64,000 nucleotides of DNA, from positions 111,609,108-111,673,107 of the forward strand of contig CM063283.1 of NCBI GenBank assembly GCA_032173965.1, read 5' to 3'. The notes beneath the pieces were generated by a model. That model was not told where the DNA came from and made no database searches. It saw only the letters and a list, made by a program, of their open reading frames with translations. Both the position numbers and the translations under genes were made by a program. The first letter of the stretch is position 1. Each line of letters opens with the position of its first letter. Source of the DNA: Sitta carolinensis. Lineage: Eukaryota > Chordata > Aves > Passeriformes > Sittidae. This document shows positions 1 to 64,000 of this stretch, piece by piece.

Positions 1-2285
1 AGTGCTTGTATGTTTTTGCCTGGCGCTGTAGGAGACTGCCCAGTCCTGGCTGGGGGCATAAACAGGAGTTTGCTAAAAGAACCCAGACCTCACTTGTGAC
101 CAGTTAACACCCAAAAGATGGGACCTGAAACACTTTGTGAAACCCATTTTGGGGTATGTGTGGGAGAAACCTCATGTGGCATCCCCATATTGCACATGTC
201 CTGAGGGAGATGAGTAAATGTGTCAATGGCAATCTGTAAAGGTTCCAGAAAGAAAAAAATGGGGAAAAAGGGAAGCACAGGTTCAGATCAATATATGTGC
301 CAAACACCCAACATCCAGCACAGGTCTGGGGTTACACCCTGAGTATTCACCACTGGCTGAGAGAGAGTGGAGATAATAAACTCCATCTGCAGGGAAGCAT
401 AAAAATGTGTCTCCTTGCACAAAACTTCTCTTAAATATTTTTAGTGGCTTAAACATGAAAATACCACCTATTTCCCAACCAATATATAAAATCTGTACAC
501 ATATATAAATCCTTATGTAACTGCCCAGCTTCCAGAAATGCCCCAAAAGGATAAGTCACTGATTTGCACAATAGAGGAAGGAAAATAAAAGTTGGAGCTC
601 TTCCAGAGCTGGATTTCCCAAAAGCTTATTATCCATTAATATCTCAGTTAAAACTGAACAAACATTGGTATCAATTGACAAATCATTGTGCCTTCAGTAA
701 AAATGTTCTTTATCATTGTGGTTACAAAGTCAAATATAAATTACTGAAGAAGCCTAAGAGAATTTAGGGAATTAAAGACCCATCACACATCAGCTAACAA
801 AGGAGCCGAGGAAAGAGAGAAGCCAGATGAATCAGCTCATACCAAAACGTAGTTTGTAACCCCAGCATTTCCTCCCTGCTGCCATACAGAGGCCAAGCCA
901 CCTATCAAGTACTTTCTGTTACTTTATTACCTCTTCTGTCCCCTCTGCTACTGCTAATGAAAATCACAGAGAATCTTGATAATCCTTTTGTGGCAAATAT
1001 GAGAAACGGAACTGCTAAAAGAACCTTACAGCATTAAATATTAATATAGTACATTCCCACTCCTAAAGTGATCAACTGCCCAAGGGGATGCTTCTAACCC
1101 CAGGGGCCTCCTCAGTTTTTCGCCCATCTCTCAGTTCTGAGGGGATGCTGAGCAATGCCCAGCATGAGTGAAGCAGAAGGCTTGCTGTGACTGCTCCAGC
1201 TTGCAGACTAGTTGTTGTCTTAATTTTTACCTGGCCAAAATTTTCATTTTTGGGAGAAGAAAACATGCTTTTATTTCTCTTTCTCTTTCAAAAGTCTAAA
1301 AGCTGAAGCAAACCAGACCATAGGTGGGACTCAGAAAGCAGCACCAGCCACCTGCTCTATGAGGACTTGTCCCTGAAACAAATCTGTGTTTCAGCCCAGG
1401 TTTGAGGGGGGCAGGCATTCTACAAAACCCTACCACAAGATAGTTGTGGTCCTACTAATTACCACGATATGTAACGTTCCACATTTACAGCTGTGAGTGT
1501 AACAGGCAAAAAATATTATAGAGCAGATCATAAATATGTTTCTGAAGTAATTTTGCATGAGATTCTAACTGACAGCTTATAACAATGTCCTTTGGACAAA
1601 TGGATCATGTCAGGGATAAATATTTGGGAGGGGGGGGTGTTTCATAGGTGACTTGTGAAGCAGTATTCAGCTGCTCTTAGTCAGGAGATTAATTTTTTTT
1701 TTTTTTTTGTTACTTCAGTTATGCATAAAAGAAAAGAAGTTGTACAATCAGCCATCATGCTGAGCTTGGCAAAGTGTGGGTTCTCACCTAAGCTCCAGAC
1801 CTACAGGTGTGTGAGGAAAACAACAGCTCCCAGTGAAGAAGAACTCACATGTTCATTTATTTCTTGGGATTTCTCTTTCATGGAAAAATCATCAGTGCAA
1901 AGCAGAGGATAATGTGTTTTTAAATGATTTTAAACAGTGCTTGTTATGGCTGTGTTCAGGGACTCATTTCTTGGTAGCTTATAAACCTTCAATCCATGAT
2001 GTCTAACATCTCCTTTCCTTTTTCTCTGTAAAACTGATTCTAGATATTGTCAAAAAGACCAGTTGGTTTTGTCGTTTTGGTTCAGTGGTACTTCACTTCC
2101 TATGTCATCTGTGGGTGTTCTCTGAAAAACTTACTGGATGGATGAGCAGGAGCAATATAAGGAGAGAGAAAGGTTTTTCATCCAGGTGTTTTACAGATAT
2201 TTTCACCTCTGAAGACACAGATTAATAATAGCTTTTATCATCTGTCTGGTTCTGAAGAACTACTGGGGCACAAGCTGCTCCTCAC
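1..2285. other. UMODL1 intron, no further exon seen
   Basis: I looked for the expected EGF-3 exon (a D-x-D-E-C start) on the minus strand and found none. There is a T run near 1690-1708. Otherwise this is unique AT-rich sequence. Confidence 0.5.
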
Positions 2286-2499
2286 CGTGCATGGAGAGGC
2301 TGCTCCTGTCAATGGTGAAGCAGGAGCTGTGTTCCAAGGCCTCACAAAAAGTGGTGATGACATGGTGGACATCCACTTCTTCTGCAAGCAGCAAATTGAA
2401 ACTTACCACTGTGCTCCCATTAGTAACACCCGTTATCTGCACTTCAATCAGCCCAGCATCCATCTGCTGGAGTACCTCAAGGGACAGAGATTTATGCAT
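2286..2499 (-). CDS. UMODL1: UMODL1: second half of SEA-3
   Basis: The exon is 214 bp (71 codons + 1, phase 0 in) with acceptor TTGTTTTTATTCCAG and donor CACG then GTGAGG. It encodes 'LEVLQQMDAGLIEVQITGV', 'TNGSTVVSFNLLLAEEVDV' and 'FCEALEHSS', close to the recalled 'CQHMDAGGVRMEVVSVTNGS' region. The frame is open. It is the last UMODL1 exon in the window, and the next one (EGF-3) should lie left of base 1. Confidence 0.88.
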
Positions 2500-3833
2500 C
2501 TGGAATAAAAACAAAATGTATGTGGGGATGGGCAGATGGAGCAATTACATTTCAGGCTGTGTACACTGCTCAGAAATCAGTGTAGTGCTTCCTGCTCTGG
2601 AGGGAAGCAGCAGAAAATGACCTTTTGCTTTGTAACATTTTCATTCCAGAGCAGCTGAAGGATGTGGTGCATATTTAACCATGAATATTAAACAAGCCAA
2701 GTGATTAAGATATCTCATGTGTCATTTGGCACAAGCCCTTGCCTCTGGTAAATAAAGGGAGGGAGGAGACTGCAGGGAAGCTCTCTCAAAATGCCTCTGG
2801 GAAGAGAGGCAATCCAACACAAGGAATTACTGGTGGAAGTGAAGGTGCTCCTGACACTCCACACTGCCTCAGAGGGCTCTCCCAGCCCAGGAGCATTACA
2901 ACTTAGAGCAGGTGAGCTTCAAGCTTTGCTTCACAACTGATTTCTCACCAGAGCCAAGCAGAACCCACCTGTTTCTAAATGCCCAGACCAGGGTATCAGG
3001 GGCCCAGGTGGGGGCTACGCCGAGGACACCTCCAACTGCTTCTTCCTCTCCCTGATTTCTGCAGGAAATATCTGGAGCAGCAGGGCTGGATTTTAGCCCT
3101 GAGTTTAAGGCACAGTTTAATTCAGTGTGTAGTGCTCAGGGATGCCAGCAGTGATTCCCACCAGGAAGAGCCCAGGGAAGAGGCAAGTGCTGGGAGCCAC
3201 CAGGAGAAGCAGCCTTGCTTGCCTTGCACCCACGCACAGAGCTGGTGCATTTCCTGCTGGATTCTCACAGCTTTTGCACAGCCCTGTCCCTGCCTGCTGC
3301 ACATTTCCCAGCCCTGACTTCCCCACTGTCTGTTACCCAGCCCTGCAGACAGCCCCAGGATCTGCAGGTGTCCTGCAGCCCTTTCCTGAGCCACCAGAGA
3401 TGATGTGTTTCTGTGCTGGGTGCCAAGGCAATGTGGCACAGAGTAAACCCCCTGGAAACAGCTCCCATGTGCCTGCAAGTGCCACACAGCAAACCCTGGA
3501 GTGTCCCATGGAGCACACAAGCAGAGCTCAGAGGATGCAGACAGCTGGCTCACCTCTAAAAACCTGGGCAGAACATAAACTGTCCTTGTCAAACCCCAAA
3601 TCTCCCATTTCAAGGGCCTCTTGGGCTTCTTCTGCTCTCTCTTTCTGCTGTTTCACAAGCAGGTACTGAAAAGTTGGAGGTCAGACCTAAGTTTTCACCT
3701 TTCATAATTTTTGTCTGAACTTTTCAACATTAAACACAGACAACTGTGACATCCTCTTATCCCACCCTGATTACAGCCTCTTTCACTGTCTATCCTGAAA
3801 ATTTTATTTTATCAAATTTTATTCTTCTTTTGC

Positions 3834-4120
3834 ACAGAATCACTGAGGTTGGAAAAGACCTCTAAGATCATCAAGTCCAACCTGTGACCAATCCCCACCT
3901 TGTCCCCAGCCCAGAGCACTGAGTGCCACCTCCAGGCCATCCTGGGACACCTGCAGGGATGGGCACTCCAGACCTCCCTGGGCAGCCCCTTCTGATGCCT
4001 GAGCACCCTTTCCAAGGGAAAATTCCTCCTGATGTCCAACCTGAGCCTTCCCTGGCCCAGCCTGAGGCCATTTCCTCTTGTCCTGTCACTTGTTCCCAGT
4101 GACCAGAGCCTGATCCCCAC
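3834..4120 (-). mobile_element. CR1 LINE 3' fragment
   Basis: It begins 'cagaatcactgaggttgg' and continues with 'atcatcaagtccaacc', the complement of a CR1 3' end, so the element is on the minus strand. It extends into the upstream part with 'gatgtccaacctgagcc' and ends near 'cttgttcccagtgacc'. 5'-truncated. Confidence 0.75.
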
Positions 4121-4346
4121 TTGGCTACACTGGTTGGTTGGTTTGGTTTGTTTGGTTTGTGTCCTTATTCCTATTTTGCCTCCCAAAGCAGGACCCGGAG
4201 CTTGAATAGCATCAGGGCACATTCACAGTATTTGTATTTAGCCACTAGGTGACACTACAAAACCCTTTTTCCAAGAGACTCCAGGATTTCCCAGCAGGTA
4301 CCACACCCTGGGTTATCAAAATAATGGTTGATGAAGCAGGGCTAGG

Positions 4347-4391
<45 letters not shown>
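4347..4391. repeat. Poly(A) tract, 45 bp
   Basis: An uninterrupted run of A on the plus strand followed by GGGGGG, in a UMODL1 intron. There is no clear retrocopy upstream of it. Confidence 0.9.
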
Positions 4392-4394
<3 letters not shown>

Positions 4395-6951
4395 GGGAAG
4401 GTGGGGAAAGAAACGGAACTTTTTGGAAAGAAATATTCAATATATAATACCCTTGAGTATGGGGAGTTCTTACAAGAGAAGTTATCTTCAGGTCTGACAT
4501 TGTATCTGCAATTTCTATAGCACACAAAGGAAACCTAAGCAGGGAATGCACTGAGAGTCTGGAAACTGGGCATAAGTAAGAAAAAGGTCCAGTAATTTGA
4601 ACAGAATATTGTTTGAAGACTGTTTTTTCACTCAGAGAAGGAAAAAAACACTGTACCTTCAGGGAGAAGGTACCAGAGCACACATCTGCCCAGCCACTCT
4701 CACCAGCAGCTTCCAGGATGTGGAGCTGGATAAACTCAAATTAACAAAAGGGTGAAATTACACTGGAATAGTGAAAGTTCTTTAATCCCTGTTCCTACAC
4801 TCATTCCACTTCAACTACAATCATTTTAGGTGCGTTCAGCTAGACAAACACAGGTTATGTGCCTTCCAGTTGGGGGGGGGGTCACCTTCCTAAGGCATTA
4901 CTGTTTATTAATTTCACAGTTTTTGTCACTCAGCTAAGTTTAAGACACCCAAATTCAAAACAAGCTTTCCACTTAGGAATTTATTGCACCTCAGTGCAGT
5001 GTATTTTCAACTCAAACCTTTTGCTTTCACAACTGATTTTCTTGAGGACAAGACATGATATCCTTCTTGGGGTGTTGTAAAACATGAGCTGAACAAACCC
5101 CAAGACTGAAATACTTTTTTTACCTTTAGCTTGTTGTTTTTAAGTTGCATTACAAGAAAGGTGGGGGCACTGGCCTGGACAATGACAGTGCAGGCTGTCA
5201 CATCAAGTTTTAGCTCCTCATCCTTATTTAAAGGATGATATTTCCATTTCCTGTGCTGCCAATTTAACCACATGGCACTTAAGTGCTGGGGCTAAAGAAC
5301 ATTATACACATTAGGATTTATAAATCCTCTGAATTGTAGATTGTGACTCCAAAGAGGTCTTAAAAAAATCTCTGGCACACTGTATCTAACTGGAACCTGA
5401 GAGTGCTTTTAAAGCTCATAAAATTTTCCTCATTTATTTTAAAAGATCCATTTGTGGTCCTCATACCTGGAAAGAAAATATACAGATCTTTCTGGTCTCC
5501 TAAATTTCCTTTGGCATCTAGAAATACAATATTTGTAATATTATTTACAGCAGCTATGCAATTATAGCCCATTTACAGTGGCTCTGAGGTGGAAGGAATC
5601 AACACTAACACATCTCTCCAGCTGATCCACAAAACCAGAGTGCTGGGAAAAAGAGTTAGTTCCTTTTAATCACAAATGATCATTTTCTGCCTGAAAATTT
5701 GACACCCAGGTAAAACTGACACAAAATTTCATTTTGTTCCTTTATGCAACCATTTTACAATTTTTCCTAAATATATTAGTACCCATGATTTTCTGGACTA
5801 AGATATCTGACTGAGTGAAGAAAATACATTAATTTCAGTCCATTTCAATCCTGTGCTGTTCTGACATAGCCTCGAGCAGAGTGTGGTGCTGAATGAGAGA
5901 GAGGTCAGTGGAGAATTGCTCCCTTTTCACTTAGCTAATCACATCACTCTGGTTTTGTCACAGTTTTTCTGATGTGACAGCTCGGGGCCAAAACAGCTCC
6001 AGGAAAGCTGTGCTCTGCTAACACACCCAGAAAGGTGCAAACCAGTCGTGACCAGCGGGAAACTGATTTGATGTCCAAGAAGGATAAATGGATCACCCTC
6101 TTCCCTCCCTGCAGCTCTGTGACCCCAGCCTGGCCTGTGCCCTGTGCCAGCTGTGCTCCAGTGGCACATCCTGACTCTGTCCCCAGTAAGTCTTGGGAGG
6201 CCTCTGCAGGATTTGAAAATCCATCAAAGTGCCAGTGATGGATTTATCACCACACTGATCTGAAAACACTGACAGTGAAGGGGAGGTAAGGGAGGCAATA
6301 AAGCAGCCCAGCATAACCAGTGGTTTTCCAGGCATGGGTGTGTTTGAGGGAGCACCAGAAGGAACAAACTTGTGACAAATTCACTACAATATTAGATACA
6401 GTCAAAGGCAATGCCTGAGAATCCTGAAAAGGTTAAAGGCACAGCAAATAAAATGTTGTGCTTTGATATCCTGCACTCTAATTAGAAGTGAGGGCAGAGG
6501 TGACTTTTCAAGAAGCCACTTCCTTTCCAGATATGGGGCTACAAAATCCAGGATGATTACAAGAACTGTCAGCCTTGAGGTGCTGCTACAAAGGATAACA
6601 ACCATCATACAGCTAATTAGGATAGTGTGTTCAGGGCAAGGGTATCAGGGCACTTTGCTAGCTCCATTAACTTTCCACCACACCTCTGGAGGAGATCAAT
6701 AATTCAGTATAAGCAGGTATGAGAAGAAGAGGACAGGAAGGTACCAGAGAATCCCCAAATCCTGATCTTCCTCTAAAGAAGGAAGCTGCACACTTCTCCT
6801 GCAGCCTCAGGCAGTCAGGGGAAGCCAAACCTTACAGGTGTGTCAAGGGACACACATGAGTTATTCAGGCTTTGGGGGAAAAGAACCACATACAGGGTTT
6901 TATTGAGGCAGGTAACAGGTCATGTCCTTCTTCATCATCATCATCACTTAC

Positions 6952-7064
6952 ATCATCAACAAAGAGCTGTGCAAGGGTTTGATACTCCTCACTGCTTGTA
7001 TTGCTAAAGCCTGGAGAGTATTCTGTGTTTGTTATCCAAACTGTGCCACTAAGTTTCTGGAAGG
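6952..7064 (-). pseudogene. UMODL1: UMODL1: first half of SEA-3, ancestral acceptor mutated
   Basis: The open frame reads 'KLSGTVWITNTEYSPGFSN', 'TSSEEYQTLAQLFVDD', then donor GTAAGTGA at 6951. It matches the recalled 'KLIGKVRIKNVRYSESF' and 'SSQEYRDFLELF'. By homology the exon should start at 7064, giving 113 bp like SEA-2a and the residues A-F-Q-K-L-S-G. The two bases before it read AA after a pyrimidine-rich TTTTCTTACCTTGC, so the acceptor AG seems mutated. The next AG, 8 bp downstream (exon start 7056), shifts the frame unless the alternative donor of the previous exon is used with it. Confidence 0.75.
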
Positions 7065-7950
7065 TTGCAAGGTAAGAAAAAAGACAATTTCCTCAGGTGT
7101 TTTATGGACTGCAGTCCATGGACAGGTGTGTCACAGTGTCCAGCATTCCTGGCCACATGCATCAACTCACAGCAGCAGCAGGCCAGCCCTCTGAAATGTA
7201 GCCCAAGCCCCTAAAGTCTAAAAATAAGGCATCCAGCATCTTAGTCTGCCCTGTCTGAGCCCAGATGATTCTCAAGAAAGGCACTGACCTCCTGATGAGA
7301 GATGATATTAGATATTACCTCCTGATATTAGACCTAGTAAGTCTAATATCTGCCAGCTCTGCCTTGGATGCTGGGGGATGTCAGGAATGTTGTTCTATTC
7401 AGCACTGGAACTGCTCTCCTAGGCTCAGCTGGTTGCCCCACCACTCCCTCCAGAGGGAAACCACCAAATCCTCCCTGCAGCCTCAGAGGAAGGCTGGGCA
7501 GCTGCCTGAGCTTACACATCTACACTTTGGACAGCTGTGGTGGGATGAGATGAATCCCAACACTTCCCCCCCGGCTCACATCTGCTGAATGACATTCAGG
7601 CAGACTCAAACATTTGAGTTTATTTCCTGATTTCTCTGTGTTTCCCAGTACCTCTGGGTTTGGCATTGTTACTACAGACACTGAAAAGACCAGAGATCTG
7701 TGAAAGGGCTTGTGCAGGCATGGTTTGTGCCTCTGGCATCCATTTAGTGATGATTCCAATCATCCAAAGCTGTGACCATTGCCAGTAAATTGCCTTCACT
7801 CTACCCCCTGCTCCTAAGAAATCATCACTCCTGGCACAGCAAAACCTAATGTTTCAACAGTTTATGTAAATACAGGATAGTCTTCACCAAAAACTTCAAG
7901 GATTTTATCATCTGACTAAGGATTGAGTGTAAAATTCTGAATCAAGTTAC

Positions 7951-8092
7951 CAGTCTTTACTCTCTGGTGTAGCAAACTGCTTTCTTCCTTGTACACAGCT
8001 GGCTGCACCTCCACAGAATAGCAGGCACCAGGTTCCAGCTCTGAGACTGTCAGACTCCTATATTCAGTTTTAATCTGCCTTTTTGCTGCTTT
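7951..8092 (-). CDS. UMODL1: UMODL1: second half of FN3-2
   Basis: After an acceptor CCTTCTGTTTCATAG the exon reads in phase 0 'KTEYRSLTVSELEPGACYSV', 'EVQPAVYKEES' and 'HQRVKT', ending in phase 1 before GTAACTTG. It is the E-F-G strand half of an FN3 domain, close to the recalled 'TSVTLSGLEPGVLHLVEI'. A second possible donor lies 10 bp earlier (AGA then GTAAAG, exon end 7961) and has the better +5 base. The first half of this domain was not found upstream. Confidence 0.75.
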
Positions 8093-10867
8093 CTATGAAA
8101 CAGAAGGAATTACAAAGCTCTGCATAAACTCTGTGGACCACTTTACATCCAAGTTCTACTCACATTAGGAAAACATGCACTTGAACTAGGACGGGTACTG
8201 GAGGAAAAGAAATACTAATCAGGTAAAGCTGTACAGGGGAGGGGAGAAATGCCTGCTTGAAGCAGGCTACTGGAGGAGGGTTCCTGTATCCCAGCATAAT
8301 TCTGATCCCAAAGGAATCCTCATCACTGACAGTCAGATCAAAGGATTTGGGCTTGCTTTTTGCCATGGCTTGTCTTGTCACATGGACACAGGTATTGAGG
8401 GGATAAAACACATTCAGTTGTCTCAGGTGAGAGGGGAAAATATTCTGAACAGTTCTCAAATAATAATATAAAAGTATTTAAAAGATCAGACTATGAAGAC
8501 TTGGCTGAGGTTGAGCTTTCAGGACAGAGATGATGCCACAAGGAGGAGCTGCATATGAAACGTCACCAAACAGGGGCTTTTGCCCTCTGAATTTCTTGCC
8601 CTGGGCTAGTGAGATGCCACTCTGGTGGCTCTTATTCCTTAGGCATAGCCCTTCACAAGCTTCTTTCCCAGCAAAAACACTTGGCTGAATAGTTGATTCA
8701 TCAGGAATATAAAACAAGTTTTTATAAACTGAACTTTTTGTGTGTGCAGAATTCTTCCATTTTTCCCCAGCTGGAAACAGCTTTTATGTGGCTTTTTGTC
8801 AGTTAAAATTAGCTGATTTTATATTTAAAAAAAAAAAAAATCTTTGTTTTCATTAAAAAAAACCCAAATATTTATTTTTGGAGGAGAGAAGACAGCAGCT
8901 GAACAGGGCATTGGCACAGCTGCCCAGGGCAGGGCAGGATGGCAGGAGGGGACACGTGGTGAGCAGGGCTGGGGGGACAAGAGAGGCTGGAGACTCAGCA
9001 GAACTGGCTTTACATGGCTGAAAAAGGCATTTTCCAGGGAGAAAGGAATGAGGGAGCACCAGAAATGAGGCTGGATGAGTGGAGACCACCAGGAAAGCAA
9101 GATCACAGGGGAGAGGAGATAAAGGAGCAGAGGGAAGTGTGACTTGGGATCAGAGAGACGTGGAGGGCACGAGAGACAAAATAAAGACAAGCAGAAGCAA
9201 AACTGAAATAGCCAAACTGAAATAGCCAAACCGAATGGTGACACACTACAGAAAAAAAAAAAAAAAAAACATAATAGTGATGGGCAGAGACAGCAGCATT
9301 CATATCCCAAACAAAACTGTAATTTTAAGACCAAATCTGACTCTCTGAAATATGATTCAGCTCCAATCAACAGAAAAATCCCCTAATTATCTGCAACACA
9401 TCTGCCCCAACCCAAACAGATTAAACCTTCGCCAGCCTTGCTGCTCTCAATTACAGCTCTTGAAGCAGTGTCTCTCAGGTTTCCAGGCAGCTCCTGCCTC
9501 ACAGGGGATTTCTGGAGGACTCTGACTGATCATCCTCTACTGAGAGGCAGGTCCTTTTCCTCCCCAGCTCCCTTAATCCACTCCATAGACAGCTTCTGCT
9601 GCTGTGTCCTGGTGCCAGAGGCTGCAGGAAAAACCAGGATGCGTGGCTAAAGAACAAGCAGCAAATGTTGCCACGAGCCACGCTCAGCACACTCTTTTAT
9701 GAGTTCCTCCTCTTGGAGCTGAAGAAATATAACATCAATAAAAGCAACTGCTAAATTGCCAGGAAGAGGAATCGCTTTCACAAGCAGACTTGCGAAGAGA
9801 AAGTGCCAATTCCTGTAGAAAATGTTATTGATACAGAAAAAAATTGCAGGCGCCAAGAAAACAATTTTGATGTTGAGAAAATGGTTTTAGATGCCTTTTT
9901 CTGAATTTCGGGCGAGGCTTTGCTTCCCCCCACAGGTGCAGGTCCCACGGGGTGGGTGCTCGCTGCGGGTCGGGCTGGGGGCTGCAGAGGAGCCTGGTGG
10001 CCCCAGGGCTCCGGCGTGTCCCTCACTCCAAGGCTGCTCTCCCTCCCCACCTCTCCATCCGCTCCCGGCGAGGCGCCGGGGCCGGGAATGCCAGCGGTGC
10101 CCGTGGCCAGCAGAGCTGTGTCAGGGCCACCTCGAGAGCTGGCCTGGGGCACAGCAGCAGCTGAGTGAGTCCCTGAGGCTCTTTGGTTTGGGAAAAGCCA
10201 AACCAGGACGAGCTGCTCTGTTACTGTGACGCAGATAGGAGCACACAGCAACACACACAACAGGTGTTCAGGCAGAGAAGAAGAAAGGAAGTCCCCAGTT
10301 TATTGTTGACCTCGTATCTCTCAGTTTCTGGACAGTGATCAGAGATTGGACAGAGAAGTTCCCACCTCTCCATCTCCACTGTCACTTGAGAAGTCCATCA
10401 GGTGATATCTTTTACAAAGGAATGCAAACATGATTCTTGTTTATCTTACAATTCATGAGAACTGACTCCACTCTACTAAAACAAATCAGAAGGCTGATTT
10501 TCAGGGACAACACCGCTCCCGCCCGGCTGAGCCCACCGGGGAGTTCGGGACAGCGGGCTCGGAGCGGAGCTGCCTTGTGGCCTCGGTGCCCACCCTGCTG
10601 GGGGTGACCCCCGTGGCCTTGGGGCTGCTGGCCTGGTTGGCACCCATCCGTGGGGCCAGACCTTCTTGCCAAGGCGCTGGAGGAGCACTGCTGGGGCTGG
10701 GGGACCCTTGTTTGTGCGCCAGGACCCGCGCAGCAGGAGCAGCATGGCGCTGCCTGGCCCGCGGCCCAGAGCAGCGGGAGCAGGGCCAGCAGGGCCCCCT
10801 TCCTCAGCGGCAAAATAATCCCTGCTGGGCCTGGCTCCGGGAGCCATGGCCTCAGGGAGAGCATCCA

Positions 10868-12151
10868 CAGCCTCACCTGGGACACAAACACAGCACAGCC
10901 TCACCTGTGACACAAACACAGCACAGCCTCACCTGCGACACAAACACAGCCTCACCTGGGACACAAACACAGCACAGCCTCACCTGGGACACAAACACAG
11001 CCTCACCTGGGACACAGACACAGCCTCACCTGGACACAAACACAGCCTCACCTGGGACACAGCCTCACCTGGACACAAACACAGCCTCACCTGGACACAG
11101 ACACAGCACAGCCTCACCTGGGACACAAACACAGCACAGCCTCACCTGGGACACAAACACAGCCTCACCTGTGACACAAACACAGCCTCACCTGCGACAC
11201 AAACACAGCCTCACCTGGGACACAGACACAGCACAGCCTCACCTGTGACACAAACACAGCCTCACCTGGGACACAAACACAGCCTCACCTGTGACACAGC
11301 CTCACCTGTGACACAGCCTCACCTGGGACACAAACACAGCCTCACCTGCGACACAAACACAGCCTCACCTATGACACAAACACAGCCTCACCTGGGACAC
11401 AAACACAGCCTCACCTGTGACACAAACACAGCCTCACCTGGGACACAAACACAGCACAGCCTCACCTGTGACACAAACACAGACAGCCTCACCTGTGACA
11501 CAGACACAGCACAGCCTCACCTGTGACACAAACACAGCCTCACCTGTGACACAAACACAGCCTCACCTGGGACACAAACACAGCCTCACCTGGGACACAA
11601 ACACAGCACAGCCTCACCTGTGACACAAGCCTCACCTGGGACACAAACACAGCCTCACCTGGGACACAAACACAGCCTCACCTGGGACACAAACACAGCA
11701 CAGCCTCACCTGGGACACAAACACAGAACAGCCTCACCTGGGACACAAACACAGCCTCACCTGGGACACAAACACAGCACAGCCTCACCTGGGACACAAA
11801 CACAGCCTCACCTGGGACACAGACACAGCCTCACCTGCGACACAAACAAGAACAGCCTCACTGTGACACAAACACAGCACAGCCTCACCTGTGACACAAA
11901 CACAGAACAGCCTCACCTGGGACACAAACACAGCCTCACCTGGGACACAAACACAGCCTCACCTGGGACACAAACACAGCCTCACCTGTGACACAGCCTC
12001 ACCTGGACACAGACACAGCACAGCCTCACCTGGGACACAAACACAGCACAGCCTCACCTGTGACACAAACACAGCCTCACCTGGGACACAGACACAGCAC
12101 AGCCTCACCTGTGACACAAACACAGCCTCACCTGGGACACAGACACAGCCT
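10868..12151. repeat. 23-bp minisatellite, about 53 units
   Basis: A tandem array whose plus-strand unit is 'agcctcacctgggacacaaa' plus 'cac'. Many units carry an extra 'cagca'-type 5-bp insert (28 bp), and some lack part of it ('acctggacacag'). The middle triplet varies (GGG, GTG, GCG, ATG). I counted about 53 copies of 'cctcacctg' or its variant. On the UMODL1 sense strand each unit contains CCCAG then GTGAGGC, which resembles both a splice acceptor and a donor. Because 23 is not a multiple of 3, all frames stay open and give spurious repeat ORFs. Confidence 0.95.
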
Positions 12152-12519
12152 GAAATGGGGCCTGGGGGTGCGTGAGGAGGCATCAGAGTCTCACCTGAAA
12201 ATGGCACCGAGGCCGCTCCGCCCGCCCTGGCAGCACGACAAAAACAGGTCTTGGGTGTTCAGGAACACCGAGTAGAACCTGTGGGTTTCATGGGGTTGAA
12301 CCTGGTTTGTGCCGACACAAAGCAGCAGATTGGATTCCTGGGTCTCCTGTTCTGGTTGGCAAGGCCGTGGATCAGCTTGGTGGGAGGAAATTAGCCACAG
12401 ACTTAGCGAAAGAGGGGAAAGTACTTCTTGCAGTTGTCAGGCTTATCAAGGAGGATCTCAGAGAGAGTTCACCTGAATATATTTATTTATGTAGATATTT
12501 ATGCAATTTTTAATATTTT

Positions 12520-12611
12520 AACTATTTTATATATAAATAATTATATATTTATATATAAATATATATTATATATATTTAAATAGATATCTTTTTGTATATA
12601 ATTCAAATACA

Positions 12612-12645
<34 letters not shown>
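12520..12645. repeat. AT-rich stretch with (TA)n microsatellite
   Basis: Almost pure A/T sequence that ends in a (TA)n run of about 26 bp at 12618-12643. Confidence 0.85.
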
Positions 12646-12648
<3 letters not shown>

Positions 12649-12798
12649 AGACAGGTCACATATATACCCCTTCAGCCACAGACTGCAAAGGTGCAATTAT
12701 AAGAACAGATGCTATAAAAGCAGATGTTCAACTCCACAACTTACTCCAATGTTTCATGGTTACAAAAAAAACCCCAATCATGCCAGCCTTTTTCTCAC

Positions 12799-12936
12799 CC
12801 TCACAGTTTCTTCCAGGTCGGGATGGATTGGTATCTGTGGTTGTCTTGCACCTGCACGCATAGGAGCCCATCAGATTGATACACTCTGCAAACACAGAGC
12901 AGTCATTCTCAGCATGGGAAGCACATTCATCCCAGT
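12799..12936 (-). CDS. UMODL1: UMODL1 exon 10: EGF-like domain 2
   Basis: The exon is 138 bp, phase 1 on both sides, with acceptor GTTTTGGTCCCACAG and donor GAGG then GTGAGAAA. It reads 'DWDECASHAENDCSVFAEC', 'INLMGSYACRCKTTTD' and 'PSRPGRNCEG'. All six EGF cysteines and the D-x-D-E-C calcium-binding start are present, in contrast with EGF-1. The recalled mammalian exon is 'DWDECVDSAEHDCS' to 'GRACEG'. No lesion was seen. Confidence 0.9.
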
Positions 12937-14408
12937 CTGTGGGACCAAAACAAGAACAGGGGTCAGACAGCTTCCCTGCTGGCTGCATTAAGTCAGAAAT
13001 AAATCATTAAGTGGTCTTTTTTTAATTTACTTTTGTGGTCTTCCTTTTTCATCATTTACCTGTCAGCCAAGCTCTGAGTGATGCAGAACACTATCTGTTT
13101 TTTTATTCTCTTGTTCTTGTTCTCTGAAAGGTATTTTCTTAAAGACTTTTAAAATAATTTTTTTTAGAGGTAAACACATTTCAAGTGAAAAACTGCTGTA
13201 GATTTGTACTACAATTATATTAAAATCACTCACTGTACCAAGCTCTGTGTACAGTACCTCCAGATATATCAGGTAATTAATAGATCTGTTACCACTAGCT
13301 ATCAGTAGATACAACATTAAATAGAGACTTAATCCAAGTATCTTCTGCTTCAAATAAAAAGTAAATGCTAGTAAATCCCACGGGAAGCACCATTCTGTTC
13401 TTAACAGAGGAAGTGCTAACGGCAAAATCTCTTTTTATACAATTTTTCTTCTCAAAAGTAAATCTGTTAAACTGTGACCCTCTTTCTGGTAGTGTCAGAG
13501 AAGACATCCTGATTCATCCTTGCATAAAGGTGCTCTAAGGGTGTTCCTTAGGTCTGATTTCAGCTGCTCTGAATCAGTTAGAGATGCCTTTTCATGCTGT
13601 TATAGACCTATTTCATTGCTGAGTCTCTTCTCTTTTGAGGGGTTTATATCTGGAGTCTTGTGTTGCCATTCACACCCTGTTCCAGCAAATCTGCAAGGAC
13701 TGAGTTAGTCCTTTGGACAGGAATAATTCCAGTGAATCCCTCCCTGTGTGACTGCCTTGTGCACTCACCTCCACTGCTTCAGGGCCCTGAGAGAGGGAGA
13801 GCAGCAAATGAGGCTAAAAACTGTGTCTTGGAACAAATCATTCTGATCAGAAATTTGTGTTGAATAACAAATCAACCTAAGTGCTTGTTCTGCAAACGTG
13901 CAGAACTGTGATGGTGATTATTTCTCTGATACAAAGGAATGCCCCATTCCGTGTGCATACACATACATGCACTCATCTTTCTGCTTGCTTTTCCTTCCTT
14001 CTAGCTAATATTTCAATTCTTTTCACCTTTTTTGTCATTGGGTAATTGCTGTGGCCATGATAGTCTCCATTAGACAATTTCATGTGCCTGTGGCCAGCAG
14101 TTGCCTATTATGTTCCAGCCTAAGCCACTTAGAGGGAATGCAGAAGTGTGCAGGATTGACTGAACACCAGAGATGAAATCTCATTAATTCCTAACTGTGC
14201 TATGAAATAATTGTGACCCTTGGTGGCTTCCAACACCATCTGAGAGACGCTAATTGCCAAATCACTTACATTCACTGCCTCCATTGTCTCTGAGGGTTTC
14301 CTTTTTCCTCACTTAGCACGGCTTTTTAAGCAAATTCCTTCACCTCTGCTGGCCACATTCAATCGTGCATCGGGTAAAAACACTGGCACTGACTGGTGCA
14401 TCACTTGT

Positions 14409-14440
<32 letters not shown>

Positions 14441-16295
14441 CACACACACACACACACACTGCACTCTTTTCCTCTCTAAGCCATCCCATCTCAGCCAAGG
14501 TCTGCTCTGAGCTCTCTTTCTGCACTCTTGGCACCTCTCTGGCCCTTCACATTCAGCACTTCCCCACATGCACCTCAACAAACAGTCCTAGACCAGAAAT
14601 TATTAAAGAGCCACCTTTGTGTTCACTCGGATTTCCTATTATACACCTGTAAGAGGTACATGCAAAGAGTAAAGATCTGTGAAATTCCTTGCCAAATGAT
14701 GCTGCAGATGCTAAAGGTTTATCTGATTTGATGGGGGAGATTCATAGGGGTAAACAAACCCTAAGAAATCCCTCTGGATTCAGGGAGTCCTGGAGCTGAA
14801 AACAGTTGTTGGCTAAGGGATTATTAGTGATTCCTTCTGCAGGATTTGGCTCCTGGCTGGTACTGAGGCAGTGACATTGTGCTAGAAGGATCTTGGGCCT
14901 GACTCAGCACACATCCCTTTCTCTTCTCTTACCATGCCCCACAAAACAGATTTTATTGTCTTTATTCATCATGGCAATAAACTTAATTATTTATGGATCT
15001 ATGAAGAGATCTGGTCCACTCCCTTCAGTTATGCTGTCCCTTCTGACTTCTCATCCCTGCTTTTCACAGTTGAATGGACTGTCAATAAACCAAGCAGAAA
15101 GCCTGGTGGTGGCCAGGGAGGATCCAGGGGACAGGATCTGGGTGGGCTTATTGCCAAAGGTCATGTCCTGGGGCTCTCTGGGGACAGGAAGCAAAACATT
15201 CCATTACAAAAATCCTTCCTCATGTGTTTCACTCCTTATTTTCCACTTAGGAAACTCGTGTTGAAGAAACTCTTCTTTGGGTACAGCTAAGAAATAAACC
15301 CCTTGCTCAGGCCTTAAGGAGGAGTGGAGGTGTTGGCTGTGCCCCCGGATCAGTGTGGTGCTACTGGAAGCCACCTGGTTTTCTGCAGCTAAAGTGACAG
15401 TCCAGAGCTATTGCCCTCTTCTTCCTCAGCCTTTTGGTCCCAGGATCAATAACACTTACAAAGTATTTTGGCACACATCAGCATCTTGCAGTTCAGACTC
15501 AGCTGCCACTGTGATATTTGTAGGCTTTGAGTGCAATTTGTCTACTGGTTTTTCCTGTCCTGTTCTCCTTAACCTCCATATGCTCTGCAACTCCAAAGGG
15601 TGTTTTTCCTGCTCAGAAAGGCTCAATACACCAAGAGAGAAGAATAACCCATTCTGTTTGCTTTGGCATCTTTCTGAACTCTGCTGTCTCTGCCAGCTGG
15701 GAAACCTAAGGACAGAAGTCAGTCCTTTGAAGATAAAAGTGGTGATTACTGGAGATCAAGCAAAGGCCTGCTTTAACACAAATTCCATGCATGTTTCTTC
15801 CTATTCACAACAAGGACATTTGGGAATTCCTCTGGCTGGGTTTCTGGAGTGAAGATGTTAGATTTCCTAAACCTTGGCCCACATACAGTCCCCCAGTCTT
15901 GGGGGGAGAAACTGTGTAGAGGGCATGTGTATCTAAAGGCTACAGATATTCCACAATAATCCTGTCTGCCACTCAGCTCGAGAAAGATACGGCAAACTTC
16001 CAGCAGGGCACAGAGAGGAGAGGGAGGAAAATGAATAGGGAAAGGAAGGGCTCCACTTAGGTTAAACACAGTGAGGAGAAGCAGTGCCTGCAGGTACCTG
16101 GGGACAGCCAGTGCTCCCTTGTCTGACCCTTCTGGGTTTATGGATAAAACCCCTGGAAGAATTCTCACATCATGGTTTTCTCTTCAACGAACCACATCCT
16201 TTGTGTCTCTATTTTGTGAAGGATATTGATGATACTGCACGTGATCAAAACACAAATGCTGCTTTCTTCTATAAAACAATTATAACAAAAATTAC
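12937..16295. other. UMODL1 intron
   Basis: Unique sequence with a (CA)n microsatellite at 14414-14459. No exon or clear transposon was recognised. Confidence 0.5.
14414..14459. repeat. (CA)n microsatellite
   Basis: About 23 CA dinucleotides with one interruption (caacac). Likely polymorphic. Confidence 0.9.
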
Positions 16296-16515
16296 CTTCT
16301 ACTGCAGTGTTTTGCTGATCCACCACAAGCACGGAGCCATTGTGCAGGTAGGAAAGCACTGGGGCAAATGTGGAAGCATCCACTGGAAACTTGGGATCCT
16401 GCATGGTGATTCTGAGTCTCACAATGATGCTTCCTGCTGCCAGGGATTCAATCTGCACTTTCAGCTTCCCAGATTTGTACAAGGCAGAAATGTTGGGTGG
16501 AAATTAATTTTTAAG
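16296..16515 (-). pseudogene. UMODL1: UMODL1 exon 9: second half of SEA-2 with in-frame stop
   Basis: The exon is 220 bp (73 codons + 1, phase 0 in) with acceptor CTCTCCCTTTGCTCAG and donor GAAG then GTAATT. It reads L-K-N-stop-F-P-P-N-I-S-A-L-Y, then 'KSGKLKVQIESLAAGS' and 'VRLRITMQDPKFPVDAST'. The stop is TAA at 16504-16506, where the recalled mammalian protein has serine (ESSFPP). One substitution from TCA would give it. A weak AG further in (before 'LKVQIE') could in principle bypass the stop but would delete conserved residues. Confidence 0.85.
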
Positions 16516-19013
16516 CTGAGCAAAGGGAGAGAAGCATTGACAATTAGGGAACCAACAGATACAGCTTTAAATATTTATGTAAGCACAACATAGAAGATGC
16601 TGTAAAAAGAAAAGTTCAAAAGTATTTCAGAAATCTTATTTTTCAAAGATTATTGTGGCACGAAGTAATGCAAGTCTTCCTGGTGCAACCCTGCTGAGAA
16701 GGATTTGGGGGTGCTGGTGGATGAGAGGCTGGACACGCCCTGGCTGTGTGCACTGGGACCCAGAAACGCTCTGTGTGCTGGGCTTCACCAAAATCAGTGT
16801 GGGCAGCAGGAGAGGGGGGAATTCTGCCCCTCTGTCCCCTTCAGGTGAGCCCCCACCTGCAGAGCTGCCCCAGCCCTGGGGACCAGCACAGGAAGGACAT
16901 GGAGCTGTTGGAGCCAGTCCAGAGGAGGCACCAAGATCAGAGCAGCTCTGCTGTCAGGAAAGGATGAAAGAATTGGGATTGTTCAGCCTGGAAAACTGAA
17001 GACTCTGGGGAGTCTTAACTGTGACCTTCCAGTACCTGAAGGGAACTTACTGGAAAGATGAGACAAGACTATTTACAAGGGTCTGGAGTGACAGCACAAG
17101 GGGGAATGACTTCAAACTGACAGAGAGTAGGGTTAGCTTAGATATTAGGAAAAACTTCTTTACTGTGAAGCTGGTGAAGCCCTGGCACAGGTTGTCCAGA
17201 CAAGCTGTGGATGCTCCATCTCTGGAAGTGTCCAAGGCAAGGTTGGACAGGGTTCTGAAGCAACTTGGTCTGGTGGAAGGTGTCCCTGCCCACGGCAGGG
17301 GTTTGGAACTGGATGATCTTCAAGGCTTCTTCCAACTCAAAGCATTCTGTGATTACATAATTCTTACGATACATTTGAAAACTGTATCCATCTGACCACT
17401 GGTCTTACAAACCAAGTTCCAAATTTTGGCTGAGGGGAGCAGGATTCCCCCTGTCCCTGTTTGCCTGCAGCAGAGCTGAACTGTCCTGGTAAGTGCATGC
17501 AGCAGAGCCTTGATGTTATCTCTGTATGTACCATAAGCATTTCGGTTCATTTACAAGTGTGGGCATGGCTTTAGTTCCCAGCGAGCATTTGAAACATGCC
17601 AGTTCAAGTTCAGCCTGCATCCCAGTCCAATAATAAAGAAATCTCAGGATGAGAGACAAGAAAAATGGGGGTGGACAACTTCAAAAAACGTTCAAGCTTC
17701 AAGGCAGTATCACAACTACAGCATGGTTAATTACCAAACCAGTGAGCAGTCACTTCAGCTGAACAAATGGCATTACTCTGAGCACTGAAGCTGGCGCATA
17801 TTTGAGCTGTGCAGGAGCTGGCAGGTTTACCTTACAAGGTTTTTACCTACAAGGCAGCTCCTTGCTTGAGTTTTTGTTCCTGCATACACCTCAAAGCATA
17901 ATTTTGAGCACAAATAGCAGAGCCATAAATCAGCTCAGCTTTGCTCCCATTCAGGCAGAGCTTGCTCAGAAAGATTCCTGCAAGCGCTGTTTAGCTGGTC
18001 TAAGCTCACATCAGGGTAGAGAGGCAAGAAAATGAGGAGAGAAGAAATGAGAGGGGGTGTTGTGCTCACAAACCCCCAAGGAGGCAGAAGCAACACGGAT
18101 GGGCAATGCTCCTTTTTCTTCCCAACCCAATGAAGCCAACCAGGTCTGCATTAATCTCAGAGAAGACTCATTCACCAAAATCTTCCTAAACAACAAAAGT
18201 GAACAATTTGCAACTGTGGGAAATAAAAGTGTGTGAGGAGGTTCAACTAGCAATTTCTGTTGGGCAAATGCTCTTCTCTGCTGCCCTTCAATGTATAGCT
18301 CCCTTATAGTTTTGGGTTTTTCTCTTGCATTTAAATTCACACATGATTATGAGTCACCCTTTGTTTTGGGGAAGCCTTGCCCAAAGGATGGAAATCCCAA
18401 TTCCTCTCTCTGGGCCTGTTCTGTGCAGCAAAACTGTAGGAGATTGCTCTATCTGAAGCCTCACACATTTTTGGGAAGCTGAGAGCTGCCACCAGACTTC
18501 ATGACTCAAGTTTTGTTCCTGGCTGATTACACCTGACTGTGGACAGTGGCCACATGTGTGCAGGCAAGGAATGGGGCGGAGAAGAAACCTGATCCAGATG
18601 CATTTCCTAAAAGAAGAAGAGCTTTAAGAGGAGCAAGACATTTATTGAGCAGACTGTGCTGAAATGAATGCCAGGAATGCCATTTCAATAATCCATTAAA
18701 AAGCCTCAAGTTAATTTACTGTGAGTTTATTGTCAAATTAAAGATCCAAGGAAAGGAGCCCCTGTTGCATGCCTGCATTTATAATTCCTTCACTCTTCTG
18801 TAGAGGAAAATTCTCACTGGCTTCATTGCTAACAAGGCCAAAGGCTTGATCTGTCTAGTCAGTTGGATTTTGTTGTAATTATAAAGAAAGGTCACAGGAA
18901 ATAGTATGCTGATTTTGAAAGAATATTTTACCCAGGCATAAAATCCTCTATTAGATTAAATAAATTTTACATTGAAAAAATATATTTATTACCCAGGGAT
19001 ATAGTCACTTTAC
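16516..19013. other. UMODL1 intron containing a long CR1 fragment
   Basis: A CR1 copy occupies about 16650-17360. The rest is unique, with no exon found. Confidence 0.5.
16650..17360 (+). mobile_element. CR1 LINE 3' fragment, about 700 bp
   Basis: The longest CR1 copy in the window. It runs 'gaaggatttgggggtgctgg', 'aattgggattgttcagcctg', 'gatattaggaaaaacttctt', then the 3' end 'ggaactggatgatcttcaag' and 'cattctgtgatta'. The orientation is plus, antisense to UMODL1. It keeps the 3' end of the reverse transcriptase region and the 3' UTR only. Confidence 0.85.
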
Positions 19014-19126
19014 CTCTGTAAGCAACAGTCTTGAAAATTCCTCATCTGCTGAGCTGCTGGAATTATGGAAATCATCAGTGAAGTTGTAGTTGAGAATCCT
19101 CATAGTAACATCAAATATCTTGGCCT
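19014..19126 (-). CDS. UMODL1: UMODL1 exon 8: first half of SEA-2
   Basis: The exon is 113 bp (2 + 37 codons, phase 1 in, phase 0 out) with acceptor GTGTCCTACAG and donor ACAGAG then GTAAAG. It encodes 'EAKIFDVTMRILNYNFTDD' and 'SADEEFSRLLLTE', matching the recalled 'VFEVTIKIVNHNLTE' and 'DFSRQLLHE'. It has the same length and phase as the homologous boundaries of the SEA-3a exon, which supports duplication of an FN3-SEA-EGF module. Confidence 0.85.
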
Positions 19127-20548
19127 CTGTAGGACACAACATTAAAGCACAGTGACAAAGTAGGAAAGGATTCAGTTAAAATTGATGTACCTGGACCAAC
19201 ATCCCAGCTGATGGAAGAAAGGAAAAGACTGAGAGTTTGGTATTAATTTTTTTTCAAAATAAAGCAAACAGGCTCCTACAAGCTTCTGATACATTGAGAA
19301 GATGAACTTTATCAGGTCTAAAGAGATATTTTGGTGCCTAATTGCAACTGCCTGAGAACTGGGTGTACACACACTTTATGGGTGGGTTTACACACACCCA
19401 GGTCTGGCCCTACATAGCTCCTGCCCTGAAGTTACACCAGGGCTTGCACTGCCCGTGGGCTCATCTCTGGCCCACCAGCCACAGTTTTTATTTGTTTATT
19501 TTCCTGATCTTGGTATGGGGATAGTAAATACATGCTTTAAACTGAAAATACAACACAAAGCTGAGCAAGTCCCTGGTGTGTGTGGGGAGCCCTGACAGAT
19601 ACTGTACAGAGCACAGGAGCCAAAGCCAAGAGCCAGGAAATCTCTAACTGCTTTGTCCTGTATAAACACTCTGAGGCTCTTACTCCTTGGACTGATCCTT
19701 GGAAAACTTTTCTTTTTCTCAAGGGCTCCAACTTCAGCTCTCTGTTTTTATAACCACTAGACCTCCTACTTTCCCTCCACAAAGGGAGCAATTTCCTTCT
19801 GACCCAAACTGGAGTCATCCCTCATCTCATCAAAGGGAAGGCTTCCTAGGAATAAACATGAACAGCAGCATTCCCACTGTGGTCAGTAATAAATAGTTCA
19901 CTGCCTGCTCTTTGAAAAAAGGGGGAGATATTTATTTATTTATTTGTGTGGAGGCTTAGGAAATAATTTAAGACTAGAGAAAAAGCAAAATTATGTTTGA
20001 TCAACACACCAGGGCCTCAGGAAGCTCCCACCACCAGTTAATTGAACAGAAATGGGCAGGTAGTCTGCAGCTTTCTTACTCAGTCCTTTTAATTCTCTTT
20101 AATCCTTTATTCAGCAGAACCTGCCCTTCCTCTGAGCACCCTTGTTAGCTCAGCTGAGCCCTTTACAAACCAGTTGCCTGAATTTCCCACTGACCACAGC
20201 CACCAACCAGGAAAAAATGAGGCCTGCTGGGAGATGGGTGGCAGCAGAAAGCAGTGTCAGGCACCAAAGAAATAATTTTTTAAGAAGAATTATAGCTTAG
20301 CCCGTATCTATAATAGTCTGATCATCTCCAGCACTGCTTTATCAACTGAGGCTAAAGTTCTGCTGCCTGATATTCTGTGCTGGATAAATGCTGGAGTAGA
20401 TGAGATAAAAAGTGCTGAAGAAGGTGGGAAATGTTCAGTGAGGACCGAAGGATCACTGCTGAACTGCAAGTGAGTGGGGAAGGAAGGAAGAGAAGGGAGA
20501 AGACAGAGATATACTATAATTCATATATATTTTAAAGTGTTTCTTTAC
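19127..20548. other. UMODL1 intron
   Basis: I see nothing beyond unique sequence and a short (TTTA)n at about 19929-19944. Confidence 0.5.
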
Positions 20549-20803
20549 CTGTTTTAACATTTTGGTGGGAGATAATGGTTTTTCCACAAGTTTCATAGCT
20601 GATCTCTACTGAATACATCACACCTGCTTCCAGGTGAGGCACATCTATTTGCATTTCCTCTGTCTTCAGGTTTTGCACAGTTTCATTGCCCTTGGACACC
20701 TGGACCTGGAAAGTGTGGTTCAGAGTGGAACTGACAAGCCAGGACATTTCAAAGCTGTTGCTGGTAACGTTGAGGATTCGATGGTTTGTAACTGCAGAGG
20801 GAT
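20549..20803 (-). CDS. UMODL1: UMODL1 exon 7: fibronectin type III domain 1
   Basis: The whole FN3 domain lies in one 255-bp exon (2 + 84 codons + 1). The acceptor is GGGACTGCAACAG and the donor is ACAG then GTAAAGAAA. Key strands are 'ILNVTSNSFEMSWLVSS', with the B-strand tryptophan, 'HTFQVQVSKGNETVQ', 'VPHLEAGVMYSVEISYETCG' and 'HQNVKT'. It matches the recalled 'VLNVTSDSFQVSW' and 'LEAGVLYRVKTSYQGCG'. Several N-glycosylation sequons (NVT, NHT, NET) are visible. The frame is open. Confidence 0.9.
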
Positions 20804-22973
20804 CTGTTGCAGTCCCAGGAAGAGTGGCACAGAAAAAGCAACATTTTACTTTTAAAGCCTTGGGCTGCTCTAAATCCACTACAGACAAGCACTTTGACAG
20901 TCAATAGGGGAAGGTTCTCTTTATGTCAGGACAGAATCTGCCCCTCTCCCACCAGCAGATCCCCTCATCCATGACCCATCCCACTAGAGTGACTGATTTA
21001 GCATTTAACCTTTTTATTTCCTTTTACTATATGCATTTCTGTTGAATCATGGAATCACAGAATAATTTGGGCTGGAAAGTACCTGAAAGATCATCCAGTT
21101 CCACCCCCTGCCAAGGGTAGGGACACTCTCCACTCAACCTGGCTGCTCAGATCCCAGTCCAACCCGCCCTGAACACTTCCAGGGGTGAGGCAGCCACAAT
21201 TCCTCTAGACCTAATCTCCTCCAAATCTCCAGTCACATAAATAATCAGCCCATGAGCTACAGGTACAAGCAACAGGAATACATTTGGAAGAGTGACTCTG
21301 GGTACTCTACATGTGTTGACACCTGCTTTAGCTCCTGTCACTTTAATCACCAAGGTGCACCCATTCAGGCAGAGGTTGTCTGGATTTATCCTGGAAACCC
21401 CCCCAGATCCCAGTAAACAGAGGCTGGGGGAGAGTGGCTGCAGCAATTCCCCTGTTATTCCATTCTAGTCCAGTGCAATCATTGTCACATCAACAGGAAC
21501 AGACAGGGCCCTTCAGGGATGATTCCTCTCCTGGGAGGAGGAGGTTTAAATCGGGTAGGATGAGTTGCCCTGCAGCAGAGCCAGTCTGGTTCAAGAGAGA
21601 GAGAGTCCCAGACAAGACAGCTCTGCTGGGGAGAGCTGGGGCCAGGTGAGATGAGCATCACAGCCCACACCAACCCAGAGACCATGGCATGCTGCTGCCA
21701 CAGTTCAGGTCTTTCATGCTAAGGTTATAAGAAAAAAGGGTTGCTTTCATAAATTGCTTCAATAAAGCACAATTGTTTCCAGCACTCTGAGCCAGGTGGC
21801 TGCCAGACGCCCCCAAAGCCACTCCCCACTGCACTAGAGGGGCCTCAGTTGAATTCCTCTGGCTTCAGCTTCCATCAGAAGTTGTGGATAAAGATCAAGG
21901 ATATCCAGCCTGTCTCTCTGAACTCTCAAAGAACAACATAAATCTATTTCCTCCCACAGAAGAACAGGGTGTTGTTAAAAGGATTGTAATAACTCTGCCT
22001 GAAAGGGCTGGATCACCCATATAAACACAAATCTACTGAGGTTTGTTCCCATCACAAATCAAGAAAACATTTATTAAAATCCAGGGTTACTAACAGCACC
22101 CAGCATCTGTAGATTGGTTGGTTATGGGCAAGTGACTTGATTTCCTAACAGAAGGAGAGCTACTGCCAGTGTTAACAGCAGTTACTGAACTTGGAGTAGA
22201 TGCTACAATGCCTAGGGGAAAATCATATTATCAAAGAGTTAGAGTATTTCTAAGAAAGCAAATCCAAAATAATGCCATTCATGTTTTCCACATGAAAAGC
22301 AGTAATAAAAGTAATATAAATAGAAAATAAAAGTATTATCATATCACAGAAGCATAAAGTAATACATCATCTTAATTTTTGAGATTAAGGGATTGTAAAA
22401 TTGTTTTCTAACTAAAGCATTGAATCTGCAAGCAGTTATTTATCTCATTATCTTAAAGCCTATTAGCAGGCCCATTGATGTCTGTGGGCTGTAAGTATAT
22501 TTTGCTGAACTGGTACCACAAGGAATTATTTCAGCAAGTGCCAAACTCCATCTGCTTGCAGGAGAGGGATCAGCAGCAGTGCAGAAGCTCAGGGTGGGGT
22601 CATACAACCACTGAGTCTGGGCTGCAGCCAAAACAGAAAAAAAGAAAACTGTAGAAATAATATCATTAATTGTTTCTCAGGAGGATGGGGAGGTGCACTG
22701 ACAGCAAGTGGCTTGCTCTGAGAAGCAGTAGGGTCTGAAGTTTTAGGTTTTGGCAGGTGAGTGAGGATAGCTGAGGGTGAAATAAATAGCAAGGGACTGT
22801 GAAATAAATACTCTGCATTCCCATAGGTAACAGGTTTATGTGGCATTTTCTCCCAAGAGGAGGAGAAGGGGCACTTATACTCCATAAATTCCTGCAGGTG
22901 ACTCCTGCAAAGGAGCACAAAGTTCTGCAGGAACATCCTCAGCACTTCCCAAGGTGAGACCTACATTTCTTAC
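20804..22973. other. UMODL1 intron with one CR1 fragment
   Basis: CR1 at 21045-21205. The rest is unique, with no exon seen. Confidence 0.5.
21045..21205 (-). mobile_element. CR1 LINE 3' end
   Basis: 'aatcatggaatcacagaata' is followed by 'tcatccagttccaccccctg' and 'tccaacccgccctgaac', the complement of a CR1 3' end. Confidence 0.8.
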
Positions 22974-23114
22974 CTTCCTTCCTTGGGCTCAGCCAGTGAG
23001 GGGTGACAGTGGCATGTTCATGCTGAGGGTGGCAGCTGTAAGAACCCTCCAGGTTTACACAGCTGCTTTTCTCAGGGCAGGCATTGAATTCAGCATAGGA
23101 GCATTCATTGACAT
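22974..23114 (-). CDS. UMODL1: UMODL1 exon 6: EGF-like domain 1, lacking Cys5 and Cys6
   Basis: This calcium-binding type EGF exon is 141 bp, phase 1 on both sides, with acceptor TTCTTCCCAG and donor GAAG then GTAAGAAA. It starts 'DVNECSYAEFNACPEKSSC' and continues 'VNLEGSYSCHPQHEH'. Cys1 to Cys4 are present. The expected fifth cysteine after 'GSYSC' is replaced (CHP instead of CxC). The sixth, expected at the start of the next exon, is also absent ('DPSAV' instead of 'DCPPV'). The frame is open. Confidence 0.85.
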
Positions 23115-23959
23115 CTGGGAAGAACAACACACCTTGCACAGATATTGGGAGCAGCACCAAGACTGATCTGCACCATGTGTAGACCAGGCTCTGGCTATGA
23201 TAAATTCAGTGTAAATCTGCAGTAATGCTGTTAAATCCATCCTGAATGTTATCACCCTATCAGTTTTTACCCCAATTCTTTGGAACTAGAGGACAGTTAG
23301 GGGCAGCTACTGCTTACACCTGTAGAATGGCATCCAAACCTAAGATGTGAGCACAGGAGGAAGGAGGACTGCCAGTGATTTCACTGAAAGCTGGACTGAG
23401 TAAACACAGAATAAGAAGCATTGAGAATGGTGCTTATGGATGCATTTCAGGAGTGAAAATGTTCAGATAACTGCAGATCAATATGAAGATTGACGTAATT
23501 TAAAATTCTTATATTGAAATGTTTATGTAACATTTAAAAAGTATGTAGTAATGTGCTATAGTAATTAACAGAATATAAATATGAGTTGTTCCATGCAAGC
23601 TACTAAAAGTAACATGGCAACAGAATATATCTGCTTCCCAAGAAAACAGGTTTTTTAAGAGACTGTTTAATACAACTAATGATTGTGCTGCAAATATACA
23701 CACATTTGCTTTTCTATCTGAAAAAACTATGTTACTGGGAGAAAATAAATCTGAGGGTTCAGAAGCATTCCTTTCCAAACTATTTACTCCAAAATAATCA
23801 TTAACTCTCCGTCCTACAACAGAAAGGTCGGGGCCATGTTTGCAAAGTTTGCAAGATCCTCTGTGCTATCTTTGAAAGCAAATTAATGGTTATATAAGCG
23901 AGATCCCAGGGGAAGAGGGACGAAACCCCCTAAAATGTGGCAGGATTACAGTCAGTGCC
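23115..23959. other. UMODL1 intron
   Basis: AT-rich unique sequence, nothing recognised. Confidence 0.5.
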
Positions 23960-24144
23960 CTTGCACGTGTGTGTCAATCACTTCGTACACGCGCCTCGCC
24001 ACGGGAGGAGGACACCGCTGCCGGAGGAGCTGGGTGGGGCATCCCAAGGAGGAGCTGGGAGGCCACTGTGCCACCATAGATGTCCCCACTCTTGCTCTGG
24101 ATGTGGTGCACAGAGGCATTCAGGGGCTGCAGTGCACCAGTGAC
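23960..24144 (-). pseudogene. UMODL1: UMODL1 exon 5: second half of SEA-1, frameshift and lost donor
   Basis: After a good acceptor (CCTGTTTTCCAG) the exon reads 'VTGALQPLNASVHHIQ' and 'SQLLLGMPHPAPPAAVSSS', then stops making sense. The conserved end 'VARRVYEVIDTHVQ' appears in another frame. The conserved segment between 'AVS' and 'RVYEV' is 19 bp, against 27 bp expected from the recalled protein, so the exon is net 8 bp short (185 bp, expected 193). At the end, where the sequence should read CAAG then GT, it reads CAAG then GGCACT at 23959-23954, so the canonical donor is gone. Both changes fall in the last third of the exon. Read as found, a TGA follows the shift. Confidence 0.82.
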
Positions 24145-25344
24145 CTGGAAAACAGGGCAGCAAACACTGGAGCACCTTGTTCATTCCCCAGCACGTGAAT
24201 CATGCAATGGTTATTATCATAAGCTGAGTGTAGAAAGAAATTCAGAAACCAGGGTGAAGTGGTAACGTTTCGGCCTGTGTTTATGCAAGGTGAGTTCCTG
24301 TGTTCACATTTCACAACAGGTTTGTGTTACAGAAATGCCAGGCTAAGGGGGGCGAGGAGCTGACCTCAAAATGCTTTGGCAGAAGGAGTAACCCCAGAAG
24401 AAGTGGGAGAAGACCTGCTTTGCAAAGTCTCAATGGATTACAGTACATTCCACAGGCCACTACAATTCAGCTGCAATGAAGCTGTCCAGCACTTACTTTG
24501 AACAGCTAAATGGACTGCTGGCAAAGGGAATAGAAAGAAAAAGAGGAAAAGCAATAGACTCAGGATGAGGTGTGGGGTTAGGAGCCACAGAGAGACCCCA
24601 AAGACACCAAGCCATCCCAACTGAGAGTCAGGAATGAGAGAAGGGATCTGCTGGTGGGCTGAGCACTAAGAGTCAGTGGAATGGACAGCAGGACACTCTG
24701 AGTAGCAGCTCATGGAACAGCTTCACCTCAGCTCCCCATTTCTTGAGTGTTTGACTTTTACACAGCTTCTTTTAGATGAAGATATAAAATCCTTGGTGGA
24801 TTCTTGTCCCTACTCCCTACTACACAACAACAGGACCAGGTTTCTTGCTTTTTTAGGATATGAGAAAGGAAATCAGATAGGAGGAAGAATTACACCCGTG
24901 CTGTTGTTACCATTTCTATTCTCCTGTCCATCAGTGCCAGCAGATTATGGCAGATAAGTTTGTCTTGGAAAGGCTTAACTTTAAATTCAATCTCAGAAAA
25001 CATCATGCTTTGAAGGCCTTGAAATCTGGTCCCAGTCTGTCCCAAAACTGAGCTGAGACAGAGCTGGAGCTAGCACTACTTGAGCAGGAAACCTCCCTTT
25101 TTTACAGTATGTCTTTAAATTGCCCTTGGAAGAGACCTGAAACAATTGCTGAAGAAGCTGATAAATCGATGTTACTTGAATTGCTTAAGGACGCAGCTGA
25201 CATTCAGTATTCAGAAATAGAGAAATAATCAGAAATAGGGCAAAAAAAAAAAATCAATCTGGCAGAACAATGGGGGAGCAAAGAGTGGCCCCTGAGTAAG
25301 AGAATCATGGGCACAACGAGGGAAGAGTTCGTTTTTGTACATAC
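24145..25344. other. UMODL1 intron
   Basis: Unique sequence between the two SEA-1 exons, nothing recognised. Confidence 0.5.
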
Positions 25345-25451
25345 CATGGAGTGCAAAAGGCGGGAATGATTCAGAAGGTGGGAATCCACCCGGATTAATT
25401 CATTAAAATCCATTTTCACCAGCACTGTCACATTGTACCAGAATGTCCTCC
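25345..25451 (-). CDS. UMODL1: UMODL1 exon 4: first half of SEA-1
   Basis: The exon is 107 bp (2 + 35 codons, phase 1 in, phase 0 out). The acceptor is CCTATGTTGCAG and the donor is ATG then GTATGTAC. The product includes 'WYNVTVLVKMDFNELIRVD' and 'LLNHSRLLHSM', nearly identical to the recalled mammalian 'WYNVTILVKMDFKEL' and 'LLNHMRLLHSL'. It is the first strand and helix of a SEA-type module. The frame is open. Confidence 0.85.
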
Positions 25452-25858
25452 CTGCAACATAGGAAATAAAACAGCCAAGTCATCTGAGGTCTGGTGCTAC
25501 AGCAGGCGACAGAGCTTCAGGGAGGCTCTGAGGAAACAAAGCGAGATTTAATTTGGCAAATGTGAGGGGCCCACAAACAGCCACCAGCTAGGGCCTCGTT
25601 TGCCATATGCCACAGGCAGAGGAGCCAGCCAAGGAGAAGGAGCCAGGGGAGGTTCGCTGGACCCACGGCACCCACACACCACCCAGTGTTCACGGGTGCA
25701 AGCACTGAGGCTGAATATGCTGGAATCCATCCAAGGCAGATTCCCGTATTTGTTTTAGGAAGAGCTATGGTAACAGTTTTCCTGCCCACTCCCACCCTCT
25801 GGAGGGAAAATTAAGGATATTTCTATTAGGAGCAGCATTGAATTTATCAGTAACATAC

Positions 25859-26020
25859 CCTCTGGCATGGGATCCACACAGCCTGCTCCTTTGGATGAGC
25901 TGCAGCATTTTTTCAGCCCTGGACATTCAGTATCGAACGTGCAAGGGCAATCAAATGTTTCCATATCCTTCACTGGACAAATACCAGGTCTTGAGGCAAA
26001 TACACTGGATCTATTGAGTG
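25859..26020 (-). CDS. UMODL1: UMODL1 exon 3: WAP four-disulfide core domain
   Basis: The exon is 162 bp (2 + 53 codons + 1) with acceptor TTTTTGTTACTTAG and donor GAGG then GTATG. It opens with a linker, 'SSVFASRPGICP', followed by 'FDCPCTFDTECPGLKKCC' and 'GAGCVDP'. The CC pair and the PGLKKCC motif are the WAP signature, a fold found in secreted protease inhibitors and in matrix proteins. The recalled mammalian counterpart reads 'IDCPGLEKCC'. No lesion was seen in this exon. Confidence 0.85.
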
Positions 26021-29000
26021 CTAAGTAACAAAAACATTTCTGAGAACATACAGAAAAATATAGAAAGTTGTTTCTATAAAACTGTGATATTTAATTTATA
26101 CCAAACACCTCCTCCTCATTTTAGAAGTGTGTCTGTTCTGAGTTTTTAATGGGAAGAAAACAGCAACCTAAAATATCATTATTTCATTTCAAGAGTGTAA
26201 ATATTCTCAGATCTTTCTCTTGTCCATGACATTTCTGTTACAGAAATTTTGAGTTTCTAAATTTCCATTAATAATTATGGATGGATGGGCTCATAGTTAA
26301 GCTTCTAAACGTGGAAACACTGAAGCGCTGTGAAACAGAAAATGTGCCTGATGTCAGCTCTGACATCCAAATAATATACAATGATCAAAGAAAACAGGTA
26401 CTGTGGAAGACAGAAACTGAGAACTTTCATCTAACATTTTGTGGCACAAATTTAACCAGAGCTGCAGTAATTCTGTTCCAGCTGGCCACTCCAGGAGGTT
26501 GGTAAACCCACACCAGAGAGCCCTGCAGAGAAGGCAGCTGAGGCAGGAGGTTGCTGCTTCCCAAGCCAAGGGCAGACAGTGGTTCTGGGTCAGTGCCAGC
26601 ACAAAATCTCTTCTATGGAGGAAAAGACAAAATATTTCCAAGCCTTACAAACTCACTTCTTTACCAACACTCCCAAACACAGCTCTGGGTAATGCTCAGC
26701 TCTGGTCTTTCTAAGCAACCTGAAAGAAATCGCTTTTCCATTCCTTTTGCACCTCCAGCTTTTTGGTCTTTTCCTAGGCAATTAGAGTCAGCCAGGAGAA
26801 AAATGAACCTGATTGTTGCAAAAGAAACAGTTGTGGTGCAGGAAAACCACATTTGACGTAATAAAGCCCATAGCAAGTGAAAGGTCCACAGCAAACTATA
26901 AATCTATTATGAACAGTCAGTTTTTCTGTGGGTTTACAATTTCTGTTATCCCAAAGCTCTGGATGAGAGTAAATGTGAGGTTTCTGAGAAGCAGGAGGGG
27001 ATATTGAATATAGCACTTTTGGCCTCAGCAAAGAAACTTTCTTAGTCAGGGAAATGATCTTGATTAACCAATATTTAAACTGGATTTACGTAACTTGCTG
27101 CCACATCCACATTCCAGGTCCCCCCCCTCTCTGGGGCTGGCTCTACAGATGGTTCCCCCAAACAGGTCCTTTGCCTAGAAAAATCCCACTTGATTTTCAA
27201 AGCCTCATTAAGGTGTGATACAGCCTGCGTTGCCCTTAGCTGAGCCTCACACACATTCCCAGCCTCAAGTGATTGCTCCTTCTCAGCCTCCTGTGCAGGG
27301 AGCTAAGCAGCCTCTCACACTGGGATTTGCTCAAACACAAGCACCAAGGGATTCCCCCTGTGTTAGAAAATTCCCTGTTCACCAGTGCTCCTTACTGTTC
27401 AAACCAGGTGGGTCCTGGTCACCTGGACCCAGGCGTGGAAACTCCTCCAGCTCTGAGATTCAGGTGCAGTTCAAGCAGGTTTGAGGCTCAAAGCAAGGGT
27501 TTTTTCCACCTGGGTCTCTTTTTTTTGGTGTGTTTAACTGCAGTGTAAATGGTTTAATGAGTCACATGCAATCTCAGAAAACACTATTGAATCCTGGCTG
27601 GGTGCCACAGTAGCCATTTATCTGAAATCAAAAGGTCATCGTTTTCGGATCAGCGGAAACTGAGATGGATTCACTTCACATTTCTGCCTAATTGTACCAG
27701 ATGCACTTTGGAAATTCAATTTATGCTCTCCTCTTCCATCATGCTGGGGACAGTCACCTTCCAAGCAAGCAGTGAGGAGCAAGCCAGCCAACTCTGTCAT
27801 TTGGATGAAGTACAGGCTTTTCTCCTCCGTTATTTACATAAATGTCTGGAAGCAGAACTGCAGCTTAGCAACCAAAGGTCACTTGCCAGCCTGCCTCTGG
27901 ACAGCTGCTGGCTCTGCTGTGACTGCAGGATGGGGAATCTCCCAGGAGATTGATGCTGAGGGACATCAGCTCAGCGATAAACCCCCCTCCTCTCCCTCCT
28001 TCCATCTGGAAGGGATGGTTTCTTCCAGAGGGTGTGGCAAGGACCAGCAACCCTGCATTTGTCTCAGGTATCAGAAGGTGGAGACAAATCTATGAAATTA
28101 CAGAGGAAGCTCCTGGGGAAGTCTGCTCCCAAGGCAGGCTGGCAGTTTTCAGCATACAACCCTGGTTTGGGGGTCTTGGAGCATTGGTAGGCTTTACTTG
28201 GTCCAGTGGACGTTTTCCAGCCTGATTACCTCTCCAGGGGTTTAACTGGGATTTGTGCTGATCCAGCATCTGACAAATATTTAACACCCTTCCTGGGTGT
28301 TACTTTTGCTTGGAGGAGAGAAGGCTGAGGGGGATGTGATCAAGGCTTACAAAATCCCAAAGGCAGGCTGCAAGGTGAAGGCAGAGCTGGTTTTCACCAG
28401 AGCCCACAATAATGAAATGTGTAAAGAACTCACTTCTTTACCCAAACACGAGGGAACTCCTTCAATTTTGAACACAGGGCGTGTGGAGACAGACAGCTTC
28501 AGTGGGCTCAAAAAGGGACAAGGCAATTCCCAGACAGGATTCCCATCAGCAGACATTGCAGGGAACAGGCAGGGATGGTGATAATCCCATTTCTGCAGCT
28601 GCTGGGGGCACACAAGGGACACAAACTGCAGGGCAGCCAGAGCCACCTGCTTCTGGGTGAAGTCCCAGAGGACATTGTGGCACCTTCCCACCCCAGGCTG
28701 ATGCTGCAGTGCTGCCCATATGTGGCACCACTGTCCCCTGGCTTCCCGGTGCCAGCCGAGCACAGGGACAGCTGTGCCCCAGCTCCTGCTGCTCTGCTTG
28801 CAGTCAGCATGGCAGCATCTGCAGGCCAGCTCTGAAAGGGCCCAGCCCTGCTGAGGAGCTGCTTGGACACCTACAATGAGCATTTTTTTAATTTGAAGTT
28901 GTTTTTCTGAAAACCTTCAGAAGTTGTGCACACAAGGCACACTGATTCAAGCACGACTTTAACAATGCAAATCAAGTGCTCTCAGGAAACTCCACCATTA

Positions 29001-32000
29001 ATTTTGGGGCCTTCTTATTTCAAGGTATTTTTGTGCACGTGTTCTTGAAACCAGCCTTCATCGTGTGCTGATGCACTCCTTCCCTCCTAGCTGGGCATCA
29101 GGCAGGGTTAGATGGCAGATAAGGAGCTCTCTGGTTTCATCTTATGCTGGAAAGTGGGCAGCAAGCCAGTCACCAGGAGAAATAACCATACCATCCATTC
29201 AGGCAGCTGGAAACAAGCCTGGAGAACTGGATCCTTTTTCTACCTAAGAGACAAGATGCTGGGAGAAGTTTTGTATGGTGAAACAACCTTTCAGAGCCGT
29301 TTTGTGGGTTTTACAAATCCATGAGCTTGACCTGCAGCCCTGTGCCCCAACCATACAAGTAGTTAAAAGCAGCACTAAGCACCATGAAAATCAGAATAAA
29401 TTTATTTTAAAAAAATAAATAAATAAAACAGCATCCACCCAAAGTAGGTCTGGAACCAACACAGAATGGTTTGATCTCAGTTTCTCTGCAGCTCAGCTGC
29501 CCATCTGTGAAAGACACAGAAGCTCCCTTGCTTCCCATGGCCTTTGTGAAGGCCAATTGCTGCCTGTGCATCCCCCAGGATTCACCTAAAGAGGTGATAA
29601 GTAATTTTCTCCTCAGTGAGAGGCTGAGCACTGAATGGGGAGATCAGGATGGCACATTTTGGGGAGCTCCTCAGAGGGCTCCATCATCCCTGGGCACTGG
29701 GAAATGTGGTCCTTGGGGCACTGCAGAGCTGCATTAGGTAGGAGTTCACTGATCTGCATGCATGGGCAAAAAGAGAGAAAACAAAGGTTGTCTCATTTAA
29801 TTCTACCTTAAGAATTAATTCCAGCACTTCCTAACTCTTAAATATTTAACTTTCCAGCTGTTATTTTAAAATGTCAGTCATTTGTGTGTGCACCTGTAAC
29901 TCTATCCTGATGGACAGATACACAACTAGTGAGAACTCCCAGAGCAACTTGACCAGTGAGCCAGATATTTTTTTTCCCAACAGTAAAGAAAAAATAAAAG
30001 CAGAGCCTGCCATATCCCAGGCAGGGGCAATTGTTTCCTTCTAGGAAGAGGAGGTGAGGAGTGGCCAGGAACAGGCTGCTGTGAAAGGTCATGGAGATCT
30101 TTCCACTCCTGGCAGGATGGAGAGCACGCCAGCATGGATAACGTCAAGAAGAAAATAACAGTAGTTCAACAGCATGCTGTGCAGTAATTTCTGCAGTTCC
30201 AGTTTCTCTTCTCATCATTTATTTAAGACTGTGTCTAGACAGTGCATTACCATTCACAGAATTTATGACTAATGCCCTGAAAAGCAAAGATACCAGAATA
30301 ATGTAAACATGGAAATCACCTAGAAGCCATACAAATCCTTTAATGGTTTTAAATATTCCCAAATTAACTTTGACAGGAGAAAGTGTCAGGGTGACGACAG
30401 TATTTCATGGACAGACTTGCCCAGAGTGCCCATCAGCAACATGGCAAGGCAGGGTGGAAATTCTGCAGCTAAGCTTTACGTGAGATTTACAGATTTGCTC
30501 ATGTTAGATGAAACAGAATCATCAACTGTTCTCAAGCCTAAAACATCCCTAGAGATGTTTTTAAGAGACAGAATTACACTGGGAAAAAATATTTCAAACG
30601 TTACGAGGATGCTTTTTCTTCCACACAAGAAGATTATTTGATTTTCAGAGGTGCAGAAACACCTGAATTTCTTGTGCAGACAGTGACAACCATAGTGACT
30701 TTTCCACATTCAGCTGGCACAGCTCTTCCCTTGTACTACAGAGTTAAAAAGACATTTTCTCTGATTGCCTTTTGATACTTACAGGCACACATGTATGCAC
30801 ATGTCTGTATATCCAAAAGACTTCACTGAAGTAACTTTTCAACCATAATTAGATGTACTGGAGATTTTCCCCAGCGTGGAACTGATGCTTGGAAAATAGA
30901 GAGGATCAGCAGCAGATCCTTTGCCTGTCTGACAAATCTGCTTGGGCACACAGTAACCTGCAGCTCAAATTCTGCTGTGCTGGGACTCCACAACAGCCAT
31001 GGAGCCAAACAATAGCAGGATACAGTAAATTAGGAATTATGCTTTCATTTCTCTTCTCTAGCAAATCATTTTAGGAACCAGTAAAACACATCGACCATTT
31101 TTGTGTTCCCATCCTTCTGGTAAAGTCCTGCAAGACACAATATTCTACCTGTGACTATGGAGAAAATGCCTGGGAAAAAAAATGTTTGGAAGTTCTTTTT
31201 CCAATGCTCTGAAGCAACTTAAATGTGGGATGAACACATTGTTCTTGACAGATCCCATGACAGGACATATGGCTCATCCCCCTCATGTCACGTTATATGA
31301 TCCGGTGCAGGAGCAGGTTTGGGGACATTCCCACAGATCTGAGTCACCCAAGTCTTATGACCCAAAACAAGGGCCAGGGCTGCAACAGGACCTTTCCTTT
31401 CAATCTGCTGTTCCTGTGTGTGATCATGTAAATATCCAAGTCCGTACTGAAAACTGGAAATAAAGAAAAGGCAATGTCATACTGAAAATCGGAGACAAAA
31501 CTGTGTCCTGCAGAACTTTTCTGGATGACAGAACAGTTCAGTGCTGGTTTAGATAATTCAAGATGCCTGCTCAGCTTAAAAGCATCTAAATTTATCCATT
31601 GGGAAAAGAAAGTTCTTTTTCCCCAAGGAATCCACTCCATTTATGTCTCAAGTTCTGACAAAACTGGGAATTTCTGATTGACAACCGGTAACCCTGAAGT
31701 GGAAAGGGGGAAACGCTTCCATCAGGAGACAGAGGTGATTAAGCCTTCCTGAGTCTTACTAACACTCAGAGCTTAGATCAGATCCACCAAAAATTTCACC
31801 AGTTCTCAGACCTCCCACATAGTCATAGGTAACCAAGAAAGTCCTAAGAAAATGGGCCCTAGTGTAGTTTTGGCTGGAAAGCACCTGGTAGCAATTTGCC
31901 CTAAGGCCAAAGGTTGTTTTAAATTTGAACCAAAATTGGGTTTGCATTCTGGGAACAGACCCTGCTCCACATCAAAGGAGATGTTATCCCAAGTGAATCC

Positions 32001-32431
32001 TGAATTACTTTTGAGGAGAAAGCTCCTGGTGTAAATGCAGGCAGGCTGGGAGCAGACACTGCACCAGACAGTGAATTATTGCTCTTGGCCAGGGATATTG
32101 GCCTGAAGCTGGACAGGTAATGAGCCCTTGGAGGGCTAACAAGCAGGTGCCTTCCTCAGGCTCTCCTGGAACTTTAGTGAATTTGTGGCTAAAGGTGGCA
32201 AAGAACAAGAATCAGGAGCTTTAATCTGCTGTCTACTCCTTGCCGTGTTGGACAAAGTTTATTGTACATTATTTTAACTTCATTTATTTCAGTGAATCGG
32301 AACCTATGGCGTAGAACTGAATTAAGCCTTTACATATCTCAGCTGAAGTGAATCTTCTTCCATAAGAAGCATTTATTTCCTCTCTTCCATCTATTTCCTC
32401 TCTTCCTCTCTTCCATCTGCCTAAAACTCAC
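26021..32431. other. UMODL1 intron between WAP and EMI exons
   Basis: 6.4 kb of mostly unique sequence with a possible CR1 piece at 28305-28460. Minus-strand open frames at 28347-28883 have no domain that I recognise. Confidence 0.5.
28305..28460 (+). mobile_element. Probable CR1 internal fragment
   Basis: 'ggagagaaggctgaggggga', 'tgatcaaggcttacaaaatc' and 'gagctggttttcaccagagc' resemble the region upstream of the CR1 3' UTR. The characteristic terminus is missing, so this is less certain than the other copies. Confidence 0.5.
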
Positions 32432-32681
32432 CTAGAGAACAGTAGAGTCCAACTTGTTCGTATCCTTCACAGCAATCTGTGAGGGTGATGGATTCAGGGA
32501 CTTCAACATTCAACACTGTGAAACTGTGTTCTGTAGTGTGTCTGGGGACACACCATCCACGGGCTCCACCCTCCACAGGATGTGTTCTTCTCATAGGACT
32601 TCTGGTAGGCAACCATTTTTAACACCCTTTTGGTCAGGGTGTAGTTGCACAGGTGGTACCCTAGCAAAAAGAGGCCTTTTT
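32432..32681 (-). pseudogene. UMODL1: UMODL1 exon 2: EMI domain, frameshifted by 7-bp duplication
   Basis: The EMI domain is a cysteine-rich extracellular interaction module. It starts after a good acceptor (TTTCTGTTTCCTAG) and runs 'GYHLCNY', 'SCGGWSPWMVCP', 'HYRTQF', then in another frame 'VEVPESITLTDCCEGYEQ'. The frame breaks at a perfect tandem duplication on the plus strand, ttcaaca at 32502-32508 and again at 32509-32515. With both copies the exon is 250 bp. With one copy it would be 243 bp, which is exactly 2 + 80 codons + 1 and matches the phase-1 junctions on both sides. Reading as found, a TGA follows at 32503-32505, giving a product of about 88 residues. The donor (CTAG then GTGAGT) is intact. 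Confidence 0.88.
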
Positions 32682-35552
32682 CTAGGAAACAGAAACAGGA
32701 AAAAAAGGGATCAGCATTAACTTGTCACCCCAGAGCAGAAGTTCCTGCAGTATCCAGTGAAAAACTGTTATAAGAAAGCAGTGACAGAACCAACACAGAT
32801 TAATGATTCCCAGGAAGGCTGGTGTTGGGAAGAACATTGCTTAAAAAAACACACAGGAAAGAATTGGTAGTGACTGCTTGTCATCACTTTGGGCATGAAA
32901 GGATGAAGATTCACAGAAAATTCAAAGGAGTTCTTGGTGCCTTCAGGTGCAAGGTGGAAAAAAGGGAAATTTAACTCAAGTTAATATTAAGGAAAATTAT
33001 GTATGTTAATATACATTAACAGTAGAGCACAATAGGCACTTCCAGGGCAGAGTCCTCCAAGTAGTTTAAAAGCCCACTCCAGCCTCCTGCTGCCAAAGCC
33101 TTCATCACTCTCCACTGACTTTAAAGGGAACAAAGGGTGAGGAACTCATGGGCAGATGAGTCACAGTAGATGTCTGGAATAAGACATCCTTCAGACATCA
33201 CCCTAGGCTAAAACTGGGTACTCATACATCACTGGGAAGCACTTCCAGGTGTCTGACACAAAGAATTCCTGGAGATCCTGTGCTGCCTCTCTGCATTTGT
33301 AACAGACCTTGTTGATCCTGCCACTGGAAACCTGCAGTGGTTCATTGACTTTGAGTATAAACAAGTCAGTGATAAGGTCATTAACTGCATCATTTCACAC
33401 AGGTCTGGGGATGGGACTCAGCTTCCAGAGTTCTGAAACCATTCCCGATGAGGAGCAAAATTGTTACGTGCTTTACTCAAAACTGAAATACTTCAGCAGG
33501 GATGGGGGAAAAAAACCAACACCAAACAACACAAAGAAACCCCAACAACAGCAGCAAAAGCAGATGGAGTCTAAGAATTAGCAGTAAGCAACCTACAGTC
33601 ATATCACAGACATCAGGCTGGCTCCTAATGAGATGCTATAGAAGCCAGAGGGGCTGAGTCACCCTGAGTCCCATTTGGGAAACAGATCGGATGGAATTAA
33701 AATGCCTGTATCATCCTCTAGTCAAAGCAGAAGAAACTTTAATAAGGATAAATATGAATTAGCTGCAGAGATTCAAATGTAGCAGGCCTGGGTTTTTTTT
33801 TCTGAGAGCTCTGAGGGCATCAGGGTCAGCCAACAGACAGACTGAAGCTAACACAATATACACAACAGGCATACAATTAAAACATTCACAACTTATCTTA
33901 TTTGTACAACTTATCTCCTGCCTGAAAACACAAAACATGTTACAAACAATTCAAGAAGAAAAAAACAAAACAAACAAACAAAAAAAAGAATTGCCAGGCT
34001 TTTAGAAATCCTGTGCTTTTATCACATTTAGCTTTCCAGCTAAACAAAAGACATTTGTGCAGTTTGAGCAGGACTGGGAAAGGAGCTTCGGAGAGGACGA
34101 TCCATTTGTAGTGCAGGGACAGGCCAGAATAAAACATGGAATAGACCTGGTGTCTAGAAAGGCTCTGGAATCCCAGCCCTGCTGTGCCTCGCTCCTCTGT
34201 GCCTTCCTCCTGCAGCAAAAGGCAGAGCTGATGCCGGGCTGGGCTCCAGGGAGGGCGTGTGAGAGCCCAGCAGGCTCCAGGGACTCTGTGCTGCTGCCTG
34301 GAGCAGGTCAGCAGGAAAACACTGAGAGGAAAGCATCGCTGGAGCCCCCATCCCTGCCTCTTCCTCCGGGCCAGCCTCCAGCAGGGCACCTCTGTGTCCC
34401 TGGGGCTCCGGGCACTGCAGCTCACGGCTCTGCACAGCCCTGAGCTGCTCCCTGTCCCCAGGCAGGGAGTGGAAGGAGCTGCCCAGAGGGACAGGAGGAC
34501 ACCCAGCCTGGGTCAGAGCCTGGCTCAAGCCCAGACCCTGCCTGAGCCCCGAGAGGATCCCAAAGTTCTGACCAGGACATGGCTGTGCAGGAGGAAATGG
34601 AAGGAGAAGTGAGCCAGAGCAAGGTGACTTCTCCCTCTGGCTAACTTTAGGATAACTCTGATAAAAAGAGAAAGGAAAACAAACGTGGGTTCTGGAGCAA
34701 GAATCAGAGATCAAGGGCTGCTTTTTATTCAAGGCGTTTGATCCATTAACACCTCACATGAGGCACAAGTGCCTGACAAGAAGCAGGCAGCTGTCATTGC
34801 ATTTTGGAAAGCATTCCCTCACCATGTGTTAAGATGGCTCCAAGAATACCTTTCTCTGCAAAAGCTTCTAGGCATGTAGGTGTGGGGGGCAAAAATCTTG
34901 CTTCAGCTTCTTCGTTGGTTTTTGGTCTTTTTGTTGTTGTTGTTTTTTGTTTTGTTTTGATTTGTTTTGTTTTTTCCTATTAGTTTGTAACCTGAATGGC
35001 TAAATGACCAGAGTGGAACAGAATTAATACCTAAATAATTTTGGTTATAGCCTTTCCCTGGAGAAAGTGCACAAACATCTGTTGTGACCAGGGAAGGAGG
35101 CAGGAGCAGGACAAATATTGTTCTATGTAAACCAGAAACTCCTGTATTAAGGAATCAGAGAGTTATAGTATAAAATCGGGTTAGAGGGGAGTAGGACAGG
35201 TAAGAAGCAAGAGCTCAGCCTTGTTCCTCATCCCTATGATCCCTCCCTTTCTCCAAAGCTCATGTAAAGCCTGGCAAGAGCAAAGCAGGACTGGAAGGGA
35301 AAAACTGAGTAAGGAAACACTGAGGATTCATGCTGTCCATGCAGAGCTGAGGCTGCAGCGAGGACGTGGCCCTGGAAAGCTAAAAATTCCAGTGTCAGCT
35401 GAGCTGGCTTAGTCTCTACAGCAATGTGCAACATAAATACAGGTATGAAACTGAGAATAAGATGGTGTTGAATTAGACACAGTTTATAATTGGAAGCTAC
35501 AGCTGTCAGAGCAGATATGAAGTCATATTTCATACTTAAACATTGACACTAG

Positions 35553-35601
<49 letters not shown>

Positions 35602-37254
35602 AAGTGGGTATAGAATGAGGCTGCCAAAGCCTAAAGAGAAGCTCTGAGATAAGGCTGTGGTGGTACAAAAAGATGCCCTCAGTGCAAGAAGTTGGACTGA
35701 AGGTGTCAGGGAAAGGTGCAGCACCACCAACCTTTGCCCCATCCATCACTTCCATATGGTTCAAAACAAGCTTTGACACTCACAGAGTTCAATTATTTTG
35801 CTGACAGCAGTTTGCTGCTGAGCAATGTGGCTTGGATCAATTTGGGCTCTTTAGCAAATTGGCTTTCTGTTCTCATTACTCCCATCTATGGGATTATGGC
35901 ACAATCAAATGGAATTAAAATGCACTGGCTGTGGTTTTCAGCAACTCAAAGCTGAAGTCAGTGGCACAGCAGAAGGCAGTCACCTGCCATTAGTATGGGT
36001 ATTTTACACCTATCATTTCTGGATTTTAGAATTTTGTCTCAGAAACCACCAGCTTTCAGCACCATCAGGGAAAACATCAATTTTTTTTTTTTATGTTAAG
36101 AAAGAGCATAAACAATTAAAGCAAACCCTTTATTAATAGAAACAAACACTGAGAGGAAAACCTGGGAGCAAAGGCTGCACAGGAACAGCCTTCTTGGAAC
36201 TCAAGGTTAAACCCAGAGAAGAACTGAGAGCATGACCAAAAAACAGCAATAAAAAAATGCTTCAGAGCATTTATGCCACAGCCAGAGCTGCAATTCAGGA
36301 AACTTCACCTCTCAGGTGTCACAGGAGCCACCATGAGCTGGGATCTGCAGGATCTTTTCTCACTGGAGAGCAGTAACATGGAAAGTTAAGCCCCCTTCTT
36401 GTCTTGACATGACCTTAGAAACAAACTGTTGGAACAGGTTCATAGAGGGCAGATTCAAGCTCAGTTTTGAAATGCAAATGCTCCAAAGCATGAAAAAAAA
36501 TGGATCATGGGCTTGATTTTTCTACACATTCCAAATTTTAAATTCAACACCATTTATTTTAAATGGCACTAGGATGGAAGTTCTATTGGCCCTAATCTCT
36601 GCAAACCTCTTTTCAGCTGTAGCTTTGACAGAATAACAGAAAAGTCTGCAAGGTTCTAAGAAATATGGTTTATATTTAACTGAGACTCACAAAACCACTT
36701 AAGTCAAGAAAAGCAATGAAGAGCAGTCAAAAATCACAATATTTTCTCATCTAAATGAGTCAAACCAGAAATGAAGAGTAAATCATGAGTTCATTTAGCA
36801 GTTACAGTTGGGTTAGGGTTTTTCAAAATTACAGCCCATACCACAGATGAAATTTAAGACTGTTTTCTACAGCTTCATCTTATTCCCTCCCTAGGAATTT
36901 GCCAGGCACATTACTACATAATTTCCCCCTTAAAGCTTATTTTAAAGACAATTCTCATAAAAAATTTGCACAATTTTTTTTGTGCAGAAATTCCGCACAA
37001 AGAAGACAAAGCAGAAATTCTCCTTGTTCATTTCTGGCACAAAGGATATGATGAGGGGATGAAAGATTGGGGACAAAGGTTGCATTTTAGCTTGGTTAGA
37101 TTTTATCTGTTCAATTATCAACAGAGGATCCTTAAATGGTGGCTGGGACATTGCCAGTTCTCCAGAGAGTGGCCACCTTGGCTGGTTTGTTTCAGAGAAA
37201 TATCTACCCAACATCCAAACTAAGCTGTCCTCTGGCCAGGTTTGCATCACTCAC
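32682..37254. other. UMODL1 intron 1
   Basis: Unique sequence with a (TA)n microsatellite at 35556-35595. A GC-richer patch at 34190-34610 has overlapping open frames on both strands but no recognisable domain. Confidence 0.5.
35556..35595. repeat. (TA)n microsatellite, about 40 bp
   Basis: An uninterrupted TA dinucleotide run, flanked on the right by cacacac. Confidence 0.9.
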
Positions 37255-37342
37255 CTGTAATTTCATTTCCTCTTCCCTGCCATGTGGCTGCCCAGAGGAT
37301 GAGAACAGAAATTAGAGGGATCCTGGCCATTGCAGGGCCCAT
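37255..37342 (-). CDS. UMODL1: UMODL1 exon 1: signal peptide
   Basis: The sense strand reads from an ATG at 37342 with A at -3 and G at +4. A second in-frame ATG lies at 37330. The peptide MARIPLISVLILWAATW is a short basic start followed by a hydrophobic core, which is a typical secretory signal. The exon holds 29 codons plus one base (phase 1) and ends in a strong donor, CAG then GTGAGTG, at 37254. The spliced product continues 'GNEIT-EKGLFLLGYHLC', which agrees with the recalled mammalian junction 'TEKGLSLLGYQLC'. The 5' untranslated region and promoter were not identified. Confidence 0.8.
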
Positions 37343-39484
37343 CCTGGATAAACCTCTCTTAGCCCTTTGTTTCCAAGGGGGCAGAGTTTGGCTGTCCTTA
37401 CACGTAGGCTTTTGGATTAGGGGGAAAGGTGCTCTGGGTTTTTTACCTTTTGCAGGGAGGTGATACCTGCTGGCAACAGAAACAAAGATGCTCTGCTGGG
37501 GATTTTGCTGGTTCTCTCTGGGGAATCTGCCTCTTCTGCCTGTTCAGCCTGGCTCCCCTGGCCTGACTTTGAGAAAAAGGCATTTTAAGACTGCTGGTTT
37601 AGTCCCTGTTTATCCTTCAGAGCCCTTATTCCCTCTCACACCTTAAACACTCATCATCTGGGAGCCAGACTTACACACCTCAAATAAACGTCTTGAATTC
37701 AGTTCCTGCCCACACATCAGGTGGCACTCATTTGATAGTCTTTAATTCTATACCTTGAAAGCAAACTAAGAACAAAAGCAAATACCTATGTGAATGTTTA
37801 CTCCTGAATTTAAGCTGTTTGTCCAGTTGCTGTCACTGTGCTCCTCATTTCACTGCAATTCCATCCCCTAAGACAGAGCAATGCCAGGCAATCAAGAACC
37901 TTGTTAAGCAGGGAATGAATCAGACCAAAAAAGACCAAAACCCTTTTTTTTTTTTTTCATTTTCTAAATAATCAAGGCACATTCCCAAGATAGATGTGCC
38001 TCCAGCTTCACCACACACGACAATAACTTCAGTGCAATGTCACTTGGCTCAGGCAAAGACAAGGAGCGAACATGGGATGATATTTTATGAGGAGCTGACA
38101 CTGAAGGATGGGAAATCACAGGTACAGCTCTTGGAGCTGAGGCAATATGTTCAGAGAAGCACTTAAACACGTGTCACAGTGTTGCAGACGATTCCATGGG
38201 GATGAAAGGAGTCTGGAACCACAGACCCTCTCTTTTTGGTGTGTTCAGGTAGCAGAGCTGGGGCCTCGTGCAGCATTGAGGCACTTGTGAGCTGTTCTTC
38301 TGGCTTGGAAAACCAAATATCAAGCTCATCGAGGGGAAAAGAAAATTAAAAGGAAGAAAAGAAAGGAAAATTAAAGCTTACCCAGGAAAAAAAAAAAATA
38401 AAACCAGTATTGCAGAATGCTTCAATAATTTTTTTTTTTTTTTAAAGAATTGGTGTGGAAACATTTCTGCTCTAAGGAGAATGTGCACCTCAGCACCTGG
38501 ATGTCTTGCCAGGCTGTATCCACAAATGTGCCACTTACATCTTCTGTCAGGAAGGCAACAAGAAGCCCCTGGCTGTAGGCTGGGCAGAGGATGCCATCTG
38601 ACTTAAAAACCCCACTAATAAATAAAAAATAATAAGAAAGTGGACTCAAGTCAGTGAAATTCGATATTCAAATACAAATATTTCTCTTCATTATCTATTT
38701 TGCTTTTTTAAAAAGATCTAAATTTTCAGGAAAAATATCGTGGTTGAAATTTTTTGGCGAACACTTACAAAAACCTTTAAACAGATCTTTAGCCCTTAGA
38801 AATTACTTGGTCCCTCCTACAAAGAAGTATGTCCAATTTCAAATATAGGTAATGCCAGACTGACATGTGAATTGGATTGCAATTGAGTTGGAACTCCATT
38901 GCAGTAGTGAATTAAATGGTTCCTAAATACAGAATATACAGAACTTATTGGAAAACCCCCTTTTCCAATAAAAATCTGAGAAAAGTCAGTGAACAGTTAA
39001 TCCAAACAAGAATGGATAGAGAAATCATGTGTATTTCAGGATTTACCTCGCAATTTGCAAATTCTTTGAGGTTCTGATTTATATCAGCATTATTTCTTCA
39101 GTTACCATCAGTTAGGCTCACAGCAATTTACTTTTAGCAGTGCAGACACTGGAAAAGACCACTCAGGCAATGAAGGTTGCATCCTGTGTCCTGTCCAGCC
39201 CTTTTCACATCTTCCAGCCACTTTCTTGTCCTGCACTAATTGCAGCAAGTTTATGTCCTTATCCCCTGCACATGCTCTCTGTGCTACTGTGATGAGTTGC
39301 ACTTGCTCAGCACAAGCCAACACAGTCTCCTGCAGGGACACTACAGATTCATCAATATTCTGGATAACTGAACATCTGTACATGCATGGATGACTGCATA
39401 TTACTGCATTTTTTAGTTACCATCATTGTATTTCACAGAGGAATTTTTGGTCTTTTGTCCCTTATCCCTTTCAAATTAGTGTTG

Positions 39485-39760
39485 CCTGTTTCCCAGGGAA
39501 CAAGTGGCAGAACAAGAAAGGGCCTCAAGATGCTCCAGGTGGGGTTCAGGTTGGACATCAGGAAGAATTTCTTCACTGAAAGAGTTGTCAGTGTTGGCAG
39601 GAGCTGCCCAGGGAGGGTTGCAGTGCCCATCCCTGGAGTGTCCAAGGAAGTCCTGGGGGTGGCACTCAGTGTTCTGGGCTGGGGACAAGGTGGGCATTGC
39701 TCAAAAGCTGGACTTGATGACCTTGGAGGTCTTTTCCAGCCTAGATAATTCTGTGATTCT
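39485..39760 (+). mobile_element. CR1 LINE 3' fragment
   Basis: 'gttcaggttggacatcagga', 'ggagctgcccagggagggtt', 'cttgatgaccttggaggtct' and the terminus 'attctgtgattct'. Plus orientation. Confidence 0.85.
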
Positions 39761-40949
39761 ACCTTAGGACTCCAGCAGAGGATTTGCCCATGCTCTCTTT
39801 GGTGGTGAGGAAGGACAGTGGAGAGAGTGATGCCTTGAGTTTTATATTTTTTAGATTCTGGGCTGTTTTAGTAAATAGTTCTAGGTTTCATATTAAGTGC
39901 TACTAAGCTCTCTTCACAGAGTAGATAAGCAAAACAATTCCTTCTCTAGCTTGGTACCAAGGACAACTTTCAAGCCCAAGAACCAAAACAGCAGTAAAGT
40001 GAGAAGAAAAAACAAAGATGAAGCTTCATAACCTGAAGCTATGGTTAAACAATTAACTCTAATACGGTAATGAACCAGAACTTATAAAAGTGTGAGATCT
40101 TGTAATTGATAGTGCATTTTGTGATCATTGTAAGGTGCATCTTAAGTATAATCCAGCTGGGCTCTTGTGCTGCCCAGGTGCACCCACTGAGGCCTTTTAA
40201 GAAATATATTCCAGGTCAACATCTAAAAAGCATCAGGAGGAAAGGAGAAGGAAAAGGAGATGTTCAGGAAAAAGCCCTGGCTGTGTGGTGCTGGAAGTGA
40301 GCTGGACTCCAGCCTAGAAGGAACTCATCCCAGTCCTCCTGGCACAGTCATCTGGAGCTGATCAGTTCTCCCAGCTCTGTTGTTTATACTTTCTGCAGTT
40401 GCATTTCTAATGTCTAAACTGATCTAGAGTTTGCCATTTATACAAGGGAGGGCTAAAAGCCACATCGAAATCCATTTGTGGATAATGTTACAGGATCAAG
40501 AAGCAGATTTTTAGAGATGGGATTTGACTCTCCTAGACTGTACCATCAGTAATTGAAATATTGTGGCTGACAGCAGGCTTTCTCATCATACTTTTTCAGC
40601 ATTTATTGCTTTGGACAGATTCACTTCTGATTTAATTAGTCACTTAGAAGATCCTGATCTTCTCTAGGCAAGGGGTTTGACACAGAAAGGTCATTGCTGG
40701 AACATTTCTTTCTTGCTTTGTATTATTTTGTCTATAAAGCAATCATTATTTCAGATGGAGAAAATGGTCATGACATTTCAAGACAGACTGAAATGCATGA
40801 GGGGAACAGGACTATGGGCTCATAGGGAATTTATATTTGAGGAATATATCATTGGGAATATAAAAAAACAAAACTGTGCTTCAGAAGGCAGCACATCTTC
40901 CTGTAGATGAATAGAATCTAAAGCTTGAGAACTATTAAATCATTTAACC

Positions 40950-41545
40950 TAGAATCATGGAATCACAGAATGGCTTGGGCTGGAAGGAACCTTAAAGCTC
41001 ATCCAGTTCCAAACCTCTGCCATGGGCAGGGACACCACTATCCCAGATTACTCCAAGTCTCATCCAACCTGGCCTTGAACACTCCCAGGGATGGGGCATC
41101 CAAAGCTTCTCTGGGCAGCCTGTGCCAGGGCCTCCCCACCCTCACATAAAGAATTTCTTCCACATATCTAATGCAAACCTGTCCTCCTTCAGTTTAAAAA
41201 CATTGCCCCTTTTCCCCTCACTATTTGACCATATAAAAAAAAATCTCCTTCCTTTTTACAAGCCCCCTTTTGTCACTGAAAAGCGCTCTAAGTTGTCCCC
41301 AAAGCCTTCCTTCCCCCAGGATGACCCCCAGCTCTCTCAGACTGCCTTCACAGCAGAGCCCTTCCAGCCTTCTGATCATCTTCGTGCCCCCCTCTGGGTA
41401 CACCCTGAGAGGTTCACACCCTTCTTAGCTGGTGGACCCCAGGGCTGGATGCAGCATTCCAGGGGGGGTCTCAGGAGGGCAGAGAAGAGGGGCAAACCAC
41501 CTCCCCCGACCTTCTGGCCTCTCAAAAACATCTCAAAATCAGCTG
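40950..41545 (-). mobile_element. CR1 LINE 3' fragment, about 600 bp
   Basis: Starts 'cctagaatcatggaatcaca', then 'gctcatccagttccaaacct', 'catccaacctggccttgaac', 'ttctctgggcagcctgtgcc', and runs on through the upstream part with 'cagagcccttccagccttct'. Minus orientation. Confidence 0.85.
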
Positions 41546-44500
41546 TCAGTAAATACTCAGAGACCTCACCAAGCTCACGCAGTTGCAGCCTGAGTACAGC
41601 CTGTCAGTCAGAGAAAGTCCAGGCTCTGGCACAGCAGGCTGTGGGAATGCATGGAGCCCACTCACCAGTCCTGAATTCCACACTGTGGGAATTAACAAAT
41701 CCAGGACAGGAAGGCAGAGGCAAAACCATGCTGCCAATGAAGGTGACAAGAAGCTCAGATGAGACCTGATTTCCATCTGGTTTCTGCACCCTGACTGCAT
41801 TTTCTGGTGCCCAGTGAATTTTGTCTCACCATCAGGGCAGTCTTAAAACTGCTCCTGCTGTGGCATTTCAGATGTTTAGCAAGGGTTGAGCCCAAGCCAG
41901 TCTTTCCTTTAGTGGAGCAGTGCTAAAATTTCTTCCCTCTTCTACATTCCTAAACTTCACAAAACCACAGAAACTTAATTGTCTTTGAGCCTGCAGCTGA
42001 TCTGTCAAAACTGGCTTAAATCAATCAGCAAGGCAAATGGATCTGAGAGGAACAAGCTGACTTAGCCAGAAATAACCTTTTTGCAGCCAAATACAAAAAA
42101 CCAAATCATTCCTGCCGTCAGGATACAAACTTATTCCTGCTTCTGAAAATGAATACAGACAATGAACGCCTTAATATCTACTCCCTACAGAGAAAAGAAT
42201 TTCTCAGGAGTTACTCAGCTCTCAGTTCAAGTGCTTGTCTGTGATTCCAGGGACTTGAATTCCCTGCCACTGCCACAGAGCTTTAGGGCTGTGAGTCACG
42301 CAGGTCAAATTTGCCACTGCAAGGAAGCCTTGGGGATAGGAGGGGGCAGAAATTTCAGTATTTCAGACCTTTTAAGAGTCACAGCTACAATACTATAAAT
42401 GTGCTTTCGTCTATGTTACCTGAGAAGAAAGTGGAAGAGAACAAGTACAGTTCTGCCAGCATATTTTAGGTCTGTGTTAGGATGGACACAGATAAACTGG
42501 CAAGTTTTCAAAGGGGTCATTGTTTCCCTGAACTTCAGGCATCCAAAGAGTGGAAGAGTAGCACTCGTGTTTTTCACTGTTGCATTTCAAAGACGAAAGC
42601 ATTAAAATGAAGGGAAATACACAAATGACAGTTAAAATTTTGTTTTAAAAATCCCTGACAGCCCTAGGAGCTCATTAACTGAACTGTGCAGGCAGAACAG
42701 TCCCCGACAGCACACAGTGATTTGTTCTGTCTCACCAACAAACCGTTCCTCAGGAAAAATCTTTGGGGTTTGTTGGTTTTTGTTGGGTTTTTTTCCCCTG
42801 AACACATACAAACTGTTTCAAAGTGACTCATGAGGAAAAAGTTCTTATTGGTAACAGGAGGAAAAACCATGAGTCAGGCAGAGGTCACGCTGAAGCTCTG
42901 CCTGGCCCCACTCCTCTGACAGAGGAGGTTGTGCAATCCCCGCACAGGGAAGCTCTTGTTCCCTCCAGCACTTCCAGGGCAGGGTCCCATCCCCAACAGG
43001 AGCTGAGCTCTCTCCCAACTGAGAGCTCACCCCTCATCCATGGCTTAGCACTGCTGCAGGGGACGAAATCCCACCTGAGACATTACTGCTTCTTGTTTTT
43101 AGCTCGAAACCCAGGTGTTTGAGGGACAGCAGGGAGGGGGAATTTCCCTTTGCTGTGAGAAGAGTCAGAGGGTTTCCTGCTGGGCATCCCCCCGGGGGAT
43201 GGAGGGCAAATCCACCTGAGGGTGCCATTCTGTGGGGCTCTGCCCTGTGTCAGCAGCTGCTGGTGGGGCTGAGCCCCTCCCTGCTCTGCCTCCCTGCCTG
43301 AGCCCTCAGATCCTGCAGCAAAGGTCTGGGAACGGGCACTGGCACCAGCCCCCCTTCCTGGCTCACCCCGTGCCCAAGCAGCAAACACCGGGGGCCAGCC
43401 CAAAGCTTTGGCCCAGCTTCACTGCCTTGTGCCCTCGCTGCTGCCTGGAACCCGTTTGGGACTGAAGGCACCTGCTGCTCCTCTTGGAAAAGGGATGACT
43501 TCACCTTTTCTATCCCTCCAAATCCTGTCTGACACACAGCTGAGATACAGATGGGAAGGGCAGAGGACTGTGCATGCAACTGGAAACTCCACTTGTGAAT
43601 CCCTCTCCTGAACACAGGCGCAAAAGCTGCCTCTCCAAAGCAGATTTGAAGCACAGAATAAACCAACCAAAACACGCAAATTGCTTTTTGCTGTTGGTCA
43701 ACATAAGATCTAACCCTCACTGCCATCTTAGAGGTACAGACACAGACATAGACCCAAGCACACGTTTCTGATGGGAGATTTTCCTAAGCTCTTTCAGAGG
43801 TGAATCTATAGTGCAAACCCCAGAACTTGTTTCACAATTTGTGTCAGAGCTTCTACTGATGCATTAAATTTAAATGCTTATAGGATGCTTCTCATTTTGA
43901 AGGACCTAAAGGCACATTGTTGTGTGTGCTCCTGAGCCAGCTCAACTAAAAGCAGAGCAGCCCATGAAGGAGTAGGAGCCCCTCAAAGCAGAAACACTGG
44001 ATTTGGAGATCCTAAGATACAGACAAGGTATGAGATAGGATCCTGCTCCTACTGTGTGAATAATGAGTAAAGAATTCAGTCAGGTTTGCAAAAAAACAGC
44101 ACATTTTAACCTGGTTAGAAGATACTAACATTTAAATAGATTTGTTTTGAAGAAGGAACAAAGTTGTTTGGGGAGTTGTATTGTTTCTTTTTTCCTCCCT
44201 GTTCATACCTGTAATTGTGACTAAACCAGAACACATACTGGATTACTCAGCATAAAGGAAGTGGAGAGCTTTTAAAGTGGGCAGAAGAGCACCAGATGAC
44301 TGAAACAACAAATTATTAAAACCAATATGAAATGGAAGTTTGAGGTACAGGGAAACTTGGGCTGCAAGGATAGCAATACATGCTTTAATATTTTTGCTGA
44401 AATGTAATGGCCAGACAAGTTATGAATCCAAATCTGTGTCTCTGAGGGAATTCTGAACAAACAGAAAATTCACTGGTGGTTTCACAGATCTCACTATACA

Positions 44501-47500
44501 CACTGAGGAACTGCTTTACTTTTTTCTTCTCTTTTAAAAGAAAACACTGGCTGGCCATCAAGTGTAACTGTTGCTTTGAAATTTGCTTTTTTTTTTAGAT
44601 TGATACTAAATCATCCACGCTATTAAAATCAAAGCATCTCTGGGTTTTCCATGGCCTTGCCCATACCCTTCCCCCAGATAAAGACTGCAAACTCCTGGTA
44701 AGAAGCCCTGCACCAGGTGTGTGTCAGGAGCAAGCCAAGTCTGAGCAGAAACCCAGAAGGCAGCGCTGTGCTGATCCTCCCTGGGGCTGGCTCCTGCTGC
44801 TGCCCTGACTCTGCATTTTCACTCGTGGCCATCTGCCATGGATTCGCCCACCGAGCCACTCCGGAGCATCTGCTGAGCTGAAGCTGCTGCTGGAAGGGAG
44901 GAGGGCAGAGCTCCAGCTGGCACAGGGTTGGTTCCATCAGCACCTGGGAAAAGAGCAAGGCAGGAGTGGAAGTCCAGTCCCAGCCCAGGGGCTCTCCCAA
45001 GGAGGGCACCTCGAGAGCAGGAGTTTCACACCCCTCTGGGAAGAACCTCTGCCTCCCAGGAGTCTCTCAGCACTGATATTTCCACTTCTGATGCCAAGAA
45101 ATCTCCTGCTCTTTCCACACCCTCTCCAAAGTGCAGCCCCTGCCTCTGTTAGACGGCACCCTTGGATTTTCCAGGTACTCAGGGAAAGAAAATCGTTCCT
45201 ACCTTCCTGAGTGGGGGTGCTGACACAAACTTTAGCAGTTTCTTTATCATACAAGACTGCTGAAAGGAGAAGCAGAAATGTAACCGCTTTGGAATAAAGA
45301 TTATATATTGCATCACTGGTTTGGTAACCATAAAGGAAACCATCGATCACCTTTTTTGCAAAGCTAATCAGGAAGAAGGAGAAGTGCCTGGCAAGGAAGT
45401 TCCGTGTTTTGAGCACCAAGAGACTTCACACCAGGTTTTGGCATTCTCAGGTGAAGAGAAGTACATGGTCATGCTCTGTAAAATGAGAAGGAAAAGGAGG
45501 AAAATAATTTTTGTGATTTTTCATGTCACAAAAACCCCAACTGAAATTATCTCGCTCTGTTTAACTAAAAGAAAAAATGAATTCCATAACAAAACATATT
45601 CTGTCAGATATTGAGAGCTGATATTTAAAGCTCACAAGGAGATGATTTTTAAAATGTTTATTGGCTTGAGAAAGCAGTGAGTTATTTACTGAATCTGTTC
45701 TGCACCCTTAATTAGCACAAATGCCAGTAGGGGAACTTCCTGCATGCTTTCTCCCATGCTGACCTTCTGCATCAGAAAATAATCCCTAGTGAAAATAGAT
45801 TTTCATTCCCTCCTTTAAACCAAACATCTGGCTTTGGTTAAGGAGACACAAAACCATGTCCTTTGTGATATGTGGGCTGCAAGAGCTCTGGGGCAGGTAG
45901 GATTTTCTTTGTTATTTGCTGCTGAAAATGACAGGAATTTCAGTTTATGGATGCAATAATGCTAATGCTGCCACTGAAAGATGATGAGACCATGACTGTT
46001 GCTGTGATTAAAATTCATTTATCACTAAAATGTGATATACAAAAGTATAATTATCAGCACACGTATTTCATCACTCTCCAACTTTGCAATTAGTTTCTAT
46101 CATATTCTGAAAACTATTCAGTATTGTCCAATGTGAGAGATAGAGCTCACAAACTGATCTAAGGCCTCAAATTCTTACAGAGAGGTGGGAGCCAAGGGTG
46201 TGTCAGCCTCCTCCAAAAGGCAGCACTCCTGATTTAATTACCTGAATCAGTGAAATCAGCTTAATGAGAGGTAAGAGATGTGCATGCCTTGAAAAGTGGG
46301 AAGCAAATGAAATAAGTTTGCATCTACCATGTTTTGGTTTGGTTCAGTGTTCTTCTTATAGATCTGAGGTCATGGATGGACTGGACCCACTGACAAAGTC
46401 ACAAAAATCTTTAGGACAGTCTGCAACATTTCCATGCCTTTGCTGCAATTTATTTCTTAAATTAAGAATGCAAAAGTTTGGCTGATGATGAGAATAAATG
46501 AACACTGCCTACAATGCCCCTGTTTCTGACCAAAAGGAAAAACATTGTGGGGCAACATCATTCCCTGCTTGCAAAAGATCTGGTTTTGATAGGCCTTGTC
46601 CTTCCAGAAGCAAAAGGGACAAAAATACTTAAGACAACTTTAGGCACTGGAAAAGTTCACAGGATGAGCCCTGAGGGCTTATAAACAGCAGCAGATGGGT
46701 AAAACCTTAATCATCAGTCTGAGAAAATCACCCTGATGTCAGTGCTGGTATTTGATGTTTCCTCAGGATGTGGCAAAGATGTTTCTTTACCAGCAAGGTG
46801 GAAACCTCACGCTCTGGAAGGACACAGGAAAGTATCCTCATGGCAACAAGGATATTTCATGGATAACAAGGGTCCAGCAAGAAAGGATTTCTCATATGAC
46901 TCACAACTTAAGCAGCATTTCCATGTCAAAAACAGCATAGCTGAGGCAGTTTTGCACTCTGAATAGCTGCAGCAAGTGCCAGGAAGCAGCCAAAAACTCA
47001 GCAAATTACCTGGAGTTTAACGCACAACAAAGGATGATGTACACCTGAAAAAATCTGTGTAATTCTCTGCTCCTTCAGGCAGAGAAAAGAGGGATTAGTC
47101 AGAACATTTTTGCTTGTCAGATGCTGCTGAAACACACTCCAAGGCAGACATGATCAAGAGTAGGCAAAGTCAAATTCCACTAACACTTGTGTTCCTTTTC
47201 CTTCTCCTGCAGCAACAACAAAAACGGGAAGCCCAGCTTCATTTTTTTTAAAAGCAAACATCCACATTTTGAAGAATCATATGCCTGCATTATGCAACTA
47301 CCTTGTCCCCAACAAAATGGGCTGGTTTTCTATCTAGACTTGTCTAAAAATAAATTTGAGAGGACTGTTTTCCCAAAAGGGCAAGGGTTATGCACATAAC
47401 CCAAGTGTCCACTTGGAAAATCTCTTCCGCATTCCTACGAGCAGCACTAGTGATTATCTAAACAGAAAGGTCTTTTTCATCTCATTTACTATTAGCCCCT

Positions 47501-49349
47501 CTTCTGTCTTCCCCCTTTTTACATATCTATCAACCTGAATATTAAATGCTGATTAATGTTTTGCTTAGGTTTGTTCCTTTACATGTCTCTGCCATTATAT
47601 ACACTTTTTATATACATGCATATCTATATGTATATATATATACATAAACTTGTGTGCTTTGTATATTTAAACAAGTATATGTAGGCACCAAAAAAATGCA
47701 TATATAAGTGGATAAACACATCCATGCAAAGATACAGCCCCGGCAAGAGGAATTGTGTTTGATTCAACAATGTTAATATTTAAATTTAATATGATGGAAC
47801 TGTATCAACCTGTTGAAACTTGATCTTGCAAATCCCACTTTTCAACCACAATTATTATATTATTTAAGTGTCACATTTTTTACTGAAAGCAAATGTGATA
47901 AGGATGAGAAAAAAAGAAATGGAAACAGTGGGTTGTAAATGCTCTCTGCATGTTGGGTGCTTGAGCTGGATGCTGTAAACACCCTGTAGAAGCTTTTATC
48001 TATCACTTTACTTTAAGCCTCTGTCCTTAACAAGTCTTTACATGTGCATCATAAAGGCAGGTCCCACAGCACTTTATTAAGTTGTTTATTCTTTCCAGCC
48101 CTCTGCATTCAAGCTAAATCACATTATGCAATTAGCTGCTATGAAAACAAACGAAACTTATTCTGTTTTCCTGTGTTGAAGGAGCAGTTCAAAATCTCTT
48201 TAAAAAAATATTTCACAGACGGAGTTAGGATCAGTTTGATGTCGGAATTATTTTTTCCTGTACCATGAAAAGAAGCTGCTGCTGAGGTTATGCTTAAAAC
48301 CATCAAGATGCTGCAAAAAACCTCTGTGACTTGAACGGTGAATTTCGATGACTTAGATAACTTCATCACCTTTCCCACAAGAAGAAAAGAATTAATTATT
48401 TTTAAGATGCAGGAGTGACAGGGTGGTCTTGACATTCCACAAAGTTCAACTGGTTGCATATTAGTTTTTTTTCCTTTGAAAACCCTTGCCTCTAAATTTC
48501 AGCGTTCAACTGATTCAATTATTAGAAACTTCACTGGCAAGCAAAGGGCAGCACATCTCTGCTGGGCTACATGACATTCATCTGTATGGGAAGAGAAAAG
48601 AGACAGTTACCATGTAAACAAAAGGAAAACAAGAACAAAATCTCGCTGGCTCTGCTGAGCTCATCAGCAGCCAAGCCTAATTTTGATCAGCTCTCCCTTC
48701 ACCAGCAGGATCCTCTCGGATGGAATTGACCGTAAAAGGAGATTTGGGGGCTGCAGTTATCACAGGGATTGACTAAATGTTAAAATACCAATGGAGACAA
48801 GAAATCCGGAGTATTTTAAACTGTTGATTTTAGCAGGCATTTGCTTTCTAAATGTGTAATAGGTGACTGTCATCAGAACAGCTCTGGATGATTTATTTCA
48901 TGACCTTCTTTGTGGAGTCAGTTCATACAAGCCTCTTTGCAGGGTCAATGTATTCCCCCCCAAAATGCAGGCTGGGTCTATCACAGGTCATAGGAAAAAA
49001 ATTATTCCAGCCCAAGAAACCATGGAAGTTTCTGTCCCCCTCTTAGTAGTATACTCCAGGAGGAAAAAAAAAAAACAACCAAAAAAAACCCCAACAAAAC
49101 ATTCAATTTATCTTTTTTGTTGTGGGGCTTAATTCAGTCACAAAAATATCCCAGTCCTAAAGTAACAGTAAATACTGTTGTTTGGGGGGGACACAACAGC
49201 TTATTTGCCTGAAGGATATTATAAAATTTGGGTCTTCAAGCATAGGACATCATGGGTGAATGGCATTCCCTTTAAATCATCCCAAATATAATGTATGGTT
49301 AATAAAATGTCATCTAGAAATACATTAGAAAATTCCTTATTCCTTCAAG

Positions 49350-49373
49350 AAAAAAAAAAAAAAAAAAAAAAAA
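49350..49373. repeat. Poly(A) tract
   Basis: About 24 consecutive A residues in intergenic sequence. Confidence 0.85.
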
Positions 49374-51292
49374 GGGAAAATATTTTGCTTGCCATGTGAA
49401 GACAGGATTATTTAAAATAGAATACATAAAAATCAACTGAAATTTAAATTGTGCTATAATAAGCTGTTCAGAGCAGTTTCAAACTAATTCCCACTGAAAA
49501 TAAGTGGGATGAATTGAGACAACACAAGTCTCTGCGTAAATATTTCTGGAAATGCAGAAGGAGGAATGGAAACTTGATCATAAATTTGCCAAGATGAATA
49601 GAAGGTGTCATTAATGTTTGCTCTCTCTGTATGAGCCATGGGTTCTTCCTCTTGGGGGAATCACAGTGGAAAACTGTAAACAAATTTTTCTGCACAGCAT
49701 CATAAAATAAACTCCCAGCTCTGTATTCGATGCTAGAGACATTGCCAGGCAACAGAAAATTATTGCTCTATCTTGAGAGAATGCCCTGGATTTATTATTT
49801 TGAGGTCATCTGTTAGTGACACAACTCAAAGTTTCACCCAGGTTTTATTCCAGTGAGCCCAATCTTGAAGCTAAACAGATGTCCAGAAATTTCAGCAGTT
49901 TAGAAAACTCCAATCTCCTTAGTTCACCAAACTCTGCAGCTACTGACTGACAACAAGCAGTAGGCAGCTTTGCAGGAATTAAGAGTTTGGCTGTGCCCAC
50001 TCAACCCTACCTGGAAATATTACCTGAAGGGCTGTCCCATTTGGAGCTTCAAGGAGATCTGTGGGGAGGAAATTCCCTGCTGAAATTTTCCCTCAGGCTC
50101 TGGACACACCACCACACCTGGGAACACGCTGGGCACGTGCAGCAGTTGTGGCACAGCCTCCACAGGAACCCGGTCTTGGGGACAGGGAAGCAAATTTTTC
50201 CAGTGCTTAATAATCCCCACGGTTAAAATAACCCTCCTTTTCCTTCTTTCTTGAATTTATAGCTCCCAGTCCTGGAAACTTTAACATTAATTACCTTTTT
50301 TTTTGCTTAAAATGTTTTGAGAGCGAATACTCATTCTTTCCTAAGTTTTAATTGGAGAGGAGATGACTTTGGAAGGTTAAAGTCTTTCAAGCAAACAGAA
50401 CAGGCACGGCTCCACCAGAAGCTGGAAATTTAGTGCAGGGTTAATGAGGATTATCTACATGCAGAGGTCTATTACATGATCGTAATTAATCGTCCTCTTT
50501 AACTTCAGGATTCTAAAATCCCAAACAGAAAGTTTCTCTGTGAGTAGCAATGACAAATTTCTTCCTTTTAAAATGTTTCCTTTCAGCTGTGAATGCACAC
50601 AGCACCTTCGAACACAAATCTAAGAACTATTAGGCCTCATGGATGGCACTTTTAAAATTAAATGCTCTTCTTAGTACTTTATTTTGTTCAGCACTGGCCA
50701 AAAGCATGCTTCCAGCCAGATTTTTCAGTTTAAGTGGCCAGTGATAATCTGATAAACCGTGGTTAACTCCAGCTCTTGCCATGGTCTCTCCACACCCAGC
50801 AGCTGCACCCTACTGACATATGGAGGTGCAATTAGGTTAAGCCCAGTTCTTAATCACTGTACACTGAGGCAAGTGCTGTCCTGTGCTGGCAGACACTCGG
50901 GTGGGGGCTGTTCTTGGTGTCTGCAAGGCACCTGGGTGGGAAAAGGTGGGAAGAAAAGCAACCACCCATGTGCTGGGACCTGCTGCTGAAAATGCGAATA
51001 ACTGCTGAGGCAGTATCTCAAATACTCAGCAAATGTGCTGGTCCAGGGCATCTCCTGACAGCCTTTTCCTGCAGGGATTTTTGTACGTGCCTGGCTGTAC
51101 CTGGAAACAGCATGAAGAGTCTGTGTGGCTGAAGAAAACGAGGCGCCTTTCAGCAGGAGAGTGAGTGAAATCCAGCTCACTCCCTGAAAAGCTGGGCTGC
51201 AGCAAAGAGGAGGAAAGAAACCACCTGGGCTAAGGAAGGTGAGGAGGGGGCATCAGGGAAAGCAGAGAAGAGAGAGGAGGGAGGAAGAGAAG

Positions 51293-51362
51293 AATCACAG
51301 AATGGTTAGTACTGGAAAGGACCTTAAAGGTTATCTAATTCCAACATGCCCTGCCATGGAAG
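51293..51362 (-). mobile_element. Short CR1 LINE 3' end
   Basis: 'aatcacagaatggttagtac', 'ggaccttaaaggttatctaa' and 'ccctgccatggaaggg'. About 70 bp of the terminus only. Confidence 0.75.
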
Positions 51363-54300
51363 GGAGGAATGAAGGGAAGGAAGAAATCTGTATGTTGTTA
51401 GAAATAGCATTGACAATTCTATACAGACTGTAATGACTCTGAAAGACCCAATTAAGGCAATGGAAATGCAGAACCAGTAATGCAGAGATGAATCATCTGA
51501 CCTAAAATAGAGGGAATGATGAAACACATGAGGGAACAAAGTGTGTCATTTTAGCTTTTACAGCAAAATAATTCCAGACATAATCTCTCAAAAATATTTG
51601 GCCAACAGAAACTGTAAGACAGTGTGGTTTACTGCAGCTCTATGCAGGTACAGTGGAGAATTTATCTGTTACAAGCTAAAATGGACAGGTCTGCCCTTCT
51701 GCAGGTGTCAGACACAAAAGCCAGGCAACACCTAAACTACCACATATGCCAGCCCGTCTCCAAGAGTGACACTGCCAGTTAAAGATATAAAATAAATCAA
51801 AAATCCATTTATCATCTTTTTTAATAGATGTCAAACATGCCATGAATTACCAGGTCCCACCTCACTTTCTCTCTTCCAGTGTAGTCCTAAGAAATAAAAT
51901 GAGACCAGAGCAGCTCTCAGGTCTGCAGCAGTTGGGAAGCAGCAGGAAAAAAAGTTTCCAATGAAGAGACTTTACACATTCACAGAACTTTTACAGTCCT
52001 GATTTAAATGAAAAAAATCTCTTGCTTAAGGGGGCAAACCCCCATATCCAGGCAGCTGAGCAGCCTGTCAGAGGGGAGAGGAGAGAATTTCTGTTGTACA
52101 TCACACACTTCTGCAGATTCCTGGGGAAAAATATGCCCCTTCAGTAACTGAAGAGTCCACTGACAGGACTGCAGGGATCAGATTCCTCAGCCACTCTAGA
52201 TTAGCCTGGAAAATGCTAATCTCTCCTGTGAGTGTGTCAGGTTCCAGCTGCAATTCCCCTCTTTGCCATCCTTGCAGCATGACAGACACCCTCTGCTTTT
52301 CCCTCTTCATCGTCCACATGCAATGGGAAATTTGTATTTTCACCATGTCCTCTTAAAAGGGAACTTTTTTTGCATTTAAAGACAACTTCACTGATACTTT
52401 GTGCTACTCTGGAAACAAGAGGAGATCTCAAGATGAGAAAGAACAGCCACATACACTGAAATACAACAGCTGAGTCCCTCTATGCCTCTTCGAGACTCTC
52501 AGTATTACCTGTGCTTTAATTAGCCATTAATTGGACAGATAAGTGCCATAATCTTTTAGCCCAGCACTAAAATACACCTGCATAACCTTGAAGGCCATTT
52601 CAACCTAAGGCCCAATGTCAACTTAAGTTTTTCCTAGTCCTCAGTCATCAGCTCACACAGCTAGTGAAATGTGCAGTACAGACAGTAATGCTTCAGACAC
52701 ACTAACATCACAAAGTACAAAAATAAAAGAGCTTAAAGCAGATTTGTCCACATATCTTTATCCTTTGTGCAATTATTCTGATTAGCTCTTGGTAGATCTG
52801 GATAGTTCTCCCCATTAAAAACATTTTTTTTTTTTAAATTTGTGGGGATTTTCCCTCAAGAAGGTCCATGACAACACCAAAGAAGATGCTGTAATAAGTC
52901 ATCAAGCGTCTGACAAACAAGACAGTGCAGCTCATGCATGGAATTTTGTGGTGAAAAAAACCTGGAATTTTACCATCAGGGTTGTTTTCAAACAGAAATA
53001 CTCGTGCTGTGGCTCTCCAGGACATATTCCTGTTGTGGTGACCCAGAACTATGACCTCTGTGAACACAGCTAAGAGAAGGACATTGGAGAGATCATTTGT
53101 ATAATTGAGAGAGGGGAAGCCAACTGTGTAATGGCACAGAGAAATTTTGTCTCTTCACATTCAGCATTCAAAATTATATGTACACAGGGCTGTGTAAGCA
53201 CTTGTAGCTCCCAAATCCCTGGAATATAACAAGATACAGCCAGTTTGGTCCCCAGCAGGATGCTGGTTCTGGAGAGGCAATCAGCTTCTCCCTTGCCCAT
53301 CTATCACTGGCTCCTGTGTAATGAACTGCCACAGGGAACTGGGGGAAAGAGTGCTAAATTGACAGAAAAGCAGGTCAGGCAAAAAGGCCTCTTCCAGTGC
53401 ACTGCTTCTGTCCTTCAGAACTGTAAAGCAACACTTGCTAAATAAATCCCCATTCTGTTTTGGGAGCTGAATTCATCATGCATAGGATGTAATTTTACAG
53501 AATCGACAATAAATTCAGTCGGTAGCCTGAACATAAAGACATCAATAATTCTGTATCATTGCTATTTTTGCTATGCCACTTGAGCTTTCCCCTCAGTAAT
53601 GAATAAATCCATGTGGAGATGACATCAGTCAGAGTGCCCAGGCCATAGAAATGCAAAGCTGACCCTCAGCTGTCACAGGGCAGAACTTCCGTTCATGACC
53701 TGAAAGCAATTTCCTTATCTCACACCACGGGCATGTCTTTATAGCGCACAGAAAGGCACAAGAGTAAGTCTGGAGTTGTTATAAATTGCAAATTCTCATT
53801 GAAATACACAGTTTGTCATCTAAGAACCAGAATGTTAACATCAGAAATTAAATTAGTGACACAACAGCATCCTGGCACTATCTGATGAAACAAAGAAATG
53901 AAAACATATTTTTTCAGCAAGCCAATACCTTTACTTCCTAACTTTTGCACTGTTTTCTAGACAAGAACTTACCACAAATCACCTCTACCACTTGGATACA
54001 ATTGCTGAAAAGAAAAATAATCTACTCGACATACACCACACTTCTCCAGCATCTCAGCAATGCACAAACACAAATGGAGTTGCTGAAATTCTGGAAATTG
54101 CTGTCCATCTCTGTGGAATCTCCAAGCCCAGAAGATTGTCATTTGAGGCCAAACTGACTGATGCTGAGGAATGAAAGCATCAAGCTCACTCTTCCAGTGT
54201 GCCATAGCCCTAATAGCTCTTTGGTGCTCTGATTCACTCACATGAACCTTCTCAAGAAGTGAGGCTACAGCCACGCTGCTTTCTGCCAAGAAACTCAATC

Positions 54301-54430
54301 CCTAAAGCCACATTTACAGGAAAGCAGGACATTAACAGCATTACTGTACTAAAGCAAAATTTTGCATTATCATTCCGTTTGTTCTTCCTGGAAATTAACT
54401 TTGTTAAACGTGAATCAAAGCATAAGCCTT

Positions 54431-54432
<2 letters not shown>

Positions 54433-54486
<54 letters not shown>
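54433..54486. repeat. Poly(T) tract, 54 bp
   Basis: The longest homopolymer in the window. Its length may be affected by sequencing slippage. Confidence 0.9.
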
Positions 54487-54490
<4 letters not shown>

Positions 54491-57171
54491 GTAAGCACCA
54501 GAAATTTTTTTCCTTGCTTGAACTTATTGTCTGGACAGAATTTCAGAAAATGCTTGCCATATCATCCGTCTCTCCATTCGGTTTTTCCTGAATTTCTTTA
54601 TATACAGAATAAGCTGGATGAACACACTTGTAACTAGGAAACCAAAGCCTCTTTTTAATATTCTTACACGCTTCCACTGTAATCAGAATACTCAGGATTT
54701 TAATTTTAGAAGGCTCAGACACCAAACTCCAGCTGAAGTTACGCAGAGCTGGGAGAGCTGCTAACACAAAATTGCACCGTATCTGCTGCGCTGTGACAGA
54801 TTTTCTATTTCAGTTGCTCCTGCAGCTTTTCATCAAAGTGTTTTTTAGAAATACCCACGAATTTGCAACTCCTTACTAGCTGCAAATGAAGACTTTTTCA
54901 TGCTTTAAGCATAGTAACCCGTGACTGTCTGCCCACTTAGAGAAAACACGCACCAATGCCTGTGGCTTATTTGTCTCTGAATCATTGTCCAACCTGGGGA
55001 ACAACCACCTTTTTAAAGAGGAATGTGTTCTTGCTGTTTAACAGCTCTCTGGGTTAATATTGCCACCCAGCTTGTCACTGTCTGGCACCATTTATCTGAA
55101 CCTGTCCGAGCTGTTGCATGTGGGCTCCAAGTGGAAAATATTAACTGGATTGTGCTATTTGCAGAAGAATGAGGCTGTCAGCTAAAAAAGCTCAAGACTT
55201 GGCATTCAGAAGCAATACCAGGAATGAAGGCAGTTTTACATCATTCTGTATTATAGTTATTTTCCTAGTAAGAAATTTACATCTTCAGGAAGAGTCTTGT
55301 CTGTGTGCCTTGTATCACACCAGTAATGGAAATACTGCAATTTTTTTTAATGTTCACGTTGTGTATCTCACTGTCTGGTTTTCCCTCTCAATGCTGGGAA
55401 GTGTGTCTCCTTTCATGACAAGATAAGTGACAGGTTTTAACTAGAAAAAGTAAGATTCCTTACTTACCTGGTAGTATTTGTTATAGGAAGTGTCATCTGA
55501 ACACATGAGAAGAACTAAATAAAAATCCAGGCACCCTTTTCCGAGCACAGCTGTCATCAATGAGAAACTGGTGGAAAATTCTGTGTTTGCATTTTGGCAA
55601 GCCATTAAGTTTTGGCAGAATATTTGGAATCAATAAAGTGAGACCTCTGGAGTTCCCAGGAACATCTGCTGCATTCAAAGGCATGGGTTCATTCAGACGT
55701 GTTCTGTGATCCCAAGTAACTGAGCTCCACATCCCAGAAGTTCTCTGGTCTCTGAAGGAATGGGGTAACAGCCAGAGCTTTTGCTCCACTGATAAGATTT
55801 TCAGGGCCAGAGAGACAGAAGGGAGTTTCCCAGAGACTGATTATCTCCCTCTGCAGTATGTCCTTGGCAATAATCAGTTCCAGAGAATTTGGTGAGAAAC
55901 AATAGACAACACCCTGGGCCTGGCGTTTTGCATTTGTGCTTTTATCGTGGTTACAGGATAAGGCTGGAGCTGGAAAAGCCCCACTGCCAAGGGGGAAAGG
56001 CTGCTCCAGCAGGATACACTCCCAAAGCCACCAAAGTACAGAAAAGCTCTCTCTACATGGACAGAGAATCAAAGAAAATTTACTAAGATGACAAACGTTA
56101 GCATCTCCATCTAGTCAAGGCTCCCCCTCGAAATGAAGCAGCCTCTTCTGTCCTTATCCTCTCTCCCCTCTCCAAACCAAATTCCTCTCTGCAAAACTCT
56201 TTCCCAGCTGCTAATAGAGGAGTGCCTCGGGGTATCTGAGCTATTTCTAAGGCTCTCTGCAGGAAAAGAACCTGATATCATTAGTTTAAAATTAATCACA
56301 CATGGTCCAAATCTTTATTAAAGAAAATTTTACAGTCTCTACATGTAAAAGAGCTGAAACTACAGATCTAAAAAAAAAAAAAAAAAAAGACAGATTAGCT
56401 CCATGATATGACTTTATACCAACTATTTTTATATTGAAAATGTTAGTGTTAAAAACACTGAACTAACCAGAGTACACAACTTTGCCCTTGAGTGCAATAT
56501 TTACACTACAAAAACCAGTAATTCTCATAATTTCAACCAATGCAAGTGTTTTAGTTTTCACATGTTAATTTTCTCACAGTATCCACATATAATCACCCTT
56601 TATTTTCTTTAAAGTTTCTTAACATTCTACATTTCGCAGGGGCTCAGTTTTTAACAGAATTCCAGTGATAAAGCTTGTTGGCAAATATGATCCAAAGTTA
56701 ATCTGAGCAGTTATTGGATACTCCAAATAGAGAACAAACCTTACACTTAACAAACATGCACCTGGTAATAACAGCTGCAACCACACATACAGATGAAAAA
56801 TATATCAAACTAAGCCACCCATCAAAGCTTCTAAAATTAGAAATGTTGAAAAATACGTTCATAAACAAGCTAATCTTGAAGAACCAGAATACATTCAAAT
56901 AATTGGGAATGATACATTTGACAAAATTAACCTACTTAGAGACAACTTAAACCTTCAGTAGTTCTACAGAATGAATTCCTTCCCTAGATTTCATTAGAAT
57001 CAAGAAAAATCTGATTTACAGGGATATAAGGTATCCATAAACTTCAATAACATCAAGTCAATCAGACTCGATCGTGAAATACAGTCGGATTGTCTTTCTG
57101 AATCACAGAACCTTGGAGATTGCATTCAAAATTTTCTCAAATTATCTGTTTGTAAGAATGACAAAACCATA

Positions 57172-57640
57172 GAATCATAGAACGTTCAGGGTTGGAAGAT
57201 CATCCTGTTCCACCCCCTGCCATGGCAAGGACACCTTCCACAGTCCCAGGCTGCTCCAAGTGCTGTCCAACCTGGCCTGGGACACTGCCAGGGATTCAGG
57301 GGCAGCCACAGCTCCTCCAGGCACTCTTTTCCAGTGCCTTACTACCCTCACAGGGGAAAATTTCTTCCTAATATCTAACCTAAATTTCCCTTTTTCCAGT
57401 TTTTACCCATTCTCCCCAGACCTGTTACTCCAGTCCCTGATGAAGAGCTCCTCTCCAGCTTCCTTGCAGGTCTCTTCAGATTCTGAAAGGTGTTTTGAGG
57501 TCTCTGCACAACTTTCTCTTCTCCAGGCTGAACACCCCAAATTTCCCAGCCTGTCTCCATAGGGGAGGTGCCCCAGCCCTCTTATCAACTTCATGGCCTC
57601 TTCTGGACTCACTCCAAGAGAATTATACAAGCCACAGCAT
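57172..57640 (-). mobile_element. CR1 LINE 3' fragment
   Basis: 'accatagaatcatagaacgt', 'gatcatcctgttccaccccc', 'gtccaacctggcctgggaca', then 'ctaatatctaacctaaattt' and 'caggctgaacaccccaaatt'. Minus orientation. Confidence 0.85.
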
Positions 57641-58235
57641 GGGCTCTGTTCTACTGGTGCACTTTCACTAGGGAACCAAACAAATTAAAAATACTGCTAA
57701 TAAATGCCTGCACAGCAAGACACAGACACGTGAAAGGACACCTTTCAGCAGGGTAATTCTGGGACAGAGATCCTCCATCTGTGCCACAGGCCCTTTTGGA
57801 GAAGCACAGATGAGAAATTATGCAAGACCAGTTTCTGCTTGGCTGAGAAGTGAGTACACATGAGGAAAAAAAATAATAAGAAAAAAGGTTAGCAGAGCCT
57901 TGATTTACAAACTCAGGTTAGCTCCCCAAATCCTCCCCTGGCAGCCCAGCCAGTGTCACTGCACAATCTGGTTTATGGGAACAGATGCAACTGCTCTGCC
58001 AGTTGTTTGTTCCCATCACCACAGCAGCCCCTGTGCCAGAGCAGTTGTCTGCACACCCGCACAGCAAACCAGACCAGGGAACTCTTCCAGACAACACCAA
58101 AGAGCTTGCTGGGGTTTTGTGCTGCCTCACAAAGCCACACTCATCTCAGGGCACGAGTCCCTGAGTGAACAAAAACTACTCCTTTCACAAGCAGCTTCCC
58201 AAGTTTCCAAAGCTATCAAAAGAGCCAGCAATGAC

Positions 58236-58280
58236 AAAAAAAAAAAAAAAAAAAAAAAAAAAAACAAAAAAAAAACAAAA
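58236..58280. repeat. Poly(A) tract with C interruptions
   Basis: About 29 A residues, then c-interrupted A runs. Confidence 0.85.
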
Positions 58281-58789
58281 CACCAAGATCTGGAGAGGGA
58301 AAAAAGGAGCCAGACTCAGTAAGGTACATGGCCTTTCCTTCCATGAGTTTAAGCCCATTTGCAACAAAACCTCAGCAAAAAAGGTTTAAACGCATCCCTA
58401 AACACATTCCAGGGATTCTACAGCTGCTTCAGAGTATTTGTGACTTAGGTGGGATATCTAAAAGCACACTGAAAACATGTATGGGATTAGATGGTAATCT
58501 CTAGAGCTGTCCATAATGAAAAGATAAAGCGCCAGATTAGCTTTCAACGAAAACAAGAGAAATCTTGTAATTCTTAATTTCTATTTTAATACTTGCATTT
58601 TGACGCATAAAGCTCTATTCAGGTATTTAATTCAAAGCGGATAATCACGACGGAGAAGCAGCCTAAAGCAATGATAATGGCCATTATAATTTTTTCCAAA
58701 TTGCATCGAGACAAGTGAGTACAGCAGTTACAAAGGGCCTGAGCCAAAACCCACTGGGATCTGGGCACGTGTGTCCCTGATGGCAACGG

Positions 58790-59405
58790 AGCGTGGTGGG
58801 CTGGCTTGGGACGGGGACAGTGGGTGGCTTGTTGGGGACAGTGGGTGGCTTTTGAGGGGAATGGGGGTGGCTTTTGAGGGGAATGGGGGTGGCTTGTAGG
58901 GGACAGTGGGTGGTTTTTGAGGGGGATGGTGGTAGCTTTTGAGGGGGATGGTGGTGGCTTTTGAGGGGGACAGTGGGTGGCTTTTGAGAGGTTGGGGGGT
59001 GGCTTGTGAGGGGAATGGGGGTGGCTTTTGAGGGGCAGCGAGTGGATTTTGAGGGGAATGAGGGTGGCTTTTGAGGGGACGGGGTGGCTTTTGAGCAGTT
59101 GGGGGGTGGCTTGTGAGGGGAATGTGGGGACTTCCGAGGGACAGCGGGTGGTTTTTGAGGAGAATGATGTTGGCTTTTGAAGGACAGAAGGTGTTTTTTT
59201 TTTTGAGGGGAATGTGGGGACTTCTGAGGGACAGTGGGGGTTTTTTGAGGGAGAGAGTGGGTGGCTTGGGAGGGGTTCAATGGACGGCTTGTGAATGGGA
59301 CTGTGGGCAGCTTGGGGCACTCGGTGACTTCTGACGGGGACAGTGGTGGCTCTTGAGGGGGACAGAAACGTGAGGGGTGAGGGGGATGGCTTGTGAGGGA
59401 CACAG
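58790..59405. repeat. G-rich minisatellite, units of about 20-23 bp
   Basis: A diverged tandem repeat built on 'ggtggcttttgaggggaatg', with variants 'gggacagtgggtggc' and 'ttgagggggatggtggtagc'. The plus strand has closely spaced runs of 3-5 G, so it can form G-quadruplexes. The minus strand is proline/serine-rich when translated (KATHCP, PPPFPSK) and open in two frames, which I take as a repeat artefact. It lies just upstream of the CpG island. Confidence 0.88.
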
Positions 59406-60035
59406 CGGGTGGCACTAGGCACGGCGCTTCTCCACGCACCACACTGGGCCTTACCCCTACACTTAAAAAAAAAAAAAAAACACAACAAGAAAATAACAAA
59501 AACAATAATAATATTCACCGCATTAAAAACTCACGACGAAACAATTACAAATGCCGGTGAATCGCACATTAACGCCGCACGCGGGTTCTGCCCCACACCG
59601 GCAGCGCACAGGCCCGGGGGTGTGGGGGGTTCGGATTACCACAGCGGCACCTCCCAAGCGCCGCTGTCGCGACACACGACAGGGCCCCGTCCCGCCGTGT
59701 GTGAGCCCCCCGGGCCGGGCGGGGCCGACCCCCACAGGCGCGGCTGCTGCCTCAGTTTCCCCGCGGCGGGGCGGGCTGAGGGCTGCGGCCGGGGCGCAGC
59801 GGGCGGTGCTGCCGGCGGTTTGTCCGTCTGTCGGTCTGTTGGTCTGTCGGTCGGGGGATCCCCGCCGCCGTCCCCGCTCCGTTTCCCCGTCCCCCCCCCC
59901 CCGCCCCGCCGTGCCCCCCCCCGCCGCGCCGCCCCCTCGCCCCCCGCTCCCCCCCGGCCCGGCCAATCGCGGCGCCGCGCACGTGACGAGCGCTCCCCGC
60001 GATGACCTCATCCCTCGGTTGTGGGATGACGTCAA

Positions 60036-60134
60036 ATTCAAGATGGATGGAATCACGGCGGCGGCGGCGGCAGCGCGGGCTGAGCCCTGAGCGGCGGCGC
60101 CGAGGGGGGCGAGCAGGGGGGGGCGGCGGACAGG
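60036..60134 (+). other. ZBTB21: Candidate non-coding first exon, probably ZBTB21
   Basis: The exon start is approximate (just after the CRE). It ends at a strong donor, CAGG then GTGAGTAG, at 60135. It contains a (CGG)5 run at 60056-60070 and a 16-codon upstream ORF (60043-60090). No main coding start is visible, so the coding exon would lie right of the window. The name rests on gene order: in mammals, as I recall, ZBTB21 (ZNF295) lies head to head with UMODL1. ZBTB21 encodes a BTB/POZ zinc-finger repressor, but none of that protein is in this window. Confidence 0.5.
60043..60090 (+). other. Upstream ORF in the leader exon
   Basis: ATG in context caAGATGG, encoding MDGITAAAAAARAEP and ending in TGA. 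The alanine run comes from the GCN/CGG repeat. The AAGATGG context also resembles a YY1 site, which often sits just downstream of start sites. Translation is not shown. Confidence 0.4.
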
Positions 60135-60233
60135 GTGAGTAGCGCCCGCGTGTCGCGCCCGTCCCGGGGGCTGCCCGCGCCGCGCGGGTCTCCCCGCGCA
60201 CAAATCCGTCTTTTCCTGACGTAACTCTGAGGT

Positions 60234-60302
60234 GTTTTTTTTTTTTTCTCCTTTTTTTTTTTTTTTTTTTTTTCTCTTTCCTCCTTCTCCCCCCCCTTCC
60301 TC
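60234..60302. repeat. Polypyrimidine tract
   Basis: T runs of 11 and about 22 separated by ctcc, then a C/T mixture ending in CCCCCCC, 100 bp after the leader-exon donor. Confidence 0.85.
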
Positions 60303-60522
60303 CACCGAGCGGGGATGCGGCTCCCGCGCGCATGCGCCGGTTACGAAACTCTTCCCCCCCTTCCTCGTCGGGGCGCGGCGCAGGCGCCCGGAGCGGGCGG
60401 GAGGCGCCCGCGGCCGCCGCCACATCGCCCGCCCCGCCTGGGCCCGAGCCCCGAGGGGGAGGCGCGGGGAGGCGCGCAGGGCGCATGAGCGCGGCCGGCA
60501 GCGATGGAAGGAAGGAAGGGAG

Positions 60523-60560
60523 CGGGGATGGATGGATGGATGGATGGATGGAAGGAAGGC
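60523..60560. repeat. (GGAT)n / (GGAA)n microsatellite
   Basis: Five or six GGAT units followed by GGAA units; a second small GGAA cluster lies just before it. Confidence 0.85.
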
Positions 60561-60683
60561 GGGGAGAGGCGGAGCGGGAAGCGGAGTTCCGTGCTCCGGC
60601 TTCCCCGCGCTGCGGCGCCTCGGGAGCCCGTTACCCGCTGCAGCGGGCGTGAGGGCCGCGTGAGGGACTGGTGGTGTGAGGGC

Positions 60684-61400
60684 CGCCGGGTACCGGTGGT
60701 GTGAGGGGTTCCAGGCACCGGTGCTGTGAGGGGTTCCAGGCACCGGTGCTGTGAGGGATTCCAGGTACCGGTGCTGTGAGGGGTTCCAGGCACCGGTGGT
60801 GTGAGGGATTCCAGGTACCGGTGCTGTGAGGGGTTCCAGGCACCGGTGGTGTGAGGGATTCCAGGTACCGGTGCTGTGAGGGGTTCCAGGTACCGGTGCT
60901 GTGAGGGGTTCCAGGCACCGGTGCTGTGAGGGGTTCCAGGCACCGGTGCTGTGAGGGGTTCCAGGCATCGGTGCTGTGAGGGATTCCAGGCACCGGTGCT
61001 GTGAGGGGTTCCAGGCACCGGTGGTGTGAGGGGTTCCAGGCACCGGTGCTGTGAAGGGTTCCAGGTACCGGTGGTGTGAGGGGTTCCAGGCACCGGTGGT
61101 GTGAGGGGTTCCAGGCACCGGTGCTGTGAAGGGTTCCAGGTACCGGTGGTGTGAGGGGTTCCAGGCACCGGTGGTGTGAGGGGTTCCAGGCACCGGTGGT
61201 GTGAGGGGTTCCAGGCACCGGTGGTGTGAGGGGTTCCAGGCACCGGTGGTGTGAGGGATTCCAGGTACCGGTGCTGTGAGGGGTTCCAGGTACCGGTGCT
61301 GTGAGGGGTTCCAGGTACCGGTGCTGTGAGGGGTTCCAGGTACCGGTGCTGTGAGGGGTTCCAGGTACCGGTGCTGTGAGGGGTTCCAGGCACCGGTGGT
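60684..61400. repeat. 25-bp minisatellite, about 28 units
   Basis: Very homogeneous tandem repeat with core 'ttccaggcaccggtgctgtg' followed by 'agggg'. The variable positions are C/T before ACCGGT, C/G in GTGST, and G/A in 'gaggggttcc', 'gagggattcc' or 'gaagggttcc'. Every unit except one holds the palindrome ACCGGT with a CpG (the unit at about 60961 has ATCGGT). It lies in the first intron of the CpG-island gene. A period of 25 keeps all three minus-strand frames open and produces a spurious 686-residue ORF. Confidence 0.95.
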
Positions 61401-61774
61401 GAGAAGGAGCGGCCGCCCGAGGGCTGTGAGGGACCGGCGGTCCGGCGCTTTGGCTCCGCCGGCGGCTCGCGGCTCTCGCCCGCGCTCCGGTGCCAGGTTA
61501 ACACACGAGAGAGGCGCCGGCAGGGCCGTGGCTCGGGGACGCGGCTCCTCCCCGCTGTGTCGGGAAGGGAGAGCGCCTTTCATCTCCCCCCAGCGAGCTC
61601 CCCGCGCCTAAGTGCAGGCAGGTACCGAACCTCAGCGATGGCTGTTGCTATAGACAGGGCAGGTGTCGGAGGATGGAACCGGCTCTGCTTGGTGGTGCCC
61701 GGCAAAGAGCAAAACCTTATGCACAGAAATTCCACCTGCACAGAACTTTTCCTGTGCAGTGGCCGAGCACTGGA

Positions 61775-61942
61775 CAGATTGTGCGGAGAGGCTGTGGACT
61801 CTCCCTCACTGGAGATGCTCCAGAACCATCTGGATACAATCCTGTGCCGTGTGCTCTGGGAAGATCCTGCTTGAGCAGGGAGCTGGGAGTAGATGGACCC
61901 GCTGTGGTCCTTTCCAGCCTGACCCGTTCTGTGGTTCTGTAA
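61775..61942 (+). mobile_element. CR1 LINE 3' fragment
   Basis: 'ggagatgctccagaaccatc', 'ggatacaatcctgtgccgtg', 'ggtcctttccagcctgaccc' and terminus 'gttctgtggttctgt'. Plus orientation. Confidence 0.75.
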
Positions 61943-64000
61943 ACGAAGCGTGGCTTTGCTGCTCCGAACACTCTTGGGCTGGATTATTCATCAGCAGGAT
62001 GAAGGACATTTCACAGCCTGGTGGGGAAATGCTCAGTGCCTGTGCAGAAAGTTGTGGAAGGAGTTTTATGTGGTCACGGCTGTCAGAACTTTACTATAAT
62101 CCTCCGTAAAGTCCAAGCTGATGTTATGTTCAGATTGGATGAGACTCGTGTAAATAAACAGGAAAACAACTTAAAGGAGTTAGTATTAGACAGGAAATAA
62201 TTGCAGAATGTGTGTGTGCTGAGTAAGCTCATCGTAATAATTAAATAGCAATTGCTTTAGTAGTTCTTCCTTTTTTTCGTAATTGCACTCCCAGTGGAAG
62301 TAAGAGGTAGGTAGGCTGTACATACAAGAAGATATTGTGATGAATTACACAATCACAGAGCTTTTTGTGAATATACCGAATATCTGGTAGTTAATATTTA
62401 ATCCTTCGATAAATTAATTTGAAGCTAGAGTTTTTAAATATATTTTTCTACAGGAAGTCTTTTGCTATTAAATCAGGAGTAGTAAATACACACTACAGGT
62501 AAATCAAGTACTGTTTTATGTGTAGGTTTTGTGTTCTGTTCTGACTTTGCTCAAACTGACAAAGTGCTCTGACTAAAATTTTCCACCAGTGTTACGCTGA
62601 TCCTCTTGAGGGGGAGTTTGGAGCAAATTTAAGCAACTGTTTTTATAAACCTTGGTTGCAAAAAGCCCCGAATTATGTGGCCATCTCTTGGGCAGAAGGG
62701 GATCTGACACCCTTTTCTCTCAGATGTGTGTTTCACCCATAGGCTGTAGAGTTGTAATTTCTTAAGAATATTTCGTTTACCTGTGGAAAGTCCACCCATC
62801 CTGACTGGACCATGACCATTTCAAGAACTGTCAGTTACATGTTCTCAGTAGGGGCTTGCAGGGAGATGTCACAAATTAGAACCTCTGGAGTTTGCAGCTG
62901 CAGAGCCACACCAGGATTCCTTGGGAATTTCACACTTGTGAGCTCCCCTGATTCTGCTTTGATGTTCAAGGTAATTTATCCTTTAGCACGTATTAGTATT
63001 CTTATTGAATATAAAACAGGCAGCAGCTTTAAAGAAGTTCCAGAGTCCTTTTTGTGCTGTACATTCAGTGATAAATGTGAGCTTTTGTGCCTCCTGTTCC
63101 TGCTGTGTAGGTTCCAAGGGCCAGGGTGACACTGCCACATTCATCTCACACTGAGAACCCTATGGATCAGTAGAAGCTGATATTACCAGGATATTACTAA
63201 GAAATTAGGTTTTCTGAGCTCATGGTTTGTTTTGTTTTTGTTTTTTTTTTATTGTGTGTGATGCTAGAGAATACTTGCACACAGAGAATTAAGTGCTCTG
63301 ATCATCTTTGTAGTGATGGCTCAAAATTAGTTAGGGGCAGGTCAACATTTGGATTTAAATGGACAACTTTGCAGAAAGCCTTGAGCTTTCTTACCGAAGT
63401 TGTTTTGTTCTTCAGGATTCATGAAGCAGTTACTGTTAAAAACCAACCCTCTGTAGCTTTCAGGGTTTTGAAATTGGCTTTATCTGCAAAATGGTGATAA
63501 CTTCAGTGTGTGACCAGTTGTGGACTCAGAGGGGAGAGGAAGTTGGGCTGTAATCGGGACAAGGTTTGTTCTGCTCTGGGAGGGGCCGTGCTCTGAGTCA
63601 CATGCTGCAGTTGCAACAATTTCAGCTCTCATTAAACTTTTGAGAAACTGAGCACATTCATTTTGAAATCTGTCTCATCTAATGATCTATGAACTTCAGA
63701 AAGTAACAAAAGTCTTCAGAGGCAGCAAAGTCATTTGCTGCAAGTGGAAAGACTGCAATTTACCCTGTGTTAAAATACGTGTTCTGTGCAAGGAGGGTTT
63801 CCTTCCCAAATATTTGTTGTTTAATATTAGTTTTTGTACTGTTGGTGGTTCTGGTTTTTTTTTTTTTTTTTTTCCTGCTGGTAATATTAAAGACATTGGT
63901 TCTCTTACATTTTCTTTCAATCAGCAATGAAATAAAATCGCTTGTCTTTTCTTATTGACTATTTTATGTGTTTTGCTGTTCTGGAACAGTTCAGGTATAT

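What the first reader, a model, noticed from the sequence alone, without database searches (positions are those of the whole stretch)
2286..37342. UMODL1 appears to be decaying in this bird-like genome
Independent lesions of different kinds occur in at least four of thirteen recognised exons (duplication, deletion, nonsense, splice-site loss), and one expected exon was not found. The remaining exons are open with matching phases. Together this suggests recent or ongoing loss of an olfactory-associated membrane protein gene. The loss reading is an inference, and the lesions are visible in the sequence.
Basis: partly seen in the sequence, partly recalled or inferred. Interest (0 to 1): 0.85.

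Follow-up and report, generated by a model that had tools for sequence, protein, structure and literature searches.

The report
Broken UMODL1 gene in a songbird
In this songbird genome the gene for uromodulin-like 1, a cell-surface protein that in mammals and fish is tied to smell and reproduction, is broken by several independent mutations, one of them an inserted relic of an old virus, while the gene looks whole or nearly whole in the other birds compared, so it looks like a recent natural gene loss that still needs checking against raw reads.

Summary
The minus-strand gene is UMODL1: 19 exons from window 37342 to about 9.6 kb beyond the window's left edge. All four named lesions are present: 7-bp duplication, 8-bp deletion, nonsense codon, acceptor AG->AA. 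The 'missing' exon exists (10876-9964) but is split by a 294-bp solo-LTR-like insert with 6-bp target duplications; a second copy lies about 23 kb away. Exon 5 also lost its donor (GT->GG); exon 12 has a GC donor and the last exon a probable 4-bp deletion.

Four 1-base UMODL1 lesions are therefore discounted. ZBTB21 and the sampled part of C2CD2 show no other kind of lesion.

Amino-acid evolution is at most mildly relaxed, so the loss, if real, is recent. Reads, RNA, the species name and a genome-wide search for a second copy were not available.

The parts
37255..37342 (-). UMODL1 exon 1, start codon and signal peptide, intact
   Evidence: tblastn to P0006/P0004, donor gtgagt
32432..32681 (-). 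exon 2, EMI domain, frameshifted
32502..32515 (-). lesion: 7-bp tandem duplication TGTTGAA x2
   Evidence: absent from orthologs
25859..26020 (-). exon 3, WAP domain, intact
   Evidence: Pfam WAP 1e-07
25345..25451 (-). exon 4, first half of SEA-like module 1, intact
23960..24144 (-). exon 5, second half of SEA-like module 1, frameshifted
23994..24003 (-). lesion: 10 nt where orthologs have 18 (net 8-bp deletion)
23958..23959 (-). lesion: donor GT -> GG after exon 5
   Evidence: 111 of 120 orthologs match a V.D[VI][DN]EC junction
22974..23114 (-). exon 6, EGF_CA domain, intact
   Evidence: Pfam EGF_CA 2.4e-07
22096..22212 (-). possible in-frame cassette exon (present in the Anomalospiza model P0006, not in P0004)
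20549..20803 (-). exon 8, fibronectin III domain, intact
   Evidence: Pfam fn3 4.8e-07
19014..19126 (-). exon 9, first half of SEA-like module 2, intact
16296..16515 (-). exon 10, second half of SEA-like module 2, with nonsense codon
16504..16506 (-). lesion: TAA stop where orthologs have Ser
12799..12936 (-). exon 11, EGF_CA domain, intact
   Evidence: Pfam EGF_CA 3.1e-07
10219..10512 (-). lesion: 294-bp solo-LTR-like element (TGTTGT...TAACA), target duplication GAGCGG/GAGCAG
10728..10748 (-). discounted: 1-base frameshift in exon 12 (short C run)
10021..10041 (-). discounted: second 1-base frameshift in exon 12
9962..9963 (-). probable lesion: GC where a GT donor is expected after exon 12
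   Evidence: boundary inferred from proteins only
6952..7064 (-). exon 13, first half of SEA module 3, open
   Evidence: Pfam SEA 1.6e-05, just under the cut-off
7065..7066 (-). lesion: acceptor AG -> AA; next AG is 8 nt downstream and would shift the frame
2286..2499 (-). exon 14, second half of SEA module 3, intact

Best explanation
This is the orthologous UMODL1 locus of a songbird, and it is a unitary pseudogene of recent origin: the gene sits where its neighbours ZBTB21 and C2CD2 say it should, keeps its introns and most of its reading frame, but cannot make full-length protein. Any normally spliced transcript would shift frame in the EMI exon about 86 codons in and end shortly after, leaving at most a secreted stub and a likely target of nonsense-mediated decay (inference). 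Later lesions in three SEA-like modules and in the mucin-like exon, including a solo LTR inserted into coding sequence, would each be disabling on their own or hard to splice round. Shown: the lesions in this assembly and their absence from the orthologs compared. Inferred: that they are real, fixed, and that no other copy does the work.
For: Identity: 432 hits, the 120 best listed, named uromodulin-like 1/UROL1 or hypothetical proteins of birds; exon by exon. Synteny: ZBTB21 and C2CD2 upstream. Lesions. LTR in exon: with contiguous coding sequence on both sides. Controls: ZBTB21 1,040 codons aligned, no stop, two 1-base frameshifts only; C2CD2 476 codons in 11 exons, no stop or frameshift, 20 of 20 splice sites canonical. 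Mild erosion of near-invariant sites: 14 of 455, rank 7 of 121, against 3 of 264 (rank 43 of 121) for C2CD2 and 1 of 503 (rank 64 of 99) for ZBTB21.
Against: No raw reads or RNA. The assembly seems error-prone for 1-base indels. Overall protein distance is not raised relative to C2CD2: the window ranks 5th, 10th and 9th of 16 with three outgroups, and its terminal branch (0.080) equals those of Cinclus and Zosterops. 33 of 33 conserved cysteines are kept. A second copy elsewhere could not be searched for with UMODL1 itself (service unanswered). Several boundaries are inferred from proteins, not from ortholog DNA.
Confidence: 0.9

Rival explanations
1. Assembly error: the gene is intact in the bird and the lesions are consensus errors.
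For: ZBTB21, a conserved neighbour, has two 1-base frameshifts (A5->A4, and one base short in a C-rich stretch) in this assembly; four UMODL1 lesions are of the same 1-base type (exon 12 twice, ZP exon, exon 18).
Against: A 7-bp tandem duplication, an 8-bp deletion, a nonsense substitution, two splice-site substitutions and a 294-bp mobile-element insertion with target duplications are not of that type, and neither control gene shows any of them. Control coverage is small: two genes, one of them partial.
Confidence: 0.04
2. A null haplotype that segregates, or a private allele of the sequenced bird, with intact copies in the population.
For: One haploid assembly cannot tell; amino-acid divergence is only mildly raised.
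Against: Six firm independent lesions plus a mutated target duplication (5 of 6 bases alike) need time to accumulate on one haplotype, which is more easily done after fixation (inference).
Confidence: 0.05
3. The broken copy is a duplicate and a working UMODL1 lies elsewhere.
For: Not searched: the genome service stopped answering.
Against: The locus is the syntenic one, next to ZBTB21 and C2CD2; the Pfam ZP model found 19 matches genome-wide, one of them this gene; the other 18 were not identified.
Confidence: 0.03
4. Remodelling, not loss: splicing skips the damaged modules and a short in-frame protein remains.
For: Every damaged exon inside the window lies in a frame-preserving unit (exon 2; 4+5; 9+10; 12; 13+14), read from the phases; WAP, both EGF and FN3 exons are intact.
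Against: Needs five skips at once; 1-base frameshifts in two ZP exons and a probable 4-bp deletion in the last exon would also have to be harmless or artefacts; no RNA.
Confidence: 0.03

Closest known systems
UMODL1 / olfactorin of other songbirds (e.g. Anomalospiza P0006, Oenanthe P0004, Pseudopodoces P0002)
   Same: Exon order and domain order (signal, EMI, WAP, SEA-like, EGF, FN3, SEA-like, EGF, mucin-like, SEA, ZP, transmembrane, tail); about 88-90% identity over 1,066-1,071 shared residues.
   Different: Here at least six disabling lesions; the three models named cover all aligned exon blocks or nearly so (23 of 120 listed models have every block, 87 lack only or also exon 1).
Unitary pseudogenes, lineage-specific gene losses in birds (kind recalled, no call)
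   Same: Orthologous intron-bearing locus, several independent lesions, no intact allele seen.
   Different: No second species with the same lesions could be examined, so the extent of the loss is unknown.
Solo LTR of an endogenous retrovirus (classification by structure; family not identified)
   Same: 294-298 bp, TG...CA ends, 6-bp target duplications (GTACAA perfect in the second copy), two copies 3.4% apart.
   Different: Lies inside a coding exon.

Membership tests
UMODL1 orthologue | Best sequence matches are UMODL1 proteins over the whole length | tested here: met
   exon by exon
UMODL1 orthologue | Domain set EMI, WAP, EGF_CA, FN3, SEA, ZP, transmembrane | tested here: met
   Pfam hits for WAP, EGF_CA twice, fn3, SEA (SEA just under cut-off); ZP; EMI, other SEA-like modules and transmembrane exon by alignment only
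UMODL1 orthologue | Next to ZBTB21 and C2CD2 (human chromosome 21 order recalled) | tested here: met
   ABCG1 on the other side was not found in 50 kb by motif
Unitary pseudogene | Disabling lesions that orthologues lack | tested here: met
Unitary pseudogene | Lesions are not assembly errors | tested here: inconclusive
   Two control genes lack the non-1-base kinds; no reads
Unitary pseudogene | No working copy elsewhere in the genome | not tested
   The genome search did not complete
Unitary pseudogene | Relaxed selection | tested here: inconclusive
   near-invariant sites eroded, rank 7 of 121; overall rate not raised
Unitary pseudogene | No full-length protein or transcript | not testable with these tools
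   no RNA data
Solo LTR | TG...CA ends, target-site duplication, other copies | tested here: met
   the duplication at the UMODL1 copy has 5 of 6 bases alike
Solo LTR | Belongs to a named retroviral family | not tested
   no repeat library on hand; genome search for more copies unanswered

The most novel reading that the evidence does not exclude
The lesions mark modular remodelling rather than death: all damaged exons in the window fall into frame-preserving units (EMI; three two-exon SEA-like modules; the mucin-like exon), so a bird could still splice a short signal-WAP-EGF-FN3-EGF-ZP olfactorin that keeps the WAP-FN3 part thought to act on FGFR1, provided the 1-base ZP frameshifts are assembly errors and the last exon is read through another exon-19 donor (a gtgagc 8 nt downstream of the normal one would keep frame).
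Probability: 0.04. Interest if true: 0.65.

Novelty: new member of a known kind. Interest (0 to 1): 0.4.

Why it matters
[quoted passage not shown] Olfactorin attracts migrating GnRH neurons and its knock-down disturbs olfactory and GnRH axons in zebrafish (PMC8874799, abstract and passages). A human infertility study maps a male-infertility variant near UMODL1 and cites reduced fertility in mice lacking it (PMC12081293, passages and reference list). A bird that lives without it would be a natural knock-out for testing whether these roles are needed outside mammals and fish. In chicken, UMODL1 is listed as pituitary-enriched (PMC5148799, one table passage). No paper on a bird UMODL1 loss turned up: UMODL1 with 'passerine' gave 0 papers, with 'birds' 6 and with 'pseudogene' 9, judged by title and abstract start, and in one case a passage; the library lacks most subscription papers.

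Tried and rejected
Gene loss in all birds: rejected, the 120 listed hits span tinamou, emu, ducks, fowl, owls and songbirds; but 97 of 120 models lack or differ in at least one exon block, 87 of them exon 1 (many are marked partial), and 13 have two or more such blocks, so models are not proof of intact genes.

All 12 visible lesions taken at face value: rejected after ZBTB21 showed two 1-base frameshifts. The 1-base frameshifts in exon 12 (two), exon 15 (G run, L001 about 9314) and exon 18 (T run, L001 about 5548) are not counted.

Strong relaxed selection: not supported. An early count that put the window second of 121 was biased, because the other rows helped to define their own invariant sites; the leave-one-out count gives rank 7. 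Rate ratios to C2CD2 are ordinary.

Species identification: failed. The tree puts the window near the base of Passerida beside tits and Sylvioidea with node support 65; C2CD2 is equally distant from many oscines. Mitochondrial genes could not be fetched.

ABCG1 as a second neighbour control: motif search in the fetched 184 kb found nothing. The structure database gave only uromodulin-type ZP domains and single-domain matches. Pfam found no EMI hit for exon 2 and no SEA hit for exons 5, 10 and 14; those identifications rest on bird proteins. Structure prediction was not used.

A rough age: two LTR copies differ at 10 of 294 sites, about 1.7% each; with 2-3 substitutions per 1,000 sites per million years (recalled, not looked up) that is some 6-9 million years for the element's spread, with no claim that the UMODL1 copy is that old.

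Full report
What the gene is. The window lies at G000:C1:111609108-111673107 of an unnamed 1.03-Gb bird assembly. A search with a protein stitched from minus-strand exons gave 432 hits, the best 120 of which are bird proteins, mostly named uromodulin-like 1 or UROL1. tblastn with two of them (Anomalospiza P0006, Oenanthe P0004) lays out the gene exon by exon: exon 1 at 37342, then EMI, WAP, SEA-like, EGF, FN3, SEA-like, EGF, a Pro/Ser/Thr-rich exon, SEA, and, outside the window in L001, a mucin-like/ZP exon, three more ZP exons, a short exon and the transmembrane/tail exon ending at about 9.6 kb beyond the window's left edge. I count 19 exons, 13 of them in the window, plus one possible cassette exon at 22212-22096. 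Upstream lie ZBTB21 and C2CD2, the order known in human (recalled).

Lesions of kinds not seen in the controls. Exon 2: perfect 7-bp tandem duplication at 32515-32502. Exon 5: net 8-bp deletion at about 24003-23994 and donor GT->GG at 23959-23958. Exon 10: TAA at 16506-16504 where orthologs have Ser. Exon 12: a 294-bp element at 10512-10219. Exon 13: acceptor AG->AA at 7066-7065, with the next AG 8 nt downstream, out of frame. Probable: exon 12 donor GC at 9963-9962, and a 4-bp shortfall at the start of the last exon in L001 near 606, where 58 of 120 orthologs matched by my pattern have five residues between CKS and KRE, which the window's normal splice cannot give.

The insert. The element begins TGTTGT and ends TAACA, and has a second copy about 23 kb downstream of the gene's exon 12 (L002:7211-7508), 298 bp long, flanked by a perfect 6-bp repeat GTACAA. 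The UMODL1 copy is flanked by GAGCGG and GAGCAG. The copies differ at 10 of 294 aligned sites with 4 gap columns. With the two flanks joined, the coding sequence runs on in frame against three orthologs across the insertion point, so the element sits in an exon, not an intron, unless an intron was lost exactly there.

Lesions that I discount. Four 1-base frameshifts: two in exon 12, one in the G run of the ZP exon 15 and one in the T run of exon 18 (coordinates). ZBTB21, 34.6 kb upstream of UMODL1 exon 1, has two 1-base frameshifts in the same assembly, one in an A run and one in a C-rich stretch, against bird and turtle orthologs. ZBTB21 otherwise has no stop in 1,040 codons, and 1 of 502 near-invariant sites changed. 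The simplest reading is consensus error in runs, so such lesions in UMODL1 prove nothing.

Controls for the other kinds. C2CD2: 476 codons in 11 exons, about two thirds of the protein, with no stop or frameshift and 20 of 20 splice sites canonical (sites read by eye from the printed contexts). UMODL1: 33 of 36 splice sites canonical. The rest of C2CD2 could not be fetched. Two control genes are a small sample.

Selection. Over the columns compared, the conceptual protein is 88-90% identical to many songbirds. Its terminal branch in a 56-tip tree is 0.080, like Cinclus and Zosterops. Distance to three outgroups relative to C2CD2 is ordinary: 5th, 10th and 9th of 16. At sites nearly invariant in other birds it differs at 14 of 455, rank 7 of 121, median 1.2%; C2CD2 gives 3 of 264, rank 43 of 121, and ZBTB21 1 of 503, rank 64 of 99. 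All 33 strongly conserved cysteines are kept. Together: little time since constraint was lifted, or a short stretch of this branch. This neither proves nor excludes loss; the lesions carry the case.

How it would work. A normally spliced mRNA shifts frame in the EMI domain at codon 87 or so and soon meets a stop, so at most a secreted N-terminal stub is made and decay of the mRNA is likely (inference). Every later damaged exon lies in a unit whose removal keeps frame (exon 2; 4+5; 9+10; 12; 13+14; phases read), which leaves a narrow door for a short module-skipped product; that needs RNA.

What was not possible. After and two fetches the genome service did not answer 26 calls, so there is no genome-wide search for a second UMODL1, no count of LTR copies, no mitochondrial gene and no species name. 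The tree only says songbird, early Passerida, beside tits and Sylvioidea (node support 65).

Verdict. It is a new instance of a known kind, lineage-specific gene loss, of moderate interest because of the gene's links to smell and reproduction.

Noticed in passing
L003:8976-8990 (window coordinate about 72981) and about window coordinate 74882-74934: ZBTB21 reads with two 1-base frameshifts against bird and turtle orthologs; probably assembly errors in base runs, and a warning for any frameshift call in this genome.
   Followed up: yes
10866-12151: A 23-bp minisatellite of about 53 copies abuts the start of UMODL1 exon 12; many units carry CCCAG|GTGAGG, i.e. an acceptor directly followed by a donor-like motif, as in recursive splice sites (motif recalled), so the exon's own acceptor seems to have been copied many times.
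   Followed up: partly
60663-61398 and 58813-59180: Two further minisatellites (25-bp unit, 29 copies; 22-bp unit, about 17 copies) in and beside a GC-rich stretch at 58-62 kb that may be a promoter island.
   Followed up: no
L002:7211-7508: Second copy of the solo-LTR-like element with perfect 6-bp target duplication GTACAA.
   Followed up: yes
L009:2532-3869: A minus-strand open frame of 446 codons, Ser/Thr/Pro-rich with tandem repeats, mucin-like.
   Followed up: no
and one search lists: Zebra finch and Lonchura appear among the C2CD2 hits but no estrildid finch among the 120 listed UMODL1 hits, although their sister group Vidua/Anomalospiza does; this may be clustering, the list cap or another loss.
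   Followed up: no
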